From Acidobacteriota bacterium (lineage in GTDB: Bacteria > Acidobacteriota > Terriglobia > Terriglobales > Acidobacteriaceae): DNA of 64,000 nt. Location of the stretch: positions 1,116,001 through 1,180,000 of the forward strand of contig JACPYL010000010.1 in assembly GCA_016196065.1 (NCBI GenBank). The letters run 5' to 3'. Below are positions 1 to 64,000 of this stretch, piece by piece (positions within the stretch are counted from its first letter, which is position 1; each line of letters starts with the position of its first letter). A program made the translations under genes and the position numbers. The notes beneath the pieces are model-generated. The model saw only the letters and a list, made by a program, of their open reading frames with translations. It was not told where the DNA came from and searched no databases.

Positions 1-2
1 TC

Positions 3-479
3 AAGAAGGACGTTCCTGAAGCGCGGCTTCGCATTGTTGGCCGCAATCCCGACCGGCGAGTGAAAAAATGGATGGGAGAGTCCATCGAGGTCACGGGACG
101 GGTGCCTTCGGTTGTCGAATATCTCCATCAATCTGCCGTGGTGATTGTGCCCCTGAGGATCGGTGGCGGAACGCGCTTGAAGATCTACGAAGCGATGGCG
201 ACCGGCAAGGCGGTCGTTTCGACAACGGTCGGTGCGGAAGGCCTCGATGTCACACATGGGCACGACATCATGCTGGCGGATGATCCCAGCTCTTTCGCCC
301 AGGCCGTGATCATGTTGTTACGCGATCGCGAACTGCGCCGGCGCTATGAATGCGCAGCAGCAGAAACAGCTGCCCGCTGCGACTGGCCGGCGATCGGCGA
401 ACGCTTTCAGCAAGTGTTGCAGTCAGTAGTGCAACAGAAAAGTGCGAAGCACGGAGCCATGCCAGTACGGATGGCCTAG
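3..479 (+). CDS. Glycosyltransferase, GT4-type, C-terminal part (5' end outside window)
   Basis: The frame is already open at base 3 with family-like sequence (VPEARLRIVGRNP), so this is the C-terminal nucleotide-sugar-binding half of a GT-B glycosyltransferase cut by the window edge, not a short gene starting at the internal GTG at 60. The donor-binding segment RIGGGTRLKIYEAMATGKAVVST carries the E-x7-E-type region of GT4 enzymes. It sits 39 bases ahead of the O-antigen ligase-like gene on the same strand, so it probably belongs to the polysaccharide operon. The sugar donor cannot be read from sequence. Confidence 0.88.
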   Translation, partial: KKDVPEARLRIVGRNPDRRVKKWMGESIEVTGRVPSVVEYLHQSAVVIVPLRIGGGTRLKIYEAMATGKAVVSTTVGAEGLDVTHGHDIMLADDPSSFAQAVIMLLRDRELRRRYECAAAETAARCDWPAIGERFQQVLQSVVQQKSAKHGAMPVRMA

Positions 480-518
480 AGTACGGACGAAGCAGCGGTT
501 TTAGAGAAAAGAGGGATT

Positions 519-1880
519 GTGGCAATCGGCGACAACGCAACAGCAGCAGCGACGGACGTACTGGGCCGGCGACGGATCGCGCCAGTTGTCGATGCTACCA
601 AGGGTGCGTTCTTCTGGCTGGCCGCCTTCTTTTTCGTGTACTGCGCACGTCCCGGAGACTGGATCCCAGGTTTCAAATACGCACCACTGGCAAAAATCAC
701 GGCTATCCTGGCAATGTGGGGACTGTTCTCCAGCCTGGGACGCACGAAAAGAACTTTCAAGGATCTGCCGAAAGAAGGGAACTACCTCCTGGCTATGATC
801 GGCCTGCTCTACGTCAGCGGGCTTCTGTCTCCGATCTGGAGGGGTGGCGCGATCTCCCGCACCATCGATATCTCGAAAGTCTTCGTCGCTTGGGCGCTCA
901 CTTTTCTTCTGATCACCACCTTCGATCGTTTGCGCCGGATTATTTTTATCCAGGCATCTTCGGTAGTGGCAATCTGCATTATTTCCATCATCAAGGGGCG
1001 TGACACGCCGCGTCTGGAAGGCGTTCTGGGCGGCATTTACTCGAACCCCAACGATCTGGCGTTCGCGATTGTGCTCTCTCTTCCGTTCGCACTTGCGTTC
1101 TTTGTCAGTGCCAAGAGCAAGTTCGTGAAGCTGATCTGGGTGGGTGGCATGCTTTGTATGCTGGCAGCATTGTTTCTCACTGCCTCCCGCGCGGGTTTCA
1201 TCGATCTTGTAATTTGCGGAACCGTAACTCTGTGGCACTTCGGAATTCGCGGGAAACGGCCTTCCCTGATTGTGGGAACAGCAGTTGTGGGTGTCGTGTT
1301 GGCGGCCTCTGTCGGCGGCAAACTCTATGACCGTTTCACGGCGCTTTCAGGAAGCAGTTCCACCGAGCAGTCGGCCTACGGATCGTACGAAGATCGCAAA
1401 TACCTGATGTTGCGCGCGCTGAACGGGATTGAGCACTATCCGATCCTTGGACTCGGGGTGAACAACTTCGTCACCTACTCCGGGATCTGGCACGAAGTGC
1501 ATATGACGTACCTCCAGATCTGCGTGGAGGGCGGCATCCCCTGCCTGATTCTGTATCTGATGTTTTTCGGGCGCGGATTTAAGAACCTGCAAATTCTTCT
1601 CAAGGATAAGAAGCTCGATGCCGACATTGTGCTGTTTGTCGGAGCGCTTCACAGTTCGCTCATTGGATTCGTCGTCGGAGCTCTGTTTGCGCCCGAGGCG
1701 TATCAGTTCTTCCCCTATTTTGCCGTGGCATTCACTGCAACATTGCTGCAAACCGTGAAGGAACGCGAGCAGGAAGCACAACCCGGCCCGGCAGCGCCAC
1801 CGCCGCCGAACAAGCCGAGAAATTTTTTGGAGCCCTATGCCAACTACGGAAGAACAGGTGCAGTCACCCCTGTCCGCTGA
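519..1880 (+). CDS. O-antigen ligase/polymerase-type (Wzy-like) membrane protein
   Basis: A 453-residue polytopic inner-membrane protein with about ten hydrophobic segments, starting at GTG behind AGAAAAGAGGG. Family marks are NPNDLA (176-181), SRAGF (223-227) before a membrane segment, and HYPILGLGVNNF (306-317) followed by a periplasmic-loop His328; this layout fits the O-antigen ligase/Wzy_C superfamily. Such proteins join lipid-linked repeat units into long chains or transfer them to an acceptor. Polymerase and ligase cannot be separated from sequence, but the exopolysaccharide context favours polymerase. The last 44 bases overlap the next gene. Confidence 0.85.
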   Translation: MAIGDNATAAATDVLGRRRIAPVVDATKGAFFWLAAFFFVYCARPGDWIPGFKYAPLAKITAILAMWGLFSSLGRTKRTFKDLPKEGNYLLAMIGLLYVSGLLSPIWRGGAISRTIDISKVFVAWALTFLLITTFDRLRRIIFIQASSVVAICIISIIKGRDTPRLEGVLGGIYSNPNDLAFAIVLSLPFALAFFVSAKSKFVKLIWVGGMLCMLAALFLTASRAGFIDLVICGTVTLWHFGIRGKRPSLIVGTAVVGVVLAASVGGKLYDRFTALSGSSSTEQSAYGSYEDRKYLMLRALNGIEHYPILGLGVNNFVTYSGIWHEVHMTYLQICVEGGIPCLILYLMFFGRGFKNLQILLKDKKLDADIVLFVGALHSSLIGFVVGALFAPEAYQFFPYFAVAFTATLLQTVKEREQEAQPGPAAPPPPNKPRNFLEPYANYGRTGAVTPVR

Positions 1881-2811
1881 CTTGCAGGCGATTCTGCGTT
1901 GCCTGAGCTGCGGTTCACAACTGGATAACGATCAGGCCGGAGGCTACCATTGTCCGGCTTGCAAGCGTGCCTATCCGCGCGTGCAGGGAATCGCACGTTT
2001 TGTGGATGCACAACACTATGCCGCCAGCTTTGGTTTTCAATGGCATCGCTATCAGAAGACCCAGCTCGATCACGACGAGGTTCGGGAATCGGATCGTCAC
2101 TTCCGCATCAAGACTGCGCTGCGCCCGGAAGAATTGAAAGGCAAGCTGGTTCTCGATGTGGGTTGCGGCATGGGGCGTTTCGCCGAAGTTGCTACTCGTT
2201 GGCGAGCGCGCGTGGTCGGCATCGACCTCAGCGCGGCTGCCGAAGTTGCCGCCAAGAACCTCGCTGACCGCGACTTCGTTGCCTTTCAGGCGGACGTATT
2301 TTCACTGCCCTTCGCGCCTGAGAGTTTCGACATCATCTACAGCGTCGGCGTTCTTCATCACACGCCCGATTGCGAAGCGGCGGTGAAAGCGCTGGAAAAA
2401 TACTTGAAGCCGGGCGGAACTCTGGCTGTATGGCTCTATAGCGGATACAACAAGTGGTATCGCTTCAGCGACTTCTGGAGACGGTACACGCACAAAATGA
2501 AACCGCAGACGCTGCACGGCATTTTGAAAGTTGCGGTTCCGGTCTTCTACCACACGGAGCAAGCGTTGCGGCATGTTCCGCTGGTGGGGAAGCCAGCAGC
2601 GGGCGCGTTGCATCACGTGTTCCCGGTCAATCGTCAGAAAGATCCGGAAGCCCGCATGCTCGATACGTTTGACTGGTATTCTCCGCGCTACCAATCCAAA
2701 CATACCTACGAACAGGTGTTTCGCTGGTATGAAGCGATGGGTATGGAAGATATGCATATCGGAGAGTTTGCGATCGCCGTGCGTGGCCGTAAGCCTTTGC
2801 AGCGGGGCTGA
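1837..2811 (+). CDS. SAM-dependent methyltransferase with N-terminal zinc ribbon
   Basis: 324 residues. Cys22/Cys25 and Cys39/Cys42 form a Trm112-like zinc ribbon. SAM motif I is VLDVGCGMGRF (105-115) with acidic Asp130 at the end of strand 2 and an SVGVLHHTPD motif further on, so this is a class I methyltransferase. ATG is preceded by GGAG at good spacing even though it lies 44 bases inside the previous gene, which suggests translational coupling. In this operon it probably methylates a sugar or a lipid-linked intermediate; the substrate is unknown. Confidence 0.85.
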   Translation: MPTTEEQVQSPLSADLQAILRCLSCGSQLDNDQAGGYHCPACKRAYPRVQGIARFVDAQHYAASFGFQWHRYQKTQLDHDEVRESDRHFRIKTALRPEELKGKLVLDVGCGMGRFAEVATRWRARVVGIDLSAAAEVAAKNLADRDFVAFQADVFSLPFAPESFDIIYSVGVLHHTPDCEAAVKALEKYLKPGGTLAVWLYSGYNKWYRFSDFWRRYTHKMKPQTLHGILKVAVPVFYHTEQALRHVPLVGKPAAGALHHVFPVNRQKDPEARMLDTFDWYSPRYQSKHTYEQVFRWYEAMGMEDMHIGEFAIAVRGRKPLQRG

Positions 2812-2819
2812 GCTTTGCA

Positions 2820-3992
2820 ATGAGCCTCAGGAAAAAACTCGTATACGGTAGCAAGGTACTGCCCGGCGCAACCTGGCGGGCGCTACGTGCTGCTCCGCGC
2901 GGAAACGTGCATCTTGTGATTACGATGGCCGACCACTTCGAGCCGGCCATTGTTCCCGACGATGGCATGAAGCGGGCTCCGCGATCCGAGCAAGAGCGGC
3001 GGTTGGAATCCTGGAGCCGGGAATATCCCGAAGCGGTAGACCGCTGGCGCGACGACGATGGTCGGCCGTTCGTGCACACATACTTTTATCCCGCGGAACA
3101 ATATGACGAAGGATTGCTCCAGATGCTGGCCGACCATTGCCACGCTGGCTGGGGCGAAGTTGAAGTTCACTTGCACCATGGCATTGCCGAGCCGGATACT
3201 GCCGAAAACACGCGGAATATGTTGAGCGATTTCCGCGACCGCCTGGTTGAGCGCCATGGCTGTCTTTCAGTCGAGGAAGGTTCCGATGCGCCACGCTACG
3301 CGTTTGTGCACGGAAATTTCGCGCTAGCCAATTCTGCCGGCGGGCGATTCTGTGGTGTCGATTCCGAGATGAAGATTCTCGCCGAGACGGGGTGCTACGC
3401 TGATTTCACTCTGCCGACGGGACTCTACCACTACGCGCAGACGGCAAAGATCAACTCGCTGTACGAATGTGGATTGCCGCTGGATCAGGCAGCTCCGCAT
3501 CGCAAAGGTTATGACCTGCGTTCGGGAGAGACGCCACGGACATTTCCATTGATCGTGCAGGGAGCGATCATGACGGACTGGAAGAGAGGCCTGCGCTCTC
3601 CTGGCCGATTGCTGGAAACCAGTGCTGTGACTGGTCGAAATCCAATGAGCCTGGATCGGCTGGCGCTGTGGAAGCGTGCTCACATCACGGTGCAGGGGCG
3701 TCCGGATTGGATCTTCATCAAGGTGCACTGCCATGGCATGGATCCCACGCAGAAAGATGCGGTAGTCGGAAATACATTTCGCACTTTCCTTCAGCAACTT
3801 GTAGAAGGTGCCGCGGACCGGAAAGAAACTCTGCACTTTGCGACCGCGCGCGAAATGACCAACATGATTCTCGCGGCTTGTGACGGCAAGAGCGGTGATC
3901 CGGGCGAGTATCGCGACTATCGCTTTAAGCAGATTGTGACGGCGGCCAAAGCGTCGGAGAAGTGGGCACCCACGGTAGCGGTGAAAGGATAA
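2820..3992 (+). CDS. Divergent NodB-fold (polysaccharide deacetylase-like) protein
   Basis: 390 residues, soluble, no signal peptide. The classical TFDDG motif is absent; in its place is ITMADHFEP (34-42), followed by EVHLHHG (115-121) and FVHGNFAL (162-169). These D/H clusters look like metal ligands of a rearranged NodB barrel, seen in an uncharacterised family in polysaccharide loci. It lies 8 bases after the methyltransferase and 8 bases before asnB, clearly in the same operon. It may de-N-acetylate a sugar intermediate, but this is inference; 'polysaccharide deacetylase-like' is the safest name. Confidence 0.7.
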   Translation: MSLRKKLVYGSKVLPGATWRALRAAPRGNVHLVITMADHFEPAIVPDDGMKRAPRSEQERRLESWSREYPEAVDRWRDDDGRPFVHTYFYPAEQYDEGLLQMLADHCHAGWGEVEVHLHHGIAEPDTAENTRNMLSDFRDRLVERHGCLSVEEGSDAPRYAFVHGNFALANSAGGRFCGVDSEMKILAETGCYADFTLPTGLYHYAQTAKINSLYECGLPLDQAAPHRKGYDLRSGETPRTFPLIVQGAIMTDWKRGLRSPGRLLETSAVTGRNPMSLDRLALWKRAHITVQGRPDWIFIKVHCHGMDPTQKDAVVGNTFRTFLQQLVEGAADRKETLHFATAREMTNMILAACDGKSGDPGEYRDYRFKQIVTAAKASEKWAPTVAVKG

Positions 3993-4000
3993 CGTAAGAC

Positions 4001-5977
4001 ATGTGTGGAATCGCCGGAGTCGTAAGCGCAACTCGAGAGAGTGACATCAGCGAAGCTCTAGTCCGCCATATGTGCGACCAGATCGTGCACCGCGGACCGG
4101 ATGACGAAGGCATCTATGTCGCGGATGGTGCCGGGCTGGGCATGCGGCGTCTCAGCATCATCGACCTTTCTGGCGGGCATCAGCCCGTGTTCAACGAAGA
4201 CCGCAGTTCGTGGATAGTCTTCAACGGCGAGATTTTCAATTTTCTTGAACTCCGGCCCGAACTGGAGAAGCGAGGGCATCACTTCTACACAAAGAGTGAT
4301 ACCGAAGTCATCATCCACCTCTACGAAGAGATGGGAGCGGACTGCGTCCAGAAACTGCGCGGCATGTTCGGGCTTGCCATCTATGACAAGCACAAACGAA
4401 AGCTGGTCCTTGCGCGTGACCGGCTAGGCAAAAAGCCCCTGCACTACGCGCTGCACAACGGCAAACTTTATTGGGCCTCGGAGATCAAATCCATTCTGGC
4501 AGTGGCGCCGGAGTTGGCCGAAGTGAATTCCCAGGGCCTGTTGGAATATCTGTACTACGGCTATGTTCCAGATCCGATCACGGCCTTCACCGGCATTCAG
4601 AAATTGCCACCCGGACACTTGTTGGAATTTGAAAATGGCGAAGTCCGCGTCAGGCAATACTGGGAGCTGCCGGAATACGGTACGCACTCGCCCAAGAGCG
4701 AAGAAGAGTGCCTGGAAGAATTGGAACGGCGGCTGTTTGAAGCGACCAAGATTCGTCTGATTTCCGACGTGCCGCTGGGCGCATTTCTCAGTGGTGGAAC
4801 AGATTCGTCGACCGTCGTGGCCATGATGGCGAAGGCCAGTTCCGGTCCGGTCAAGACATTTTCGATCGGCTTCAAGAAAGATGATTTCAACGAGGCGGAC
4901 TACGCTCGTATCGTTGCCCGCAAATTCGGTACCGACCATCACGAGATGATCCTGGAACCGGATGTCGTCAACACGGTGGAACATCTTACGAGTTCGCTGG
5001 AAGAGCCCTTCGGCGATTCCTCCATGTTGCCTACGTATTACGTCTCACAAATGGCGCGCCAGCATGTGACGGTTGCACTATCCGGCGACGGCGGCGATGA
5101 GATATTTGCTGGATACGATCGCTATAGCGTCCACGCCAGCCGGCGCATTTTCGAACACGTTCCCGAGTGGGCCCGCACGTTCTACCGCGATCAGATTTTT
5201 CCGCGCTTGCCCAACAGCATGCAAGGGCGAAAGTTCAGCTACAACATTTCGCTGCCATGGCAGGAACGCTATGTCGACGGACTGTCTTTCGTGCCCGCAT
5301 TCGAACGCGACACGCCGCTGCTCTCGGAAGACTTCCGTGCGATTCTCCGACGCAGCGATGACCCTGCGAATGTTTTGCGCCGCTACTTCGCGAAGTCGCC
5401 GGCCAAGGATCCCGTCAGCCAGCTTCTCTATGTCGACACCAAAACCTACATGGTAGCGGACATCCTGACTAAGGTCGACCGCATGAGCATGCTGAATTCG
5501 CTGGAAGTGCGCGTGCCGATTCTCGATCACGAATTTGTGGAGTACGCGACCAGCCTTACCGTAGATTGGAAGTTGCGCGGCAATAAACAGAAATACATTT
5601 TGCGCAAGCTCGCGGAGCGCGTCGGAGTGCCGCGCGAAGTGCTCTACCGGCAAAAGCAGGGATTCTCGCTGCCTCTCGTACACTGGATGCGAAACGAACT
5701 CAAGGACATGCTCATGATCCTGCTTGAGCCTCGCACGCTCGACCGCGGATATTTTGTCGCCGACGGTGTGCGGAAGCTCATGGACGATCATCTGCTTCGT
5801 GGCCGTACCATGACGGGACGTCTGTGGCGCTTGCTGATGTTCGAGTTGTGGCATCGGAATTTTCTCGAGAAGTTCGTTCGCCCGGCTGGGTTGTTTACGC
5901 TTCCAGTAGTCGCAGACTCGCGCCGGCGAGTGCCAAACCCTGCTCCAGTTCTGGCATCTGCCCCGGCGGGAGAATGA
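4001..5977 (+). CDS. asnB: Asparagine synthase-type amidotransferase (glutamine-hydrolysing), copy 1
   Basis: 658 residues. The N-terminal glutaminase domain starts with catalytic Cys2 (MCGIAG) and has RLSIIDL and FNGEIFN; the C-terminal synthetase domain has the PP-loop SGGTDSS near 264-270. Full length for the AsnB family. AsnB paralogues of this kind are frequent in exosortase/PEP-CTERM-linked exopolysaccharide loci, where they are thought to amidate a sugar acid or another precursor rather than supply asparagine. Its place between a deacetylase-like gene and glycosyltransferases supports that role here. The next gene starts 4 bases after its stop. Confidence 0.93.
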   Translation: MCGIAGVVSATRESDISEALVRHMCDQIVHRGPDDEGIYVADGAGLGMRRLSIIDLSGGHQPVFNEDRSSWIVFNGEIFNFLELRPELEKRGHHFYTKSDTEVIIHLYEEMGADCVQKLRGMFGLAIYDKHKRKLVLARDRLGKKPLHYALHNGKLYWASEIKSILAVAPELAEVNSQGLLEYLYYGYVPDPITAFTGIQKLPPGHLLEFENGEVRVRQYWELPEYGTHSPKSEEECLEELERRLFEATKIRLISDVPLGAFLSGGTDSSTVVAMMAKASSGPVKTFSIGFKKDDFNEADYARIVARKFGTDHHEMILEPDVVNTVEHLTSSLEEPFGDSSMLPTYYVSQMARQHVTVALSGDGGDEIFAGYDRYSVHASRRIFEHVPEWARTFYRDQIFPRLPNSMQGRKFSYNISLPWQERYVDGLSFVPAFERDTPLLSEDFRAILRRSDDPANVLRRYFAKSPAKDPVSQLLYVDTKTYMVADILTKVDRMSMLNSLEVRVPILDHEFVEYATSLTVDWKLRGNKQKYILRKLAERVGVPREVLYRQKQGFSLPLVHWMRNELKDMLMILLEPRTLDRGYFVADGVRKLMDDHLLRGRTMTGRLWRLLMFELWHRNFLEKFVRPAGLFTLPVVADSRRRVPNPAPVLASAPAGE

Positions 5978-5981
5978 CCGG

Positions 5982-7142
5982 GTGGCAACCAGCGATGCCG
6001 CCAGCATAAATCCGAAATCGCGCGTAAAGTCTCCCGTCGATCTTTTCCTGATGACGAATACGTTCGAGACGGGTGGATCGGAGCGCCAGTTCTCGGTTCT
6101 GGCGCAGAATCTCCAGCCTGAACAATTTCACCTGCACATCGGATGTATTCGCCGTTCCGGTCCGTTTGCCGATTTGTTTGGGCCGGTGCCGGAGTTTCGC
6201 CTGGGCGGCAGCCTCTTCGGATGGAAGTCGCTCCTGACGCGTCTGCGCCTGCGCCGCCATCTCGCGAGCAACGACATACAAATTGCCCACGCATTTGATT
6301 TCTATACCAATCTCACGCTGGTTCCTGCTGCTCGGTTGGCGCGGGTTCCGGTGGTGATTGGCAGCCATCGGCAGATCGGAGACTTGCTCACTCCGCGGCA
6401 ATTTCGCGCACAGGCAGCGGTGTTTCGCTGGTGCGATGCGGTCATCTGCAATTCGCACGCGGCCGCTGAGACTCTGGCTGAAACCGGAATTTCTCGCGAG
6501 AAGCTTTTTGTTGTGGGTAACGCGCTGCCTGCGGAAGTATTTGCCAAGGTGTCGCCGGTGTTGCCGCCCAAGCCGGGCGTGTTGCGCGTGGGCATGGTCG
6601 CCAGGATGAACGCCGGCTACAAGAATCATTCAGGATTTCTCCGGATCGCCGCTCGAGTCCGGCAACAAGTGCCAACGACCGAATTCCTGCTAGCCGGTGA
6701 TGGCCCCTTGCGGCAGGATCTGGAACGCGAGGCGCGGGATCTCGGTCTGGGTAACGCCGTGATCTTTCTGGGAGACCGGCGCGACATCACCGCCGTGCAT
6801 GCAGCCATGGATGTGGCCGTACTGACATCGGACTCCGAGAGCCTCTCCAACGTAATCCTGGAGGCGATGGCTGCGGGATTGCCTGTTGTTGCGTATCAGG
6901 GTGGCGGAAATCCGGAATTGATTGACGAACAGCGGGGAGCGCTGATTGCGGCCGGGGACGAAAATAGTTTTGCGGATGCAGTCGTGCGTTTGCTGACTCA
7001 GGCACAGCTTCGCGAACACATGGGCCGTAATGCGCGCCAGTTCGTGGAACAGAACTTTGCTCTCGAGCAGGTACGGGATCGCTATCAGGAACTCTACACA
7101 ACGCTCCTGGAGAAGAAGTTGCGGAGGTTGTCGAAGGCATGA
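5982..7142 (+). CDS. Glycosyltransferase, GT4-type
   Basis: 386 residues starting at GTG, with a GGCGGGAG stretch upstream inside the end of asnB. The N-terminal acceptor domain has FETGGSERQ (28-36), a glycine-rich loop typical of GT4. The C-terminal domain has SESLSNVILEAMAAGLPVV from about residue 286, the nucleotide-sugar site with its E-x7-E motif. Cytoplasmic, probably membrane-associated, adding one sugar to the lipid-linked repeat unit. Its stop overlaps the next start (ATGA). Donor and linkage unknown. Confidence 0.9.
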   Translation: MATSDAASINPKSRVKSPVDLFLMTNTFETGGSERQFSVLAQNLQPEQFHLHIGCIRRSGPFADLFGPVPEFRLGGSLFGWKSLLTRLRLRRHLASNDIQIAHAFDFYTNLTLVPAARLARVPVVIGSHRQIGDLLTPRQFRAQAAVFRWCDAVICNSHAAAETLAETGISREKLFVVGNALPAEVFAKVSPVLPPKPGVLRVGMVARMNAGYKNHSGFLRIAARVRQQVPTTEFLLAGDGPLRQDLEREARDLGLGNAVIFLGDRRDITAVHAAMDVAVLTSDSESLSNVILEAMAAGLPVVAYQGGGNPELIDEQRGALIAAGDENSFADAVVRLLTQAQLREHMGRNARQFVEQNFALEQVRDRYQELYTTLLEKKLRRLSKA

Positions 7143-8239
7143 CGACCTCAATGAAACCAGGTTCAGGCAGAAAGCTGATAGTCGCAATCGTGGCGCCAAG
7201 TTTGCGCTACGTCGGTGGCCAGGCCGTACAGGCCGATCTGCTTATGCGCTTGTGGGAGGGAGACCCGGATGTGGATGTTACATTCATCGGCGTCGATCCT
7301 CCTCTGCCGGCTTGGCTGCGATGGGCGGAAGCGATCCCCGGCCTGCGAACGGTCCTGCGGGAGCCAATCTATTTCTTACACCTTTGGCGGGGACTGAAAG
7401 ACGTCGACGTCGCCCACATCTTTTCGGCATCGTATTGGTCGTTCTTGCTGGCCCCAGCGCCGGCATGGCTGGTTGCCAAGTTGCGTGGGAAGAAGTCGCT
7501 CATCAACTATCGCAGCGGCGAAGCGCGCGATCATCTGCAGAGATTCCGGTCAGGAAAGTTTGTACTCGCCCGTACGGATGCCATCGTGGCTCCTTCCGGC
7601 TATCTGGTGGATGTTTTTCAAGAGTTTGGACTCAAGGCCGTTGTCGTCCCTAATCTTGTGGACCTTTCACAATTTCGTTACCGCGAGCGCAATCCTCTTC
7701 GGCCGCATCTAGTTTGCACGCGGGGTTTCTCTCCGTATTACTGTGTCGATGTGGTGGTACGGGCATTTGCCGAAGTGCAGAAAATGTATCCGCAGGCGCG
7801 CCTTGATCTGGTCGGAGGCGGTCCGCTCGAGGCGGAGATCCGGCAGTTGGTCGCGGATTTGAAACTGACCGGCGTTACGTTTACGGGCGTAGCCTCTCGT
7901 CTACAGATCGGCAAGCACTACGACGATGCGGACATCTTCATCAACGCCTCTCGCGTGGACAACATGCCGGTGTCGATCATCGAAGGCTTTGGATCCGGCA
8001 CGCCGGTCGTTACGACCTCGCCAGAGTCCATCCCATATTTTGTCGACCACGAGCGGACTGGGCTGTTGTCCGCGGTGGGAGACGAGAAGGCTTTGGCAGC
8101 AAACGTGATCCGCCTACTACAGGATCCTGCATTGGCCACGCGCTTGGCGCAGAACGCGTATCAGGAGTCACGCAAGTACACGTGGGATGCGGTGCGTGAT
8201 CAGTGGGTCGCGGTATATCGAAGATTAGTGTCGCTGTAG
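7139..8239 (+). CDS. Glycosyltransferase, GT4-type
   Basis: 366 residues, start coupled by a 4-base ATGA overlap to the preceding glycosyltransferase. LRYVGGQAVQADLLM (about 21-35) is the N-terminal glycine-rich acceptor loop, and NMPVSIIEGFGSGTPVV (from about 275) the donor-binding region. It ends the plus-strand operon that begins before the window. A decayed GAGACG hairpin starts on the last base of its TAG stop. Substrates unknown. Confidence 0.9.
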   Translation: MTTSMKPGSGRKLIVAIVAPSLRYVGGQAVQADLLMRLWEGDPDVDVTFIGVDPPLPAWLRWAEAIPGLRTVLREPIYFLHLWRGLKDVDVAHIFSASYWSFLLAPAPAWLVAKLRGKKSLINYRSGEARDHLQRFRSGKFVLARTDAIVAPSGYLVDVFQEFGLKAVVVPNLVDLSQFRYRERNPLRPHLVCTRGFSPYYCVDVVVRAFAEVQKMYPQARLDLVGGGPLEAEIRQLVADLKLTGVTFTGVASRLQIGKHYDDADIFINASRVDNMPVSIIEGFGSGTPVVTTSPESIPYFVDHERTGLLSAVGDEKALAANVIRLLQDPALATRLAQNAYQESRKYTWDAVRDQWVAVYRRLVSL

Positions 8240-8260
8240 AGACGCGGCTTGCTTCGTCTC
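8239..8260. terminator. Imperfect GAGACG hairpin between convergent genes
   Basis: GAGACG (8239-8244) pairs with CGTCTC (8255-8260); the inner part GGC-TT-GC pairs weakly with one mismatch and one G-T. It begins at the G of the glycosyltransferase stop codon and lies between two convergent genes, so it could end transcription from both sides. No clear T-run. It is a degraded member of the hairpin family at 58765, 58832 and 62913. Confidence 0.5.
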
Positions 8261-8272
8261 CTCATGATATTT

Positions 8273-10225
8273 CTACTTCGTAGAAACTAACCGCATCTCG
8301 GGCGACCCGATTTCAGCGTGGGGCTCGCCTTCCAGGCACACCCTGTGCCACATCTCGAGGTTCAGCAAACGCCAGATGCGGTCATAGTTGTCGCGATGCT
8401 TGTCGCGGTGTTCGTCGAACAAGAGGTTGATTGCGTCTCGACGAAAAAATCCACGGTCGAGGCTGCGCGGTTCCAGTAACATCGCGCGAATCGTCTCCAG
8501 CCGCGGCCCTGCAAGCCATCCGCTCCACGGAGTCGGGAATCCGAGTTTGGGGCGATAGATGATCGAGTGCGGGAGAATATCTTCCATGGCCTTCTTCAGG
8601 ATCGTCTTTCCCGCCAGTCCCTTGATCTGCACTTCGCGCGGGATGCGGGTGGCATATTCCACCAGCACATGATCGAGGAAGGGAACCCGGCTCTCGATCG
8701 ACGCTGCCATGCTCATGTTGTCCTGTTTCATAAGCAGTTCGACGAGATAGGTCTTGATATCCGTGTAGAGCAATCGTTGCAGCAGTTCGCCACTCGAATG
8801 CTCCCAATAGCCGAGCACGCTCTTGTAGGCGGTGTTGGGCGCGAATTCGCTCGCAAATTCTTTGGTCAGTAGTTGCGATTGTTCGGTTTCGCCGAAGGCG
8901 GAGAAAAAGTTATCGAAATAGAAAGACGCCCAGGCAGCGCCGTCCTTTGCGAGGAAAGTGTGGTCCAGTTTTCGTCGGACCGTGGCGCCAAAAAGAGATG
9001 AAGTTGCAAGCGTATTGCGAAGGCCACGTCGCAGGCCTGCGGGGACAATGCCGCGGTAGTAGCGATCCATGGCGGCATTTTTCAGTGTGAAAGCATAGCG
9101 GCTATATCCAGCAAGTGTTTCGTCACTGCCTTCGCCGGTGAGAACGACGGTCACTCTTTCACGTGCCAGTTTCGCAACGAAATACAACGACACACTGGAA
9201 GGCCATACGACGGGTTCGTCTTCGTGCCAGATCAGGTGTGGGAGAGAATTAAAGAAGTCCTGTTCAGTAACGACGACTTCGCGGTGTTGCGACTTGATAT
9301 GGTCCGCAACGATTCTCGCAAAAGGTAATTCGCTATACGTTTGTTCACCGTATCCCACCGAGAACGTCTCAATCGGTTCACGACGGGTTTTCGTCATCAA
9401 GGCCGCTACGGCGCTTGAGTCCAAGCCGCCGCTTAGAAAGACTCCCAGCGGCACATCGCTCATCAAGTGACTGCTGACGGCGCCTTCAAGCAGTTCGCGG
9501 TAGTTCTTTACGTAGTGGCTTTCGTCTCGCGACTCATGCGTGGACGATACATCCAGATCCCAGTATTGCCGAATTTTCGGCTGGGCATCCAAGCCGATTT
9601 CCATGGTGTGGCCCGGCATGAGCTTTTCGATGCCAGAGTAGAACGTGTTTTCGCCGGACAGATATCCGAAGGCTAGAAATTCAGGCAGCGCCGTACGGTC
9701 GAACTCCGGACGGATAGTGCCGGGCGCCAACAGGACTTTGATTTCGGAACCAAACAGCAATCGTTGGGGAGTCAGGTGGTAGTAGAGCGGTTTGATGCCC
9801 AGGCGATCGCGCGCGATGAGCAATGTCTTCTTATTGCGATCCCAGATGGCAAAGGCGAACATGCCCCGTAAATGCTGCACGCAATCCGGGCCATATTCTT
9901 CGTAAAGATGAATGATGGTTTCTGTATCGCTATGCGTGCGATAAGAATGTCCACGCGCGACGAGCTGTTCACGCAGTGCGAGGTGATTGTAGATTTCGCC
10001 GTTGAAGACGATCGTCGCCGAGGCCGTTTCGTTTGAGATCGGTTGGTGCCCGGTTGCGAGGTCAACAATACTCAGCCGCCGCATGCCAATGCCGACAGGG
10101 CCGTCCATATGGAAACCGTCGTCGTCCGGTCCGCGGTGCGCCATGATTTGGCACATCGCACGTAAAGCCGCGGGGTCGGCTCGGGTATCTCGTTCGAATT
10201 CAAGAAGGCCAGCGATCCCGCACAT
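8273..10225 (-). CDS. asnB: Asparagine synthase-type amidotransferase (glutamine-hydrolysing), copy 2
   Basis: 650 residues with catalytic Cys2 (MCGIAG), FNGEIYNH and the PP-loop SGGLDSS near 262-269; both glutaminase and synthetase domains are complete. Its ATG follows the TGA of the heparinase-like gene with no bases between, so the two are almost certainly co-translated. It is a clear paralogue of the copy at 4001 but differs along its whole length, so it is not a recent duplicate. A role in amidating a sugar acid of the polymer is inferred from context; asparagine synthesis remains possible. Confidence 0.93.
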   Translation of the reverse strand: MCGIAGLLEFERDTRADPAALRAMCQIMAHRGPDDDGFHMDGPVGIGMRRLSIVDLATGHQPISNETASATIVFNGEIYNHLALREQLVARGHSYRTHSDTETIIHLYEEYGPDCVQHLRGMFAFAIWDRNKKTLLIARDRLGIKPLYYHLTPQRLLFGSEIKVLLAPGTIRPEFDRTALPEFLAFGYLSGENTFYSGIEKLMPGHTMEIGLDAQPKIRQYWDLDVSSTHESRDESHYVKNYRELLEGAVSSHLMSDVPLGVFLSGGLDSSAVAALMTKTRREPIETFSVGYGEQTYSELPFARIVADHIKSQHREVVVTEQDFFNSLPHLIWHEDEPVVWPSSVSLYFVAKLARERVTVVLTGEGSDETLAGYSRYAFTLKNAAMDRYYRGIVPAGLRRGLRNTLATSSLFGATVRRKLDHTFLAKDGAAWASFYFDNFFSAFGETEQSQLLTKEFASEFAPNTAYKSVLGYWEHSSGELLQRLLYTDIKTYLVELLMKQDNMSMAASIESRVPFLDHVLVEYATRIPREVQIKGLAGKTILKKAMEDILPHSIIYRPKLGFPTPWSGWLAGPRLETIRAMLLEPRSLDRGFFRRDAINLLFDEHRDKHRDNYDRIWRLLNLEMWHRVCLEGEPHAEIGSPEMRLVSTK

Positions 10226-12568
10226 TCAGGGTTTCTCCGCGTAGCTCGAGGAAATGTTCGACTCGTCTGACGGCTTTACACTACCCGTCAATTCGTAAAA
10301 GAGTGGTGTGGCTGAAAACTGATCTGGTTCAGCATGCAACAACTGGTCCTGCTTGCGCCACTCGAAAAACGCAGATGGTCCCGGGGCCTTGAGCAATTCC
10401 TGGCCCTGCCACCCGACATAGGTTCCACCGACCACCACAAGATGAGCCAGTTTTTCCGATGAGATCCGGCAATAGAGGAATTCGGCGTCCGAAAACCACG
10501 GACCGCAATTCCATGGGCGTTTATCAAGTGCGAAGAAGAAGCCATGATTTGCTTCTCCTTCGGTCATTTCGTAAACCTGCACCGCTGACTGGCGCATGCT
10601 GACCAGATGGCAGTCTTCCCGCGCCGCGCCAGCGTGAGTGCGCAGGCATGTGGCGACTTCCGCAGGCAGGCGCAAGCGAGAATACGCGCGCACCAGGGGC
10701 ACTGATTCATATTTCCCATATGCCGGCGAGATAAGTCCTCGCGTTATTTCCATCTGCCAGGATGTTTCTTGAGGCACGATCAGATCAAGCCCGGTACGTA
10801 CCGTCCCGTCCTTGCGCGAATCCGAAATCGTAATCCTGTCTGTTCCAGAGGCACGAGCGTCCAAGCCGGGAGCAACGTGCCACAAGATTTCCAGATCGTG
10901 CTCTTGCTGGCCGAGCGCCAGGTCGCGAACCAGGGTGGGTCCTCCCTTGATCTTGACGATATAGCGGCAATGCGTCACGGGATCAGCCAGGCGAGCATAC
11001 CCTTCGTGGCTACCCGCGAAGTAACTGAAAGTCTTTCCATCTGTCCATCGATCGAGGCGCGTCTCAGGAATGGCTGTCCAAGCGAACGGGCCCTCGGGTT
11101 GGGCCTGATCCACTCCATCCACGCGCATCGTGTTGTGCGCGGCGGTTTGACGGAATGCGTTACGGTCTGCGATGTCGGCCGAAATGTAAACGCCACTGCC
11201 CGCATCGACCAGCCAGCGGCGGCCATTCATCGTAAGCCGCATGCTGAGTGCATCGGCATGGCCGTGTCCGGAACGGCCAACCCCTTGCGGACCCGCATCG
11301 ACGACGATTTCCTGCGCAAACGGTTGTGCATCTCCGAGGATATAGACGCCGCCGTCGCGAAATGCAGCCGAGACCGGAGCCTGCGCGCCTCGATGGATGC
11401 CGAGGCCGTCAACCGCTTCCTGTCCGAATAACCAGATGGACTCTTCTGTCAGACTGGCAGCCGAGAGGTTTTGATCGCGGTAGAGCAAAGATCCGATCGC
11501 CAAAGGATCGGTCATATACTCGGTACGATTGCGGCGAGAATCGAACAACCTGCCGCCATCGTCGTCCCCGAACCCTTCCGGCGGACCGGCTTGCGAAAGA
11601 GCTTGAACGACGGCAAGCATCTTGCCCAGGGTCGAGTCGTATTGCGCAGGGATGTCGATTCCGTTCCTCGACGCAAGTATGCGTGCATACAGGAAAAAGT
11701 CCGCCGCATAGACGTGATAGTGCAGTGACTGCTCGAAGTACACGCCATCCGCACGAACCTGCCGCTGCGCTTCCTCCTGCGAAATCTTCCACCCGCTGCG
11801 TTGCCAACGCGATGCCACCGCAATCTGGGGATAGAGTGTTCCGAGGAAAAATAACGCCACTGCTTCGCCGATGAGATGCGTGTTCGGCGAGAAATATGTC
11901 GATAGATAGCGTTCGATATAGCGTCCGTGCAACGCGAGCGCGGGAAGCAACTCAGCATGAAACTCCGCGTGACCCGGAGCCCCTGCCAACATGGCGTCCA
12001 CCCAGATCCACGACAGGGCTCGGAACGCCACTTCCAGAGAACTGCCCCAGTTGATGCCGAGTGGGTAGGGATTCGCCTTCATCCAACTGCGCCATTGCAC
12101 GACGATCTCACGGATATATTTTTCGTCGTGACTGAACAGCCATGCCTTTGCCAGTGTGACCAGATGCTGGTGACGATTCAATTCCCATGTAACTTTGTGG
12201 TCGCCGACTACAGCGAAATCAAGAAACGGAATCTTGTACCAGGGATCGAGTGGCGCGCGTTTCTCGTGAACACGATCCAAGTGCCAGTCGATTTCGGCGC
12301 CATAGTCGAGACCTTCGTATCCGAGCAAGTGAAAATGGTGACGTCGGATGTTGTCAGCCTGATGAAGAATTTCCAGCGCTGCCGCGGGCATATGAACCCG
12401 GACCAGGTCCGCACGTTCCTGGGCTCTGCCGGTTGAAAAAAAGAACTCTCCGTGTCGAGACGCCGCCCCAATTTTTATTGCCGGATGCCTGCCGATTCGA
12501 CAGAGGGCAAGTTCGCTGCGCTTATGGATTTCCTGCTCCACGCGCGTGCGAATTTCGTCCCAGCTCAT
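10226..12568 (-). CDS. Heparinase II/III-family protein (uronate polysaccharide lyase-like)
   Basis: About 780 residues from the ATG at 12568 (MSWDEIRTRVEQEI); an upstream TTG-type extension to 12652 lacks family-like sequence. An alpha/alpha-toroid N-terminal half (HLVTLAKAW, NTHLIGEAVALF) is followed by the central GRSGHGHADALSM motif (about 435-447) and a beta-sandwich, as in heparinase II/III and alginate lyases of PL12/15/17/21. No signal peptide is visible, so the site of action is unclear. Such proteins in synthesis loci trim or proof-read uronic-acid polymers. Its pairing with AsnB and the divergent AlgD-like gene fits a uronate polymer. Confidence 0.85.
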   Translation of the reverse strand: MSWDEIRTRVEQEIHKRSELALCRIGRHPAIKIGAASRHGEFFFSTGRAQERADLVRVHMPAAALEILHQADNIRRHHFHLLGYEGLDYGAEIDWHLDRVHEKRAPLDPWYKIPFLDFAVVGDHKVTWELNRHQHLVTLAKAWLFSHDEKYIREIVVQWRSWMKANPYPLGINWGSSLEVAFRALSWIWVDAMLAGAPGHAEFHAELLPALALHGRYIERYLSTYFSPNTHLIGEAVALFFLGTLYPQIAVASRWQRSGWKISQEEAQRQVRADGVYFEQSLHYHVYAADFFLYARILASRNGIDIPAQYDSTLGKMLAVVQALSQAGPPEGFGDDDGGRLFDSRRNRTEYMTDPLAIGSLLYRDQNLSAASLTEESIWLFGQEAVDGLGIHRGAQAPVSAAFRDGGVYILGDAQPFAQEIVVDAGPQGVGRSGHGHADALSMRLTMNGRRWLVDAGSGVYISADIADRNAFRQTAAHNTMRVDGVDQAQPEGPFAWTAIPETRLDRWTDGKTFSYFAGSHEGYARLADPVTHCRYIVKIKGGPTLVRDLALGQQEHDLEILWHVAPGLDARASGTDRITISDSRKDGTVRTGLDLIVPQETSWQMEITRGLISPAYGKYESVPLVRAYSRLRLPAEVATCLRTHAGAAREDCHLVSMRQSAVQVYEMTEGEANHGFFFALDKRPWNCGPWFSDAEFLYCRISSEKLAHLVVVGGTYVGWQGQELLKAPGPSAFFEWRKQDQLLHAEPDQFSATPLFYELTGSVKPSDESNISSSYAEKP

Positions 12569-13001
12569 CTGAGACACTCTCGCCAGCTTGTTTTGCGATC
12601 CCGAGGACACTGGTATCCCTATCTTACAGTTTGGCCGCACGAGGGCTTCCATACCGTGCGTAACCGTAAGGGAAATCAGTCTGGGTATGTCGTTGTCCGA
12701 GCTTGGATGGGGACGCTCGAAGTCGAATTCCTAGGCAAAATTGCCCTCGGATCGTCCCACGTCAGTTCCACGCGATGGAAAAACTTGTCCACTTTTTGCC
12801 CAGCATCCAAAGTAACCGGTGGACATAGAAAAAGTATCGCGCAACTCATGTAGAATCAGTTAGTTAAGGCAGTCATTCGCATCCCTGGATACCCGTTATG
12901 GTGAACTGGTTGCTCTGGTATTGGGTTGGGTTGGTATAGTTCAGAAGTCCAATTTCATCGAGATTTCAACGCCATCGGGCGAAATTGTGAGGAGAGAACG
13001 A
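12569..13001. other. Divergent intergenic region, lyase/asnB versus algD-like gene
   Basis: About 430 bases between divergent starts, with no convincing gene. It should hold promoters for both directions. A TAGAAT at 12852-12857 is a possible -10 for the plus gene, but no convincing -35 goes with it. GGTATTGGGTTGGGTTGG near 12916-12933 is a short direct GGTTG repeat of unknown meaning. A GAGGAGAG ribosome site lies just before the ATG at 13002. Confidence 0.4.
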
Positions 13002-14327
13002 ATGGGTTTGTCTGTCAGTATTTTCGGGTTGGGATACGTAGGGTCGGTCTCGGCCGCTTGCTTCGCCTCAATGGGCCACAAGGTCATCGGAGTAGACGTG
13101 AGCCGCGCCAAAGTCGACATGCTGGGCTCAGGGCGCACCCCGATCGTTGAAGCCCGGATGTCGGAACTGGTGGCGGAAGCCCACAAGGCCGGACGCCTGC
13201 AGGCCACCACCGACGCGCTTCATGCCGTCTTGAATTCCGATGTGTCATTCGTCTGCGTGGGAACACCCAGCCTGAAGAACGGCAAACTCGACCTCAGCCA
13301 CATTGAGAACGTTGCCCGGGAGATTGGCGCGGCTATCCGCCAGAAGAAAGCGCCGCACGTGTTCGTGTTGCGCAGTACTGTGTTGGCGGGGACAACCGAA
13401 AGCATAGTCCTTCCGATTCTTGAAGAAGCAAGTGGCAAGAAATGCGGCCGTGACTTCACCGTCTGCTATAACCCCGAGTTCATGCGCGAGGGTAGTGCCG
13501 TTGCCGACTTCCTCAACCCGCCGTACACCATTCTCGGCGCGAGCGACACTAATCATCTGGCGCCACTGCGCGAGCTCTACAAAGACACGCCCGGCACTCT
13601 GTATGAAACCTCGATCCCGGTTGCGGAGATGGTCAAGTATTTTTCGAATTGCTATCACGCGCTGAAGGTTGGTTTTGCGAACGAGATGGGCACGATGTGT
13701 AAGCATCTTGGCGTGGATGCGCAAACCGTGACGAAGATTTTCACATCCGATACCAAGTTGAATATTTCGCCGGCATACCTGTCGCCGGGCTTTGCGTTCG
13801 GAGGCTCCTGCCTACCCAAGGATCTGCGCGCGATCACCTACAAGGCGAAGGAACTCGATCTGAAACTGCCATTGCTCGAATCGCTCATGCCGAGCAATGC
13901 AGAGCATGTTGACCGCGCTGTTGAAATGGTGCTGGATACCGGCAAGAAAAAGATCGCGCAACTTGGACTGAGCTTCAAGGCCGGCACCGACGATCTGCGT
14001 GAGAGCCCGCAGGTGCAGTTGATCAAGCGACTGATGGGCGAAGGGCTGGAAGTGCGCATCTGGGACGAAGATGTTTCTCTCGGACGTATCGCGGGCGCCA
14101 ATCGCCAGTACATCGAGGAAGTGATTCCGCACATTGGATCCGTGCTTACGGATGACCTGGAAGGCGTTCTGCGCGGTGCTGAGGTCGTCATCCTGGGAAA
14201 CAAGTCGGCCACCAAAGATCAATTAGCGAAATACCTGAAGCCGGAACAGATCGTGATCGATCTGGTCCACCTTGATCCAGCACGGCGTCCGGTAGGCGCA
14301 AAAACGTACGAAGGAATGTGCTGGTAG
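13002..14327 (+). CDS. algD: GDP-mannose 6-dehydrogenase (AlgD-like)
   Basis: 441 residues from the ATG at 13002, which has GAGGAGAG upstream; the family starts at this point (SIFGLGYVGS, residues 6-15, NAD-binding loop). It is closer to AlgD than to UDP-glucose dehydrogenases: FGGSCLPKD with Cys270 at almost the position of P. aeruginosa AlgD Cys268, GLSFKAGTDDLRESP, and the C-terminal EGMCW (AlgD ends EGICW). It would oxidise GDP-mannose to GDP-mannuronate with two NAD+ in the cytosol and so supply a uronic acid to the polymer. A UDP-sugar substrate is less likely but not excluded. Confidence 0.85.
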   Translation: MGLSVSIFGLGYVGSVSAACFASMGHKVIGVDVSRAKVDMLGSGRTPIVEARMSELVAEAHKAGRLQATTDALHAVLNSDVSFVCVGTPSLKNGKLDLSHIENVAREIGAAIRQKKAPHVFVLRSTVLAGTTESIVLPILEEASGKKCGRDFTVCYNPEFMREGSAVADFLNPPYTILGASDTNHLAPLRELYKDTPGTLYETSIPVAEMVKYFSNCYHALKVGFANEMGTMCKHLGVDAQTVTKIFTSDTKLNISPAYLSPGFAFGGSCLPKDLRAITYKAKELDLKLPLLESLMPSNAEHVDRAVEMVLDTGKKKIAQLGLSFKAGTDDLRESPQVQLIKRLMGEGLEVRIWDEDVSLGRIAGANRQYIEEVIPHIGSVLTDDLEGVLRGAEVVILGNKSATKDQLAKYLKPEQIVIDLVHLDPARRPVGAKTYEGMCW

Positions 14328-14346
14328 CCGGGAGCGCTGCCTAGAG

Positions 14347-15375
14347 ATGAAGCTTCACGCCATCGATTTCCAGGCAGCCGACTGGAAGCATCTGGATAGC
14401 TTCGCAGACCGTACCGTGTTTCAAACGCGGGCATGGCTGCAATTTGTGCGCGAGTCGCAGAATGCAACCCCGGTATTGGCCGAACTGCGCGAGGGGAGTG
14501 ATGTACTCGGATACTTCACGGGGCTAACCGTTTCGAAGTTTGGCCTCAAGGTACTCGGAGGTTCGTTTCCGGGGTGGACCACCCCTTACATTGGTTTCAA
14601 TCTCAATCCCGGTGTTTCTCGTCGCAGCGCGCTCGAAGCCTTGGAAAAATTTGCGTGGGACGACCTGAAATGCCTGCACATGGAAATTTCAGACGCCCAC
14701 TTCACCTTTGAAGACGCCGAAGGGCTCGGCTTCAATGCTGAATTCTACGGTTCCTACCGCACCGATCTGACCAAGTCCGAAGATGAACTGTTCAACAGCA
14801 TGGACAGCGCCTGCCGTCGCTGCGTTCGCAAAGCAGAAAAAAGCGGCGTCAAGATCGAAGAGGCCCACGATCTCGGGTTTGCAGACGAATATTACGAGCA
14901 GTTGAAAGATGTCTTTGCGAAACAGAGCCTGGTGCCGACCTACACCGTTGACCGTGTGCGAGCGTTGGTCCGAAACGTGGAACCGAGTGGCAACGTCTTG
15001 TTGATCCGGGCACGCGATCCAGAGGGGAAGTGCATCGCGACCGGAATTTATCCGGGCTTTAACAAGATCGCCGAGTTCTGGGGAAACGCGAGCTTTCGCG
15101 CTTATCAGAATTTTCGTCCCAATGAGGCGTGTCACTGGTATGCGTTGCGCTATTGGAAACAGCGTGGCGTCACCATTTTCGATTGGGGCGGCGAGGGAGT
15201 CTACAAAGAGAAATACGGCTGCACTCCTTACCGCGTGCCCTGGTTTACGAAATCGCGCTATCAAATTGTGGGAACGCTGCGCAACGAAGCCCGTAACATG
15301 TTTGCGCGTAAGCAGAAATTGTTGGGATGGCTGCAGGGGAGTCGAACGAGCGCAGAACGTCCGGCCGACGACTAG
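14347..15375 (+). CDS. FemAB-like / GNAT-fold acyltransferase of the polysaccharide locus
   Basis: 342 residues, soluble. FQTRAWLQFV near the N terminus, a basic SACRRCVRKAEKSG segment and the C-terminal FDWGGEGVYKEKYG motif are typical of FemAB-like double-GNAT proteins found beside exosortase/EPS genes. These proteins probably transfer an acyl or aminoacyl group to a sugar nucleotide or lipid-linked sugar. It follows the AlgD-like gene by 19 bases. Its TAG overlaps, through a shared CTAG, the stop of the convergent sulfotransferase. Substrate unknown. Confidence 0.75.
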   Translation: MKLHAIDFQAADWKHLDSFADRTVFQTRAWLQFVRESQNATPVLAELREGSDVLGYFTGLTVSKFGLKVLGGSFPGWTTPYIGFNLNPGVSRRSALEALEKFAWDDLKCLHMEISDAHFTFEDAEGLGFNAEFYGSYRTDLTKSEDELFNSMDSACRRCVRKAEKSGVKIEEAHDLGFADEYYEQLKDVFAKQSLVPTYTVDRVRALVRNVEPSGNVLLIRARDPEGKCIATGIYPGFNKIAEFWGNASFRAYQNFRPNEACHWYALRYWKQRGVTIFDWGGEGVYKEKYGCTPYRVPWFTKSRYQIVGTLRNEARNMFARKQKLLGWLQGSRTSAERPADD

Positions 15376-16427
15376 TTTGTGGGTGGGTCCGAAATGCCCA
15401 TGCGGCCTATATCCGCAGTCTTTTTGAGCGGCGTGTAAGTCTTGAACCACAACTTCACATCAAAATAGATCGGATAGATCAGTCCCATCAGGCTCACAGG
15501 AAAACTGGAGTGTTTCTTGTCTGCAGGTGTAACCAGCGCGTAGCCGGTCTTCTGCAGAGTGTCGCCAATCAAGCCTTCTACTTGGGCGACTTCTTCCGCT
15601 GAGAGCACGGTTTTCCATCGTCCGACAGGGTTGGATTCCTTTTCCTGGCCATCGCCACGAAACGAAGAATTCGGATCGACCATCGATCCTTGTGCATGTT
15701 GTTGAATGCGGTCGTAGTCGAGATCGTGGTCGATGAAGGTACCGATGCGGGCCAGGGTTTCGCGAGGTTGTTCGACGACGTCTTCGTAGTGCACTTCCAT
15801 GTAGTCGGAACCCATGCGGCTTCCGTAGCGCCGACCTTTACTGACAATCCATTTCCAGAAGATGGCTGGTGCCAGCACTCGCCGTTTCCGGTCCCATGAG
15901 AAAGGCTTGATCCAACCAATGCGGTCGAGAGATACCGTTACATCGCGTCCGTCGCGAACGATGTGAACGATCTTTGCGGCCGGAAACAACTTCTTGATCA
16001 GCGGCAGATAGAGCAGGTGCAACGGTGTGCACTCGGCCCAGCGGGTCACGCCCTGCTTCCGAGCAATCGTTTCCATGAGGATGCGGAGAAAATCGCCAGC
16101 GTCATGACACTCTTCAAGAATTCTGGGTTCGATTTCTTCCCGTGTCAGGCCGGAGCGGTAGAAGAGTTTGCTGCGCAGCCAGTGGTCGAGAAGATCACGG
16201 CGATTCCCACGCTCGGCGAGATCTCCAAAGCGCAGGCCGATCAGATTGAACGCGTTACTCTCGGCGTGATAAACCGCGAAGCCTCCCGCTGATAGAAGCG
16301 TGTGATACAGGAGTTTGGTTCCCGATCGCCCGCATCCCAATACAAACACTGGAGGCCTGAAATGCACGTCCGGGGGCCGAGTGGCCTCCGTTGCGGATTT
16401 CTCGAGTGTTCCAGGCGCAGGATTCAT
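15372..16427 (-). CDS. PAPS-dependent sulfotransferase
   Basis: 351 residues. The 5'-phosphosulfate loop is VFVLGCGRSGTKLLY (27-41) and the 3'-phosphate motif HIVRDGRDVTVSL lies near 153-166, as in the sulfotransferase 3/heparan-type group. It would move sulfate from PAPS to a sugar hydroxyl. No signal peptide or membrane segment, so cytosolic. It follows a similar gene by 9 bases; the two share layout (SGGFA, PGDFIRT/AGDFLRI, FIDHDLDY) and probably arose by duplication. The acceptor is unknown; polymer precursor is inferred. Confidence 0.88.
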   Translation of the reverse strand: MNPAPGTLEKSATEATRPPDVHFRPPVFVLGCGRSGTKLLYHTLLSAGGFAVYHAESNAFNLIGLRFGDLAERGNRRDLLDHWLRSKLFYRSGLTREEIEPRILEECHDAGDFLRILMETIARKQGVTRWAECTPLHLLYLPLIKKLFPAAKIVHIVRDGRDVTVSLDRIGWIKPFSWDRKRRVLAPAIFWKWIVSKGRRYGSRMGSDYMEVHYEDVVEQPRETLARIGTFIDHDLDYDRIQQHAQGSMVDPNSSFRGDGQEKESNPVGRWKTVLSAEEVAQVEGLIGDTLQKTGYALVTPADKKHSSFPVSLMGLIYPIYFDVKLWFKTYTPLKKTADIGRMGISDPPTN

Positions 16428-16436
16428 GTCGATGGC

Positions 16437-17480
16437 TCAGGGCCGCGCCGATTGGGCTACGGCGGCTGTTTCGTCTTCCAGTTCGAGAGCGGACGTATCT
16501 GACATACGGCCCACCGAGGTATTCATTTTCAGCCACAGCTTGGTGTTCAAAAAAGTCGGATATACAGCCTGCATCATCGCGCCGCGAATTCCGCCCGACC
16601 GTTGCTCTGCGGGCAAAGACAACTCGTACCCGGTCTGTTCGAGACACTTGCCAACGGCTGCCTCGATTGCGGCGACATCGTGCGGCGATAGTCGCTCTTT
16701 CCATCGGCCCAACGGCTTGAGATCTTCTTTCTTGCCTTCTTCGCGGAAGGAAGAATTAGTCTCTGAAACACGGCCCAGTCCCGCGGTGCGAATTTTTTCG
16801 TAGTCCAGGTCGTGATCGATGAACCCACCGAGCTTTTGCAGAGTCTCCTGCGGCTTGGTGATGAGATCCTCGTAGTGAATCTCGATGTAGTCCGACGGAA
16901 ACCTTGCGCCGTGTTCCCGCCCTTTACGTACCATCCATTCCCAGTACAACGCGGTCGCAACCAGGCTTGGCGTCTGGGCTCGGTCCCACGGGAGCGGGGA
17001 GAATCCACCCATTTTTTTCAGCGACAGTGCGATGTCGCGGCCATCGCGGATGATATGGACAAATAGCGCGTTGGGAATATCGGCTTTCACGCGCTCCATG
17101 TGGAGCACATTGTCCGGATCGTATACGGCCCAGCGCGGCACACCCTGGCTGCGGGCAACGTCATCCATCACGGTGCGGATGAAGTCTCCGGGGTTGCGGC
17201 AGTCGTTGAGAATCTTCGTCGCGAGTGGTTCGGCGTCCAATCCAGTCCGGCGGAAACCCTTGCTGCGCAGCCATGTTGCCACGATCTTCTCGCGGTTCGC
17301 GCGACTCTCCATGGAGCCGTAGAGTGGAACCAGGGTCTTGTAGATCGGCAAATAGCCGCGATAGATCGCGAATCCGCCCGAGGAAAGCAGCATGTCGTAG
17401 AGAAGATTAGTTCCAGAACGATGACATCCCATCACGAAGACGGGACTACGCTCGCGATCGTTGGAATTCGGGGCCGGCAA
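16437..17480 (-). CDS. PAPS-dependent sulfotransferase (TTG start)
   Basis: 347 residues with 5'-PSB loop VFVMGCHRSGTNLLY (14-28) and 3'-PB motif HIIRDGRDIALSL near 139-152. The start is TTG at 17480: an in-frame TAA lies only four codons upstream and the conserved domain begins 13 residues later, so TTG is the furthest possible start; the ribosome site is weak. It leads a two-gene unit with the sulfotransferase at 15372. Probably cytosolic; its target is likely a polysaccharide precursor. Confidence 0.86.
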   Translation of the reverse strand: MPAPNSNDRERSPVFVMGCHRSGTNLLYDMLLSSGGFAIYRGYLPIYKTLVPLYGSMESRANREKIVATWLRSKGFRRTGLDAEPLATKILNDCRNPGDFIRTVMDDVARSQGVPRWAVYDPDNVLHMERVKADIPNALFVHIIRDGRDIALSLKKMGGFSPLPWDRAQTPSLVATALYWEWMVRKGREHGARFPSDYIEIHYEDLITKPQETLQKLGGFIDHDLDYEKIRTAGLGRVSETNSSFREEGKKEDLKPLGRWKERLSPHDVAAIEAAVGKCLEQTGYELSLPAEQRSGGIRGAMMQAVYPTFLNTKLWLKMNTSVGRMSDTSALELEDETAAVAQSARP

Positions 17481-17567
17481 CGTAAGAAAATCTTACCACG
17501 CACTTCCGGCGCGGAAAGCGGATGAGCTGCGGAAGACACTGATTACGAAGGTTACCGCTTGCAAGGC

Positions 17568-19409
17568 TTATTCGACCCCTGCAATCGCCGCTTCGACAGC
17601 ATCGACATCAGCGCCAACGTCCTGCCCGTTGCTGGCAGCGCCGGCGCCCGGCGAAGTCTTGCTGCACCCGGCGCTCTTATCGCGACACAGCCGTGCGTTG
17701 CGGCTGATGCCGTCCTTCAGGTCGCGGATGGCGGCTCCGCCTTCGGAAGGAGTGATCGTCCCGGAGGGCCAGCCACGCCCGCCAATGATGAGATTCTTTT
17801 CAAATTTGTAGTTGGTAAAACATGATTCCAAGACCGCCGCCGCGCCCATTTTCTGGGCAGCTCCAGCGCAACTGTCCTTGCCACCGCCTGCTGAGGCGAA
17901 TCCCGGCCGACGATCGCCGGTCGAGAAGACACTATTGGTAATCCGGAAGCCACTGATCTTTCCGTCGACGCTCCTGACGGTCATCACCGGGCCGGGGACA
18001 AACGCGGTCATGTGATCAAACCACACATCATGGACCGGTGGTGTGTTCGACAGAATGGTCAGGAACGCGCCGTGTCCTTTGTACTCCTGATCGTGCACGT
18101 TATCGGCAATGACATCGTGGATGCTGTAGTTTCCGCCGCCCGCCGATTCGCCGCCGGCTTTTGACAATCCATTCTGGATTTCGAATACGCCACCGACGTT
18201 CCGAATGCGGTTGTAACGGATCGTGATATCCGTGACCTGGCATTTCGGGCAGCGATTTCCCTGGTTCTTCGGACTCAGCACAATCGAGAAGCCAGTCTGA
18301 CTAAAGCCTCCCCAGGAATTCTCCAGCAGATTCGCTTCGAGCAGAACGCGCTGCGCGTTCTTCAATTCGAAATTATTTTTCGCGATGTAAGGGTCGCCCG
18401 TGGAGGCAGGTTTGTACCCCGGCACGTCTTCCTTCCAGAACATGGGCTTGAACAAATGGTTGCGGCGAATCTCGATGTCGGTCGGGTTGACGGTGGCCCC
18501 GCTTCCGCCAAACAGGATGCTTTGTCCCGAGGCTTCGAGAAAGTTATTCACAATTTTGAAGGTGCCGGTTGGACTATTGCCGTTGCCGCCACCGACAGCG
18601 GATGCATCCGTACACTTGCCCGATCGCGCAATGCAGTTGAAGCCATGTAAATAAGAATTGATGACCGCGACCACTCTTGCACTCTGGATCATCCCCACGC
18701 CTTTGCCAACTTCCGCACCTTCGGCGGGATGGATCCAGTTGCGATCGAAAATGATGTGGTCCGAGCCTTCCGTGCTGATCAGGCGTCCGATGCTGGCGCT
18801 CCCATCCGTAGTCCACTCAATACCGATGAACCGGTAATGATCCCCAACCATCGCGCCGGAAGGACGTCTGACCACCAGCGTCGCCATGAGCTTGGCCGGG
18901 CCGCCCTCTGGCTGCGCGAAGGGTGGCCGCCCCGGCAACTGTGCGACTCCTGCCCATGCAGGGGAGATGCGCGATCCTTCGGGTGGTAGTTTTGCATCCG
19001 TGGTGTCAGTGCGTACGGTTATGTAGTGCTGGTCGTCACATTTCTTGGAGGGAAGGTCACTGACTTCGTAAGAGGATCCTGCGGGCAGAAGGATCGTGTC
19101 TCCGCATTTGGCGCTGTCCAGCGCGGATCCGAGATCCGATTTTCCCGATACGCGGATCTGCTTGCCGGGCGAGGGTGTTCCGTCCATTCCTGTGTAGTAG
19201 CAGGCGGTAGGTAACTGCGCGGGACCATCCTTGTCGCCGAACTTGGGAACATCGCCCTTGGCGCAGTACGCATTCTCGGATGTTGGAGGAGTGGCGGCCA
19301 CGACGAGTGTGCGACCGCAGAGAATGATGCAAGAAGAGACCAGGCAGCGAAGGAAAAAAGTAGCAAACGGGGATCGATAATCGGAATGCAACACAGTTTT
19401 CGGAGCCAT
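17568..19409 (-). CDS. Secreted right-handed beta-helix protein
   Basis: 613 residues with a long n-region and a hydrophobic signal segment (about 16-38), exported. The rest is beta-helix-like: repeated HxIFDRNWIH, IEIRRNHLF, VLLEANLLENSWGGFSQTGF and ITIRYNRIRN, the pattern of pectate-lyase/parallel beta-helix proteins. CPKC (about 385-390) sits between turns. No catalytic set of a named lyase family was recognised. It is a clear paralogue of the C-terminal two thirds of the lipoprotein at 19596, down to the ending DVGADVDAVEAAIAGV. AAGGAA precedes ATG. Polysaccharide binding or cleavage is inferred. Confidence 0.78.
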   Translation of the reverse strand: MAPKTVLHSDYRSPFATFFLRCLVSSCIILCGRTLVVAATPPTSENAYCAKGDVPKFGDKDGPAQLPTACYYTGMDGTPSPGKQIRVSGKSDLGSALDSAKCGDTILLPAGSSYEVSDLPSKKCDDQHYITVRTDTTDAKLPPEGSRISPAWAGVAQLPGRPPFAQPEGGPAKLMATLVVRRPSGAMVGDHYRFIGIEWTTDGSASIGRLISTEGSDHIIFDRNWIHPAEGAEVGKGVGMIQSARVVAVINSYLHGFNCIARSGKCTDASAVGGGNGNSPTGTFKIVNNFLEASGQSILFGGSGATVNPTDIEIRRNHLFKPMFWKEDVPGYKPASTGDPYIAKNNFELKNAQRVLLEANLLENSWGGFSQTGFSIVLSPKNQGNRCPKCQVTDITIRYNRIRNVGGVFEIQNGLSKAGGESAGGGNYSIHDVIADNVHDQEYKGHGAFLTILSNTPPVHDVWFDHMTAFVPGPVMTVRSVDGKISGFRITNSVFSTGDRRPGFASAGGGKDSCAGAAQKMGAAAVLESCFTNYKFEKNLIIGGRGWPSGTITPSEGGAAIRDLKDGISRNARLCRDKSAGCSKTSPGAGAASNGQDVGADVDAVEAAIAGVE

Positions 19410-19541
19410 GATGACGTTTCCTTAAATCCACGCCCCGACCGCAACGCCGTGGCGGGCCTGCGGTTTTCGTACCCAGTAGAGCGATGATAGCATGCACGGC
19501 CCAGGCTTCTTGGATGCGATCGCAACGTTAAAGTTGTCGGC

Positions 19542-19574
19542 AAAAAAGGAAGTCCGCGGCGAGCCGCGGACTTC
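19542..19574 (-). terminator. Strong Rho-independent terminator
   Basis: On the minus strand a perfect 12-base-pair stem (GAAGTCCGCGGC and its complement, two-base loop) is followed by CC and six T residues. It lies 22 bases past the stop of the Ig/beta-helix lipoprotein gene and ahead of the next minus-strand gene, so the two paralogues are transcribed separately or by read-through only. Confidence 0.92.
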
Positions 19575-19595
19575 ATCGTCACTGACTAAGGTAGG

Positions 19596-22259
19596 TTAGT
19601 TGACGCCTGCCAGGGCTGCGTCAAGGCCCGCGATGTCGGCTCCGAGATCCTTGCCATCGGTGCCGGCGTTCTTGTACGGACTGTTGGACTGCAGTTCATA
19701 GTTGCCGTTGATCCCGTTGTTGAACTGCACAAAGCCTGCGTTCTTGGTGTCCGGAGCAAACATGTTTCCGGTCGGCCAGACCGAAGGCGGAAACTGCTGA
19801 GGATTATTCAGCAGCGCGTTATTTCCAAAAGAGTAGCTGGTGAAACAGGTTGCGATGCTGGTGACAGGTGTGTCCGAGTACGCGCAACTGGTCTTGCCAC
19901 CGCCCGAGTTCCACACTGGATAGCGGCCGGTTGTGACCAGATTGTTTGTGAACACGAAGGAATGCATCGACGGGTTCTCGGACTTGTTGCCCATGATGAA
20001 CAGATGGCTGTCCGCGTCAGGGAAGCCGGTGATGTGGTTGATGGTGAGTGTGTTGAGCGGATTGGCCGGCCAGCCATTTACGATCTCGAACAACGAGCCG
20101 CCGCCAACGTAGTTCTTGTTGATGTCGTCCATGACCACGTCATGGATACTCCAGCGGGCTCCCAGGTACGCCGGCCCGCCTCCGTCGCCATTTCCCGACA
20201 TCGAAGTGGCGAGCTGCATGCCGCCCGCTGCGTGCGAAATACGGTTGTAGCGGATCGTAATGTCCGTGACTTGGCACATTGGACAAACGTTGCCATTGTT
20301 CCGGGTGTGCTGGCTCTTGGGGCTGAGCAGCAGTCCGAATCCGGTCTGACTGAAGCCTCCCCACGTGTTCTCCATCACATTGGCTTCGATGAGGACGCGT
20401 GTTGCGTTCTTCAGTTCGATGTGGTTTTTGACGACAAACGGATGGCCATCGGGCGCACCGACGAATTTCGGGTTGCCCGGCATCCATTGCCACGGTTTGT
20501 AAATATGATTGCGGCGAATTTCGATGTCCGCCGGGGTGACGGTTGCTGCGCCGCCGCCGAAGAACACGGATTCACCCGAGGCTTCGAGGAAGTTGTTCTC
20601 GATCTTGAACGGACCATCCAGGTGGCTGCCGATGCCTCCAGCAACCGCGTGCGAATCCGAACATGTTCCTGTTCCCGACGTGCAGTGGAAGTCGCTGAAG
20701 TAGGAATCGACCACGGCGACAAAATTCGTGCCGTTCAGCGAAACGCCGAGTTGCGTTTCATCCTGCGCGGTTCCATGCAACCAGGAACGATCGATGATGA
20801 TGTGGTCGGCCACGCCACCGGGCTCTACTCCGATAAGCGTCGGAGCCATTCGTCCACCCGCCGTCCGGGTCAGTTCGAGTCCCAGCAAGCGGTAGTGATT
20901 GGCGCCGTTCTTAAGGATGAATGGTCCATCCGCGGTCTTGTTGTATTCGAGCTTCGCAAGTATTTTTTGTGGATTCGAGCAAGTGAATTGCGGACGTCCG
21001 GGCAAGGATCCGACTCCCGCAAAACATGGACTGACGCGCTTTCCCTCTGCTGGTAAAGAGCCGTCAGAAGCACTGCTGCGGATGATGATCCAATGCGATT
21101 TGTCGCAACTCTTGGCTGGCAGAACAAAACTCCCCGGGAAGGTTGCGCCCGCCTGGAGTTCGATCGTATCGCCGCAATGCGCGTTGTTCAGCGCCGTCTG
21201 CAGGTCTCCACCGGCGTTGACTGCGATGGTGGCTCCCGGTGCCGGCGTGTCCGACATGGAACTCGACACGGTCGCGCGCGGCAGTTCAGCCGGGCCGTCA
21301 AGATTGCCGCCGGCCGCGATGTTCAACGAAAACGTTTTGCTGGCAGCTTGCGCCTTTGCGTCGGTCACTTTGATGGTGAAGCTGTAGCCGCCTGCTGTTC
21401 CGGGCATGCCTGCCAGTTGGCCATCACTTTGCGACAACGCAACTCCCTGAGGAATGTTCCCGCCCGCGACCGTCCAACTGTAAGGTTGGGTGCCACCGGT
21501 GGCAGTCAGCGAAGCGTCGTATGCATTTCCGGTGCGGCCGTCAGGCAGATTGCCGGTGTTGATTGCCAGGCCCTGATTGTTCGCAGGTTCGACTACGGCG
21601 GTGGCTGCACCTTGCGCCTTGGCGTCTGCCTTGCTGGTCGCGGTGACGGAAACATTCGTTACCACGGTCACATTCGGGGCGGTCAGTACGCCGCTATTGG
21701 AGATCGTTCCAGCCGATGAAGTCCAAATCACAGCGCTGTTGTCAGTGCCGGTGACGGCTGCGGTAAATGCCTGGGTTTGTCCGGAAAGGATGTTAGCAGT
21801 CCCCGGGGACACGGTCACCCGGACGCCTTTACCCGGGCCAGTAACGGAGATCGAAAAGTTCTGGGCGCCGCGGTGAGTCTGTGGCGCGTCCGAGACCTCG
21901 ACTTCGAAAACATAAGAACCCTCGGCCGTGGGCGTACCAGAGACTGAGCCAGTCGTCGGATTCAGACTGACGCCGTTGGGCAGGGTGCCGGACTTGACGG
22001 CGAAGTGATAAGGCGCGTCTCCGCCGCTCACCGTCAGGACGGAGTTGTAGGCCTGATTCGTTACACCGCCGGGGAATTGTCCCGACAGGGTCAGGGTGTT
22101 GGCGCCGCTCTGTGATTGATCTTGTGTGATAAAGCCGCACGAAGCGGTAAGCACGACGCACGCTAATAACAAGGCACCCGCAACGATGCGGAATCCATGA
22201 GAAGTCCTTGTATCAGAATCCGTGATATCGCCAAAACGACTGCGGTTCAACTTGGACAT
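19596..22259 (-). CDS. Ig-like and beta-helix lipoprotein
   Basis: About 887 residues from the ATG at 22259, which has GAGG six bases upstream; a TTG seven codons earlier is the alternative. A signal segment ends in LTASC (Cys41), a lipobox, so it is probably membrane-anchored. Then come a He_PIG Ig-like repeat (about 50-135), a Big-2-like domain (about 140-215), a second He_PIG repeat (about 225-310) and a long beta-helix homologous to the protein at 17568 (TWGGFSQTGF, CPMCQVTDITIRYNR). Surface adhesin or carbohydrate-active protein; no enzyme family assigned. Confidence 0.8.
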   Translation of the reverse strand: MSKLNRSRFGDITDSDTRTSHGFRIVAGALLLACVVLTASCGFITQDQSQSGANTLTLSGQFPGGVTNQAYNSVLTVSGGDAPYHFAVKSGTLPNGVSLNPTTGSVSGTPTAEGSYVFEVEVSDAPQTHRGAQNFSISVTGPGKGVRVTVSPGTANILSGQTQAFTAAVTGTDNSAVIWTSSAGTISNSGVLTAPNVTVVTNVSVTATSKADAKAQGAATAVVEPANNQGLAINTGNLPDGRTGNAYDASLTATGGTQPYSWTVAGGNIPQGVALSQSDGQLAGMPGTAGGYSFTIKVTDAKAQAASKTFSLNIAAGGNLDGPAELPRATVSSSMSDTPAPGATIAVNAGGDLQTALNNAHCGDTIELQAGATFPGSFVLPAKSCDKSHWIIIRSSASDGSLPAEGKRVSPCFAGVGSLPGRPQFTCSNPQKILAKLEYNKTADGPFILKNGANHYRLLGLELTRTAGGRMAPTLIGVEPGGVADHIIIDRSWLHGTAQDETQLGVSLNGTNFVAVVDSYFSDFHCTSGTGTCSDSHAVAGGIGSHLDGPFKIENNFLEASGESVFFGGGAATVTPADIEIRRNHIYKPWQWMPGNPKFVGAPDGHPFVVKNHIELKNATRVLIEANVMENTWGGFSQTGFGLLLSPKSQHTRNNGNVCPMCQVTDITIRYNRISHAAGGMQLATSMSGNGDGGGPAYLGARWSIHDVVMDDINKNYVGGGSLFEIVNGWPANPLNTLTINHITGFPDADSHLFIMGNKSENPSMHSFVFTNNLVTTGRYPVWNSGGGKTSCAYSDTPVTSIATCFTSYSFGNNALLNNPQQFPPSVWPTGNMFAPDTKNAGFVQFNNGINGNYELQSNSPYKNAGTDGKDLGADIAGLDAALAGVN

Positions 22260-22563
22260 CGCGAGCCTCGATAACTTCAAATTGGGGGACCGTTAGCTCG
22301 AGTCCTCAGCATCGAATCTATTTCGGGATGTCGAATGCGCACAGATGCCAAGAGGGCATGGGAAGTACAACGCACTGGGACATGTCGAGTGGGACACCGC
22401 GCTGGGCGCGGATTCGCGCGCATGCATGTCCAATCACGCATCTGATCAGTAACTAGTGCAGCTCAATTTCTGGACGCTTGTTGCAGGGATTCGACTAAGA
22501 GCAACCCCTTAGGCGAAAACGAACAAGGGATGGATCGGAGACACGAAAGTAACCGCTGTCTGG
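22260..22563. other. Intergenic region upstream of the Ig/beta-helix lipoprotein
   Basis: About 300 bases between two minus-strand genes; no gene seen. It should contain the promoter of the lipoprotein gene. GCATGCATG near 22420 and CGCGCTGGGCGCGG near 22398 are small palindromes without clear assignment. No T-run terminator is visible after the deacetylase gene. Confidence 0.3.
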
Positions 22564-23349
22564 TTACTCGCGGCCATCGCCAAGCACTGCAGCGCGCAGC
22601 TTGTCGTAGACACTGTTCCCGAATACGCGGCGTACACTTTGCCGAGTCTGATCCTGGAGTTGCTTCTTCCACAAGCCACGACCCTGGCAGGTCGCGGACA
22701 AGCCTTCCAACGATAGGTCGCGCAGCATGGCTACCCGGCCCAACTCATACGCGCTGGTCGAGGCCGAGTTGGCATGGAAGCGGCTGGTGGCAACGCTGCG
22801 AAAGCCCGCACGGCGAGCCGTCTCCAGAGTACGTCCGTCATAACGTCCCCCTGGGCAGGAAAAGTGCGCGATAGCATGGCCGACGATTTCTTCGAGCTGT
22901 AGCTTCGCATCGAAAATCTCCCGGCCGAGTTCAGCGTCAGACAAATCGGAAAGATAGGGATGAGTCATCGAGTGGCAGCCAATCTCAAACCCGAGAGAAT
23001 CGAGCTGGCGAACCTGGTCCGGAGTGAGGTAGCCGGGAGATCCCAGAAATCCCGTAGTGAGGTAAAAGGTTGCTTGAAAACCGAACTCCTGCAGCAAGGG
23101 TGCGGCCGTAATCAAGTCGGTCTCGCAACCGTCATCGAACGTGATGCAGACGCTGGGCGTGGTTGGATACAGCAGCGCCTCGCTCACACTTAGCCCGCGA
23201 AAGCGCGAGTCCTTCATCCACTGCAAATGGCTCCGAAACGTATCGGCAGGAAGGATGTAGCGAACATATCCGGGCTCGGACTGAACAAGGGCCCGCCCCG
23301 GAAGTTCCAGTTCGTGATACATCAGGAAAACAATGCGTGAGGGAGCCAT
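22564..23349 (-). CDS. Polysaccharide deacetylase (NodB domain)
   Basis: 261 residues, no signal peptide. NodB motif 1 is ITFDDGCETD (about 69-78) with the catalytic and metal Asp pair; motif 2 is CHSMTHPYLSD (H-x3-H) and motif 3 SCPGGRYD. A complete, probably active metal-dependent deacetylase acting on N- or O-acetylated sugars. It lies 31 bases after the PAP phosphatase on the same strand, at the end of the sulfate-activation set, which suggests joint use in polymer modification. Whether it is exported is unclear. Confidence 0.88.
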   Translation of the reverse strand: MAPSRIVFLMYHELELPGRALVQSEPGYVRYILPADTFRSHLQWMKDSRFRGLSVSEALLYPTTPSVCITFDDGCETDLITAAPLLQEFGFQATFYLTTGFLGSPGYLTPDQVRQLDSLGFEIGCHSMTHPYLSDLSDAELGREIFDAKLQLEEIVGHAIAHFSCPGGRYDGRTLETARRAGFRSVATSRFHANSASTSAYELGRVAMLRDLSLEGLSATCQGRGLWKKQLQDQTRQSVRRVFGNSVYDKLRAAVLGDGRE

Positions 23350-23380
23350 GAATGTGCGCGATCGAGACCGCTGCTGAATT

Positions 23381-24181
23381 CTAGCGCGTCTTCTCTTCGC
23401 CTACCGGTTGCGCATGGCGGTCCAGCATCGCAAGCAATGGGGCACGCAGATGAGGGCCGCCGCCAAGCAATCCAGAGAGCAACGGGTTCTTCTGATTGCA
23501 ACGCAGCGGAGTTTGGTCAAGGGTCAGAATGAATCCGCCGGCACTCTCGACCAGGGCAGCGCCCGCTGCGACGTCCCATTCATTTTTCGGAACCAGAGTG
23601 AACGTAAGGTCGGCGCGTCCCGCTGCCACAAGGCCGAGTTTGTAGGCGACCGAACCCATCGGGCGAATATTGAACTCCGCAGCTTCAAATTGCTTCCACT
23701 CGCCGCGCTTCACTTCACTGCGGCTGGCGAGTACGAGCGCTCCATGCAAATCCTTGCGCTGGCTGGGCTGTGCGGGCTTGCCGTTGTAGGTGACGCCGGT
23801 CTCTCGCGATCCGAGAATGAGTTCGTCGGTTGCGGGATTACATATCCCGCCCGCGACCGGGATACCGTTCTCTACCATCGCAATCGACACGCAAAATTCC
23901 GGGATGCCCTGCACGAATTCGCGGGTTCCATCCAGGGGATCAACCACCCACACGCGTTGCTTGTCGAGGCGCGAAAAATCGTCCACCGTTTCTTCGGACA
24001 GCCAGCCTTCGCCATCGCGCAGAAGGTTCTTCTTCAATACTTCATCAACGGCGCGGTCCGCTTCGGTGACGGGATCCGTCCCGACCTTGTACTGCGCTTC
24101 GATCGCGCCCGGTGTAAAGCGGTTCAATACTTCGCGAGCCGCTTCCAGAGCGGCATGAATTCTTTGTAGAGTATCGTTCAT
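23381..24181 (-). CDS. cysQ: 3'(2'),5'-bisphosphate nucleotidase, CysQ-like
   Basis: 266 residues of the inositol monophosphatase superfamily: GTDPVTEAD (34-42), WLSEETVDD (60-68), the metal motif DPLDGTREF (81-89) and EWDVAAG near 205. In CysQ-type enzymes this set hydrolyses PAP, the inhibitory product of sulfotransferases and PAPS reductase, to AMP. The neighbouring sat-cysC fusion and five sulfotransferases nearby make PAP removal the most likely role; a general inositol phosphatase cannot be excluded. Cytosolic. Confidence 0.85.
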   Translation of the reverse strand: MNDTLQRIHAALEAAREVLNRFTPGAIEAQYKVGTDPVTEADRAVDEVLKKNLLRDGEGWLSEETVDDFSRLDKQRVWVVDPLDGTREFVQGIPEFCVSIAMVENGIPVAGGICNPATDELILGSRETGVTYNGKPAQPSQRKDLHGALVLASRSEVKRGEWKQFEAAEFNIRPMGSVAYKLGLVAAGRADLTFTLVPKNEWDVAAGAALVESAGGFILTLDQTPLRCNQKNPLLSGLLGGGPHLRAPLLAMLDRHAQPVGEEKTR

Positions 24182-24213
24182 AAGAGTCTCAAAAAGTCCT
24201 TAGTTAAAACACC

Positions 24214-24244
24214 GAGAACTGAGAACCGGCAACTGAGAACTGCC
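24214..24244. repeat. GAGAACTGAGAAC-type repeat, downstream of tauE-like gene
   Basis: GAGAACTGAGAACCGG followed by CAACTGAGAACTGCC. It resembles the reverse complement of 25021-25044, so the tauE-like gene is bracketed by inverted copies. Related copies lie at 25082, 47513 and 47691. Confidence 0.7.
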
Positions 24245-24247
24245 TTA

Positions 24248-25018
24248 TCACGCCCACAGCATTTTTGCGCCGGTCGTCAGCAGCACGGCGCACAAGATTC
24301 TACGCAGCCAAAGCACGGGAACTCTCGTGCTCAAGTACGATCCGACGAGACCGCCTGGGATTGACCCGATCAGAAGCGTTCCGACCAGTGTGAAATCGAC
24401 ATTGCCGAGTCGCGCATGCAAGAAACTCGTAACGCCCGTGAGGATTACGGCGTGCACGATATCGGTTCCAACCATGACTTTGGGTGCGTAGGTGTAGAAC
24501 AGCAAGAGCAGCATCATGATGATGCTGCCTGAACCGACCGAAGTCATGCCGACCAGGAAGCCGCCAAACAATCCGATGAAGCCCATGCCGACAAACGATT
24601 TCAGCGTAGGCTGCCGTTTCGCCATGTGTTCTTCGATGCGTCCCTGAAACAACAGCAGAGTCGGAATGCAAACCAGGAGTAATCCGACTGCGGACTTGAT
24701 GAAGTCGTTGACTCCATCGCCATGCAAAACCCGTAGATGCTGAAGAAACGATACTCCAAGCAGCGAGCCGGGAATGCTGCCGCAAGCCATTGCCACTACG
24801 ACCTTCCGGCGAACAGTACGGCGCGACAGATGAACGATGCTGGCAGGAATCTTAGTAAAGAAATTGAAGAGTGCGTCTGAACCGACGGCAATAATGGCGG
24901 GGACGTGCAATCCAAAGATGAGAGTGGGCAGCAGCAACACGCCGCCACCCAATCCGGTTAGCCCGATCAGCGTTCCAACCACGAAGCCAATCAGAATCTT
25001 TGCCAGCACAAGTTCCAT
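24248..25018 (-). CDS. TauE/SafE-family anion transporter
   Basis: 256 residues, mostly hydrophobic with about eight membrane segments and the glycine-rich GTLIGLTGLGGGVLLLP near the N terminus, plus a second half-repeat GGFLVGMTSVGSGSI, as in the two-repeat TauE/SafE family. Members move sulfite, sulfoacetate or other anions across the inner membrane. Between sat-cysC and cysQ it may import sulfate or export a sulfur anion for the PAPS route; direction and substrate are inferred. The repeat at 25021 ends just before its ATG. Confidence 0.85.
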   Translation of the reverse strand: MELVLAKILIGFVVGTLIGLTGLGGGVLLLPTLIFGLHVPAIIAVGSDALFNFFTKIPASIVHLSRRTVRRKVVVAMACGSIPGSLLGVSFLQHLRVLHGDGVNDFIKSAVGLLLVCIPTLLLFQGRIEEHMAKRQPTLKSFVGMGFIGLFGGFLVGMTSVGSGSIIMMLLLLFYTYAPKVMVGTDIVHAVILTGVTSFLHARLGNVDFTLVGTLLIGSIPGGLVGSYLSTRVPVLWLRRILCAVLLTTGAKMLWA

Positions 25019-25020
25019 GA

Positions 25021-25107
25021 GGCAGTTCTCAGTGCTCAGTTCTCGATACCGGTCCCAGTTCTCAGGTCGCGATGGGTTGCTACTGAGAACCGAGAACCGG
25101 GAACTTA
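25021..25107. repeat. Cluster of CAGTTCTC / GAGAAC repeats upstream of tauE-like gene
   Basis: GGCAGTTCTCAGTGCTC and following bases (25021-25044), CCCAGTTCTCAGG (25054-25066) and ACTGAGAACCGAGAACCGGG (25082-25101) form three short blocks in both directions. They fill the whole gap between sat-cysC and the tauE-like gene and reach to within two bases of its start codon. Confidence 0.7.
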
Positions 25108-25110
25108 TCC

Positions 25111-26853
25111 TTAGCTGTTGCCGTTGACGCCGATGAAGCCTTCGCGTTCCAGATGCAGAATGATGGTTTGCGCGGCTTCTTCAGGGCTCAATTTCCCTGT
25201 GTCGATGATCACTTCAGCGTTCGTGGGCGTTTCGTACGGATCTGAGATGCCCGTGAACTCTTTCACGATGCCGGCGCGAGCCTTGGCGTACAAACCTTTT
25301 CGATCGCGCTGTTCGCAAATGTCAATCGAAGTGGCCACGTGCACCAGGATGAACCCGCCGAACGGCTCGATCATCTGCCGGACCGCCTTACGAGTTGCCT
25401 CATAAGGTGCGATCGGTGCGCAGACGGCGATGCCGCCGTTCTTCGTGATCTCGGACGCAACATAGCCAATGCGACGGATGTTGATGTCGCGATGCTCCTT
25501 CGAGAATCCAAGTTCCGACGAAAGGTTCTTCCGGACCAGGTCGCCGTCCAGCAACGTGACCGGACGTCCACCGGTTTCCAGGAACTTCGTAATGAGAGCG
25601 TTGGCAATGGTTGATTTTCCGGAGCCGGAGAGTCCGGTGAAGAAAATCGTGACGCCCTGCTTGTGACGCGGCGGATAACTCCGACGCAATTCCTGCACGA
25701 CTTCCGGATACGTAAACCACGCCGGAATGTCGCGGCCCTCGTTCAGCCGGTTGCGCAATTCGGTCCCGGAGATGTCGAGAACCTTCGCGCCCTGCGGCAC
25801 TTCGTCCGCGGGCACGTAGCGGTCTTCGTTTTCCAGATAGACCATCATCTGGAAGGGAACCATCACGACGCCCATTTCCTTTTCGTGTTTCTTGAACAAC
25901 TCCTGCGCATCGTACGGGCCGTAGAAATTCTTGCCGTCCGTATCTTTGCCCGGACCCGCATGGTCGCGGCCCACGATGAAGTGGGTGCAGCCATAATTCT
26001 TGCGGATCAGCCCGTGCCACACTGCTTCACGTGGTCCACCCATGCGCATGGCCAGCGGAAGCATGGAGAGCTTCGCGGTGCCGTGCGGGTACTTGGGAAG
26101 GAGCAGCTGGTAGCAACGGGTACGAACGAAATAATCCACGTCGCCCGGCTTGGTCATGCCGACCGAAGGATGGATCAGGAGATTCGCTTCGACCTGCTTG
26201 GCGGCGCGCATGGTCAGTTCGACGTGGGCGCGGTGCATGGGATTACGCGTCTGGAAGGCAACGATCTTGGTCCAACCCAAACGCTGGAATTCCGCCCGAA
26301 TCACTTCGGGAGTCAAACGGAGTTCGCGGAAATCATAGTGCGACGGTTCCTGGAGTCCTTCAACTTTGCCGCCCACATACCAGGGGTTCGACTTGTTGAT
26401 GGCGTAGTCAGCGCCCGGATGGGCAGCGCTGGTGGAACCGAATACGGCTTTCGCTTCGGCCGTACGATCCGGCTGCCAGACATCTTCTACATGCATGACT
26501 GCGAGCATCACGCCTTCAGGATCGCGCAATGCAATCTTGGTGGTTCCTGCGGTGAGTTTCTTGGCAAAATCTTCGGTGACGTCAAGCGTGATAGGCATCG
26601 GCCACAAGGTGCCGTTGGCCAACCGCATGTCCTTGCAGACGCCATCGTAATCGGCGCGGTTCATGAACCCACGAAGTGGGGAGAAACCGCCGTTCATCAG
26701 CAGTTCCAGATCACAAAGCTGTCGGGCCGTCAGGTCCCACGAGGGCCAGTCCTTCGATTGCGCTTTCAACTCCGCGGCGCGCGCTGCCGGCACTTGCAGT
26801 TGGACTAATTCTCCCCCATGTGGGGCGATAAGGTGACTGGTCGAAGCGGTCAA
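25111..26853 (-). CDS. Bifunctional ATP sulfurylase / APS kinase (TTG start)
   Basis: 580 residues. N-terminal ATP sulfurylase has FQTRNPMHRAH and VGRDHAGPG; the C-terminal APS kinase (from about 400) has the P-loop GLSGSGKST and LDGDLVRKNL. It makes APS from sulfate and ATP, then phosphorylates it to PAPS, so it supplies the sulfotransferases of this region. Both halves look complete. The start is TTG at 26853 with GGGAGGAA nine bases upstream, an excellent ribosome site, and no nearer start fits. It leads a minus-strand set with tauE-like, cysQ and a deacetylase gene. Confidence 0.95.
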   Translation of the reverse strand: MTASTSHLIAPHGGELVQLQVPAARAAELKAQSKDWPSWDLTARQLCDLELLMNGGFSPLRGFMNRADYDGVCKDMRLANGTLWPMPITLDVTEDFAKKLTAGTTKIALRDPEGVMLAVMHVEDVWQPDRTAEAKAVFGSTSAAHPGADYAINKSNPWYVGGKVEGLQEPSHYDFRELRLTPEVIRAEFQRLGWTKIVAFQTRNPMHRAHVELTMRAAKQVEANLLIHPSVGMTKPGDVDYFVRTRCYQLLLPKYPHGTAKLSMLPLAMRMGGPREAVWHGLIRKNYGCTHFIVGRDHAGPGKDTDGKNFYGPYDAQELFKKHEKEMGVVMVPFQMMVYLENEDRYVPADEVPQGAKVLDISGTELRNRLNEGRDIPAWFTYPEVVQELRRSYPPRHKQGVTIFFTGLSGSGKSTIANALITKFLETGGRPVTLLDGDLVRKNLSSELGFSKEHRDINIRRIGYVASEITKNGGIAVCAPIAPYEATRKAVRQMIEPFGGFILVHVATSIDICEQRDRKGLYAKARAGIVKEFTGISDPYETPTNAEVIIDTGKLSPEEAAQTIILHLEREGFIGVNGNS

Positions 26854-27217
26854 TGCAGTGTTCCTCCCGGATATTTACCCAAAAATTTGTGCTGATATTC
26901 GAACTCGTTGGGGGGCTCTTCAGATACTTACAGCTGTATTTCAACCCTCACCCGCCCACGTTCGCCGCGCAAGTCACTAGCACTGTCGCGGGATAAGGGT
27001 CCCTGTTCTTTCAATCATTATAAAGTCTGCCCAACACCTAGGGAGTGCAATTCCAATACCGTAGCCTCGCTGATTAGTGCCGCTAAGTTATTGAAAACAG
27101 GCACACACCCAAAATCCATTTGCTGGCGCCTCTCGCTCGGAGGCCCAAGTGAAAGAAATTGCATTCCCTTTGGGTATAACGGTGGGTAAATTTCTTGCCC
27201 AGCTTTTCCCCTCGATC
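26854..27217. other. Intergenic region upstream of sat-cysC
   Basis: 364 bases between the sat-cysC start and the end of polX; no gene seen. On the minus strand TATAAT (27017-27022) could be a -10 for sat-cysC, but no good -35 pairs with it, so it is only a candidate. No riboswitch-like structure was recognised. Confidence 0.35.
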
Positions 27218-28960
27218 TTACCAGCCATGCTTCATCGCTTGGGCAAACTTCGACGTAGGAAGGGCATTCAGGACATCGTCGCTGGTCAGCCAGGCTCGCC
27301 GGGCCTGCGTGACCCCATAACGCATCTTCTCGAGGTGGGACGTGTGATGGGAGTCGGTGTTGATCACGATCTTGACGCCGTGGTGCTTGGCAGCCCGCAG
27401 GTGGACGTCGCTCAAATCCAGCCGATCCGGGAAGGAGTTCAACTCCATGGCGACTTTGTGTTTCAAAGCCGCCTTCAAGATAGCGTCCAGGTCGAACGGG
27501 TAGGCGTCACGGCGCAATAACTGGCGGCCAGTGGGATGTCCAATCACGGACACATTAGGATTGGCGATCGCCTTGAGGAGCCGCTCCGTCATGGTGTCGC
27601 GGTCCTGATTGAAATGGGAGTGCACGCTGGCGATCACAATGTCCATCTTTTCGAGCACGGGGTCGGAGAGATCAAGCGCACCGTCGACGAGAATGTCGAC
27701 TTCAATGCCGGCAAGGATCCGGAGGCCTTTGAACTTCTTCGCGGCGGCATGGATGCGCTCAATGTGCTGAAGGGCTCGCTCATCCGTTAGGCCGTTCGCG
27801 AAGGCGAGGTTCTTGGAGTGATCGGTGATGGCCATGTATTCATATCCGCGTGCGTGCGCCGCCTCGGCCATTTCTTCGATCGTATTGCGGCCATCGGTTT
27901 CCACAGTGTGCATGTGCACGTCGCCGCGAATGTCGGATAGCTCGAGCAATTTCGGCAGGGTATGATTCGCCGCGGCATCAATCTCGCCGAGGTTCTCGCG
28001 AAGTTCCGGAGGGATGAAGTCGAGTTTGAGCTTGGCGTAGATTTCTTCTTCGCTCTTGCCCGCGACCGGCTTTTCGGTTTCGAGATCGGCCAGACTGTAT
28101 TCACTCAGAGTGAAACCCATTTTCAATGCGCGCTGTCGCAAGGCGACGTTGTGAGCCTTCGAGCCGGTGAAATACTGCATGGCGGCGCCGAACGATTCCG
28201 GCGGCAGCAAGCGCACATCGACCTGCATGCCATTGCGCTGGCGAAAGCTGATTTTGTTCTCTCCCTGGGCAATGATTTCCATCAAACCCGGAAACTTCAA
28301 GAGGTGGTCGACAATCTTCTGGCGAGTTTCGTCCACGGCGCACGCCGGACCGGTGACGAGAATATCGAGATCGCCCACCGTGTCCCGTCCGCGACGCAAC
28401 GATCCGGCTGGTGTGACTCGCTCCACGCCAGGAACACTCATCAAATGTTCGACCAGGCTCTGGGCCAGCTTCTCGCCGGTTTCAAGCAGGAAGCGTCCGC
28501 CAATACGGCGGTAGTCCTGAATCGCTTTCAATAATTTTTGTTCGTGCTTTTCTCCCATGCGCGGCAGCGTGCGAATCTTGCCTTCACGCGCCAGCGCCTC
28601 GACGCCATCAAGGTCGCTCACCTGGTAGGCGCTCCAGATTAGAGCAATTGTCTTTGGCCCCAGTCCCTGGATCTTCAACAGTTCCAGCATGGTCGGACGA
28701 TATTTCTTGAGCAATCCTGCATGGGTTTCGAGGCTTCCATCGCCCAGAAGTTGCTGGAGGTTCGTGAGCATGCCTTTGCCGATCCCGGGTACCGCGAGGA
28801 GTTGCTTCGGTTCCAGGATCAGTTCCGTGACTGGTTGCGGGAGCGCCTCGATGGCGGCGGCAGCATTGCGATAGGAGCGGATGCGAAACGAATCCTGACC
28901 GTCGATCTCGAGCAAGTCAGCGGTTTCGTAGAGTACGGTGGCGATCGACTTGTTATCCAT
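27218..28960 (-). CDS. polX: PolX-family DNA polymerase / 3'-5' exonuclease
   Basis: 580 residues from the ATG at 28960 (MDNKSIATVLYETADLLEI), matching family length; a 67-residue upstream extension is not family-like. Order: helix-hairpin-helix region, PolX nucleotidyltransferase with GSLRRGRDTVGDLDILVTG (from about 185) and a C-terminal PHP domain (from about 343, DVHMHTVETDGR and AITDHSKNLA) giving metal-dependent exonuclease or phosphoesterase activity. It acts in base excision repair gap filling. No strong ribosome site is visible. Stand-alone gene. Confidence 0.92.
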   Translation of the reverse strand: MDNKSIATVLYETADLLEIDGQDSFRIRSYRNAAAAIEALPQPVTELILEPKQLLAVPGIGKGMLTNLQQLLGDGSLETHAGLLKKYRPTMLELLKIQGLGPKTIALIWSAYQVSDLDGVEALAREGKIRTLPRMGEKHEQKLLKAIQDYRRIGGRFLLETGEKLAQSLVEHLMSVPGVERVTPAGSLRRGRDTVGDLDILVTGPACAVDETRQKIVDHLLKFPGLMEIIAQGENKISFRQRNGMQVDVRLLPPESFGAAMQYFTGSKAHNVALRQRALKMGFTLSEYSLADLETEKPVAGKSEEEIYAKLKLDFIPPELRENLGEIDAAANHTLPKLLELSDIRGDVHMHTVETDGRNTIEEMAEAAHARGYEYMAITDHSKNLAFANGLTDERALQHIERIHAAAKKFKGLRILAGIEVDILVDGALDLSDPVLEKMDIVIASVHSHFNQDRDTMTERLLKAIANPNVSVIGHPTGRQLLRRDAYPFDLDAILKAALKHKVAMELNSFPDRLDLSDVHLRAAKHHGVKIVINTDSHHTSHLEKMRYGVTQARRAWLTSDDVLNALPTSKFAQAMKHGW

Positions 28961-29209
28961 GGAAGAGGAAATTGTATCGCTGTTGCGGGGCAGAGAGCGA
29001 TTGGAAGGAGAAAGTTGAGTGGCCGTTGCGGTTCTTCTTCGCGAATTTTTCGCAAAACGCTTTTGACTGCAGAGTTCGCAATGAAAGCTAGAAGGGAAAA
29101 CCAACAGAATCTGAAAGGAAAAAGCCAATGCGAAGGCGACTCCAACAGCAGCCGGGCACACGCTTACCTGCGGCCAGAGAGAACGAATGATCTGGGCGTG
29201 AGGAAAATA

Positions 29210-29227
29210 CCTCCTGGACCTAGGAGG
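29210..29227 (-). terminator. Hairpin after cold shock gene
   Basis: CCTCCT and AGGAGG (6-base-pair stem, six-base loop) overlap the csp stop codon; on the minus strand the stem is followed by TATTTTCC, a short T-rich tract. A modest intrinsic terminator. Confidence 0.55.
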
Positions 29228-29432
29228 CCTTGGTCACGTTTGCAGCCTGGGCGCCTTTCTGCCCTTGCGTGATTTCGAATTCGACTTTGTCTCCCTCTTG
29301 AAGACTCTTGTAGCCCTCCGAGGTGATCGCGCTGTAGTGTACAAACACGTCCGGTTGTCCATCATCTCGCCCGATGAACCCGTACCCTTTCGCGTTGTTG
29401 AACCACTTGACGGTACCTTTCAGACGTTCCAC
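29220..29432 (-). CDS. Cold shock protein, CspA family
   Basis: 70 residues from GTG at 29432 ([20 protein letters not shown]), preceded by AGGGGGG; a GTG nine codons earlier (29459) is possible but would lengthen the family start. RNP1 is KGYGFI and RNP2 DVFVHYSAI, the nucleic-acid-binding surfaces of a five-strand OB-fold. It binds RNA and single-stranded DNA. A 280-base gap upstream leaves room for a long leader, common in csp genes, but structure was not demonstrated. Confidence 0.95.
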
Positions 29433-29712
29433 GTGCCCCCCTAGTTTTGCGGGTTCCACCGAAAACGGTGGCGAATTTCAGGGACCGCAAAATTATGCAG
29501 GCATTGTGCGGCGGAAGGGGGGTACTGTCAAGGAAACAGAGCACAAAAACCAGCGTTTTTGTCCGATTTTCGGACATCCGGCAGGCATAGCAGCCTGCAG
29601 AACGCTCCGAATCTGAAGCTTTAGGGAAGGGCACGAGTTCACTCTTGCCGTTAAGATGCGTATCTTGCCGTGCGCTTCAGCGCCTGAGGGAAGCTTGCTA
29701 GCGGCTGAACTG

Positions 29713-30285
29713 CTACCGATACTTCCTGCCCTGCTGTGCAAGCCACAGGACTCCTGCAATGGTTTTGGCGTCGCGAATCAGACCGTTTTGGACCATCCGT
29801 ACGGCTTTCGAGAGAGCGACAAAGCGGGTCAAGATCTTCTCATCTTCTTCTGGTTGAGCGATGCCGGCCTCTAGACCCTTCGCCAGGTAGATCGCCATCG
29901 TCTCGTCGAGAAAGCCAGGGCTGACGTAAAAATGCAGGATCTTCTTCCATGTTTTAGCGCTGTATCCAGTTTCTTCCAGCAACTCGCGCTTGGCGGCGGC
30001 GAGTTCTCGCTCCCCGTCGTCGATTCTTCCCGCCGGCAGTTCCCACATCATCTGTCCAGCCGCGTGCCGGTATTGGTGCTCCAGCAAGATGAGAGGATCC
30101 GATGCAGGGCCATCGACTGCCAGCACGACGATCGATCCGGAATGCCAGATCACGTCGCGACGCGCGCGCACCCCACCCGGTTCTTCGACATGATCGGTGG
30201 TGACAGTAAAAACAGGTCCCTTATAGGCGATGCGCGACGAGACGACACGCGCTTTCTTGGATTTCGACTTGCTGGGCTTGGCCAT
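29713..30285 (-). CDS. Nudix hydrolase, ADP-ribose pyrophosphatase-like
   Basis: 190 residues from the ATG at 30285 (MAKPSKSKSKK); an ATG at 30303 is the alternative and neither has a clear ribosome site. The Nudix box G-x5-E-x7-RELLEETGY spans about 85-107. LLEHQYRHAAGQMMWELPAG upstream of it is typical of the ADP-ribose/NDP-sugar pyrophosphatase group. It would cleave nucleoside diphosphate derivatives in the cytosol. Divergent from the DUF2520 gene, with starts about 43 bases apart. Confidence 0.88.
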   Translation of the reverse strand: MAKPSKSKSKKARVVSSRIAYKGPVFTVTTDHVEEPGGVRARRDVIWHSGSIVVLAVDGPASDPLILLEHQYRHAAGQMMWELPAGRIDDGERELAAAKRELLEETGYSAKTWKKILHFYVSPGFLDETMAIYLAKGLEAGIAQPEEDEKILTRFVALSKAVRMVQNGLIRDAKTIAGVLWLAQQGRKYR

Positions 30286-30328
30286 GCCAACAATATAATT
30301 CATGCCTTCGGAGTGATATGCTGCGCCC

Positions 30329-31177
30329 GTGACTCGCAAGCCTCCAGTAGCGATCGTTGGAGCCGGGAGTCTGGCAAATTTCCTGGCACCCACTCTGCAG
30401 AAATCCGGTTACGCGATTACGGAAATTATCTGCCGAGATGCGCCTTCGTCCCGCCGACGCGCGCAACGTCTGGCTAAGAAAGTTGGAGCACGGTCGGTCA
30501 CGGTGCAGGATGCAAGGCTTGGCGCCGATCTGATCTGGCTGTGCGTGCCAGATCAAGAGATCAGAACGGCCGCCAAGAATCTCGCGAAGACTGCGCCCGG
30601 CAAAGTGAAATTCGCGCTCCATTCGAGCGGAGCCCTCGCCAGCCGCGAACTTGACGCGCTCCGCAAGCAGGGAATCGCCGTCGCTTCGGTTCATCCGTTG
30701 ATGACGTTCGTCGCTGGGGGAACCCCCTCACTGGCTGGAGTTCCATTTGCGATGGAGGGAGATGCTGCGGCGATTCGCATAGCGCGCCGAGTGGTGCATG
30801 ATCTTGGTGGCGAAAGCTTTGTGCTCCCTGCTTCACGCAAAGCGGCCTACCATGCGTGGGCTACGATGACTTCGCCCTTGTTCCTGGCGTTCCTCGTGAC
30901 GCTGGAGGAAGCTGCTCGCGCCGCCGGACTCACTCGGGAGCAATCACGGCGAAAGAGTCTACCGATCATCCGTCAGACTTTGGAAAATTATGCACGCCTT
31001 GGTCCGCAACATTCTTTCAGCGGGCCGATCATTCGAGGGGACGTGGAGACGGTCGCGAGGCATTTGAGCGTTTTGAAGAAGCATCCAGAAGTCCGCTCTG
31101 TGTATGTGGCTCTGGCGAGATCGGCGATACGGAGACTGCCAACGAGAAAAAGGGCCAAGCTTCGACACTTGCTGTGA
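30329..31177 (+). CDS. DUF2520 Rossmann-fold protein
   Basis: 282 residues starting at GTG. VAIVGAGSLANFLAPTL (7-23) is the NAD(P)-binding loop, WLCVPDQEI and HSSGAL follow, and the C-terminal helical part has the AYHAWATMTSP segment of DUF2520 proteins. These resemble pyrroline-5-carboxylate reductase/ProC-like dehydrogenases, but the reaction is unknown. Its ribosome site is weak. Convergent with ribA, with only 8 bases between the stops. Confidence 0.8.
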   Translation: MTRKPPVAIVGAGSLANFLAPTLQKSGYAITEIICRDAPSSRRRAQRLAKKVGARSVTVQDARLGADLIWLCVPDQEIRTAAKNLAKTAPGKVKFALHSSGALASRELDALRKQGIAVASVHPLMTFVAGGTPSLAGVPFAMEGDAAAIRIARRVVHDLGGESFVLPASRKAAYHAWATMTSPLFLAFLVTLEEAARAAGLTREQSRRKSLPIIRQTLENYARLGPQHSFSGPIIRGDVETVARHLSVLKKHPEVRSVYVALARSAIRRLPTRKRAKLRHLL

Positions 31178-31185
31178 GCGCCCGT

Positions 31186-31797
31186 TCAACGCTTGGTAAA
31201 CAAATGCCCCATCTTCTCTTCTTTGGTCTTGAGGTAGTCTTCCGTGTACTTACTGGGAGCGACTTCGCAGGGGACGCGCTCCGTCACCCGGATACCCGCA
31301 CGTTCCAACGCTCCAACCTTGTCGGGATTATTCGAAAGCAGCCGCACTTGCCTGATCCCGAGTGCTTTCAGAATTTCCACTGGAAGCTGAAACTCGCGGT
31401 GGTCGGCCTTGAAACCTAATTTTTCGTTGGCTTCGACCGTGTCGAGTCCGCTGTCTTGCAGGGCATAGGCCTGGAGCTTCGGCATCAGTCCGATGCCGCG
31501 GCCTTCCTGCTGTTCATAGACCAGCACGCCGCTGCCTTCCTTCGAAATCATGGACAGCGCCATTTCCAATTGCTGGCGGCAGTCGCAGCGGAGCGACCCG
31601 AACACGTCTCCCGTGAGGCACTGGGAGTGAATGCGGACGAGCGGAGATTTAGAGAGATCGTCCCCCATCACCAGCGCAACCGCTTCTTCGATCTTGCCGC
31701 CGCTGGCGGATCCGCTGGTGAAGCCATGAATCCGGAACTGACCCCAACGGGTGGGAAATTCTGCAGAGGCGACCTGTTTTACCTTCGTAATGCTCAC
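31186..31797 (-). CDS. ribA: GTP cyclohydrolase II
   Basis: About 203 residues from GTG at 31797 (VSITKVKQVASAEF); a longer frame begins at 31869 but its first 24 residues are not family-like. Zinc ligands lie in SQCLTGDVFGSLRCDC, and YEQQEGRGIGL and HREFQLP are catalytic or structural family motifs. It opens GTP to the pyrimidine precursor of riboflavin, releasing formate and pyrophosphate. A single-domain RibA, not fused to RibB. The chosen start fits a leaderless message (see promoter). Confidence 0.9.
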   Translation of the reverse strand: MSITKVKQVASAEFPTRWGQFRIHGFTSGSASGGKIEEAVALVMGDDLSKSPLVRIHSQCLTGDVFGSLRCDCRQQLEMALSMISKEGSGVLVYEQQEGRGIGLMPKLQAYALQDSGLDTVEANEKLGFKADHREFQLPVEILKALGIRQVRLLSNNPDKVGALERAGIRVTERVPCEVAPSKYTEDYLKTKEEKMGHLFTKR

Positions 31798-31831
31798 TCT
31801 CAAATTATAGGGGAAGATAAGGTAATGTAGA
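31798..31831 (-). promoter_or_regulatory. Candidate sigma-70 promoter giving leaderless ribA mRNA
   Basis: On the minus strand TCTACA, 16 bases, TATAAT (31804-31809 on the plus strand), then six bases to the GTG at 31797. A start site seven bases past the -10 would fall on the G of GTG. There is no ribosome site before that GTG, which agrees with a leaderless transcript. Confidence 0.5.
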
Positions 31832-31941
31832 GAAGAGGGGGCGCGTGTCGTGGCCCTCGGTGTGATCATTACCAGGCGGAGCGCGAACGACGAACAGCGA
31901 AGGACGCCCCACCACCTCTCGCGGACGAGTCTTCTGCAAGA

Positions 31942-33636
31942 ATGGCTGAACGAACCGAAATGTCAGAAAACCCGCTCAACGTCATCATTTTTTCCTCTGT
32001 TCCCCCGCGACAGGTAGCCCGCATCATCGCGCGCATTCGGCGGGACGCGCCGGAAGCGCGGGTCACAGGCGTACTCTACGAACGCCGTCCCGCCAAGACA
32101 CTCAAGCAGCGCATCGAGAACTGGCGCAAGAAAATGAAGCGCTTCGCGTACTGGAAGTATGTGGCGCATCGCGTTGGGGCCACGATCGGGCGTCATGCGT
32201 ACAACGTTCTCGAGTCCGTGATTCGAATCATTCACGCCGCACCAAAATATCCAAACGGCAAGACGGGATACGGCCTCGACGATCTCGGCGAGACCTGCAA
32301 GCAGATCGGCGCCGAACTCCTGGTCACGCGCGACATTCATTCGGAAGAAGCGCTGGCATTTGTGCGGCGAGTGAACGCCGATCTCGGACTCGTCTTCGGA
32401 ACGCGCATCCTGAAGCCGGTGCTCTATAACATTCCGCCGCAGGGATCGATCAATATCCACAAACGCAAGGTGCCGGACTACCGCGGTGGCGGCGCGGTTG
32501 GACTCTGGGAACTGCTCGATGACCAGACAGAGATTGGAGTCACCGTCCATCGCGTGGAAGCGAAGGTCGATGTCGGTGGTGTGATTCGATCAGCGACGAT
32601 CCCGATTGAACCGTACGACGATCTCGAAAGCCTGGCGCTCAAGGCCGACGTGGTGGGTTCCGACTTGATCGTGGCGGCGATCCGCGATTTTGCGCTCGGA
32701 AACGTCAAGGAATCTCCCCAGAGCGGGACTGGAAAGACGCTCCGTTCGCCGGTCGCCGAGGATTTCCTCCAGATGAAGAAGCAACTCGCGGCGCGCCGCA
32801 AGGGCTACGGAAATCCGTACCGGCGTCCGCGCTGGAAGCTGCTGGCCAAGTCTCTTTTGTTTGCGATTCCGGTCGCGATTCGTAACCGGAAGCACAAGCG
32901 CCAACGTGATTTTCCGGTAATGATCTTGTATCACCACCTGGTCTCGGATCGCCCGCATCGTTTCGGAGTGGGTACGGCGTACTTTCTGCGCCAGGTGAAC
33001 TACCTGCTCCGGCACTACCGCGTGGTGAGTTTGAGAGAGGCTGTCCGCCTGATACGTGAAGGACCGGTCACGGTCCCGACCGTCGCGATTACTTTCGACG
33101 ACGGTTACGCAGACAATTTCGTCAACCTGCGCGCGGTCAGCGAAGAGACTGGCGTTTCCATTGGATACTTCGTGGCTACGGAACACATCGCGAAAGGCAA
33201 AGAGTTCGCCCACGACGAGCTTTTCAACGAGCACGGGTTCCCCCCGAATACATGGAACCAACTGGAGGTCATGCGACACAGTGGCTACGAACTTGCCAGT
33301 CACACTCGCAACCACGCCGATTGCGGGTCGACCGAGGAAGCATTCCTGCAGTCAGAGATCGCCGGCTCGCTGGAAGACTTCAAGCAAATGTTAGGACCGA
33401 CCGCCCACTTCTCATTTCCATACGGCCTGTCGAAAAACATTTCGCCGCGCGCCGCGGAGATTGCCTGTTCGCACTATGAAAACGTATTTTCCGCGTACGG
33501 TGGCGGCAACCTTCGTAGCGAACCGCAGCGCATCATGAAACGGGGGAATTTTCCGTTCACCGTGTGGGAACTCGAACTGCAATTGCAATCGGTCCTGCGG
33601 CAAGCCCGGCCCGAAGAGCCCTACCTGAAGAAATAG
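31942..33636 (+). CDS. Formyltransferase-polysaccharide deacetylase fusion
   Basis: 564 residues. The N-terminal formyltransferase-like domain (about 10-245) has SINIHKRKVPDYRGGG with Asn171 and His173 and Asp210 in VDVGGV, matching the N-x-H...D triad of Fmt/ArnA-type N10-formyl-THF enzymes. The C-terminal NodB domain (about 325-545) has TFDDGYADN (Asp386/387), HTRNH (His454/458) and FSFPYG. A basic linker joins them. It may formylate and deacylate an amino sugar in series, but the real reaction order is unknown. Divergent from ribA. ATG at 31960 is an alternative start. Confidence 0.85.
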   Translation: MAERTEMSENPLNVIIFSSVPPRQVARIIARIRRDAPEARVTGVLYERRPAKTLKQRIENWRKKMKRFAYWKYVAHRVGATIGRHAYNVLESVIRIIHAAPKYPNGKTGYGLDDLGETCKQIGAELLVTRDIHSEEALAFVRRVNADLGLVFGTRILKPVLYNIPPQGSINIHKRKVPDYRGGGAVGLWELLDDQTEIGVTVHRVEAKVDVGGVIRSATIPIEPYDDLESLALKADVVGSDLIVAAIRDFALGNVKESPQSGTGKTLRSPVAEDFLQMKKQLAARRKGYGNPYRRPRWKLLAKSLLFAIPVAIRNRKHKRQRDFPVMILYHHLVSDRPHRFGVGTAYFLRQVNYLLRHYRVVSLREAVRLIREGPVTVPTVAITFDDGYADNFVNLRAVSEETGVSIGYFVATEHIAKGKEFAHDELFNEHGFPPNTWNQLEVMRHSGYELASHTRNHADCGSTEEAFLQSEIAGSLEDFKQMLGPTAHFSFPYGLSKNISPRAAEIACSHYENVFSAYGGGNLRSEPQRIMKRGNFPFTVWELELQLQSVLRQARPEEPYLKK

Positions 33637-34012
33637 GACCAGCCTCAGGGAGGTCTACGGACCTACCCACCAACTCCCCGAAACTGCAATGCCTTGCACA
33701 CTAACGACCATCCGCTACAACATTGACCGCCTCAAACGGTTTGTTTTCAGCGGGAGGAGACGCGGGCCGGAACTCGCGAAGGCTGGCGAATTGCAGTTAT
33801 TCCCCTGCTGAAGGCGGTGCCCACGGCAAGTTGTTGGTATCCGAAGGGTTACTTCCGGAACCGACGATGGGAAAAGGCTGAATGCTAGAATCGAAGGCGA
33901 ATCCTGTCCGTCGTGGGGACGAGAAGCATCCGGGATCCGGGTCGCGCCGCGATCGGTTCAGTTTTAGTTAAGTCTTTTAGGATCAGCAATTTTATCCTCT
34001 GAATAGAAAGCT
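33637..34012. other. Intergenic region upstream of flavoprotein operon
   Basis: 376 bases with no supported gene. AGGAT and ATCCT (33979-33998) form a small inverted repeat just before the flavoprotein start. No clear terminator for the fusion gene or consensus promoter was found by eye; a promoter for the operon beginning at 34013 is expected here. Confidence 0.35.
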
Positions 34013-35377
34013 ATGGATAACAAGAAGATCGTCGTAATCGGTGCTGGGCCAACTGGGCTTGGTGCCGCCTATCGGCTCAACGAATTGGGCTACAAGAACT
34101 GGGTTCTGTACGAGAAGTCGGACGGCGTTGGCGGACACTCCTGCTCGCACGTCGACAAGAACGGCTTCGTCTGGGACGAGGGTGGGCACGTCATTTTTTC
34201 GCACTACCCTTACTTCGACAAGTTGATCGATGACATGCTCGGCAAGGAAGTCCACGAGCGCATCCGCGAGAGCTGGATCGTGAAGGACGGCGGCTGGGTT
34301 CCGTATCCTTTCCAGAGCAACCTGCGCTATCTGCCCAAAGAAGTTCAAGTCCGTTGCCTGGTGGGAGCGGCGAAGGCTGCCGCGAGCGGAACAGGGAAGG
34401 AAGCGGGCAATTTTCGCGATTGGATTCTGGCTACGTTCGGTGAGGGCATCGCCGACGCTTTCATGTTCCCGTACAACGAAAAGGTCTGGACGACACCGCT
34501 GGAGCAGATGTCAAAGGGATGGATCGCGGATCGCGTGGCCGTACTGGACTTCAAGCGGTTGCTGGAAAATGTTCTTTACGAGCGCGACGATGTTGCCTGG
34601 GGTCCGAACAGCAAGTTCAAATTTCCGCTCTATGGTGGCACTGGCGAAATCTATCGTCGCATGGCCACCCACTTTCCCGACAAGATCAAGTACGGAAAGC
34701 AACTCGCGGAAGTCGACCTGGAGCGTCGACGTGTTTCTTTTGCCGATGGCACTGGGGATACGTACGATCTGTTGATCTCAACCGCGCCGCTCGATCTGCT
34801 CGCAAAGATGATTCGCCCGAACAACAGCAAGCTGGTAGATGCATCCGCTGGACTCGAACACAACAATCTGCTGGTCATGGGAATCGGACTCAAGAGGAAG
34901 ATCGAGACGGGCCGCTGCTGGATTTACTTTACCGACGCTGACATGCCGTGCTATCGCGCAACCTACTTCTCGCACTATTCGCCCAACAACGTCCCGAACG
35001 GCGACACCAACACCTACAGTTCTCTGATGTGCGAGATGTCATTCAAGGTCGGCGAGAATCCCGATCCGGAAAAGGTTTTGGACAAGGTAATCGACGGGCT
35101 GATCAAGTCGACCATTCTCGAAGAGAGTGACCGGCAACACATCGTTTCCCGCTATCATCGAATCGTGAACTATTCGTATCCGATCCCCACGCTCGGACGC
35201 GACCAGGCATTGAGCGTGATGCAACCGGCGCTTCTCGAAAAGGGAGTCTATTCGCGCGGCCGATTCGGTGCGTGGCGTTACGAGATTGGAAACATGGATC
35301 ACTCGGTGATGATGGGCGTGGAAGCAGTGAACAACATTCTTGCCGGAGAAAAAGAAACTGTTTTTCACAGTTCGTAA
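34013..35377 (+). CDS. UDP-galactopyranose mutase-like FAD protein (amine oxidase fold)
   Basis: 454 residues. The FAD Rossmann loop VVIGAGPTGLGAAYRL (7-22) is followed by LYEKSDGVGGHS and WDEGGHVIF, then FPYNEKVWTTPLEQM and FPLYGGTGEIYRRM. This layout is shared by UDP-galactopyranose mutases and protoporphyrinogen-oxidase-like sugar mutases in polysaccharide loci. It may interconvert a pyranose and furanose sugar nucleotide; another FAD-dependent redox role is possible. First gene of a plus-strand operon with a GT2, three sulfotransferases and a flippase. Confidence 0.75.
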   Translation: MDNKKIVVIGAGPTGLGAAYRLNELGYKNWVLYEKSDGVGGHSCSHVDKNGFVWDEGGHVIFSHYPYFDKLIDDMLGKEVHERIRESWIVKDGGWVPYPFQSNLRYLPKEVQVRCLVGAAKAAASGTGKEAGNFRDWILATFGEGIADAFMFPYNEKVWTTPLEQMSKGWIADRVAVLDFKRLLENVLYERDDVAWGPNSKFKFPLYGGTGEIYRRMATHFPDKIKYGKQLAEVDLERRRVSFADGTGDTYDLLISTAPLDLLAKMIRPNNSKLVDASAGLEHNNLLVMGIGLKRKIETGRCWIYFTDADMPCYRATYFSHYSPNNVPNGDTNTYSSLMCEMSFKVGENPDPEKVLDKVIDGLIKSTILEESDRQHIVSRYHRIVNYSYPIPTLGRDQALSVMQPALLEKGVYSRGRFGAWRYEIGNMDHSVMMGVEAVNNILAGEKETVFHSS

Positions 35378-35404
35378 ACAAAGATCGTAGACCATAGGGA
35401 ATTC

Positions 35405-36412
35405 ATGCCAGCTGCCGCCAATTCGACCCCGAAGATCAGCGTCATTATCCCCAGCTATAAGACTGCTTCGCTCATCGCCCGTTGCCTCGACACAGTGATG
35501 GCGCAGACCTATCAGGATTTTGAGGCGATCGTCGTGAATGACGGTTCGCCGGACACTCCGGAACTGGAAAAAGTTCTGGAGCCGTACATGGACCGCATCG
35601 TCTACATCAAGCAGCAGAACAAGCGCTGTGCCGGTGCGCGCAACACCGCGATCAAAGCGGCGCGCGGCGAGTTTCTCGCATTCCTCGACAGCGACGACAC
35701 CTGGTATCCCGAGCATCTTGCGTCGCAGATGAAGCAGTTCAAGGACGATTCTTCGCTCGACCTAGTCTATTGTGATTCGCTATTGGTGGGTGATCCGGAG
35801 CGCGAGGCACCTTTTATGGTGCGCTGCCCTTCGAACGGCACAGCTAAATTTGAAACGCTGGTGACGGAACAATGCCAGATTCCGATATCAACTGTGGTCG
35901 TTCGCAAGTCCTCCATTGTGAAAGCAGGCGGTTTCGATGAAACGATCCCGCGTTGTGACGACTACGACATGTGGGTTCGTACCGCATTCCACGGGGCGAA
36001 GATTGGATACATCCGCAAGCTGACTGTGCATATGTATATCGGCCGCCCCGGATCGATGTCGCAGGAAAAATCGAAGATGATTGAGGCCTATTGGAGCATC
36101 CTCGAACGGTTCAAGAGTGTTCTTCCGCTCAACGACGCGCAACGCGCAGTGGTACAGAAGCGCGCGGACGCGATCCGCACTCGCTATCTGGTGGAAGAGG
36201 GCAAACGCCAGCTCGGGCAGCGCGAGTTTGGTAAAGCGCGCGAACTTTTTGCGGAAGCCAATCAAAAATTGAAAGCGCCCGGATTAAGCGCGGTGCTGCT
36301 GGGATTGAAAGTCGCTCCGAAGGTGACCGGCCAGCTGGTTGCTCTGTGGGGCCGCGCGGTCGAAGCCATGTCCCTGTCGAAGTTGCACGGGGCGCGCATG
36401 GCGCGGGGCTAG
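35405..36412 (+). CDS. Glycosyltransferase family 2
   Basis: 335 residues; AGGGAA before ATG. The GT-A domain has ISVIIPSYKTASLIARCL (11-28), VVNDGSPD and the metal motif LDSDDTW (94-100), then CDDYDMWVRTA as the acceptor/catalytic region. The C-terminal third is helical. Inverting enzyme using a nucleotide sugar. Operon: 27 bases after the flavoprotein and 9 before the first of three sulfotransferases, so its product is a probable sulfation target. Confidence 0.9.
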   Translation: MPAAANSTPKISVIIPSYKTASLIARCLDTVMAQTYQDFEAIVVNDGSPDTPELEKVLEPYMDRIVYIKQQNKRCAGARNTAIKAARGEFLAFLDSDDTWYPEHLASQMKQFKDDSSLDLVYCDSLLVGDPEREAPFMVRCPSNGTAKFETLVTEQCQIPISTVVVRKSSIVKAGGFDETIPRCDDYDMWVRTAFHGAKIGYIRKLTVHMYIGRPGSMSQEKSKMIEAYWSILERFKSVLPLNDAQRAVVQKRADAIRTRYLVEEGKRQLGQREFGKARELFAEANQKLKAPGLSAVLLGLKVAPKVTGQLVALWGRAVEAMSLSKLHGARMARG

Positions 36413-36421
36413 GAGATTTCG

Positions 36422-37294
36422 GTGCTCAAGCGTGCCATCGTCGAAGCCAAGCGGGTGTTCGGACTGCACAGTCCCGGACGCAATCTCGCCGTCTTTCCCG
36501 ACGACACGTTTCTCGTTTCGTTCCCGAAGTCAGGCAACACCTGGGCCCGATTTCTGATTGCGAATCTGGTTCGCCCCAATGAGAAGATTGATTTTTCCAA
36601 TGTGAATGGCGTGATCCCCGGTCCGGAAGTCACGCGCAATCGCGATCTGCTGAGGATTCCGCGGCCTCGCATCATCAAGAGCCATCAGTATTTTGATCCC
36701 CGATATAAACAGGTGATCTACATCGTGCGCGATCCGCGCGATGTGGCGGTTTCGCAATACCACTTCCAGCGCAAGCGCAAATTAGTCGCGGATAGTTTCC
36801 CGCTCTCTGATTTCGTTACGAAATTTCTCGCTGGCGAGACCTGCTTCTACGGATCATGGGGAGAGCACGTTGGCAGCTGGCTGGCCACTCGTCATGGTCA
36901 ACGCGGTTTTGTGTTGCTGCGCTACGAAGACATGGTTGCCGATACGGCGCCGGAACTGGCGAAGGTTGCGGCATTTCTGAATATTGCCGCGACGCCCGAT
37001 CGAATCGCCCAAGCCGTAGAGCGCAGTTCGGCGGATACTATGCGCAAGCTCGAAAAATCGCAGGCGCAGGCTTTCTCTTCGACCAAAGACACGCGACAGG
37101 ATATTCCGTTCGTGCGAGCGGCCAAAGCCGGCGGCTGGCGTTCGGAGCTGCCGGAAGAAAGTGTTGCGTGCATTGAAGAAGCGTGGGGACATTTGATTCA
37201 GTGGTTGGGATACGAATTGGTGACATCGAAGCAGGTTGCGGACTCCGCTGAAAGAGGCCACACGGCCGATTTTCTGGTGGGACCGCGACGGTAA
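36422..37294 (+). CDS. PAPS-dependent sulfotransferase, tandem copy 1
   Basis: 290 residues from GTG at 36422 (AGGAG upstream). The 5'-PSB loop is SFPKSGNTWARF (33-44) and the 3'-PB motif YIVRDPRDVAVSQY lies near 100-113; TKDTRQDIPFVRAAKAGGW near the C terminus is the PAPS-contacting RxGxxGxW-like part. Sulfotransferase 1 family, cytosolic. It is followed by two close paralogues aligned through their lengths, so this is a tandem triplication. The acceptor sugar is unknown. Confidence 0.9.
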   Translation: MLKRAIVEAKRVFGLHSPGRNLAVFPDDTFLVSFPKSGNTWARFLIANLVRPNEKIDFSNVNGVIPGPEVTRNRDLLRIPRPRIIKSHQYFDPRYKQVIYIVRDPRDVAVSQYHFQRKRKLVADSFPLSDFVTKFLAGETCFYGSWGEHVGSWLATRHGQRGFVLLRYEDMVADTAPELAKVAAFLNIAATPDRIAQAVERSSADTMRKLEKSQAQAFSSTKDTRQDIPFVRAAKAGGWRSELPEESVACIEEAWGHLIQWLGYELVTSKQVADSAERGHTADFLVGPRR

Positions 37295-37325
37295 CAAACG
37301 AAACAACGAACCTGGGGAACTATTC

Positions 37326-38192
37326 ATGATTGCTCGCTTGATTGCTGGATCAAAACGGATCGTCGGAATGTACCGCCCGCGCCGCGACCTCCACATCTGG
37401 GCCGACGATATCTTTCTCGTCTCTTTTCCGAAGTCGGGCAATACCTGGACTCGCTTCCTGATTGCGAATCTGGCGTTTCCCAACGAGCGTGTTGATTTCG
37501 CCAGCATTCATCAACTTGTTCCCGATCCGTACGTGACCTACAAGCGCGACTTCGACCGTATGCCGCACCCGCGCATCATCAAGAGCCACGAATGCTTCGA
37601 ACCGCGCTACCCGCGGGCGATGTACATCGTGCGCGATCCTCGTGATGTTGTGATCTCTCAGTACCACTATCACCGCAAGTGCAACAAGATTGAAGACGGA
37701 TATCCGATGGAGAAGTTCGTGGCGCGATTCCTTGCGGGGGATACCTGTCCGCACGGATCCTGGGGAGAAAGCGTTACGACGTGGCTGACTTCACGCCACA
37801 ATGATCCGCGATTCCTGTTGCTGCGTTACGAAGACCTGGTGGCCGATCCTCGCCGCGAATTGGCACGAGTCGCGACGTTCATGAATATTGACGCCGATGC
37901 TGAGCGCATTTCGAAAGCCGTAGAACGCAGCGCCGCCGACAACATGCGCAAGCTGGAAAAGGCGCAGAGCGACAAGAGTTCGCTCACCAAGGATTCACGC
38001 AAGGATCTTTCTTTCGTTCGCGCGGCAAAGTCCGGCGGCTGGCAGAAAGATCTGCCGTCACAATATGTCGCGCAGATTGAAGCCAAGTGGGGACACATCA
38101 TGACGTTCTTGAATTACCCGCTTGTGACTCGCGATGCAGCCAGCGTAGAACCTGAACTCGCTGGATTCATGCCCGGTGGTTCGGCGCGATGA
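37326..38192 (+). CDS. PAPS-dependent sulfotransferase, tandem copy 2
   Basis: 288 residues from the ATG at 37326, behind CTGGGGAAC; an earlier in-frame start at 37236 overlaps the previous gene and is not family-like. Same motifs at the same positions as copy 1: SFPKSGNTWTRF (33-44), YIVRDPRDVVISQY, SFVRAAKSGGW. It overlaps copy 3 by 4 bases (ATGA). Confidence 0.9.
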   Translation: MIARLIAGSKRIVGMYRPRRDLHIWADDIFLVSFPKSGNTWTRFLIANLAFPNERVDFASIHQLVPDPYVTYKRDFDRMPHPRIIKSHECFEPRYPRAMYIVRDPRDVVISQYHYHRKCNKIEDGYPMEKFVARFLAGDTCPHGSWGESVTTWLTSRHNDPRFLLLRYEDLVADPRRELARVATFMNIDADAERISKAVERSAADNMRKLEKAQSDKSSLTKDSRKDLSFVRAAKSGGWQKDLPSQYVAQIEAKWGHIMTFLNYPLVTRDAASVEPELAGFMPGGSAR

Positions 38193-39058
38193 TCTGGGGT
38201 CTCAAGAAAATCGTCAAGTACGCGCTCGGCTCTGACATTGCCGGACGCAATCTGGCGATCTATCCGGACGATACGTTTATCGTTTCGTATCCTCGTTCGG
38301 GGAATACCTGGACGCGTTTTCTCGTTGCCAACCTCGTTCATCCCGAGCAGCCGATTACTTTCGCAAATATCGAAAAGCTGATTCCTGATTGCGAGGCGAT
38401 GTCGAGCCGCTTCCTGAAGTCGGTTGCGCGTCCCCGCATCATCAAGAGCCACGAATACTTCGATCCCCGGTACAAGAAGGTGCTCTACATCGTGCGTGAT
38501 CCGCGCGACGTGGTGCTCTCCTATTACGATTTCTGCCGCAAGTACCGCCAGATCGAAGACAATTTTCCGCTCAGCCGTTTCGTGAGTGATTTTGTTGCCG
38601 GGCGCCTGTTGTCCTTTGACTGGGGAACGTGGGGCGAGAATGTCAGCAGTTGGCTCTACACGCGTAACGGGCGGCCAGATTTTCTCCTGCTCCGGTACGA
38701 GGACATGCTCGACAACACGAAAGAGGAACTGACCCGGGTGGCCAGCTTCCTGGGGATTAACCCAACGCCCGAAGTGCTCAACAACGCGATCGAGCGTAGC
38801 TCCGCGGAACGCATGCGTGGCATGGAAAAGACGCAAGGCGAACAGTGGGTCACGACCAAGAATAAGCGCAGCGACATCCCATTTGTGCGAACCGCTTCTT
38901 CAGGACTGTGGAAAGAGAAATTGCCGGCCGAATCGATTGCAGAAATCGAGTCAGCATGGGGACCGTTGATGCGCCAGTTGGGATATGAGTTGACGTCCGA
39001 CCACTTCGGCACGGGTCAGAAAACGGAATCGCCAGAACTTGTAAAGGAACACATCTAG
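38189..39058 (+). CDS. PAPS-dependent sulfotransferase, tandem copy 3
   Basis: 289 residues, start in a 4-base overlap with copy 2. The PAPS loop is SYPRSGNTWTRF (33-44), with Arg for Lys at the second position of the PKSGNTW motif, and YIVRDPRDVVLSYY follows. PFVRTASSGLW replaces the RAAK-GGW of the other copies, so it is the most divergent of the three and may act on another position. Followed 31 bases later by the flippase gene. Confidence 0.9.
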   Translation: MIWGLKKIVKYALGSDIAGRNLAIYPDDTFIVSYPRSGNTWTRFLVANLVHPEQPITFANIEKLIPDCEAMSSRFLKSVARPRIIKSHEYFDPRYKKVLYIVRDPRDVVLSYYDFCRKYRQIEDNFPLSRFVSDFVAGRLLSFDWGTWGENVSSWLYTRNGRPDFLLLRYEDMLDNTKEELTRVASFLGINPTPEVLNNAIERSSAERMRGMEKTQGEQWVTTKNKRSDIPFVRTASSGLWKEKLPAESIAEIESAWGPLMRQLGYELTSDHFGTGQKTESPELVKEHI

Positions 39059-39089
39059 GGAACGCCGAGTAGTTCTCCTTCCGGCCCGT

Positions 39090-40667
39090 ATGCGCAAATT
39101 CGAAAAAGGTCAGATCATCAAGAACATCAGTTCGAGTTGGTTCTCTCTGGGAATCAACATCGTGACTGGAATTTTTCTGTCTCCCTTCATTCTTCATCAT
39201 TTGGGAGACACGGCGTTCGGCGTCTGGGTTCTGATCTTCTCGGTCACCGGGTACTACGGACTTTTTGACCTTGGCATCCGGTCCTCAGTCGTGCGCTACG
39301 TTTCCAAATTCACGGCGACCGACGAAAACGAAGAACTAGCCAAGGTCGTCAATACCAGCCTCTTCAGCTATAGCTGTATCGGACTCGCGAGCCTCCTCGT
39401 CACGCTACTGCTGTGCTTCAACGTCGAACATGTCTTCGCGAAGATTCCAGCGGAGATGATTCCGACCGCGCGCTGGCTGCTTTTCATGGTTGGCGCTTCG
39501 GTAGCGCTGGGATTTCCTCTGGGAGTTTTCGGCGGATTCCTGGAAGGCTTGCAGCGGTTCTACGTCCTCAACTGGACGAACGTCGTCGCAACCCTGCTGC
39601 GGACGTGGCTCATCGTAGTCGTGCTCAGCCGGGGATACGGCCTGCTGATGGTGGCGTTCATTACGATCGTTCTCCCGATGATCGCTTCCATCGTCCGCGC
39701 CGGCATCGCCTTGAGTATTCGGCCCGTTCCATTCGGTTTCAAGTACATCGACCGGCCTACATTCCGCCGGATCGTGAATTACAGCAGTTCGACGTTCCTG
39801 ATCATGGTGGCGGGCCGCCTGAAGTTCAAGACCGACGAAATCGTCATCGGCACGATGCTGTCAGCGGCGGCGGTTACCTACTTCAACATCGGCAACCGCA
39901 TCGTAGACTATGCCGGGCAGGTCGTGACCACGCTCGCGCAAGTCTTTACGCCCATGTCGAGCCAGTCGGAAGCCAAGGGCGACAAGAACCGTCTGCGGAA
40001 GATTTTTGTGGTCGGAAACCGCGTATGCGCATTCATTATTTTTCCCATTTGCGCGACCCTCATCATTCTCGGAAAATCTGTGATCGAGGTATGGATGGGG
40101 AAGAAGTACCTCACGACCGACAGCTATCCCGTGCTCGTGATCATGATCATAGCCTGCACGCTGTGGTGGTCGCAGAGCGCCTCCGGACGGGTTTTGTTTG
40201 GGATGTCCAAGCACAGCACATGGGCAAAGGTCACGCTCATTGAGGGTGTGTCGAACCTGATCCTCAGCATTCTTCTGGTGCGGCCGTTCGGCATCATCGG
40301 CGACGCGTTCGGCACTGCCATCCCGCTAGCGTGCAGCACGATCTTCTTCATGCCTCGCCATGTTTCGAAACTGCTCGATATTCGTTTGCGAACGTACTTG
40401 CGGGAGGCCTATGTTCTGCCGTTTCTGTTGACGATGCCGCTGGTGGCCACTCTTCTTTTGTTGAAGCAGTGGTTTGTACCTCACAACTACCGGGGGCTGG
40501 GACTCCAATTGGCGATTGGTGGAGCAGTCTATGGATCCGGATTGGCATGGGCGTACTTCAGCAACCGCGCCTTCCAGACAGGTCAGCTCGTGGTCAAGAC
40601 TGAACCGAAGCCCGAGCAATTTGAGGCCATCGCGGAAGCGGTGGACTCGACTCGCGGTGAGGTCTAA
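39090..40667 (+). CDS. Polysaccharide flippase, Wzx/MATE-like
   Basis: 525 residues, hydrophobic through most of its length with about 12-14 membrane segments; FLSPFILHHLGDTAFGVWVLI near the N terminus is typical of PST-type flippases, and internal GYYGLFDLGIRSSVVRYVS is the conserved loop. It would move lipid-linked oligosaccharide to the periplasmic face. Last gene of the plus-strand operon that includes the sulfotransferases, so sulfation probably precedes export. Confidence 0.87.
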   Translation: MRKFEKGQIIKNISSSWFSLGINIVTGIFLSPFILHHLGDTAFGVWVLIFSVTGYYGLFDLGIRSSVVRYVSKFTATDENEELAKVVNTSLFSYSCIGLASLLVTLLLCFNVEHVFAKIPAEMIPTARWLLFMVGASVALGFPLGVFGGFLEGLQRFYVLNWTNVVATLLRTWLIVVVLSRGYGLLMVAFITIVLPMIASIVRAGIALSIRPVPFGFKYIDRPTFRRIVNYSSSTFLIMVAGRLKFKTDEIVIGTMLSAAAVTYFNIGNRIVDYAGQVVTTLAQVFTPMSSQSEAKGDKNRLRKIFVVGNRVCAFIIFPICATLIILGKSVIEVWMGKKYLTTDSYPVLVIMIIACTLWWSQSASGRVLFGMSKHSTWAKVTLIEGVSNLILSILLVRPFGIIGDAFGTAIPLACSTIFFMPRHVSKLLDIRLRTYLREAYVLPFLLTMPLVATLLLLKQWFVPHNYRGLGLQLAIGGAVYGSGLAWAYFSNRAFQTGQLVVKTEPKPEQFEAIAEAVDSTRGEV

Positions 40668-40689
40668 CCCTCGAGTCGATCGCACCGCT

Positions 40690-42105
40690 CTAGTCGTCGT
40701 CCGGCCCTTCGGGCGGCCGCTTATCGTTCAAGAAAAACTGGGCGTCCAACTTGGCTGGTATTTGTTTGAACGTGAGGGGCGTCTGATTCATGTCGAAACA
40801 ATCGGACAGACTGTCAGATCGCGAATCCGCATAGCCGACCGCAGGATCAATCTCCGGCAAACCGAAGTTGTTCTCGATAAATTTCAAAATACTTCCAAAA
40901 TCGTGCGTGGCGTGCGAGATGAAGCCTGCCTTGGCATAAGGCGACACGACGATCAGCGGCACGCGCAATCCGTACTCGTAAGAGTTATGAATAGCGGGCG
41001 GGGGAACGTGATCGTACCAGCCTCCCCAATCGTCCCAGGTGATGATGATTGCGGTGTCTTTCCAATATTGGCTGTTGCCGATCGCGTTAACGACCGACGC
41101 TACCCATGACGGCCCGGAACCATCGTTGCCCTTGGCGTGATCGGAAGAAGCGTTTGTGGGAATCACCCAACTGACGGCCGCCAGCTTTCCGGCGCTAATA
41201 TCCGTCAGCACTTGCGTCTGCCCAAGCACGACATGGTTGTTCCATTCCGCTCCCACGCAACTTGTTCCGTTAGGCGGTGCTTTATCGGGTCCGCACATAT
41301 GCTCAATCGCGTTCGGGCCGGTCCAGATCGAACCCGCAAGAGGCGAATAGTATTTCCAGCTCAGGGGCCTCGCATCCAGAAGGTCAGTCAATGTGGGATG
41401 TTCGAAGCAGGGATAGATCGTCTGCGTTTCGTTGGTCAGGGCATTGAAATCGGTGGTGTCGATAATCTTCACGACTCCGTCAGGAGGCGCGATGCATCCA
41501 GTCTGCCCCGCATCGGTGTTGGTAGGATTCTCCGAAACGCTCATCACGCTTGTTTCGCTGATCGCGGAAGTCCCCGAAATGATGTATTGATGAGCAGGGA
41601 AGCTCGGCCCCTGGTTGGTCTGGAACATGCGGTCGCCGAATGTGTAGGTTTCGGCGAGCGTGAAGTAGGGCTGTACGTCGGATGCTTGCACGTACTGAAA
41701 CTGCGGGTTGGGCGGAGCACAGTCCGGATTGTTGTCCGGGCACGAGACCTTGACCAGGTCGGAGCCGTCCATGGCCCCATTGTCCCACTGCGAAAGAAAG
41801 GCGTGATGGCTATGGCCGAAATCGTATTCTGTCACAAGCGGGCCCGGAGTTAACGGGATCGTCTGTCCCAGAGAATTTTTCCCGCTACTTGCGAGATCTG
41901 CGCCCCGTGCAATGAGTACTGGATCGTGAAATAGATTGTCGGGCGTGCGATTTTCCTGAAAAATGATGACGACATGATTGATTTTTGTGGGGGGCGGCTG
42001 GTGTCCGCCGTTGCCGGCAACCCCGCCGCAACCATTCATGCTGATGAGGAACGTTGCGATTCCAGCTACGATGCCGACCAGCAAGAGCACCTTGAAGCGA
42101 ACCAT
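40690..42105 (-). CDS. Secreted phosphoesterase (phospholipase C / AcpA-type)
   Basis: 471 residues with a hydrophobic N-terminal segment (about 5-25) and a Gly/Pro-rich stretch after it; a weak lipobox (NGC, Cys26) suggests a possible lipoprotein. HVVIIFQENRTPDNLF is the N-terminal metal-binding motif of PF04185 phosphoesterases, and WDDWGGWYDHVPPP is the second. Acts outside the cytosol on phosphate esters; the substrate is not predictable. ATG has AGGAGG at ideal spacing. Convergent with the flippase gene. Confidence 0.87.
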   Translation of the reverse strand: MVRFKVLLLVGIVAGIATFLISMNGCGGVAGNGGHQPPPTKINHVVIIFQENRTPDNLFHDPVLIARGADLASSGKNSLGQTIPLTPGPLVTEYDFGHSHHAFLSQWDNGAMDGSDLVKVSCPDNNPDCAPPNPQFQYVQASDVQPYFTLAETYTFGDRMFQTNQGPSFPAHQYIISGTSAISETSVMSVSENPTNTDAGQTGCIAPPDGVVKIIDTTDFNALTNETQTIYPCFEHPTLTDLLDARPLSWKYYSPLAGSIWTGPNAIEHMCGPDKAPPNGTSCVGAEWNNHVVLGQTQVLTDISAGKLAAVSWVIPTNASSDHAKGNDGSGPSWVASVVNAIGNSQYWKDTAIIITWDDWGGWYDHVPPPAIHNSYEYGLRVPLIVVSPYAKAGFISHATHDFGSILKFIENNFGLPEIDPAVGYADSRSDSLSDCFDMNQTPLTFKQIPAKLDAQFFLNDKRPPEGPDDD

Positions 42106-42405
42106 GGGGGAGACCTCCTGAACTGACTACTCAAATCCCAAGCAGATTGAATGGAACCTTCCGCCATGACCTCGTCCCGCCGAGGCAACCTTGTGTCCAA
42201 CCAGGAGCGGTTGGGCGCGCCCCGCTCGGGGCAAGATTTCCTGACTGTGTTAACCCGCCTCTGAAAATTAATATGCGCACTTTTTGTGGAAGGTTGTACC
42301 TCGTTAGGGCAGGTTGCCGGGCAGTGTCCCCACTTACGCAGCGCTGCCAGTAGGCGAAACAATCGATGCACTGTTAAAATGATGCGACCCACCTAAGTAC
42401 CATGT
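42106..42405. other. Intergenic region before tRNA-Ala
   Basis: 300 bases with no supported protein gene. TAAAAT (42375-42380) is a candidate -10 for the tRNA gene about 30 bases downstream; no good -35 was found. The stretch also holds the promoter and leader of the divergent phosphoesterase gene. Confidence 0.35.
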
Positions 42406-42481
<76 letters not shown>

Positions 42482-42522
42482 AATTCAACTCCAAGATGAC
42501 TCCGCTATGCATGAAGTTCTTC

Positions 42523-42542
42523 GCCGCGTTCGGCGGCTTTTT
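42523..42542 (+). terminator. Probable terminator of tRNA-Ala
   Basis: GCCGC and GCGGC with a five-base loop, directly followed by five T residues, 42 bases after the tRNA. Short stem but good T-run. Confidence 0.6.
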
Positions 42543-42748
42543 CTGGTTGTTTTTCAATGGTTTGTGCATGCCAAGTGGTTCTTATGTGAAATCCGCCGCG
42601 TAGTTCTGCTAACATACGTACACTCCCTCAGGCTTAAGTGCTTAGATTTGCATCACTTTGGCGGTTCAGGTTTTGGAACCCGGGATGCTCAATTGAAGAC
42701 GGCTCTCCCCGCTGTCATTCCCGAGACTCGCTGTTGGTAGGAGCACGA

Positions 42749-43657
42749 TTGAACGGTTCGAACGAAGGGAAGCAGGTTCGGAGGAGACGCCGCTGGTATC
42801 GGCGGAGATTGCGTCTGCAGCGCGGTTTGCTGACTGCGACCATGCTGCTCCTTCTAGCCGGTGCGTGCTGGCAGAGTGCTGCGCGATGGTTATCCCTTCC
42901 GTCCCTCCATGCTTCGAATTTCCTGCCGCAATCATTTTGGACCCGGGGGAATATTCGAAACAATCTCGCGCTCATGTCGCATGCCGGCACGGTGCGCGTG
43001 TCACGATCCGGACGCAGTACCTATCCTTACTCGGTGATTCCGGGTGGGGTGAGCGATATCGCGGACCTTCGGGAGCATGCGGCACGCGACTACGTGGTTC
43101 GTCGCCACTTCGCCGGCTTCAACTATGCTCGCGCCCGACTGGTTCGGTCACAGAAAGCCCGCGAAGTTTATCTTTCCTATCGATTGCGGGATCGGATTTT
43201 TTGGACGCGCAAGAAAGTCCGTCTGCTGGAAGCGGAACTCCTGATTACCGACGGCACGATTACCGCCCGCGCCCGTTGTGGCAACCAGGTTTCGGAAACG
43301 CCGAAAGAAGAAGTTTCGGATGAAGAGCCGGCGCAGGATGTTTTGGATGAACCTGTCGCCAACATTGCGGCGATTGGCCCGGTGCTGCCGATTCAATTTC
43401 TGAATGTGCATCCCAATATGCCGGGCGTCGACGGCAATCCCCCGAGCGGCCCTCAGTTGTTTGCCGGTGGCTTCAACTTTCCTTACGTAGATTTCGGCGT
43501 GTCGATCCATCACCTCTGCAAACCGGGCGAGCAAGACAAGCGGTGCAAGCATCACCACAAGCCTCCCGCAGTACCCGAACCGGGCTCATTGCTACTGATT
43601 GGCTCCGGATTGGCATTGGTTTACTGGCGGTATCGCCGCCAGGTAACCGAGGCGTAA
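42749..43657 (+). CDS. PEP-CTERM sorting-domain protein (TTG start)
   Basis: About 302 residues from TTG at 42749 with TAGGAG five bases upstream; the longer frame back to 42638 lacks a ribosome site. After a basic Arg-rich stretch (about 11-26) comes a signal anchor (about 28-46). Mid-protein YLSYRLRDRIFWTRKKVRLLEAELL is a conserved-looking beta-rich part ending in RARCGN. The C terminus is VPEPGSLLLIGSG plus hydrophobic helix plus WRYRR, the PEP-CTERM signal for an exosortase. Probably exported and sorted to the envelope. No exosortase gene lies in the window. Confidence 0.85.
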   Translation: MNGSNEGKQVRRRRRWYRRRLRLQRGLLTATMLLLLAGACWQSAARWLSLPSLHASNFLPQSFWTRGNIRNNLALMSHAGTVRVSRSGRSTYPYSVIPGGVSDIADLREHAARDYVVRRHFAGFNYARARLVRSQKAREVYLSYRLRDRIFWTRKKVRLLEAELLITDGTITARARCGNQVSETPKEEVSDEEPAQDVLDEPVANIAAIGPVLPIQFLNVHPNMPGVDGNPPSGPQLFAGGFNFPYVDFGVSIHHLCKPGEQDKRCKHHHKPPAVPEPGSLLLIGSGLALVYWRYRRQVTEA

Positions 43658-43780
43658 ATACCCTCAAGATGCAGCGTTTTTAGGCCCGACCCCTCCTGCG
43701 AGCCGTTCTCGAAATTGGTGCTACGACTTCCGAGTATTAGCCTGCCATACTGACAGGCGTTAGACTCAGGCATAGCACCC

Positions 43781-44539
43781 ATGACTCGCCTATCCCGTTG
43801 CACGTGGTTACTCGCGTTTGGAATTCTGCCGCTTGTGCCTCTCTGCGCGCAGAATCCGATCCGTGTGCAGCATGTGGTCGTCATGGGAGGCGGATCGGCA
43901 ATCGAGGTTGAAATTCAAGCTTCGGGAACGGTCGTCCCGCAGTGCCAGGTGATCACAGGGCCAGATCGAATTATCGTGGATTTCCCAGGCACAGTGCCCG
44001 CCGCCGAACTACGCACTGTAAACGTCAATCGCGGCGCTTTGAAGACGATTCGCGCGGGACTGTTCTCAGCGAATCCGCCTGTGACGCGCGTCGTGCTCGA
44101 CTTGAGCGAGCCGCAAACCTACCAAGTGTTTTCCGTCCGCAATGTCGTGATGCTGAAGGTCGGAACCGTGAAGCCCTCCGGCGCCAAGATGATGAACGCA
44201 GCGCTCACTTCAGATTCGAGCGCGCCTGCCGCCGAGATCCAGACTGCTCCCGCTGCTCCACCTAAGCCTCCGTTGGAAGTGACTTTTGAAAATGGCTTGC
44301 TCCGGATTCACACCGAGCGCGCGACTCTCTCGCAGGTGCTATTCGAAGTGCAGCGGCAAACCGGTGCGGAGATTGCGATTCCTGCTGGTGCGGAGAGCGA
44401 AGAGATTGCTGTTGAATTGGGACCGGCCCCTGCGAGAGAAGTGCTGGCCGCGCTACTGAATGGATCGCGCTACAACTTCATCTTCGTGGGGAACAATCGC
44501 GGCCGAACGTTTCAGAAGGCGATACTCAGCGTTCGCTGA
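43781..44539 (+). CDS. Secreted AMIN-domain protein with STN-like C terminus
   Basis: 252 residues with signal peptide (about 1-23, cleavage near LCAQ). The AMIN domain (about 25-125; IEVEIQASG, DRIIVDFPGT, VTRVVLDLS) binds peptidoglycan-type glycans in AmiC and PilQ. A Pro/Ala linker leads to an STN/secretin-N-like domain (about 160-250; LSQVLFEVQRQTGAEIAIP, VLAALLNGSRYNFI). PilQ-like but without a secretin beta-barrel, so a periplasmic accessory. Faces the minus-strand Tad operon. No clear ribosome site. Confidence 0.8.
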   Translation: MTRLSRCTWLLAFGILPLVPLCAQNPIRVQHVVVMGGGSAIEVEIQASGTVVPQCQVITGPDRIIVDFPGTVPAAELRTVNVNRGALKTIRAGLFSANPPVTRVVLDLSEPQTYQVFSVRNVVMLKVGTVKPSGAKMMNAALTSDSSAPAAEIQTAPAAPPKPPLEVTFENGLLRIHTERATLSQVLFEVQRQTGAEIAIPAGAESEEIAVELGPAPAREVLAALLNGSRYNFIFVGNNRGRTFQKAILSVR

Positions 44540-44582
44540 CGCCGGTCTACTGCATTTCAATCGGAGAAAATCCTGGCAACGC

Positions 44583-45875
44583 CTACTGGTTTGAGACCAG
44601 ACGCACTGGAATGGCGGACGCACCGGTTCCTAGAATTGGCTGACCGGTTGCCAGATCACCGCAGCCCGCCATGTTGATAATCGTGGCATTGATCTTCGTA
44701 CCTGTCATGGTCGTTCCCTGCGGGTTAAGAAACAGTTGGAGGAAGCCAATCACCTGAACAGGGGACGTCGTGACGGCACCCTGATCCTTAAATACCGGGA
44801 CGTTGACCAAAGAATTGCTCACCAGAATGTTCTGGCCCGCGGCGCCGGCGACAGTATTTGCATTTCCGGCGAGGTATTGAAACGGAGGGCTAGGTACGGC
44901 GAGCGGGTCAATGCTGTCGCTATCGCCGTCGGCGCCATTGTCGTGGATGAGGACTTTAGCGGCGTCAATCGTGTCTGTGTTTCGATCAATGCCGCTCGTT
45001 GGCGTATAGATATTGAGATCAATCTTGAAATTGGCGTTCAAGCCGCAAGTGATGGGCTGCGGCACGCATCCTGCAACGCCCTTCTGGTAGGAGCTAAGGC
45101 CGGCAGCGGCCAGGGGTAACGACTGCGTCGGTTCGACGAACTGTTGGGGATCGGTACCCGTTGGATCAATGGCTGCTGGGAAGTACTTTCCTGCAGCCTT
45201 GTTGAGCACTCCGGTGCAACTGTCGCAGGCGTCTTCGAGCAACCAACTCTGGCCTGAGAGACTGTTATTGAAAATGGTACCGCTCGCGTTGAAAATTGGA
45301 TTCCCGCTTCCCGTGGGGTCCAGATTTGGCAGTAGCCACGGTTTGGCGCAAACCGGTGCGATCGGGCCGCCCGCGCCCAACGCCAGAGCGTTTCCAGATG
45401 GGTTGTACGCTTCAGCGGTGGCGGTGGCCGTAACGGCTACCTGGGCGCTACCGAAGATCCGCGCAAAGAATGTGGGCAAATCGTTTCGGGCGACTACTAC
45501 TCTGACGCGCGGGTTGTATTCAGTCCCGATGGTCGGCGGAAAGGTGACCGTCACTTCGGCGGGGTTTAAGTTTCTCCCACCCACTTTGTTCTGTGCAGCC
45601 ACCTGGGTGGCGGCATTGCTGGCGAGAGTATGGGCAAGAGCCTCGATGAATGCCGAAGGCCTGGATGTTGATCCCGAGTTCGCCATCACGCGTGCTCCGG
45701 CGAGTGCAGCTCCGTCAGCAGCAATTTGGGCCTCACTGCGGGCCGTGTAGAACGTCACAAAGTCGATCGCCAGAACTGCCATTGCTCCCACAACAAACAG
45801 CAGGATGATAGCGACCAGCAAAATGATGACGCCGCGTTCGCCTTTCGATTTCGGTGTTTTTCGGTGGCGTCGCAC
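44583..45875 (-). CDS. TadG-like pilus assembly protein
   Basis: 430 residues from GTG at 45875 with GAGG four bases upstream. A basic start and one membrane segment (about 15-37; GVIILLVAIILLF) are followed by FYTARSEAQIAADGAALAGAR, the Tad-family helical motif, and a large extracytoplasmic domain with several Cys. Probably an accessory minor pilin. Last gene of a four-gene minus operon after two TadE-like genes. Confidence 0.82.
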   Translation of the reverse strand: MRRHRKTPKSKGERGVIILLVAIILLFVVGAMAVLAIDFVTFYTARSEAQIAADGAALAGARVMANSGSTSRPSAFIEALAHTLASNAATQVAAQNKVGGRNLNPAEVTVTFPPTIGTEYNPRVRVVVARNDLPTFFARIFGSAQVAVTATATAEAYNPSGNALALGAGGPIAPVCAKPWLLPNLDPTGSGNPIFNASGTIFNNSLSGQSWLLEDACDSCTGVLNKAAGKYFPAAIDPTGTDPQQFVEPTQSLPLAAAGLSSYQKGVAGCVPQPITCGLNANFKIDLNIYTPTSGIDRNTDTIDAAKVLIHDNGADGDSDSIDPLAVPSPPFQYLAGNANTVAGAAGQNILVSNSLVNVPVFKDQGAVTTSPVQVIGFLQLFLNPQGTTMTGTKINATIINMAGCGDLATGQPILGTGASAIPVRLVSNQ

Positions 45876-45881
45876 AAGGCC

Positions 45882-46436
45882 TCACATCTGATTTTGCACG
45901 GTGGCAGTCTGGCGCAAGTCCGTGATGGCTGCGTAAGATGCTCCCGGGATTAGCAATTGAATCACAGTATTGAACCGCCAATGATAAGGAAAGCCCACCG
46001 TCACTGCCGTGCTCACCGTAGGTTGGCCTGCAACAAACAGTCCCCGATCAATCGTGATCGTAAGGTCATCGGGGCAACCAGTAATGGTATAGGTCCAGAC
46101 CAGTCCAACGTTCGAAGGGGCCGCTGCCGATGCTTTGCAGGTTCCCTGATTTGCTAGAGGTAGGACACTGTCGGACGCCAACGAATTGAAGACGACATCC
46201 ACGACCGGTTGGAGCGAGTCCGGGTTCGAGATGGACGCATCCATATCGCCCGTCGGTTGACCAGCCGCTGCACTGGCTCCTGAGCGCGCCGCGTGTTCGA
46301 TCTTCTGCTTCACGTTATAAGCGCCACTGAAGTCGTAGATGCCGACGATGAATACCACCAACAACGGCAACACGATCGCGAACTCAAGCAACGCTGAACC
46401 GGCAGCATCGTGCCCGATCGCTTGGCAGCGTCGCAT
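45882..46436 (-). CDS. TadE-like minor pilin
   Basis: 184 residues. GSALLEFAIVLPLLVVFIVGIYDFSGAYN (about 13-41) is the TadE hydrophobic segment, with the conserved E before the membrane helix, followed by KQKIEHAARSGA. Its ATG directly follows the TAG of the upstream TadE-like gene with no bases between. Pseudopilin of a Tad/Flp system. Confidence 0.87.
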   Translation of the reverse strand: MRRCQAIGHDAAGSALLEFAIVLPLLVVFIVGIYDFSGAYNVKQKIEHAARSGASAAAGQPTGDMDASISNPDSLQPVVDVVFNSLASDSVLPLANQGTCKASAAAPSNVGLVWTYTITGCPDDLTITIDRGLFVAGQPTVSTAVTVGFPYHWRFNTVIQLLIPGASYAAITDLRQTATVQNQM

Positions 46437-46979
46437 CTAGTTCTCCATCCGGTTTTGCGCTTGTGCCTTCAAAACGATCTGCTGAAGATTCAGGGAAGTG
46501 AAGGGCAAGTTCATCTGGAACGGATACTGGAAACTCACAATCGATCCGCATTGCGGCACGGTTCCAGTGGGGTTCAAAACCACTGAGCGGCAGATAGTGA
46601 TGTTATTGCCGGTGGTCGAGCAATTCCCAGGCGGCGCGGGCAGGGGACATGAAATGACGGACGGAAAGTAGACTACGATCTGGCTTGGGTCGAGGCTGGA
46701 AGATCTCAGAACTGAAAAAACTGAATCTTGCACGGTGGTATCGCCAGGAAAATTGGTACTGCCCCACTGATCCGCGGGCTGGATACAGGTTCCACAGGTG
46801 GGACGCGCCGCAACCATCGCTCCTTGTTCCGCTGCATGGGTGATTGTCGAATAGATATTGAAGGCGCGGCCAAACCAGACAATTCCCATCAGGAACATGA
46901 AAACGAGCGGCAGAACCAGTGCCACTTCCGCGATTTCTGCGCCGTCCGTCCGTTCGAGTCTTTGCAGAATTCTCATCAT
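46437..46979 (-). CDS. TadE-like minor pilin
   Basis: 180 residues from the first of two adjacent ATG codons at 46979, preceded by AAGG; a frame to 47051 overlaps the upstream gene. GAEIAEVALVLPLVFMFLMGIVWFGRAFN is the TadE segment, with ITHAAEQGAMVAARP after it. It has a longer Cys-containing extracytoplasmic part than the next copy. Confidence 0.87.
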   Translation of the reverse strand: MMRILQRLERTDGAEIAEVALVLPLVFMFLMGIVWFGRAFNIYSTITHAAEQGAMVAARPTCGTCIQPADQWGSTNFPGDTTVQDSVFSVLRSSSLDPSQIVVYFPSVISCPLPAPPGNCSTTGNNITICRSVVLNPTGTVPQCGSIVSFQYPFQMNLPFTSLNLQQIVLKAQAQNRMEN

Positions 46980-46986
46980 CACTACC

Positions 46987-47511
46987 TTAGAACTTACCGG
47001 TTGCCTTCCCAACACCAAGTAGCAAAACCGTAAACGCCATCGCCACTCCAAACGGAATTTTCGTGGACTGCGTACTATCCAGCGATACTTCCGATCCGGG
47101 CATCCGCAATTGAAAAAAAGCCTCCAATATGCCGACGATGTTGCGTAACGTCGCCAGCAGCCGACCCTTCCAAATTACTACCGCCAGCGCCATCACCCCT
47201 GCAACCAGCACCGTTCCCATCAGGACATTGACGAGTTGTCCGGGCCCGAGGCAAGCGCCGAGGGCTCCAGCCAGCTTCCAGTCCCCGGCCCCCAAGCTTC
47301 GCAGCAGAACGAAGGGTAGAAGCAAAAGCAGGCCAAGTGCGGATCCCAGAAGAGCATTCTTGATGCCTTCCCACCCGAACAAGATTGCATTAGTCCCGAT
47401 TCCTGCAACCAAGCCGGATACGGTCAACCAGTTGGGGATTCGCCGGTAGCGCCCGTCCAAAATGCCCGCGCAAATCGCCGTCAGTACAGCCGGAATCCAG
47501 GGGCCAAGCAT
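46987..47511 (-). CDS. Prepilin peptidase, TadV/CpaA-type
   Basis: 174 residues, five to six membrane segments. The A24 aspartyl peptidase motifs are D-x4-RIPN (DGRYRRIPN, about 19-27) and GAGDWK (about 74-79), the two catalytic Asp. It would cleave prepilins such as TadE or Flp pilin at the inner membrane. First gene of the Tad operon. A CAGTTCTC repeat lies directly upstream of its ATG. Confidence 0.87.
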   Translation of the reverse strand: MLGPWIPAVLTAICAGILDGRYRRIPNWLTVSGLVAGIGTNAILFGWEGIKNALLGSALGLLLLLPFVLLRSLGAGDWKLAGALGACLGPGQLVNVLMGTVLVAGVMALAVVIWKGRLLATLRNIVGILEAFFQLRMPGSEVSLDSTQSTKIPFGVAMAFTVLLLGVGKATGKF

Positions 47512-47512
47512 C

Positions 47513-47535
47513 GGTTCTCAGTTCTCAGTTCCCAG
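47513..47535. repeat. CAGTTCTC repeat upstream of tadV-like gene
   Basis: GGTTCTCAGTTCTCAGTTCC starts one base before the ATG of the prepilin peptidase gene (minus strand), the same position as the repeat before the tauE-like gene. A further degenerate copy is at 47691-47717. Confidence 0.65.
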
Positions 47536-47690
47536 AAAAACCCGCTGCGAGCTTGAAACCCGCAGCCAATCGGCTACCTGCAAGCTTACTTTGGGTACTT
47601 TAGGGCTTTTGGGAGGCTAAGACAAGTTTTCAGTGAGGGGGGATGTCCGCGGTTCCACGTCCTCAGAAAGCCGCACAGCGCGGCAAGTCC

Positions 47691-47717
47691 GAGAACGGGG
47701 AACCGGGAACTGAGAGC
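47691..47717. repeat. GAGAAC repeat downstream of S41 protease gene
   Basis: GAGAACGGGGAACCGGGAAC followed by TGAGAGC, a degenerate copy of the GAGAACTGAGAAC family, near-inverted to 47513-47535. Confidence 0.6.
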
Positions 47718-47719
47718 AG

Positions 47720-49321
47720 CTATCTGGAAACCGGGCTGGGCATGTTCCGCTCAGCGATGATCTTCTTGGCATTGTCCGCCAGAGCGCGTGCCTGCGGAAG
47801 AAGATCCAGGGCTTTGATCACTTCCGGATCGGTTTCCGCCCTGACTTTCAGCCCTTCTTCCTGACCGAAGGAATCGACGAACAACTCGCTCTTGATGTTG
47901 GAACGCAGCCAGTCGTGGCTTTCAATCAGTTCGCCTTCGGTGAACGCAATTTTTTCTTCGTCGAGGAACTTGCGGAAGTCCTGTAATACGGCATCGTCCA
48001 CTTCAAACCCTTGCGTGACTTTATGGCTGGTCACGTAGTGCTTGGCGAAATTGAAAAATGCGTAGTGCTGCAGCAAAGTGTCCTGAAACTTGTTGGACTT
48101 GACCGCCGGCAGCTTTACATCCGGCAAGATCCCGCCGCCACCGTAGACCGTACGGCCGCTGTCGGTGAGCTTCACTTCGTGGTTTGCGTTATTTTCTTCT
48201 TTGTCACGCGCGTAGTAATAGTCGTAAAGCGAGAGATTGGAGTAGTCGCGCTGGATCAGGCGTCCGCTCGGGGTGTAGTAGCGGGCGGTAGTCAGTGCCA
48301 GTCCAGTATTTTCCGCGAGCGGATACACCGTCTGCACCAAACCCTTGCCGAAGGTCGTTTCTCCCACAATGAGTCCGCGATCGTGATCCTGAATCGCGCC
48401 GGCCACGATCTCCGCAGCCGATGCCGTGCCGCGATTGACCAGCACCACCAGCGGATAGTCTTTGCCGCCGTTGCCATGGGCTGCCGTGTATCGCTTCTCG
48501 GGTGACGATCGGCCGTGGTGCGAGACGATCAGTTGTCCCTTCTTCAGGAACTTGTCAGCCACGCCCACGCCCTCGCTCAAGAGGCCGCCGGGATTTTGAC
48601 GGAGATCGAGGATCAGGCCTTTGACGTCTCCCATTTCTTCCAGTGCTGCGGCCACTTCCCGTTCCGTGGTTTCCTGAAACCCGGAAACGTGCATGTATCC
48701 GATGCCGGGCTTGATCATGAAATGCAAGTCGACGCTGTAACGCGGAATTTCATCGCGGACGACTGCGAATTCGAGTGGATGGTCCGCGCCTTCGCGGAGC
48801 ATGGTGATCCGAACGGTCGTCCCTTTCGGTCCTTTGAGCAGGTCAGCGACGTCGGAGGTGGTCATGTTGTCGGTGGCCTTGCCATCGACGGCAGCGATGA
48901 TGTCGCCCGGATGAATGCCCGCGCGGTAGGCCGGGGTGCCGGCAAACGGGGCGATCACAATGACCTTGTTGTTACGGGGGCCGACCGTCATCCCTACGCC
49001 GTAATACTTGCCGCGCTGTTCTTCGCGGAGCAGGGAATAGGATTTCGGATCAAAAAAGTTCGAATGCGGATCGAGCGAATGCAGCATCCCCGGGATCGCG
49101 CCGTTATAAATGGCTTTGTCCGCGCTCACCGGTTCGGCGTAGTTTTCCTCCACCGCTTCATACACTTGGGTGAACTGCTTGTAGCTCTCGCGGACGTCCG
49201 AATCACTGCTGGGAGTGGTTGCGGGCGGGCTAACCCGTTGCGCAAATACCATGCCAAGCAGGCCGAATACAGCGAGGATGAATACGACGAGGAACAGTGA
49301 ACGACGCGAACTACCAGCCAT
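47720..49321 (-). CDS. S41-family C-terminal processing protease
   Basis: About 533 residues from the ATG at 49321 (MAGSSRRSLF), with AAGGA nine bases upstream; the frame upstream to 49462 is not family-like. A single membrane anchor (about 7-27) is followed by a PDZ domain (YYGVGMTVG, AGIHPGDIIAAVDG) and the S41 core with catalytic Ser in GTASAAE (about 300) and Lys in FGKGLVQ (about 326). Periplasmic tail-specific protease. The C-terminal 150 residues are extra helical sequence. Confidence 0.92.
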   Translation of the reverse strand: MAGSSRRSLFLVVFILAVFGLLGMVFAQRVSPPATTPSSDSDVRESYKQFTQVYEAVEENYAEPVSADKAIYNGAIPGMLHSLDPHSNFFDPKSYSLLREEQRGKYYGVGMTVGPRNNKVIVIAPFAGTPAYRAGIHPGDIIAAVDGKATDNMTTSDVADLLKGPKGTTVRITMLREGADHPLEFAVVRDEIPRYSVDLHFMIKPGIGYMHVSGFQETTEREVAAALEEMGDVKGLILDLRQNPGGLLSEGVGVADKFLKKGQLIVSHHGRSSPEKRYTAAHGNGGKDYPLVVLVNRGTASAAEIVAGAIQDHDRGLIVGETTFGKGLVQTVYPLAENTGLALTTARYYTPSGRLIQRDYSNLSLYDYYYARDKEENNANHEVKLTDSGRTVYGGGGILPDVKLPAVKSNKFQDTLLQHYAFFNFAKHYVTSHKVTQGFEVDDAVLQDFRKFLDEEKIAFTEGELIESHDWLRSNIKSELFVDSFGQEEGLKVRAETDPEVIKALDLLPQARALADNAKKIIAERNMPSPVSR

Positions 49322-49511
49322 TTTTCGAGATCCTTGGGCAGGGAGATGTGGAGGGATCCTGCCGCATCTGAGCGCAGTATAGCACGCAAAAACGCCTACC
49401 TGATTAGACGCAAGATTCGCCCTAGAGTTACCTGAGTCCCGCAACTTAGGGGCAAATAACACCCGTAGACATCGTGGAATAGTCCTTTTCGATTGGACGG
49501 TCCGGTGTCAA

Positions 49512-50408
49512 CTAGAAGAACCGCGTCACGCCTTCTTCGAGGACGACCACTTTGTCTTTCACGCCGGCGTGTTCGGCTTCCTGCGCCAGCAATTCCAATG
49601 GCTCGTCCACCGGTTCGTGGGACAGCCGGAAGGTTCCATAGTGCATAGGAACCATCCAGCGGGACTTCAGGTCGAGGAAGGCCCGCATGGCGTCCGCCGG
49701 GTCGGTGTGGACATTGCGAAATTGTTCAGGGTTATAGGCGCCGATCGGAAGCAATGCCAACTCCGGAGCGAGGCGCTGCCCAATTTCGCGAAAACCTGAG
49801 AAGTAGGCTGTATCGCCAGCGTGATAGACGGAATGCTTGCCGTCGCGAAGAACGTACCCGCCATAGCCACGATGCGAGTCCTTAATGATGCGCGCTCCCC
49901 AATGGCGCGATGGCACGTGCGTGATATCGAGTCCGCGGTGGCGGTAGGTATTCCACCACTCCAGTTCTACAATGTCCTCGAACCCGAGATCCGAGACGAG
50001 ATCGAACACGTGGTGCGGAATGACCAGAGTGGGGGATTTTCCGCGTTGCTGCCGAGTCTGCCGCGCAATCGTCCGCAGGGAATGCCGGTGCAAATGATCG
50101 AAATGCGCGTGCGTGACAAGTATTACGTCGACCGGAGGCAGGTCGCGCATGTGCAATCCAGGTTTCCGGATACGTTTTAGCAAGAACAGCCAGCGCGCGA
50201 AGTTTGGATCAATGACGACGCTCTGTCCGCCGATCTGCAGAAAAAAGCTGGAGTGTCCTATAAACGTAAGTCCCAGTTCACCATTGGTTGCGAGCTGCGG
50301 GATGTGAGTCTGTCCGGAGCGCGGCGTGACCGCGGAGTGGCGCACGAGTCGCGTAAACTCGCTGGCTCGTTTGCGCAGTGCGGGATTGTTGAGTGACGCC
50401 TTTAACAT
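49512..50408 (-). CDS. MBL-fold metallohydrolase (UlaG / NAPE-PLD-like)
   Basis: 298 residues. VTHAHFDHLH (about 97-106) is the HxHxDH zinc motif; LTFIGHSSFFLQI, VPSRHWGAR and YHAGDTAYF supply the other ligands. The layout resembles NAPE-PLD-like or UlaG-like hydrolases of phosphodiesters or lactones. No signal peptide. The substrate is not predictable. Divergent from the dehydrogenase gene. Confidence 0.88.
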   Translation of the reverse strand: MLKASLNNPALRKRASEFTRLVRHSAVTPRSGQTHIPQLATNGELGLTFIGHSSFFLQIGGQSVVIDPNFARWLFLLKRIRKPGLHMRDLPPVDVILVTHAHFDHLHRHSLRTIARQTRQQRGKSPTLVIPHHVFDLVSDLGFEDIVELEWWNTYRHRGLDITHVPSRHWGARIIKDSHRGYGGYVLRDGKHSVYHAGDTAYFSGFREIGQRLAPELALLPIGAYNPEQFRNVHTDPADAMRAFLDLKSRWMVPMHYGTFRLSHEPVDEPLELLAQEAEHAGVKDKVVVLEEGVTRFF

Positions 50409-50605
50409 TCTCTTGTGTTCACGCTGTACAAAGTACGACTTCCTGCCAACCGCATCGATTGCATCTCCTTATGAGATGCCGCGTTTCGAGCCTCGATGCT
50501 ACTTCTTCTTCGGGACTGATGATTTCAGTGTAGAACAACCGGATTGTCTTGACCGTAACTTTCCTGGTCATATCTAATTCGAATGTTCATCAGGAGAAAA
50601 GTGGA

Positions 50606-51490
50606 ATGCGCGTTGCCTTTTTGGGAATGGGAATCATGGGACGGCCGATGGCCGCGAACCTTGTCAAAGCAGGACACGAAGTCAGCATCTGGAACCGGAG
50701 CGCCAACCCGGAGAAAGACATTGCTGGTGCCCGAACCGCGTCGACTCCGTCGGATGCTGCGCGTGGTGCGGAAGTCGTGTGGATGTGCGTGTCGGATACG
50801 AAGGCGGTGGAAAATGTGCTGTTCGGCCCGAGCGGCGTAGAAGAGTCGCTTGCCGAAGGAATGATCATCGCGGACTCGAGCACGATATCTCCATCGGCCA
50901 CGCTGCGTTTTGCCGAGCGCGTGAAGAGACGCGGTGTTCACTACGTCGATGCTCCTGTGACCGGTTCGAAAATTGCCGCGGAAGGCGGCGCCCTGATCTT
51001 CATGGCCGGAGGGGAAGAGTCTGTCCTAGCAACCCTCGCCCCGCTATTTCAATCGATGGGAAAACAGGTATTCCCGATGGGCGACACTGGAAAAGGCCAA
51101 GCCACCAAACTCGCGATGAACCTCCAGATTGCGCTGATCTATGAAGGATTCGCTGAAGCCCTCACACTCGCGACCAAGCTGGGCGTTGACATCGCCCGCC
51201 TGCTGCCGCTGATTCAAGCCTCCATGATTCGATCCGGCGTCGTCGACTACAAGGCGCCCTTCATCATGAAGCGCGATTTCTCTCCGAACTTCCCTTTGCG
51301 CCTCATGCTGAAAGACATTCACCTCACGCTCGATGCCGCCAAAGAAGCGCGGGTTCGTTTGCCGGGACTGGAAGCCGTCGAAGAGGTTTACGATCTCGCT
51401 GCCGAGGAGGGTCATCAGGATCTCGACTACGCCGCGACCTTAACGTTGCTGGAAAAATGGGCGGGCGTGGAAGTCAAGGCTGGTGTCTAA
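50606..51490 (+). CDS. Beta-hydroxyacid dehydrogenase (3-hydroxyisobutyrate dehydrogenase-like)
   Basis: 294 residues from the ATG at 50606, AGGAG nine bases upstream. The NAD(P) loop FLGMGIMGRPMAANL (4-18), the substrate motif DAPVTGSKIAAEGG and the catalytic Lys in GQATKLAMN mark the family that includes 3-hydroxyisobutyrate, tartronate semialdehyde and gamma-hydroxybutyrate dehydrogenases. The FMGRPMA start and later EGFAEAL fit the GLYR-like short-chain succinic semialdehyde reductases, but substrate is open. Stand-alone gene. Confidence 0.88.
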   Translation: MRVAFLGMGIMGRPMAANLVKAGHEVSIWNRSANPEKDIAGARTASTPSDAARGAEVVWMCVSDTKAVENVLFGPSGVEESLAEGMIIADSSTISPSATLRFAERVKRRGVHYVDAPVTGSKIAAEGGALIFMAGGEESVLATLAPLFQSMGKQVFPMGDTGKGQATKLAMNLQIALIYEGFAEALTLATKLGVDIARLLPLIQASMIRSGVVDYKAPFIMKRDFSPNFPLRLMLKDIHLTLDAAKEARVRLPGLEAVEEVYDLAAEEGHQDLDYAATLTLLEKWAGVEVKAGV

Positions 51491-51613
51491 GAAGGAAAAG
51501 GATTGGGCTTTCAAGCGCTGGAAGTTGGCGCTATAGGCAAGTGCACTTCAGCGTAACGACCGGGTACGGTTTGTCGATTTCACCCACCGCTGGAGTGGCT
51601 TTCGAGTTCTGAC

Positions 51614-52033
51614 TTACTGCTTCGCGAACGCCCGGATGTAGTGCACCAGATTCCAGATGTCATCATCTTTGGCGCGGTCGCCTTCAAGCGGCATGTCGCC
51701 TTTGCCTTTGCGGATGATGTAGAAGAGCTCTCCGTCGGTGCGATCTTTCATGGCGTCCGGCTTGGTGAAGTCGGTGACGTTCTTGATGTCCGCGGCCATG
51801 TCGCCTTTGGCATCGCCTTTTTCACCGTGGCACATCGCGCAATCCAATGCATACATCTTTTTGGCTTTTGCCGTGCCCTCGGGGCTTGCTTTGACCGGGT
51901 TCTCTTTCTGGGCCGCTTCGGGCGGAATCTTGTACTCGGCGGGTGTTTTGGGAGTAGTCGGGGCTTGCTGCGTCTGCACGACGACAGCGAAGACCAAGAG
52001 GACGAAGCTGATCAGAATACTTCTTTTCAACAC
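51614..52033 (-). CDS. Cytochrome c, class I
   Basis: 139 residues with a signal peptide (about 1-21). The heme motif CAMCHG has Cys65, Cys68 and His69, and KGDMPLEGD supplies Met114 as likely sixth ligand. Small periplasmic electron carrier. No operon partner in this direction. The TadV-like or other genes give no hint of its oxidase partner. Confidence 0.9.
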   Translation of the reverse strand: MLKRSILISFVLLVFAVVVQTQQAPTTPKTPAEYKIPPEAAQKENPVKASPEGTAKAKKMYALDCAMCHGEKGDAKGDMAADIKNVTDFTKPDAMKDRTDGELFYIIRKGKGDMPLEGDRAKDDDIWNLVHYIRAFAKQ

Positions 52034-52144
52034 GACAACCTCCTTACCAGAAGCTCGGTTGAAAAACGCTACAACGGCATTCTACATGTCCCAAACCAGC
52101 TGAGAAGTGACAGCCATCACATGTGATGCCTTCTCTGGCCGTGA

Positions 52145-52190
52145 GCCGCTTTGCGGCGCCAGATTACAGCCCACGGCGCAAGCCGTGGGT
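52145..52190 (+). repeat. REP-like palindromic module, left copy
   Basis: GCCGC-TTT-GCGGC (52145-52157), three bases, then AGATTACAGCCCACGGC with GCAA loop and GCCGTGGG. Two stacked palindromes; the right copy at 52385 is its inverted complement. Confidence 0.8.
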
Positions 52191-52203
52191 CAGCATCGGG
52201 GCA

Positions 52204-52362
52204 TCAAGCAGCCCGGCAGGGGCGAAAGAAAGGGCCAACGTAAGCAAAGAGATCGGTACGGATTTCGTCGGTGATGAGAGGACGACGGGCCTTCGTGCTG
52301 AAGATGTCGTGGACCACAACATTGCCGGCAGTGTGTGCCAAGTTTCTTGCGCCCCGTTGGGC
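52204..52362 (-). pseudogene. Remnant of IS200/REP-associated transposase (RAYT-like)
   Basis: On the minus strand one frame reads GNVVVHDIFSTKARRPLIT, then DEIRTDLFAYV and a stop at 52204. It resembles the N terminus of Y1 (IS200/RAYT) transposases (HLVFSTKNR-type start), but only about 50 residues are left; the His-x-His catalytic motif and the Tyr helix are missing. It lies exactly between the two inverted REP-like modules. Confidence 0.65.
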
Positions 52363-52384
52363 TCTTCATATCTCTGCTATCGAC

Positions 52385-52429
52385 CCCACGGCTAGCGCCG
52401 TGGGCTGTAATCTTGCGCCGCTTTGCGGC
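52385..52429 (-). repeat. REP-like palindromic module, right copy
   Basis: CCCACGGC-TAGC-GCCGTGGGCTGTAATCT (52385-52413), three bases, then GCCGC-TTT-GCGGC (52417-52429), the inverted complement of the module at 52145. About 200 bases separate them. Confidence 0.8.
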
Positions 52430-52764
52430 TTCAGCCTGATGCGCCCTTGCGCGATCTCGTCCGACGCACTGGCTGTGGTGGGCGGTGCCGCCCGTGCATT
52501 GCTGGTGTCACTAACAGACCCTAAGAGAATCGTTTCAAAGTGGATGTGATTTGGGATAGGGCGCTTTGTGACAAACCTGAAACCACTCTTCCGATGTGAT
52601 CTGTCGATGCCATCTGTAATTTTCCAGGTTGGCGGATACCAGTCCAATTCGTGAAGATTACGCTGGTAACTCCTTTGTCCTGCCGGGATTACACAAGTAT
52701 TACAGTGCTTCCGGGCTTCCCCTGCTATGTTCCTAGCAGTGAATCTTAGTGGGGAGCAGCCAGC

Positions 52765-53691
52765 ATGAATTCAAGTCCTGAAGTTGGTGTGGGCGTTGAT
52801 ATGGATAGAGAACACCAGAGCGAGGCGGGTATTAATTGGGGTACCGCAATCGCAATGGCATTTTTCCACGTAGGCGCGATCGCCGCTTTGTTCTTTTTCA
52901 CTTGGAAGGCGCTCTTCGTCGCGATGTTCCTGTGGTGGATTTCCGGGAGCCTCGGCATTGGGATGAGCTATCACCGGCTGTTGACCCATCGGGGATACAA
53001 GACTCCGAAGTGGGTGGAATATTTTCTGACCTGGTGCGCGACGCTGGCGCTCGAAGGTGGACCGATTTTCTGGGTTGCGACCCATCGCATTCATCACCAA
53101 TTTTCTGACGAGCACGGCGATCCGCATTCTCCCAACGACGGCAAGTGGTGGTCGCACATGGGATGGATTCTGACTGGCCGCTCGATGCACCACGACACGA
53201 CCACTCTTTCCCGCTACGTGCCGGATCTGACCAAAGATAAAGTCCATGTCTGGTTGACCAAGTATCACTACACTTCGAACATCATTGTGGCAGTGATCCT
53301 GTACGCGATCGGCGGACTGCCGTTCCTGTTCTGGGGCGTTTTCATGCGCGTCGTCGTAGGGCTGCACGCGACCTGGATGGTCAACTCGGTTACGCACATG
53401 TGGGGATCGCGCCGCTTCGCAACCAAAGACCTTTCGACCAACAATTTCGTGGTCGCGCTGATGACGTTCGGCGAAGGCTGGCATAACAATCACCACGCGC
53501 ATCCGGTCTCCGCGCGTCATGGCCTGACCTGGTACGAAATTGATCTCAACTGGTACGGCATCTGGGCGCTGAAGAAACTCGGATTGGCCCGGCACATCTA
53601 CAAGATCAATCTCGATAACCTGCCTCCGAAGCCGGCCCTGACTCGCGACCTCAATGCAGCCAGTCTCGCAGCCGCCGCCGGGAACGACTAG
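52765..53691 (+). CDS. Fatty acid (acyl-CoA-type) desaturase
   Basis: 308 residues with four or so membrane segments and the three His boxes HRLLTH, HRIHHQ and HNNHH ([12 protein letters not shown]), binding a di-iron centre. Delta-9-type acyl desaturases of membrane lipids have this layout. Integral inner-membrane enzyme with cytosolic active site; an electron donor is not encoded next door. GGGGAG lies before the ATG. Confidence 0.93.
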
Positions 53692-53698
53692 GGAATCG

Positions 53699-53807
53699 GG
53701 TGTCAGGTCTCAGCTGTTAGGTGGCAGGAAAACCTGCCGCCCCCAGCTCTTTCCAAATCGATTGACGGATGCGTGTGCCTTCCTCGAGTTTCCTGAGACC
53801 TGACACC
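53699..53807. repeat. 15-base inverted repeat between desaturase and histidine kinase genes
   Basis: GGTGTCAGGTCTCAG (53699-53713) and CTGAGACCTGACACC (53793-53807) are exact inverse complements about 80 bases apart, followed by extra ACACCTGACACCTG copies to 53817. Could form a long stem or be dispersed repeats. Confidence 0.75.
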
Positions 53808-53834
53808 TGACACCTGCTCTTCTACAATCTCCTT

Positions 53835-54743
53835 GTGCGGATTATCTCGCGGCAAAGGGCGATCTATTTTGCGATCACGCTGGGCGTTTGCCTGGTGGTG
53901 GCGGCCACTGCGCTCAACGTGGGCTGGATCATCCTCAACTGGCGCGAGGGGATCAAACTCTTTCTAGGAGCAATCCTTTTTCTCGGAATCATTGCCGGAC
54001 TTGTGTTGAATACAATTTTTCTGGTCCGCGAGATTCGCCGCAATGAACAGCACGACAGCTTTATCAACGCGGTGACTCACGAACTGAAGACGCCAATCGC
54101 GTCCATCCGGCTCTACCTTCAGACTCTGCAACGCCGCGAAGTGGATGCGGAACAGCGCCGCGAGTTTTATCAGTCGATGCTGCTCGATACCGAACGCCTG
54201 ATGCACACAGTCGAGCAGGTTCTGAAAGCCGGAGAGGCCGCGCAGCGTAAGCGTCCCGCTCATCTGTCTCCGCTGGAGTTCAATGGGCTGGTGCGGGAGT
54301 GTATCGATCTTGCTCGATCCCGGCATCACTTGCAGCCCGAGGCTCTTGAATATAGGGAGTCGCTGAATGGAACGGGATCAGCCGAAGTAGAAGGCGATCC
54401 AGAGGAATTGCGGACGGCCGTTTCCAACCTGCTCGACAATGCAGTGAAGTATTCGCCCGACGTCGTTCAGATTGCCGTCGAATTGGAGGTGCCCGATGCT
54501 GACCACGTCGTGTTGCGCGTACGCGATCATGGCGTCGGCATCCCGCAGCATGAACTGAAACGCATCTTCAAACGGTTTTACCGGGTGGCGCAGCGTTCGC
54601 GGTCGCGGGTGAAGGGCACAGGGCTCGGCCTGTTCATCGTGCGAGCGATCGCCCGCAGGCATGGTGGAAAAGTGTTTGCGCAAAGCGAAGGGCTGGGGAA
54701 GGGAACAACCGTGACTCTCGAATTGCCCCGGAGGGCGGCATGA
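53835..54743 (+). CDS. Sensor histidine kinase, two-transmembrane
   Basis: 302 residues from GTG at 53835. Two membrane helices (about 10-35 and 42-65) with almost no periplasmic loop, then DHp with His82 (THELKTPIAS) and a HATPase domain (NLLDNAVKY, DHGVGIP, GTGLGLFIVRAI). No PAS or HAMP sensor, so it may sense the membrane or an interacting protein. Overlaps the response regulator by 4 bases. Confidence 0.93.
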   Translation: MRIISRQRAIYFAITLGVCLVVAATALNVGWIILNWREGIKLFLGAILFLGIIAGLVLNTIFLVREIRRNEQHDSFINAVTHELKTPIASIRLYLQTLQRREVDAEQRREFYQSMLLDTERLMHTVEQVLKAGEAAQRKRPAHLSPLEFNGLVRECIDLARSRHHLQPEALEYRESLNGTGSAEVEGDPEELRTAVSNLLDNAVKYSPDVVQIAVELEVPDADHVVLRVRDHGVGIPQHELKRIFKRFYRVAQRSRSRVKGTGLGLFIVRAIARRHGGKVFAQSEGLGKGTTVTLELPRRAA

Positions 54744-55492
54744 GCCGCGTTCTAGTAGTCGAAGATGAAGCTCACCTCGCGCAGGGACTCCGCTTCAATC
54801 TGGAAGCCGAAGGTCATGCCGTGGAAGTTTCGGGAGACGGCGAATCTGCCCTGGCGCGACTGGTCGAGAAGCACGAACCGTTCGACGCGATGGTCCTGGA
54901 CGTGATGTTGCCAGGAAAGAGTGGCTTCACGGTCGCCGAAGAGTTGCGCCAGCGAAAGAACTATATTCCGATTCTGATGTTGACGGCCCGCGGGCGAGCG
55001 GAAGACGTACTCCAAGGCTTTGCGTCGGGTGCCGACGACTACCTTCCCAAACCGTTTGAACTTCCCATCCTGATCGCACGCCTCGACGGCCTGCTGCGCC
55101 GAACTTCCTGGATGCGGGAGTCTGTGCCGCACGCTCCCGTGCACAAGGACGACCCGGCGAGTTCCGGGACACAGGGACGGCCTGACGTGTTTAGCTTCGA
55201 TGGCATGACGATCGATTTCGGCGAACTCGAACTGCGCACGCTCGGGAATACCATCCACCTGACGTTGATGGAAGCAGAGTTTCTGCGCCATCTGATCCGC
55301 AACAATGGAAAGGTGGTGTCACGAAAATCGATCCTCGAGGAAGTCTGGGGCCTGCGGGAAGACACCGACACGCGCGCAATCGATAACTTCGTGGTGCGCC
55401 TGCGGAGGTATATCGAGGAAGACCCGTCCCAGCCCAAGCACTTACAGACCGTTCGCGGTGTGGGTTATCGGTTTGTGGCGGAGCCGGAATAG
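54740..55492 (+). CDS. OmpR/PhoB-family response regulator
   Basis: 250 residues. The receiver has the acidic pair in VVEDE and phospho-acceptor Asp54 in MVLDVMLPGKSG, Lys in YLPKPFE; a linker of about 30 residues leads to a winged helix (LTLMEAEFLRHLIRNNGKVVSRK, TVRGVGYRF). Pairs with the kinase by ATGA overlap. A DUF47 and Pit gene follow within 1 kb, so phosphate control is a fair guess, not shown. Confidence 0.95.
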   Translation: MSRVLVVEDEAHLAQGLRFNLEAEGHAVEVSGDGESALARLVEKHEPFDAMVLDVMLPGKSGFTVAEELRQRKNYIPILMLTARGRAEDVLQGFASGADDYLPKPFELPILIARLDGLLRRTSWMRESVPHAPVHKDDPASSGTQGRPDVFSFDGMTIDFGELELRTLGNTIHLTLMEAEFLRHLIRNNGKVVSRKSILEEVWGLREDTDTRAIDNFVVRLRRYIEEDPSQPKHLQTVRGVGYRFVAEPE

Positions 55493-55691
55493 GTCGTCAA
55501 CCCCTCATTCCAGTTATTCGTTAAATGGTCGCCTGGTGAACCGCGTTTGCAGTTGCCGCCATACGGTATACTCTCTGGTCCTTCAGAACCGTGACGCGTG
55601 TTGACCCTGCCGAAAGAGTTTTGCGGAGCAACGCACTTCGTCCGGCAAGCGCTGGCAGGTTTGTGAATTTGAGTTGTCCAGAGGGGGAGTT

Positions 55692-56303
55692 GTGCGTTTT
55701 ATTCCAACGGAAGCAAAATTTTTCGAGCTTTTTGCCGAACTCTCAGGCTACCTCACCGAGGGTGCAAAACTTCTGCGCGGCATCCTCGAAGATCCTTATG
55801 ACCTGGATATGCGCGTCGAACAAGTCCAGGCGATTGAGCACAAGGGCGACCGTGCGACCCACGCCATCATCACCAAACTCAATCAGAGTTTCATCACTCC
55901 ATTCGACCGCGAGGACATTCACAAACTTGCTTCCTCGCTCGATGACGTTCTTGACTTCACCAACGCTGCCGCCAACCGGCTCGTCATGTACAAAATTACG
56001 CAGCCGCCTCCCGCCGCTTCCGAACTCGCGGGCCTGATCGTGCTGCAGTGCGAGGAACTCGCGCAGGGTGTGTCTTTGCTTGAGAAGAATGGCGCAGTCA
56101 TGAAGCATTGTGAAGAAGTGAACCGCCTGGAAGACGAAGCGGACCACGTCAGCCGAAGGGCGATTGCATCGCTGTTCGACGGCGAAAAGGATCCCATTAA
56201 GCTCATCAAGCTCAAGGAACTCTTCGAGGTTCTGGAAGTGGCTACGGACAAAGCGGAAGACGCGGCCAACGTCCTGGAAGCGATCGTTCTCAAGAGCGCC
56301 TAG
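55692..56303 (+). CDS. DUF47 (PhoU-like) protein
   Basis: 203 residues from GTG at 55692 with GAGGGGGAG upstream. All-helical sequence with FELFAELSGYLTEGAKLL, EHKGDRATHAII and VNRLEDEADHV, the DUF47/PhoU-like layout that binds metal clusters. DUF47 genes nearly always precede pit; here Pit starts 45 bases later. Likely modulates the phosphate carrier. Confidence 0.9.
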   Translation: MRFIPTEAKFFELFAELSGYLTEGAKLLRGILEDPYDLDMRVEQVQAIEHKGDRATHAIITKLNQSFITPFDREDIHKLASSLDDVLDFTNAAANRLVMYKITQPPPAASELAGLIVLQCEELAQGVSLLEKNGAVMKHCEEVNRLEDEADHVSRRAIASLFDGEKDPIKLIKLKELFEVLEVATDKAEDAANVLEAIVLKSA

Positions 56304-56348
56304 TTTCACATTTGCGGTTACGGAATATCCTGGAGGCCACGCGTTCCG

Positions 56349-57389
56349 GTGCATACCGACGTTCTGCTTGTCCTGATTACGATCCTGGTCGCGCTCATCT
56401 TTGATTTCGTGAATGGATTTCACGATTCGGCGAACAGCATCGCCACCGTCGTTTCCACTCGTGTTCTCTCTCCCAAACTTGCCGTATTGTGGGCCGCGGC
56501 GTTTAACTTCCTCGCCGCATTTTTTCTTGGAACCGCCGTCGCTAAGACCATCGGCAGCGGCATGATTCATCTCGAATTTGTGGATCAGTACGTAGTCCTC
56601 GCTGGTCTGTTCGGCGCCATCGTTTGGGACTTGCTGACCTGGTGGTGGGGCTTGCCCACTTCTTCCTCGCATGCATTAATCGGCGGATATGCGGGGGCGG
56701 CCATGACGAATGCCGCTCTCCACCATGGAATCGGTTCAATCTTCTCTGTCGTCATTCCACATGGCTGGTATAAAACCCTGATCTTCATCGCGGTTGCACC
56801 CATGATCGGACTGGTTCTCGGGTTCCTCTTCATGGTGTCAGTGCATTGGATTTTCCGCCGTTCCGCGCCCCAACCGGTTGACCACCTGTTCCGCAGGCTG
56901 CAACTGCTTTCTGCCGCTGCCTACAGCCTGGGACACGGCGCCAACGACGCCCAGAAGACCATGGGGATCATCGCTGGTGCTTTGTACACCGGCGGATTCA
57001 TGACCAAGTCCGACATGCTCGGCGGCTGGGGCGGGTTTCATTGGCCCATCATTCTGGGTGCGCATGCTGCGATCGCCCTCGGAACCTACTTTGGCGGCTG
57101 GCGTATCGTCAAGACCATGGGCCAGAAGATCACCAAGCTGAAGCCCGTCGGAGGTTTCTGCGCTGAGACTGCCGGCGCCATCACGCTTTTTGCCACCGCC
57201 GTGGCCGGTATCCCCGTGAGCACGACCCACACCATCACCGGCGCGATCGTAGGAGTCGGCGCCGTCCAACGCCTTTCCGCTGTCCGCTGGGGGATCGCCG
57301 GCCGCATCATCTGGGCCTGGGTATTCACGATCCCCGCTGCCGCTCTTCTGGCCGCAGTAACCTTCGCAATCATGAATCGCTTTGCCTGA
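56349..57389 (+). CDS. pit: Inorganic phosphate transporter, PiT family
   Basis: 346 residues from GTG at 56349, GGAGG 12 bases upstream. Ten or so membrane segments; PiT signature halves FVNGFHDSANSIATVV (about 18-33) and SLGHGANDAQKTMGIIAG near 195-212. Low-affinity, cation- or proton-coupled phosphate (or metal-phosphate) import. Operon with DUF47. Confidence 0.95.
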   Translation: MHTDVLLVLITILVALIFDFVNGFHDSANSIATVVSTRVLSPKLAVLWAAAFNFLAAFFLGTAVAKTIGSGMIHLEFVDQYVVLAGLFGAIVWDLLTWWWGLPTSSSHALIGGYAGAAMTNAALHHGIGSIFSVVIPHGWYKTLIFIAVAPMIGLVLGFLFMVSVHWIFRRSAPQPVDHLFRRLQLLSAAAYSLGHGANDAQKTMGIIAGALYTGGFMTKSDMLGGWGGFHWPIILGAHAAIALGTYFGGWRIVKTMGQKITKLKPVGGFCAETAGAITLFATAVAGIPVSTTHTITGAIVGVGAVQRLSAVRWGIAGRIIWAWVFTIPAAALLAAVTFAIMNRFA

Positions 57390-57507
57390 GTTTGGAATAG
57401 ACCTCGGACTACCATTGTGTTCTGCCGCGAAAAATATTTGTTTTTGTAGGGCGGTGAGGTCAACGCCGTGGCGAAGAGGGTCAAGAAGCGAACGACGAGC
57501 GACGCTT

Positions 57508-58164
57508 CTAGTGTTGCTTGGCGGAGGAACTCATCGCCAGTTCCCGGAACAATCCCAAAACCTGCGCGGCGGTATTCTCGTCCGACAGGGTTTCGAGCGC
57601 GACGGTGGCGGTGAAGTGCGGAGAAGTAGGATTGAAGCGGACGTTCAGGAAATCCTTGTCGCGCCACGCCGTGAGCGCGTTGATCACGGCAGTAAGTTCC
57701 GGCGGCCAAGAGTCCTTCGTCGTCAGTACGACTGGGCCGGGACGACTCAGTGTCCACGTGCGGGTCTGGGAGGCACTGTCTTTTGCGGAGTGACCGGACC
57801 AGCGGCGTCGGATTACGTCCAGGTGGAAGCCGGGCGGAAACCCCATGTCGGCTTCGAAAGTCAGGGTTTCGGACTGTTTCCGCCAGCGACTTAGAAACCA
57901 CTGTACGGGAAACGGGCGAGGCTGCAATCGAACGGTGAGGCGGGCGTCTTCAAACCAGCGCGAAGACAAGCGGAGCGTGGCTTTCAATTGCGTGCTGCCA
58001 GCCTTCCATTTCGGTTCGAGAACGCGTCCTTTGCCGAGGCAGGCGCCCTGTACCCAGTGCAGCAAAGCGGTTCCGCGGCGCCGGTTGTAGACCACAAACC
58101 AGCCGTACCACAGCAGCAGCAATGCTGCCGCTACGCCGAGATCGATCAGGAAGAAGCGCCCCAC
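57508..58164 (-). CDS. Membrane-anchored protein of unknown function
   Basis: 218 residues from GTG at 58164 with AGAGGG upstream; a frame to 58212 is possible. One N-terminal membrane segment (FFLIDLGVAAALLLLWYGWFV) followed by basic residues, then a soluble domain of beta character (ATLRLSSRWFEDARLTVRL, TFEADMGFPPG) without a known motif. Topology suggests the domain stays cytosolic, by positive-inside reasoning. Convergent with pit. Confidence 0.7.
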   Translation of the reverse strand: MGRFFLIDLGVAAALLLLWYGWFVVYNRRRGTALLHWVQGACLGKGRVLEPKWKAGSTQLKATLRLSSRWFEDARLTVRLQPRPFPVQWFLSRWRKQSETLTFEADMGFPPGFHLDVIRRRWSGHSAKDSASQTRTWTLSRPGPVVLTTKDSWPPELTAVINALTAWRDKDFLNVRFNPTSPHFTATVALETLSDENTAAQVLGLFRELAMSSSAKQH

Positions 58165-58273
58165 GGTACCCTCTGCTCCGGAAATCCTACGTCTATGGAT
58201 GCAACAGCGCAAGAGGTAGTTAGAGAAAATCAGCAGGTCGGATTTTTTCGGATTCTCCCGCTAGAATAGCGGC

Positions 58274-58765
58274 GTGTCATTCCATATCCGGCCCTTCCAA
58301 AAAACGGATTTCGAAGCGTTATGGCAGATGGATCAGATCTGCTTTGATCCACTGCTCGCGTATTCGCGTCCGGAACTGGCGATTTATATGCGCCGTCCGG
58401 GGGCGTTCACGCTGGTGGCGGAATCCTTGGACGAAGGCGATAGCACAAAGGTCGCGCGCGCGATCTTGGGATTCATCGTCGCCGAGCCGCGTCGCCGGAC
58501 AGGGCACATCATCACCATTGACGTTCTGCCGACCACAAGACGTTCGGGAATCGGTTCGTCTTTGTTGCAGGCGGCGGAAGATCGGTTGCAGGCAGCCGGC
58601 GCACTGGTGGTGGAACTGGAAACCGCGGTAAACAATGCCGCCGCCATCCAGTTTTACAAGCGCAAAGAATATTTCGTGGAAAAGACTGTCCCCGGCTACT
58701 ATTCCAACCATCTGGACGCGTTGGTGATGCGCAAGGATTTGGTCACCGTCGCGAACAAGCTGTAG
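58274..58765 (+). CDS. GNAT-family N-acetyltransferase (RimI-like)
   Basis: 163 residues from GTG at 58274. Acetyl-CoA motif A is TIDVLPTTRRSGIGSSLLQAAE (about 79-100), with the R-x-x-G-I-G loop, and FYKRKEYF near the C terminus as motif B. RimI-type N-terminal acetyltransferase is the closest group; the target is unknown. A perfect hairpin starts at its stop codon. Confidence 0.87.
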   Translation: MSFHIRPFQKTDFEALWQMDQICFDPLLAYSRPELAIYMRRPGAFTLVAESLDEGDSTKVARAILGFIVAEPRRRTGHIITIDVLPTTRRSGIGSSLLQAAEDRLQAAGALVVELETAVNNAAAIQFYKRKEYFVEKTVPGYYSNHLDALVMRKDLVTVANKL

Positions 58766-58786
58766 AGACGGGGCTTGCCCCGTCTC
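58765..58786 (+). terminator. GAGACG-family hairpin after GNAT gene
   Basis: GAGACGGGGC and GCCCCGTCTC form a perfect 10-base-pair stem with a TT loop, starting at the G of the TAG stop. Same architecture as at 8239 and 62913. Little T-run follows. Confidence 0.65.
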
Positions 58787-58831
58787 CTGTTGCGATGAAA
58801 TACGAACGGGCCCTATGGGCATGTTGCTGCC

Positions 58832-58855
58832 AGAGACGCGGCAATCCGCGTCTCT
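58832..58855. repeat. GAGACG-family hairpin, inverted copy
   Basis: AGAGACGCGG and CCGCGTCTCT pair perfectly around CAAT, between the GNAT and pheA genes. It is the same palindromic family in the other orientation. Confidence 0.65.
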
Positions 58856-58906
58856 ACCAGTTGTTCTTCTTAGCTTGCGGTAATGTTGGAACCGGAAAAT
58901 CTATTC

Positions 58907-59731
58907 ATGAAAATTGCCATTCAGGGTGAACTCGGGTCGTTCAGTCATCAGGCGGCCGAAACGATGTTGCCGGGAGCAAAGATTGTCCCGTGCGCGCGTT
59001 CTTTGGAAGTGTTTGACCGCGTTGGCAAAGGCACGGTCGGTGGCGCCGTGATCCCGATCGAGAATTCGCTGGCGGGATCGGTGGCCGAACACTTCGATCT
59101 TTTGTTGAGCCGTGAGGTCCATATTGTCAGCGAATTTCGGCTGCGGATCGTGCACAACCTGATTGCCGCGCCGGGCGTGAAGTTTGGCGACATCCGCAAG
59201 GTCTATTCCCATCCCATCGCAATCGAACAGTGTCGCGATCTGTTTGCGAAGTATCCCAAACTGGAGCCAACGCCGTTTTATGACACGGCAGGCAGCGTTA
59301 AGCACGTGGTTGGTAACGGACTCCGCGATGCTGCGGGAATCGCCAGCCGCCGTGCCGCTGAAGTGTATGCAGGGAAGATCCTCAAAGCCGGCATCGAGGA
59401 TGACAAGAAGAACTTCACGCGTTTCTTTTCGATTCACCGCGGCCTTGCCCAAGGCGGAAGATCGCGCGCAAGTCGCAAGGCTGGGAAGACATCCCTTGCC
59501 TTTGTCGTGCGCAATATACCCGGCGCATTGTTCAAGGCGCTCAGCGTGTTTGCACTGCGCGATATCAGCCTGACGAAAATCGAATCTCGCCCGATGCGCG
59601 GACGTCCCTGGGAGTACGTGTTCTTTGTGGACCTGCTCCGTGGCGACGATGAAGCGGCGCGCAACGCGTTGCATCATCTCGGGGAAGTGGCTGAACTGGT
59701 GAAAGTCCTCGGAATTTATCCTCCTGCCTGA
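58907..59731 (+). CDS. pheA: Prephenate dehydratase with ACT domain
   Basis: 274 residues from the ATG at 58907 (MKIAIQGELGSFSH); an ATG eight codons upstream is not family-like. Two-lobe catalytic part with ENSLAGSV and KNFTRFF (the essential TRF Thr), then a C-terminal ACT domain (about 190-274; LAFVVRNIPGALFKALSVFA, ESRPMRGRPWEYVF) for phenylalanine feedback. Converts prephenate to phenylpyruvate. Monofunctional, no mutase domain. Confidence 0.93.
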   Translation: MKIAIQGELGSFSHQAAETMLPGAKIVPCARSLEVFDRVGKGTVGGAVIPIENSLAGSVAEHFDLLLSREVHIVSEFRLRIVHNLIAAPGVKFGDIRKVYSHPIAIEQCRDLFAKYPKLEPTPFYDTAGSVKHVVGNGLRDAAGIASRRAAEVYAGKILKAGIEDDKKNFTRFFSIHRGLAQGGRSRASRKAGKTSLAFVVRNIPGALFKALSVFALRDISLTKIESRPMRGRPWEYVFFVDLLRGDDEAARNALHHLGEVAELVKVLGIYPPA

Positions 59732-59859
59732 TGTGACGGATGCAGTCCGGTCACGTGGCTACGTCACAGTGAGCAGTGACGGGCTCCACCGTCTTTCCTA
59801 TTTTGCTGACCTAGTCTGAAATTGGACTGCAAGCAGTCTGGAGCCCCAGGAGGACTTCC

Positions 59860-60237
59860 ATGCGTCATATGAGATTTGCAGGGATTGTTGTTGTAAGTTG
59901 CATTCTTGTGCTGTGTGCCTTTGCCGTAGCTGGCCAGAATCCGATGGGAGTGGCGAACCGGTATCAAGTGAGCTTCACCGAACAGGTCTGGATTGCCGAC
60001 ACCATGCTTCCCGTAGGCGACTACGAAATTCGGCATGTGATGGAAGGCCAAGATCACATCATGATTTTCCGGCAATTGAAAGTTCGCAAGCCGGCCGAAG
60101 TTCGAGCGAAATGTACGTTGGTGCCGTTGCAGGAGAAAGCCTCGGATACGCAGAAGATCTACACCCTCAACGCGGCTAATCAACGGGTACTGCACGAGTT
60201 AATTTTCAAAGGCGACCTCGCCCGGCACGTGTTTTAG
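59860..60237 (+). CDS. Small secreted protein of unknown function
   Basis: 125 residues with AGGAGG six bases before ATG. Signal peptide about 1-26 (cleavage after VAGQ). The mature part is beta-rich and basic (YEIRHVMEGQDHIMIFRQL, VRAKCTLVPLQEK), with one Cys and ending in LARHVF. Similar short secreted proteins are, from memory, common in Acidobacteria; no function is known. Followed by two GC-rich hairpins. Confidence 0.7.
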   Translation: MRHMRFAGIVVVSCILVLCAFAVAGQNPMGVANRYQVSFTEQVWIADTMLPVGDYEIRHVMEGQDHIMIFRQLKVRKPAEVRAKCTLVPLQEKASDTQKIYTLNAANQRVLHELIFKGDLARHVF

Positions 60238-60264
60238 ATCTAAGTGAGCCCGTTTTGACCGGCA

Positions 60265-60290
60265 GGGAGCGCACCATTCCGGGCGCTCCC
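60265..60290 (+). terminator. GC-rich hairpin after small secreted-protein gene
   Basis: GGGAGCGC and GCGCTCCC pair (8 base pairs, ten-base loop). A second weak hairpin follows. No T-run, so efficiency is uncertain. Confidence 0.45.
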
Positions 60291-60333
60291 GCCACCCTGG
60301 GCCTACCCCAGGGGTCACGCACCCTTGTGTGTC

Positions 60334-60361
60334 TTGCAAAAAACCTAAAAACGTCTAGAAT
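60334..60361 (+). promoter_or_regulatory. Candidate sigma-70 promoter of lon
   Basis: TTGCAA (60334-60339), 16 bases, TAGAAT (60356-60361). The start site would be near 60368, leaving a leader of about 75 bases that contains the HAIR-like operator. Confidence 0.55.
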
Positions 60362-60414
60362 TCAACGGCCTAGAGCAAAGCCCTGCATCTTTTTTGCGAA
60401 TGGGATCATCCAAG

Positions 60415-60435
60415 GTTGAGTGAAAGTCACTCAAG
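60415..60435 (+). promoter_or_regulatory. HAIR-like operator (HspR-type) before lon
   Basis: GTTGAGT, seven bases, ACTCAAG matches the HAIR consensus CTTGAGT-N7-ACTCAAG at 13 of 14 positions. HspR, a MerR-family repressor, binds HAIR and controls dnaK, clpB or lon in several bacteria. It ends eight bases before the lon ATG and would block the ribosome site or transcription. Confidence 0.72.
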
Positions 60436-60443
60436 GTCAAAGT

Positions 60444-62864
60444 ATGACGAAATCAGATCAGACCGAAATCACTACTTACGATACTTCGGGACGTTCCTTG
60501 CCCATTCTGCCGGTGCGCGACACGGTGTTGTTTCCGCACGCGGTTTTGCCGCTGACGGTGGGTCGCGACAGTTCAGTCCAGTTAATCAACTCGCTGGGTG
60601 AGGACAAAACGATTGTGGTGGTCGCACAGCGCGAAGCGCGCGTGGACGCCCCTCAGCCTACCGACCTGTACACCGTGGGGACGCTCGCAATTGTCCACAA
60701 AGTGGTCAAGATGCCGAACCAAAGCCTGTTCGTGTTCGCGGAAGGCCTGGAGCGTGTGCGGCTGACGGAGTTTTCGCAGCTCACGCCGTTCATGCGCGCG
60801 CAGGTGGAGACCATCCCGGAAACTATTCCGCCCAAGAATTCTGAAATCGAAGCGCTGCAGCGCAATGTGCTGACCCTGTTTCAGCAGATCGTTGCCGGTT
60901 CGCCGACGCTTTCGGATGAACTCTCGACGGTCGCGATGAATATTGAAGAGCCGGGACGCCTGGTGGATTTCATCGCCTCGTCGCTTCCGTCGCTTAGTAC
61001 GTCCGACAAGCAGGACACGCTCGAGACTACGGACGTTCGCACCCGTCTTGAAAAAGTGAATCAGCATCTCGCGAAGGAGCTGGAAGTTCAGCAACTGCGC
61101 AACAAGATCCAGTCCGAAGTACAAGACCGCGTGCAGCAGACCCAGCGGGAGTACTACCTGCGCGAGCAAATGAAGGCGATCCAGAAAGAACTGGGCGAGC
61201 AGGATGAAGGCGCGCGCGATACGGAAGATTTGAAGGCGAAGATCGAATCCGCCGGCATGCCCGACGACGTGAAGAAAGAAGCGCTGAAGGAACTCGGACG
61301 CCTTTCTCGCATGTCGCCGATGGCTGCCGACTACTCGGTGACTCGGAACTATATCGAGTGGCTCGCGGTATTGCCGTGGGAGAAGACTTCAGGCGGCGCG
61401 ATTGAAATTCCGAAAGCGAAAGAGATTCTCGACGCCGATCACTACGATTTGCAGAAGGTGAAAGACCGCATTCTCGACTACCTGTCCGTGCGCCGGTTGA
61501 AGCCGTCGATGAAGGGGCCGATTCTCTGCTTTGTCGGACCTCCCGGAGTAGGCAAGACCTCGCTTGGTAAATCGATCGCGCGGGCGCTGGGGCGCAAGTT
61601 CGTGCGTTTGTCCCTCGGCGGCGTGCATGATGAAGCCGAGATCCGCGGACACCGTCGTACGTACATCGGAGCTTTGCCCGGACAGATCATTCAAGGCATT
61701 CGCCGCGCGGAGACCAAAGATCCGGTCTTCATGCTCGATGAAATCGATAAGGTCGGGCGCGATTTCCGTGGCGATCCAGCGTCGGCGTTGCTGGAAGCGC
61801 TTGATCCTGAGCAGAACTCGACTTTCCGCGACAACTATTTGGATGTGACGTTCGATCTTTCGAAGGTTCTGTTCATTACGACCGCGAATATGCTCGACCC
61901 GATCGCGGAGCCGTTGCGCGATCGTATGGAGATCATCGAACTGCAGGGATACACGGAAGAAGAAAAAGTTCATATCTCGTTCCAGTACCTGATTCCGCGC
62001 CAGATTGAAGAAAACGGAATCACGCAGGAGCAGATTGAATTTCCTCCCGAATCGGTGAGCTTCGTGATTCGTCACTACACGCGCGAAGCCGGAGTCCGCA
62101 ACCTGGAACGTACGATCGGGACGATCTGCCGCAAGCAGGCGCGCCGGCTGGCGGAAGGGAAGACGGAGAAACTGGTCGTCACCAAGGAAATCATTGTGGA
62201 ATTTCTGGGTGGGATCAAGATTCGCAGCGAAGGCGAAATTGCCGAGCGCACGAAACGAGCGGGCGTGGTGGTTGGGCTGGCGTGGACGCCGTCTGGCGGC
62301 GACGTGCTGTTTGTCGAAGCGAACCTGATGAAAGGCAAAGGCGGTCTCACGATTACCGGCCAGATTCAGGACGTGATGCGCGAGTCCATGCAGGCTGGCC
62401 TGAGTTGGGTACGCTCGAACGCCTCGCAATTGGGAATCGACGAAGAATTTTTCGCCACCCATGACATCCACATTCACGTGCCGGCGGGAGCAATCCCCAA
62501 GGACGGTCCGTCGGCGGGCGTGACGATTGTGACAGCACTGGTCTCGTTGTTAACGGGCCGGCAGGTTCGTCCGTTGACCGCAATGACTGGGGAAATCACC
62601 TTGAGCGGCAATGTGCTTCCGGTGGGCGGAATCAAAGAAAAGGTTCTCGCCGCCAAGCGCGCAGGGGTGCATGACGTAATTCTGCCCGCAGACAACCAGA
62701 CCAACGTCGAGGAAGACCTGACGCCGGAACAATTGCTAGGACTGACTCCGCACTACGTCAAGACCATTGACGAGGTCCTGGAGTTCGCACTCCCGACCTC
62801 GGAGAAAGAAGTACGCCAGGACGCAGAAGAGCGCGAGAAAGTCCTGAGTACGCAGAATGCGTAG
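60444..62864 (+). CDS. lon: ATP-dependent protease Lon
   Basis: 806 residues from the ATG at 60444, AAGG upstream; a GTG at 60420 lies inside the operator and adds eight non-family residues. LON N-terminal domain (LPILPVRDTVLFPHAVLPL), AAA+ with Walker A GPPGVGKTSLGKS (about 365) and Walker B FMLDEIDK, and a Ser-Lys protease domain with Ser690 (KDGPSAG) and Lys731 (GGIKEK). Cytosolic hexamer for damaged proteins. Heat-shock control is suggested by the HAIR element. Confidence 0.97.
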   Translation: MTKSDQTEITTYDTSGRSLPILPVRDTVLFPHAVLPLTVGRDSSVQLINSLGEDKTIVVVAQREARVDAPQPTDLYTVGTLAIVHKVVKMPNQSLFVFAEGLERVRLTEFSQLTPFMRAQVETIPETIPPKNSEIEALQRNVLTLFQQIVAGSPTLSDELSTVAMNIEEPGRLVDFIASSLPSLSTSDKQDTLETTDVRTRLEKVNQHLAKELEVQQLRNKIQSEVQDRVQQTQREYYLREQMKAIQKELGEQDEGARDTEDLKAKIESAGMPDDVKKEALKELGRLSRMSPMAADYSVTRNYIEWLAVLPWEKTSGGAIEIPKAKEILDADHYDLQKVKDRILDYLSVRRLKPSMKGPILCFVGPPGVGKTSLGKSIARALGRKFVRLSLGGVHDEAEIRGHRRTYIGALPGQIIQGIRRAETKDPVFMLDEIDKVGRDFRGDPASALLEALDPEQNSTFRDNYLDVTFDLSKVLFITTANMLDPIAEPLRDRMEIIELQGYTEEEKVHISFQYLIPRQIEENGITQEQIEFPPESVSFVIRHYTREAGVRNLERTIGTICRKQARRLAEGKTEKLVVTKEIIVEFLGGIKIRSEGEIAERTKRAGVVVGLAWTPSGGDVLFVEANLMKGKGGLTITGQIQDVMRESMQAGLSWVRSNASQLGIDEEFFATHDIHIHVPAGAIPKDGPSAGVTIVTALVSLLTGRQVRPLTAMTGEITLSGNVLPVGGIKEKVLAAKRAGVHDVILPADNQTNVEEDLTPEQLLGLTPHYVKTIDEVLEFALPTSEKEVRQDAEEREKVLSTQNA

Positions 62865-62912
62865 AGACAGTGCTTAGTGATTCGTTGTTAGTGATTTGAA
62901 AGTCCGCGACGC

Positions 62913-62942
62913 AGAGACGAGGCAAGCCTCGTCTCTTTTTTT
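62913..62942 (+). terminator. Rho-independent terminator of lon (GAGACG family)
   Basis: AGAGACGAGGC and GCCTCGTCTCT form a perfect 11-base-pair stem with AA loop, followed directly by a run of T to 62942. The strongest terminator of the GAGACG hairpin family here. Confidence 0.92.
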
Positions 62943-62958
62943 GCGTCGACCTGAACCC

Positions 62959-63924
62959 TTATTCCGTCGCCGCGTGCGGCACGCGGTTCTCCACCGGTTT
63001 GACTGTCTTCAGGTAGGCGAATATCGCTTTCAGATCCTCGTCGGTCATGCGCCGATAGCCATCCCACGGCATGATCGGATTCAAGGGCCGCCCCATCACA
63101 GATCCAGTTCGCAGAGCTTCGACAAACCGGTTTTCGTCGTAGTAGGAAATGCCGGTCTTGTCGGGAGTGATGTTCGCACTCTTCGCGTAGCCCCACGGTC
63201 CTTTGAATTCCATTCCGCCGGCAAACGCCTTATCGCGGTCAGGCTGGCCATTCACCGCGGGAGTGTGGCAGTCCTGGCAACTGGCGAGCGTCACCAGATA
63301 CGCTCCCCTTCGTTCCGGCGTCGATAAATCAGGCGGAGCCACGGGGGCGGTCAGAGGTTCCGGCGCGCTGCGAATCAGGTACTTCACAGGAGATGCAATT
63401 TCCGTCTGCGGCAGCGGATTGCGCACGGCAGGCAAAGAGCGGATGTAAACCACCACCGACGCAAGATCTTCATCCGACATGCGGCGGAAATTCGGATAGG
63501 GCATGAGCGGGAAAAGCGTGCGTCCATCATGGCCGATGCCTTCACGAATCGCGCGCGCTAGTTGATCGTCCGTCCATGAACCGGCGCCGGTCTCTTTATC
63601 GGCGGTCAGGTTCGGAGCGACGATGCGTCCGGGGAAACCTTCGCCGGGGAAGAGTTGTCCTGCCCCTTCGCGCCCTGCCACGAGTGCTCCACCGGGCGAC
63701 TTCCAGTCGTGCTCAGTGTGGCAGTCGAGGCATCCCAGAACAGCACGCGAGAGATATTCTCCACGCGCCAGGCGGGCAGGCGTGGAGTCAAAGTGCCGGT
63801 CGGTCAGAGCACGTGATCGAGGTCCCAGGAAAGGCCGCCAGCCGACCGTAAACGTGATGGCAGACGCCAGAATCAACACTAGAAAGCCGACTACGTAGAG
63901 GAAAATCTTCAGGCCCTTGCTCAT
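62959..63924 (-). CDS. Diheme cytochrome c
   Basis: 321 residues. One N-terminal membrane anchor (about 7-28), then two cytochrome c domains: CLDCH (Cys65, Cys68, His69) and CQDCH (about 217-221). PLMPYPNFRRM and PIMPWDGYRRM supply the Met ligands. The two-domain layout resembles cytochrome subunits of membrane alcohol/aldehyde dehydrogenases, but no dehydrogenase gene lies beside it here. Convergent with lon. Confidence 0.9.
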   Translation of the reverse strand: MSKGLKIFLYVVGFLVLILASAITFTVGWRPFLGPRSRALTDRHFDSTPARLARGEYLSRAVLGCLDCHTEHDWKSPGGALVAGREGAGQLFPGEGFPGRIVAPNLTADKETGAGSWTDDQLARAIREGIGHDGRTLFPLMPYPNFRRMSDEDLASVVVYIRSLPAVRNPLPQTEIASPVKYLIRSAPEPLTAPVAPPDLSTPERRGAYLVTLASCQDCHTPAVNGQPDRDKAFAGGMEFKGPWGYAKSANITPDKTGISYYDENRFVEALRTGSVMGRPLNPIMPWDGYRRMTDEDLKAIFAYLKTVKPVENRVPHAATE

Positions 63925-64000
63925 TGTCGATAGGCTCGTTGGGCAGAAATCCGCATCGGAGGTGAGTAATCCGACGGTGTCTGCTCTGGAAGTATAACGG

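What the first reader, a model, noticed from the sequence alone, without database searches (positions are those of the whole stretch)
13002..40667. Probable sulfated uronate exopolysaccharide locus with its own PAPS supply
Five sulfotransferases, a fused ATP sulfurylase/APS kinase, a CysQ-like PAP phosphatase and a TauE-type carrier lie among EPS genes (flippase, glycosyltransferases, amidotransferases). An AlgD-like dehydrogenase with the diagnostic Cys270 and a heparinase II/III-type gene suggest a mannuronate-containing, sulfated polymer. Sulfated polysaccharides are rarely described in soil bacteria. Gene presence is seen; the polymer itself is inferred.
Basis: partly seen in the sequence, partly recalled or inferred. 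Interest (0 to 1): 0.8.

Follow-up and report, generated by a model that had tools for sequence, protein, structure and literature searches.

The report
Sulfated-slime gene locus in soil Acidobacteriota
A soil-type acidobacterium and many of its relatives carry a conserved stretch of DNA that seems to make an extracellular sugar polymer and decorate it with sulfate, a decoration best known from marine organisms and cyanobacteria; the genes are clear, the polymer itself has not been seen.

Summary
The window has five PAPS-type sulfotransferases, a fused ATP sulfurylase/APS kinase, a CysQ-like phosphatase, TauE, an AlgD-like dehydrogenase and EPS genes. The stated span is too narrow: the export core (exosortase, Wza, Wzc, priming transferase) lies just upstream, so this is an exosortase-linked Wzx/Wzy EPS locus.

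Relatives support a sulfated polymer. In a 398-genome family sample, 83 of 88 genomes with the fused-type sulfurylase also have a PF00685 sulfotransferase, against 50 of 310 without it. In nine relatives and this genome, exosortase, AlgD-like gene, sulfotransferases and sulfurylase lie within about 60 kb.

'Its own PAPS supply' needs rewording: it is the only ATP sulfurylase found in the genome, so it should also feed cysteine synthesis. The cysteine route's reductase looks APS-type, so the kinase half probably serves sulfation.

Mannuronate is plausible, not shown: the dehydrogenase is closest to Pseudomonas AlgD, and a neighbour folds like alginate lyases/epimerases among other beta-helix proteins. 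Sulfotransferase substrates cannot be read from sequence.

The kind is known (synechan, Vibrio capsule); I found no paper on it in Acidobacteriota in the library searched.

The parts
519..1880 (+). Wzy-type polymerase/ligase (PF04932)
   Evidence: homologues of 30-64% identity in the ten relatives whose EPS core was fetched (G014 G035 G069 G086 G091 G102 G116 G117 G123 G134)
1837..2811 (+). SAM methyltransferase
2820..3992 (+). conserved protein of unknown family in the EPS locus
   Evidence: no Pfam or NCBIfam match; 60-61% identical genes in G035, G123, G116, G086 and L066
4001..5977 (+). asparagine-synthase-type amidotransferase, XrtA-system-like
   Evidence: TIGR03108 672.7 bits, below its 816.9 cut-off
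5982..7142 (+). glycosyltransferase family 4
7139..8239 (+). glycosyltransferase family 4
8273..10225 (-). second asparagine-synthase-type amidotransferase
   Evidence: TIGR03108 593.3 bits, below cut-off
10226..12652 (-). heparinase II/III-type protein; no obvious signal peptide by eye
   Evidence: PF16889 and PF07940; best solved relative heparinase III, 88 bits
13002..14327 (+). AlgD-like (GDP-mannose 6-dehydrogenase-like) dehydrogenase, Cys270
14347..15375 (+). FemAB/GNAT-type protein
   Evidence: PF13480; TIGR03019 40.7 bits, below its 260.35 cut-off
15372..16427 (-). sulfotransferase ST3a (PF13469)
   Evidence: predicted PAPS-sulfotransferase fold
16437..17480 (-). sulfotransferase ST3b (PF13469)
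   Evidence: conserved cofactor-site residues in alignment A2
17568..19409 (-). right-handed beta-helix protein (lyase/epimerase-like), no Pfam match
19596..22280 (-). Ig-like repeats plus the same beta-helix domain
   Evidence: He_PIG; 40% identical to the previous protein
22564..23349 (-). polysaccharide deacetylase
   Evidence: PF01522
23381..24181 (-). CysQ-like PAP phosphatase
   Evidence: TIGR01331 best model, below cut-off
24248..25018 (-). TauE/SafE permease
   Evidence: PF01925
25111..26853 (-). fused ATP sulfurylase/APS kinase; the genome's only PF01747 match
31942..33636 (+). formyltransferase/polysaccharide deacetylase fusion
   Evidence: PF00551 and PF01522
34013..35377 (+). FAD amine-oxidase-type protein
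   Evidence: PF01593; upstream of sulfotransferases and flippase in L053, L057, L058 and L059
35405..36412 (+). glycosyltransferase family 2
36422..37294 (+). sulfotransferase ST1a (PF00685)
37326..38192 (+). sulfotransferase ST1b (PF00685); ATG start preferred to the TTG at 37236
38189..39058 (+). sulfotransferase ST1c (PF00685)
39090..40667 (+). Wzx-type flippase
   Evidence: PF01943, PF13440
42638..43657 (+). PEP-CTERM protein, possible exosortase substrate
   Evidence: PF07589 30.6 bits against 20.7

Best explanation
This is one exosortase-linked Wzx/Wzy exopolysaccharide locus that makes a sulfated, probably acidic polymer. Inferred steps: the priming transferase (upstream of the window) and several glycosyltransferases build a repeat unit on undecaprenyl phosphate; the AlgD-like enzyme supplies a nucleotide uronate, most likely GDP-mannuronate; the fused sulfurylase/APS kinase makes PAPS; the five sulfotransferases put sulfate on the lipid-linked unit; the CysQ-like phosphatase removes the PAP left over; Wzx flips, Wzy polymerises, Wzc/Wza export; deacetylase and beta-helix lyase/epimerase proteins trim the polymer. 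Cysteine synthesis takes APS from the same sulfurylase and leaves it before the kinase step. Shown: the genes, conserved residues, predicted folds, linkage and co-occurrence. Inferred: every substrate, the order of steps, and the polymer.
For: All five sulfotransferases have the family domains. Residues recalled as cofactor and catalytic sites are invariant: S37, G38, T40, H88, R103 and S111 in 18 ST1 rows; R34, S35, G36, T37, R158 and S166 in 13 ST3 rows. Sulfurylase, TauE, CysQ-like gene, deacetylase, two beta-helix genes, ST3b and ST3a form one same-strand run, gaps 9-283 bp; the same order stands in same-genus G133. EPS core upstream: exosortase, Wza, Wzc, ATPase, tyrosine kinase, priming transferase. 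Co-occurrence of fused-type sulfurylase and PF00685: 17 of 17 against 8 of 133 genomes, own genome included, and by genus 9 of 9 against 5 of 33, p 4.5e-6; 83 of 88 against 50 of 310 in the wider sample, which overlaps the first; among its genomes not in the first sample 66 of 71. Three of the 17 fused-type genomes (G035, G071, G123), all with PF00685 matches, have no PF01507 match at all, so no PAPS reductase of that family. The reductase of this genome and of 12 relatives has the CC and CxxC pairs that I recall as marks of APS reductases; ours passes the APS-reductase model TIGR02055 (236.7 against 235.3) and fails the PAPS-reductase model TIGR02057 (192.7 against 254.2).
Against: No polymer, sulfate or activity has been measured. 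Family and fold do not give the acceptor: ST1a is nearest by sequence to SULT enzymes for small molecules, ST3a to tyrosylprotein and polyketide sulfotransferases. Five of 88 fused-type genomes had no PF00685 match, and 50 genomes without the fused type had one. 41 of 72 PF00685 matches lie outside 60 kb of a listed exosortase. In 6 of the 17 fused-type genomes, which make up all the bearers of five of the nine genera (g3, g18, g26, g31, g36) plus G086, no PF00685 match was on the sulfurylase's contig. The reductase of this genome also passes two broader models named phosphoadenylyl-sulfate reductase (NF002537, 269.3 against 154; TIGR00434, 249.8 against 165.1), so PAPS use by it is not excluded. 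Lack of PF01507 is not special to bearers: 21 of 150 genomes have none, 3 with and 18 without the fused type. The CysQ-like gene misses its model cut-off. Fisher tests are not corrected for shared ancestry.
Confidence: 0.72

Rival explanations
1. The sulfurylase-TauE-CysQ set is ordinary assimilatory sulfate activation that merely sits near an EPS locus; the sulfotransferases are a separate matter.
For: It is the only ATP sulfurylase found in the genome, so it should also serve cysteine synthesis. In G086 the set lies on another contig than the EPS and sulfotransferase genes, and in G004, G071, G094, G108 and G148 no PF00685 match was on its contig. The genome's reductase also passes broad PAPS-reductase-named models.
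Against: Presence of the fused type tracks sulfotransferases across genera. Three bearers lack any PF01507 reductase. The reductases seen have APS-type cysteines and ours fails the narrow PAPS-reductase model; such a route would need no APS kinase or PAP phosphatase.
Confidence: 0.12
2. The sulfotransferases act on lipids, LPS or small molecules, not on the EPS.
For: ST1a is closest by sequence to SULT enzymes of small molecules; a sixth sulfotransferase lies elsewhere in the genome; more than half of relatives' PF00685 matches lie outside the locus.
Against: ST1a-c sit between a glycosyltransferase and the flippase with gaps of -4 to 31 bp. ST1 genes beside a flippase recur in named relatives L053, L054, L057, L058 and L059; a GT2-like gene before them was seen by BLAST only in L053, the others having an unmatched frame there or the contig end.
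Confidence: 0.1
3. The PF13469 pair sulfates tyrosines of secreted (for example PEP-CTERM) proteins.
Confidence: 0.06

Closest known systems
Synechan locus (xss) of Synechocystis PCC 6803 (PMC8205485; passages read)
   Same: Wzx/Wzy-type EPS cluster with sulfotransferases of more than one subfamily.
   Different: Two sulfotransferases there, five here. The main-text search found no mention of exosortase or PAPS, and the passage listing the cluster names no PAPS-synthesis gene.
Sulfated capsule locus of Vibrio sp. KMM 8419 (PMC11641403; passages read)
   Same: PAPS-synthesis genes and sulfotransferases in one polysaccharide cluster, which its authors call a hallmark of sulfated polysaccharide synthesis.
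   Different: ABC-transporter capsule; its PAPS genes are second copies of cysC, cysN and cysD. Here the fused enzyme is the only sulfurylase found in the genome.
wps-1 cluster of the soil actinomycete Actinoplanes missouriensis (PMC13390465; passages read)
   Same: Wzx/Wzy cluster with two sulfotransferases predicted to make a sulfated polysaccharide; loss of a sulfate adenylyltransferase/APS kinase family gene, apparently near the cluster, harms sporangia.
   Different: Gram-positive; no exosortase in the passages seen (not searched for); sulfate also unverified there.
Exosortase/PEP-CTERM EPS loci (NCBIfam XrtA and XrtD models)
   Same: Exosortase with fused EpsI domain, priming transferase TIGR03013 above cut-off, homologues of the system's Wza, Wzc, ATPase, kinase, glycosyltransferase and amidotransferase.
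   Different: Those other homologues score below the curated cut-offs; sulfation genes are not part of the described systems as far as I recall.
Pontiella sulfatireligans sulfated glycosaminoglycan-like exopolymer (PMC7356697; passages read)
   Same: A sulfotransferase gene in a polysaccharide cluster, with sulfated exopolymer detected.
   Different: Marine Kiritimatiellae; the main-text search found no mention of exosortase, PEP-CTERM or adenylyl.

Membership tests
Sulfated EPS locus of Wzx/Wzy type | Sulfotransferases inside a cluster with flippase, polymerase, co-polymerase and export protein | tested here: met
Sulfated EPS locus of Wzx/Wzy type | PAPS synthesis genes in the same cluster | tested here: met
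Sulfated EPS locus of Wzx/Wzy type | Ester sulfate on the secreted polymer | not testable with these tools
   needs chemistry
XrtA exosortase (TIGR03109) | Curated score cut-off | tested here: not met
   203.7 against 208
XrtD exosortase (TIGR04152) | Curated score cut-off | tested here: met
   439.8 against 400
XrtD exosortase (TIGR04152) | VPLPA-type sorting signal on substrates | tested here: inconclusive
   only one candidate read; it has a VPEP-type PEP-CTERM
Bifunctional ATP sulfurylase/APS kinase (NF004040) | Curated score cut-off, both domains | tested here: met
   933.3 against 669; both Pfam domains
CysQ (TIGR01331) | Curated score cut-off | tested here: not met
   136.0 against 228.8, though the best model
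PAPS-dependent sulfotransferases PF00685/PF13469 | Family domain and conserved cofactor-site residues | tested here: met
GDP-mannose 6-dehydrogenase (AlgD) | Closest solved relative and catalytic cysteine motif | tested here: met
GDP-mannose 6-dehydrogenase (AlgD) | Oxidises GDP-mannose | not testable with these tools
   a GDP-mannose pyrophosphorylase-like gene exists in the genome, 327.3 bits against the two-domain model's 372.95
Alginate biosynthesis | Mannuronan synthase Alg8/Alg44 and periplasmic Alg proteins | not tested
   not searched
Alginate lyases/epimerases with beta-helix fold (PL6, PL31, AlgE; family numbers of 6kfn recalled) | Fold | tested here: inconclusive
Assimilatory APS reductase | TIGR02055 cut-off and CC/CxxC cysteines | tested here: inconclusive
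   236.7 against 235.3, a narrow pass; TIGR02057 (PAPS reductase) not reached, but the broad NF002537 and TIGR00434, named phosphoadenylyl-sulfate reductase, are passed; cysteines present in 13 of 13 read

The most novel reading that the evidence does not exclude
Soil Acidobacteriota make a sulfated, mannuronate-containing (alginate- or heparin-like) slime. In these lineages the cell's only sulfate-activating enzyme has become part of the slime locus, where it replaces the CysD-type enzyme of related genomes, so that sulfur assimilation and matrix sulfation share one gene island.
Probability: 0.3. Interest if true: 0.75.

Novelty: new variant of a known kind. Interest (0 to 1): 0.56.

Why it matters
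A 2021 paper still called sulfated polysaccharides exclusive to cyanobacteria among bacteria (PMC8205485, passages); marine bacteria have been added since (PMC11641403, PMC7356697, passages), and a 2026 paper raised a soil actinomycete as a possibility (PMC13390465, passages). If correct, an abundant soil phylum makes such polymers, which would bear on water and metal binding in soils and peat, on organic sulfate-ester stocks, and on what soil sulfatases feed on. It also gives a gene marker (fused sulfurylase with sulfotransferases beside an exosortase EPS locus) and a genetic prediction: APS kinase is dispensable for cysteine but needed for polymer sulfate.

Tried and rejected
Private second PAPS supply: rejected, since the genome has one PF01747 and one PF01507 match. 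XrtA membership: rejected by cut-off, XrtD passes. Substrate from sulfotransferase structure: led nowhere; SULT, tyrosylprotein and polyketide enzymes are the nearest. Catalytic residues of the beta-helix proteins: phmmer of the 613 aa protein gave no solved relative up to E 1, and a profile of the family gave only weak N-terminal matches, four sequences with E 0.045-0.078, among them AlyGC and 6kfn, so no active site was assigned.

Literature, all by search listing unless said otherwise: exosortase+sulfotransferase+exopolysaccharide gave one paper, synechan; acidobacteri+exopolysaccharide+exosortase none; Acidobacteriota+sulfotransferase seven, off topic by title; at least three of Korobacter, Sulfotelmatobacter, sulfotransferase, polysaccharide: none. 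Broader searches were seen only in part: 15 of 81 papers, 9 of 9, 15 of 26 and 15 of 49 were listed; none of the listed titles is about sulfated polymers of Acidobacteria. The Granulicella EPS paper (PMC5259719, passages) has no word beginning sulfat, sulphat or sulfur in its main text, so sulfate seems not to have been looked for.

Counting choices: the family sample overlaps the order sample. Six genomes with truncated sulfurylase rows (G310, G320, G323, G361, G368, G374) count as not fused-type in the main figures; dropping them gives 83 of 88 against 44 of 304. In one search one split row of G069 was merged, and the exosortase table was cut at its end. 'Fused type' in the family sample means 280 bits or more against PF01747; 7 of the 88 had no open frame of 550 aa or more. 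In the sulfotransferase tree eight rows of this phylum or order (L083, L088, L089, L093, L098, L112, G071, G115) fall outside the main clade.

Full report
What is there. The window is G000:C10:1116001-1180000 of a 5.53 Mb genome in 29 contigs. The amidotransferases and the heparinase-type gene are real but lie left of 13002. Four genes between 27218 and 31869 look like housekeeping.

The locus is larger. The 18.5 kb left of the window (L009) hold an exosortase with fused EpsI domain, a sigma-54-type regulator, Wza, Wzc, an ATPase, a tyrosine autokinase, a priming sugar transferase and two glycosyltransferases. The exosortase passes the XrtD model and just misses XrtA. With Wzy (519-1880) and Wzx (39090-40667) the genes for a Wzx/Wzy export pathway are there. 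A PEP-CTERM protein lies at 42638-43657.

Gene order. On the minus strand eight genes follow each other from 26853 to 15372: sulfurylase/kinase, TauE, CysQ-like, deacetylase, two beta-helix proteins, ST3b, ST3a, with gaps of 92, 66, 31, 283, 186, 87 and 9 bp. On the plus strand the amine-oxidase-type gene, GT2, ST1a, ST1b, ST1c and the flippase have gaps of 27, 9, 31, -4 and 31 bp. PAPS making, PAP removal and sulfate transfer may thus be transcribed together (inference).

Relatives. I fetched regions from 15 sampled genomes: 14 with the fused-type sulfurylase, of the 16 relatives in the order sample that have it (G094 and G108 were not fetched), and G115, which lacks it. In nine (G014, G035, G069, G091, G102, G116, G117, G123, G134) the exosortase, export genes, AlgD-like gene (61-75% identity), heparinase-type gene, sulfotransferases and the sulfurylase lie on one contig; beta-helix genes were found in seven of the nine, not in G117 and G123. 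Sulfurylase and exosortase are 32-56 kb apart in these nine. CysQ, TauE and sulfurylase stand together in 12 of the 14; in G134 the sulfurylase's place comes, since a longer frame on the other strand hid it. The exceptions are G117, with no TauE hit, and G071, with no CysQ hit. Among named records, the first 21 listed ST1 matches (L053-L073) all bear titles of Acidobacteriota or its subgroups, several of them bog, palsa, fen or soil-depth samples by name. Six of the 21 (L053, L058, L059, L068, L069, L073) hold the sulfurylase, in L069 and L073 only a part, within the fetched flank. An ST1 tree of 107 rows puts 45 rows, all from Acidobacteriota records, this window or this order's genomes, together with mixed support (95/65); two subclades within it have strong support (99/98 and 99/93). 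Eight further rows of the phylum or order fall elsewhere.

Co-occurrence. In 150 genomes of the order, 17 have the fused-type sulfurylase, this one included, and all 17 have a PF00685 match, against 8 of the other 133; by genus 9 of 9 against 5 of 33, p 4.5e-6. With PF00685 matches of E below 1e-12 only, it is 16 of 17 against 4 of 133. In 398 genomes of the family it is 83 of 88 against 50 of 310. The five exceptions are G165, G189, G206, G395 and G398, with listed completeness 76, 82, 90, 96 and 61%. These tests ignore shared ancestry; the genus count is a partial answer to that. Linkage is not universal: in 6 of the 17 no PF00685 match was on the sulfurylase's contig, and in the family sample 36 of 88 had a listed strong PF00685 match within 30 kb on the same contig, from a cut list. 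In 20 genomes with both PF00685 and a listed exosortase, 31 of 72 PF00685 matches lie within 60 kb of the exosortase, all in fused-type genomes, against 2.6 expected. So 41 of 72 do not, and sulfation in these genomes is not confined to this locus.

Where PAPS goes. This genome has one PF01747 and one PF01507 match. The latter is a reductase in line with a sulfite/nitrite-reductase-type gene and siroheme genes, so the fused enzyme is the only source of APS that I found. The reductase passes the APS-reductase model TIGR02055 narrowly and fails the PAPS-reductase model TIGR02057, but it also passes two broader models that carry the name phosphoadenylyl-sulfate reductase. It has the CC and CxxC pairs that I recall as marks of APS reductases; so have those of 12 relatives with the fused enzyme. 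In 12 of the 17 fused-type genomes of the order sample PF01507 has a single match, in two (G133, G014) two matches, and in three (G035, G071, G123) none. Of the other 133 genomes 18 have none either. Many genomes without the fused enzyme show a longer match of about 680 bp, which I take for CysD by its length only. The simplest reading is that the fused enzyme replaced CysD-type activation, that cysteine synthesis uses APS, and that the kinase half and the PAP phosphatase serve sulfation. This is inference; an assay of the reductase would settle it.

Sulfotransferases. ST1a-c keep the residues recalled as cofactor and catalytic sites in 18 aligned rows, and the ST3 pair keeps its own in 13. 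ST3a was modelled with mean pLDDT 75.6 and falls among PAPS-dependent sulfotransferases, nearest to tyrosylprotein and polyketide enzymes. The acceptor is not settled by this.

Place in the literature. I saw passages only. Synechan (PMC8205485), the Vibrio capsule (PMC11641403), Pontiella (PMC7356697) and Actinoplanes wps-1 (PMC13390465) are the nearest systems. Searches pairing Acidobacteria with these terms found nothing on the subject among the papers listed (one search listed 15 of 81); subscription journals are mostly absent from that library. I therefore call this a new variant of a known kind: an exosortase-type EPS locus with sulfation genes, in a phylum for which I found no report, with the only sulfurylase found in the genome inside it.

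Noticed in passing
G265:C188:25369-27984: In a same-genus relative three PF00685 matches lie in one open frame of 954 aa, as if the tandem sulfotransferases were fused; in G229:C28 two share a frame of 614 aa.
   Followed up: no
window 31942-33636: Formyltransferase domain fused to a polysaccharide deacetylase domain; homologues of 63% in G133 and 69% in L064.
   Followed up: partly
window 2820-3992: A 390 aa protein without Pfam or NCBIfam match, conserved at 60-61% in EPS loci of four sampled relatives and L066.
   Followed up: no
G000:C8:328034-328840 (L004): A sixth sulfotransferase, unlinked, related to the PF13469 pair.
   Followed up: partly
G014 C13 and C1, G035 C128, G091 C16: Further pairs of sulfotransferase matches 1-7 kb apart on other contigs, perhaps a second sulfation locus.
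   Followed up: no
L050 (G115:C11:180001-200000): A genome without the fused sulfurylase has a CysD-length PF01507 match, a sulfurylase/kinase-like match and a sulfotransferase within a few kb, which looks like another way to join PAPS supply and sulfation.
   Followed up: no
own genome: Eleven PF00884 (sulfatase family) matches, ten of them strong, none in this window.
   Followed up: no
L104 (Chloroflexota record): Sulfotransferase next to a fused sulfurylase/kinase homologue (53% identity over 570 aa) among glycosyltransferase-like genes, so the pairing is not confined to Acidobacteriota.
   Followed up: no
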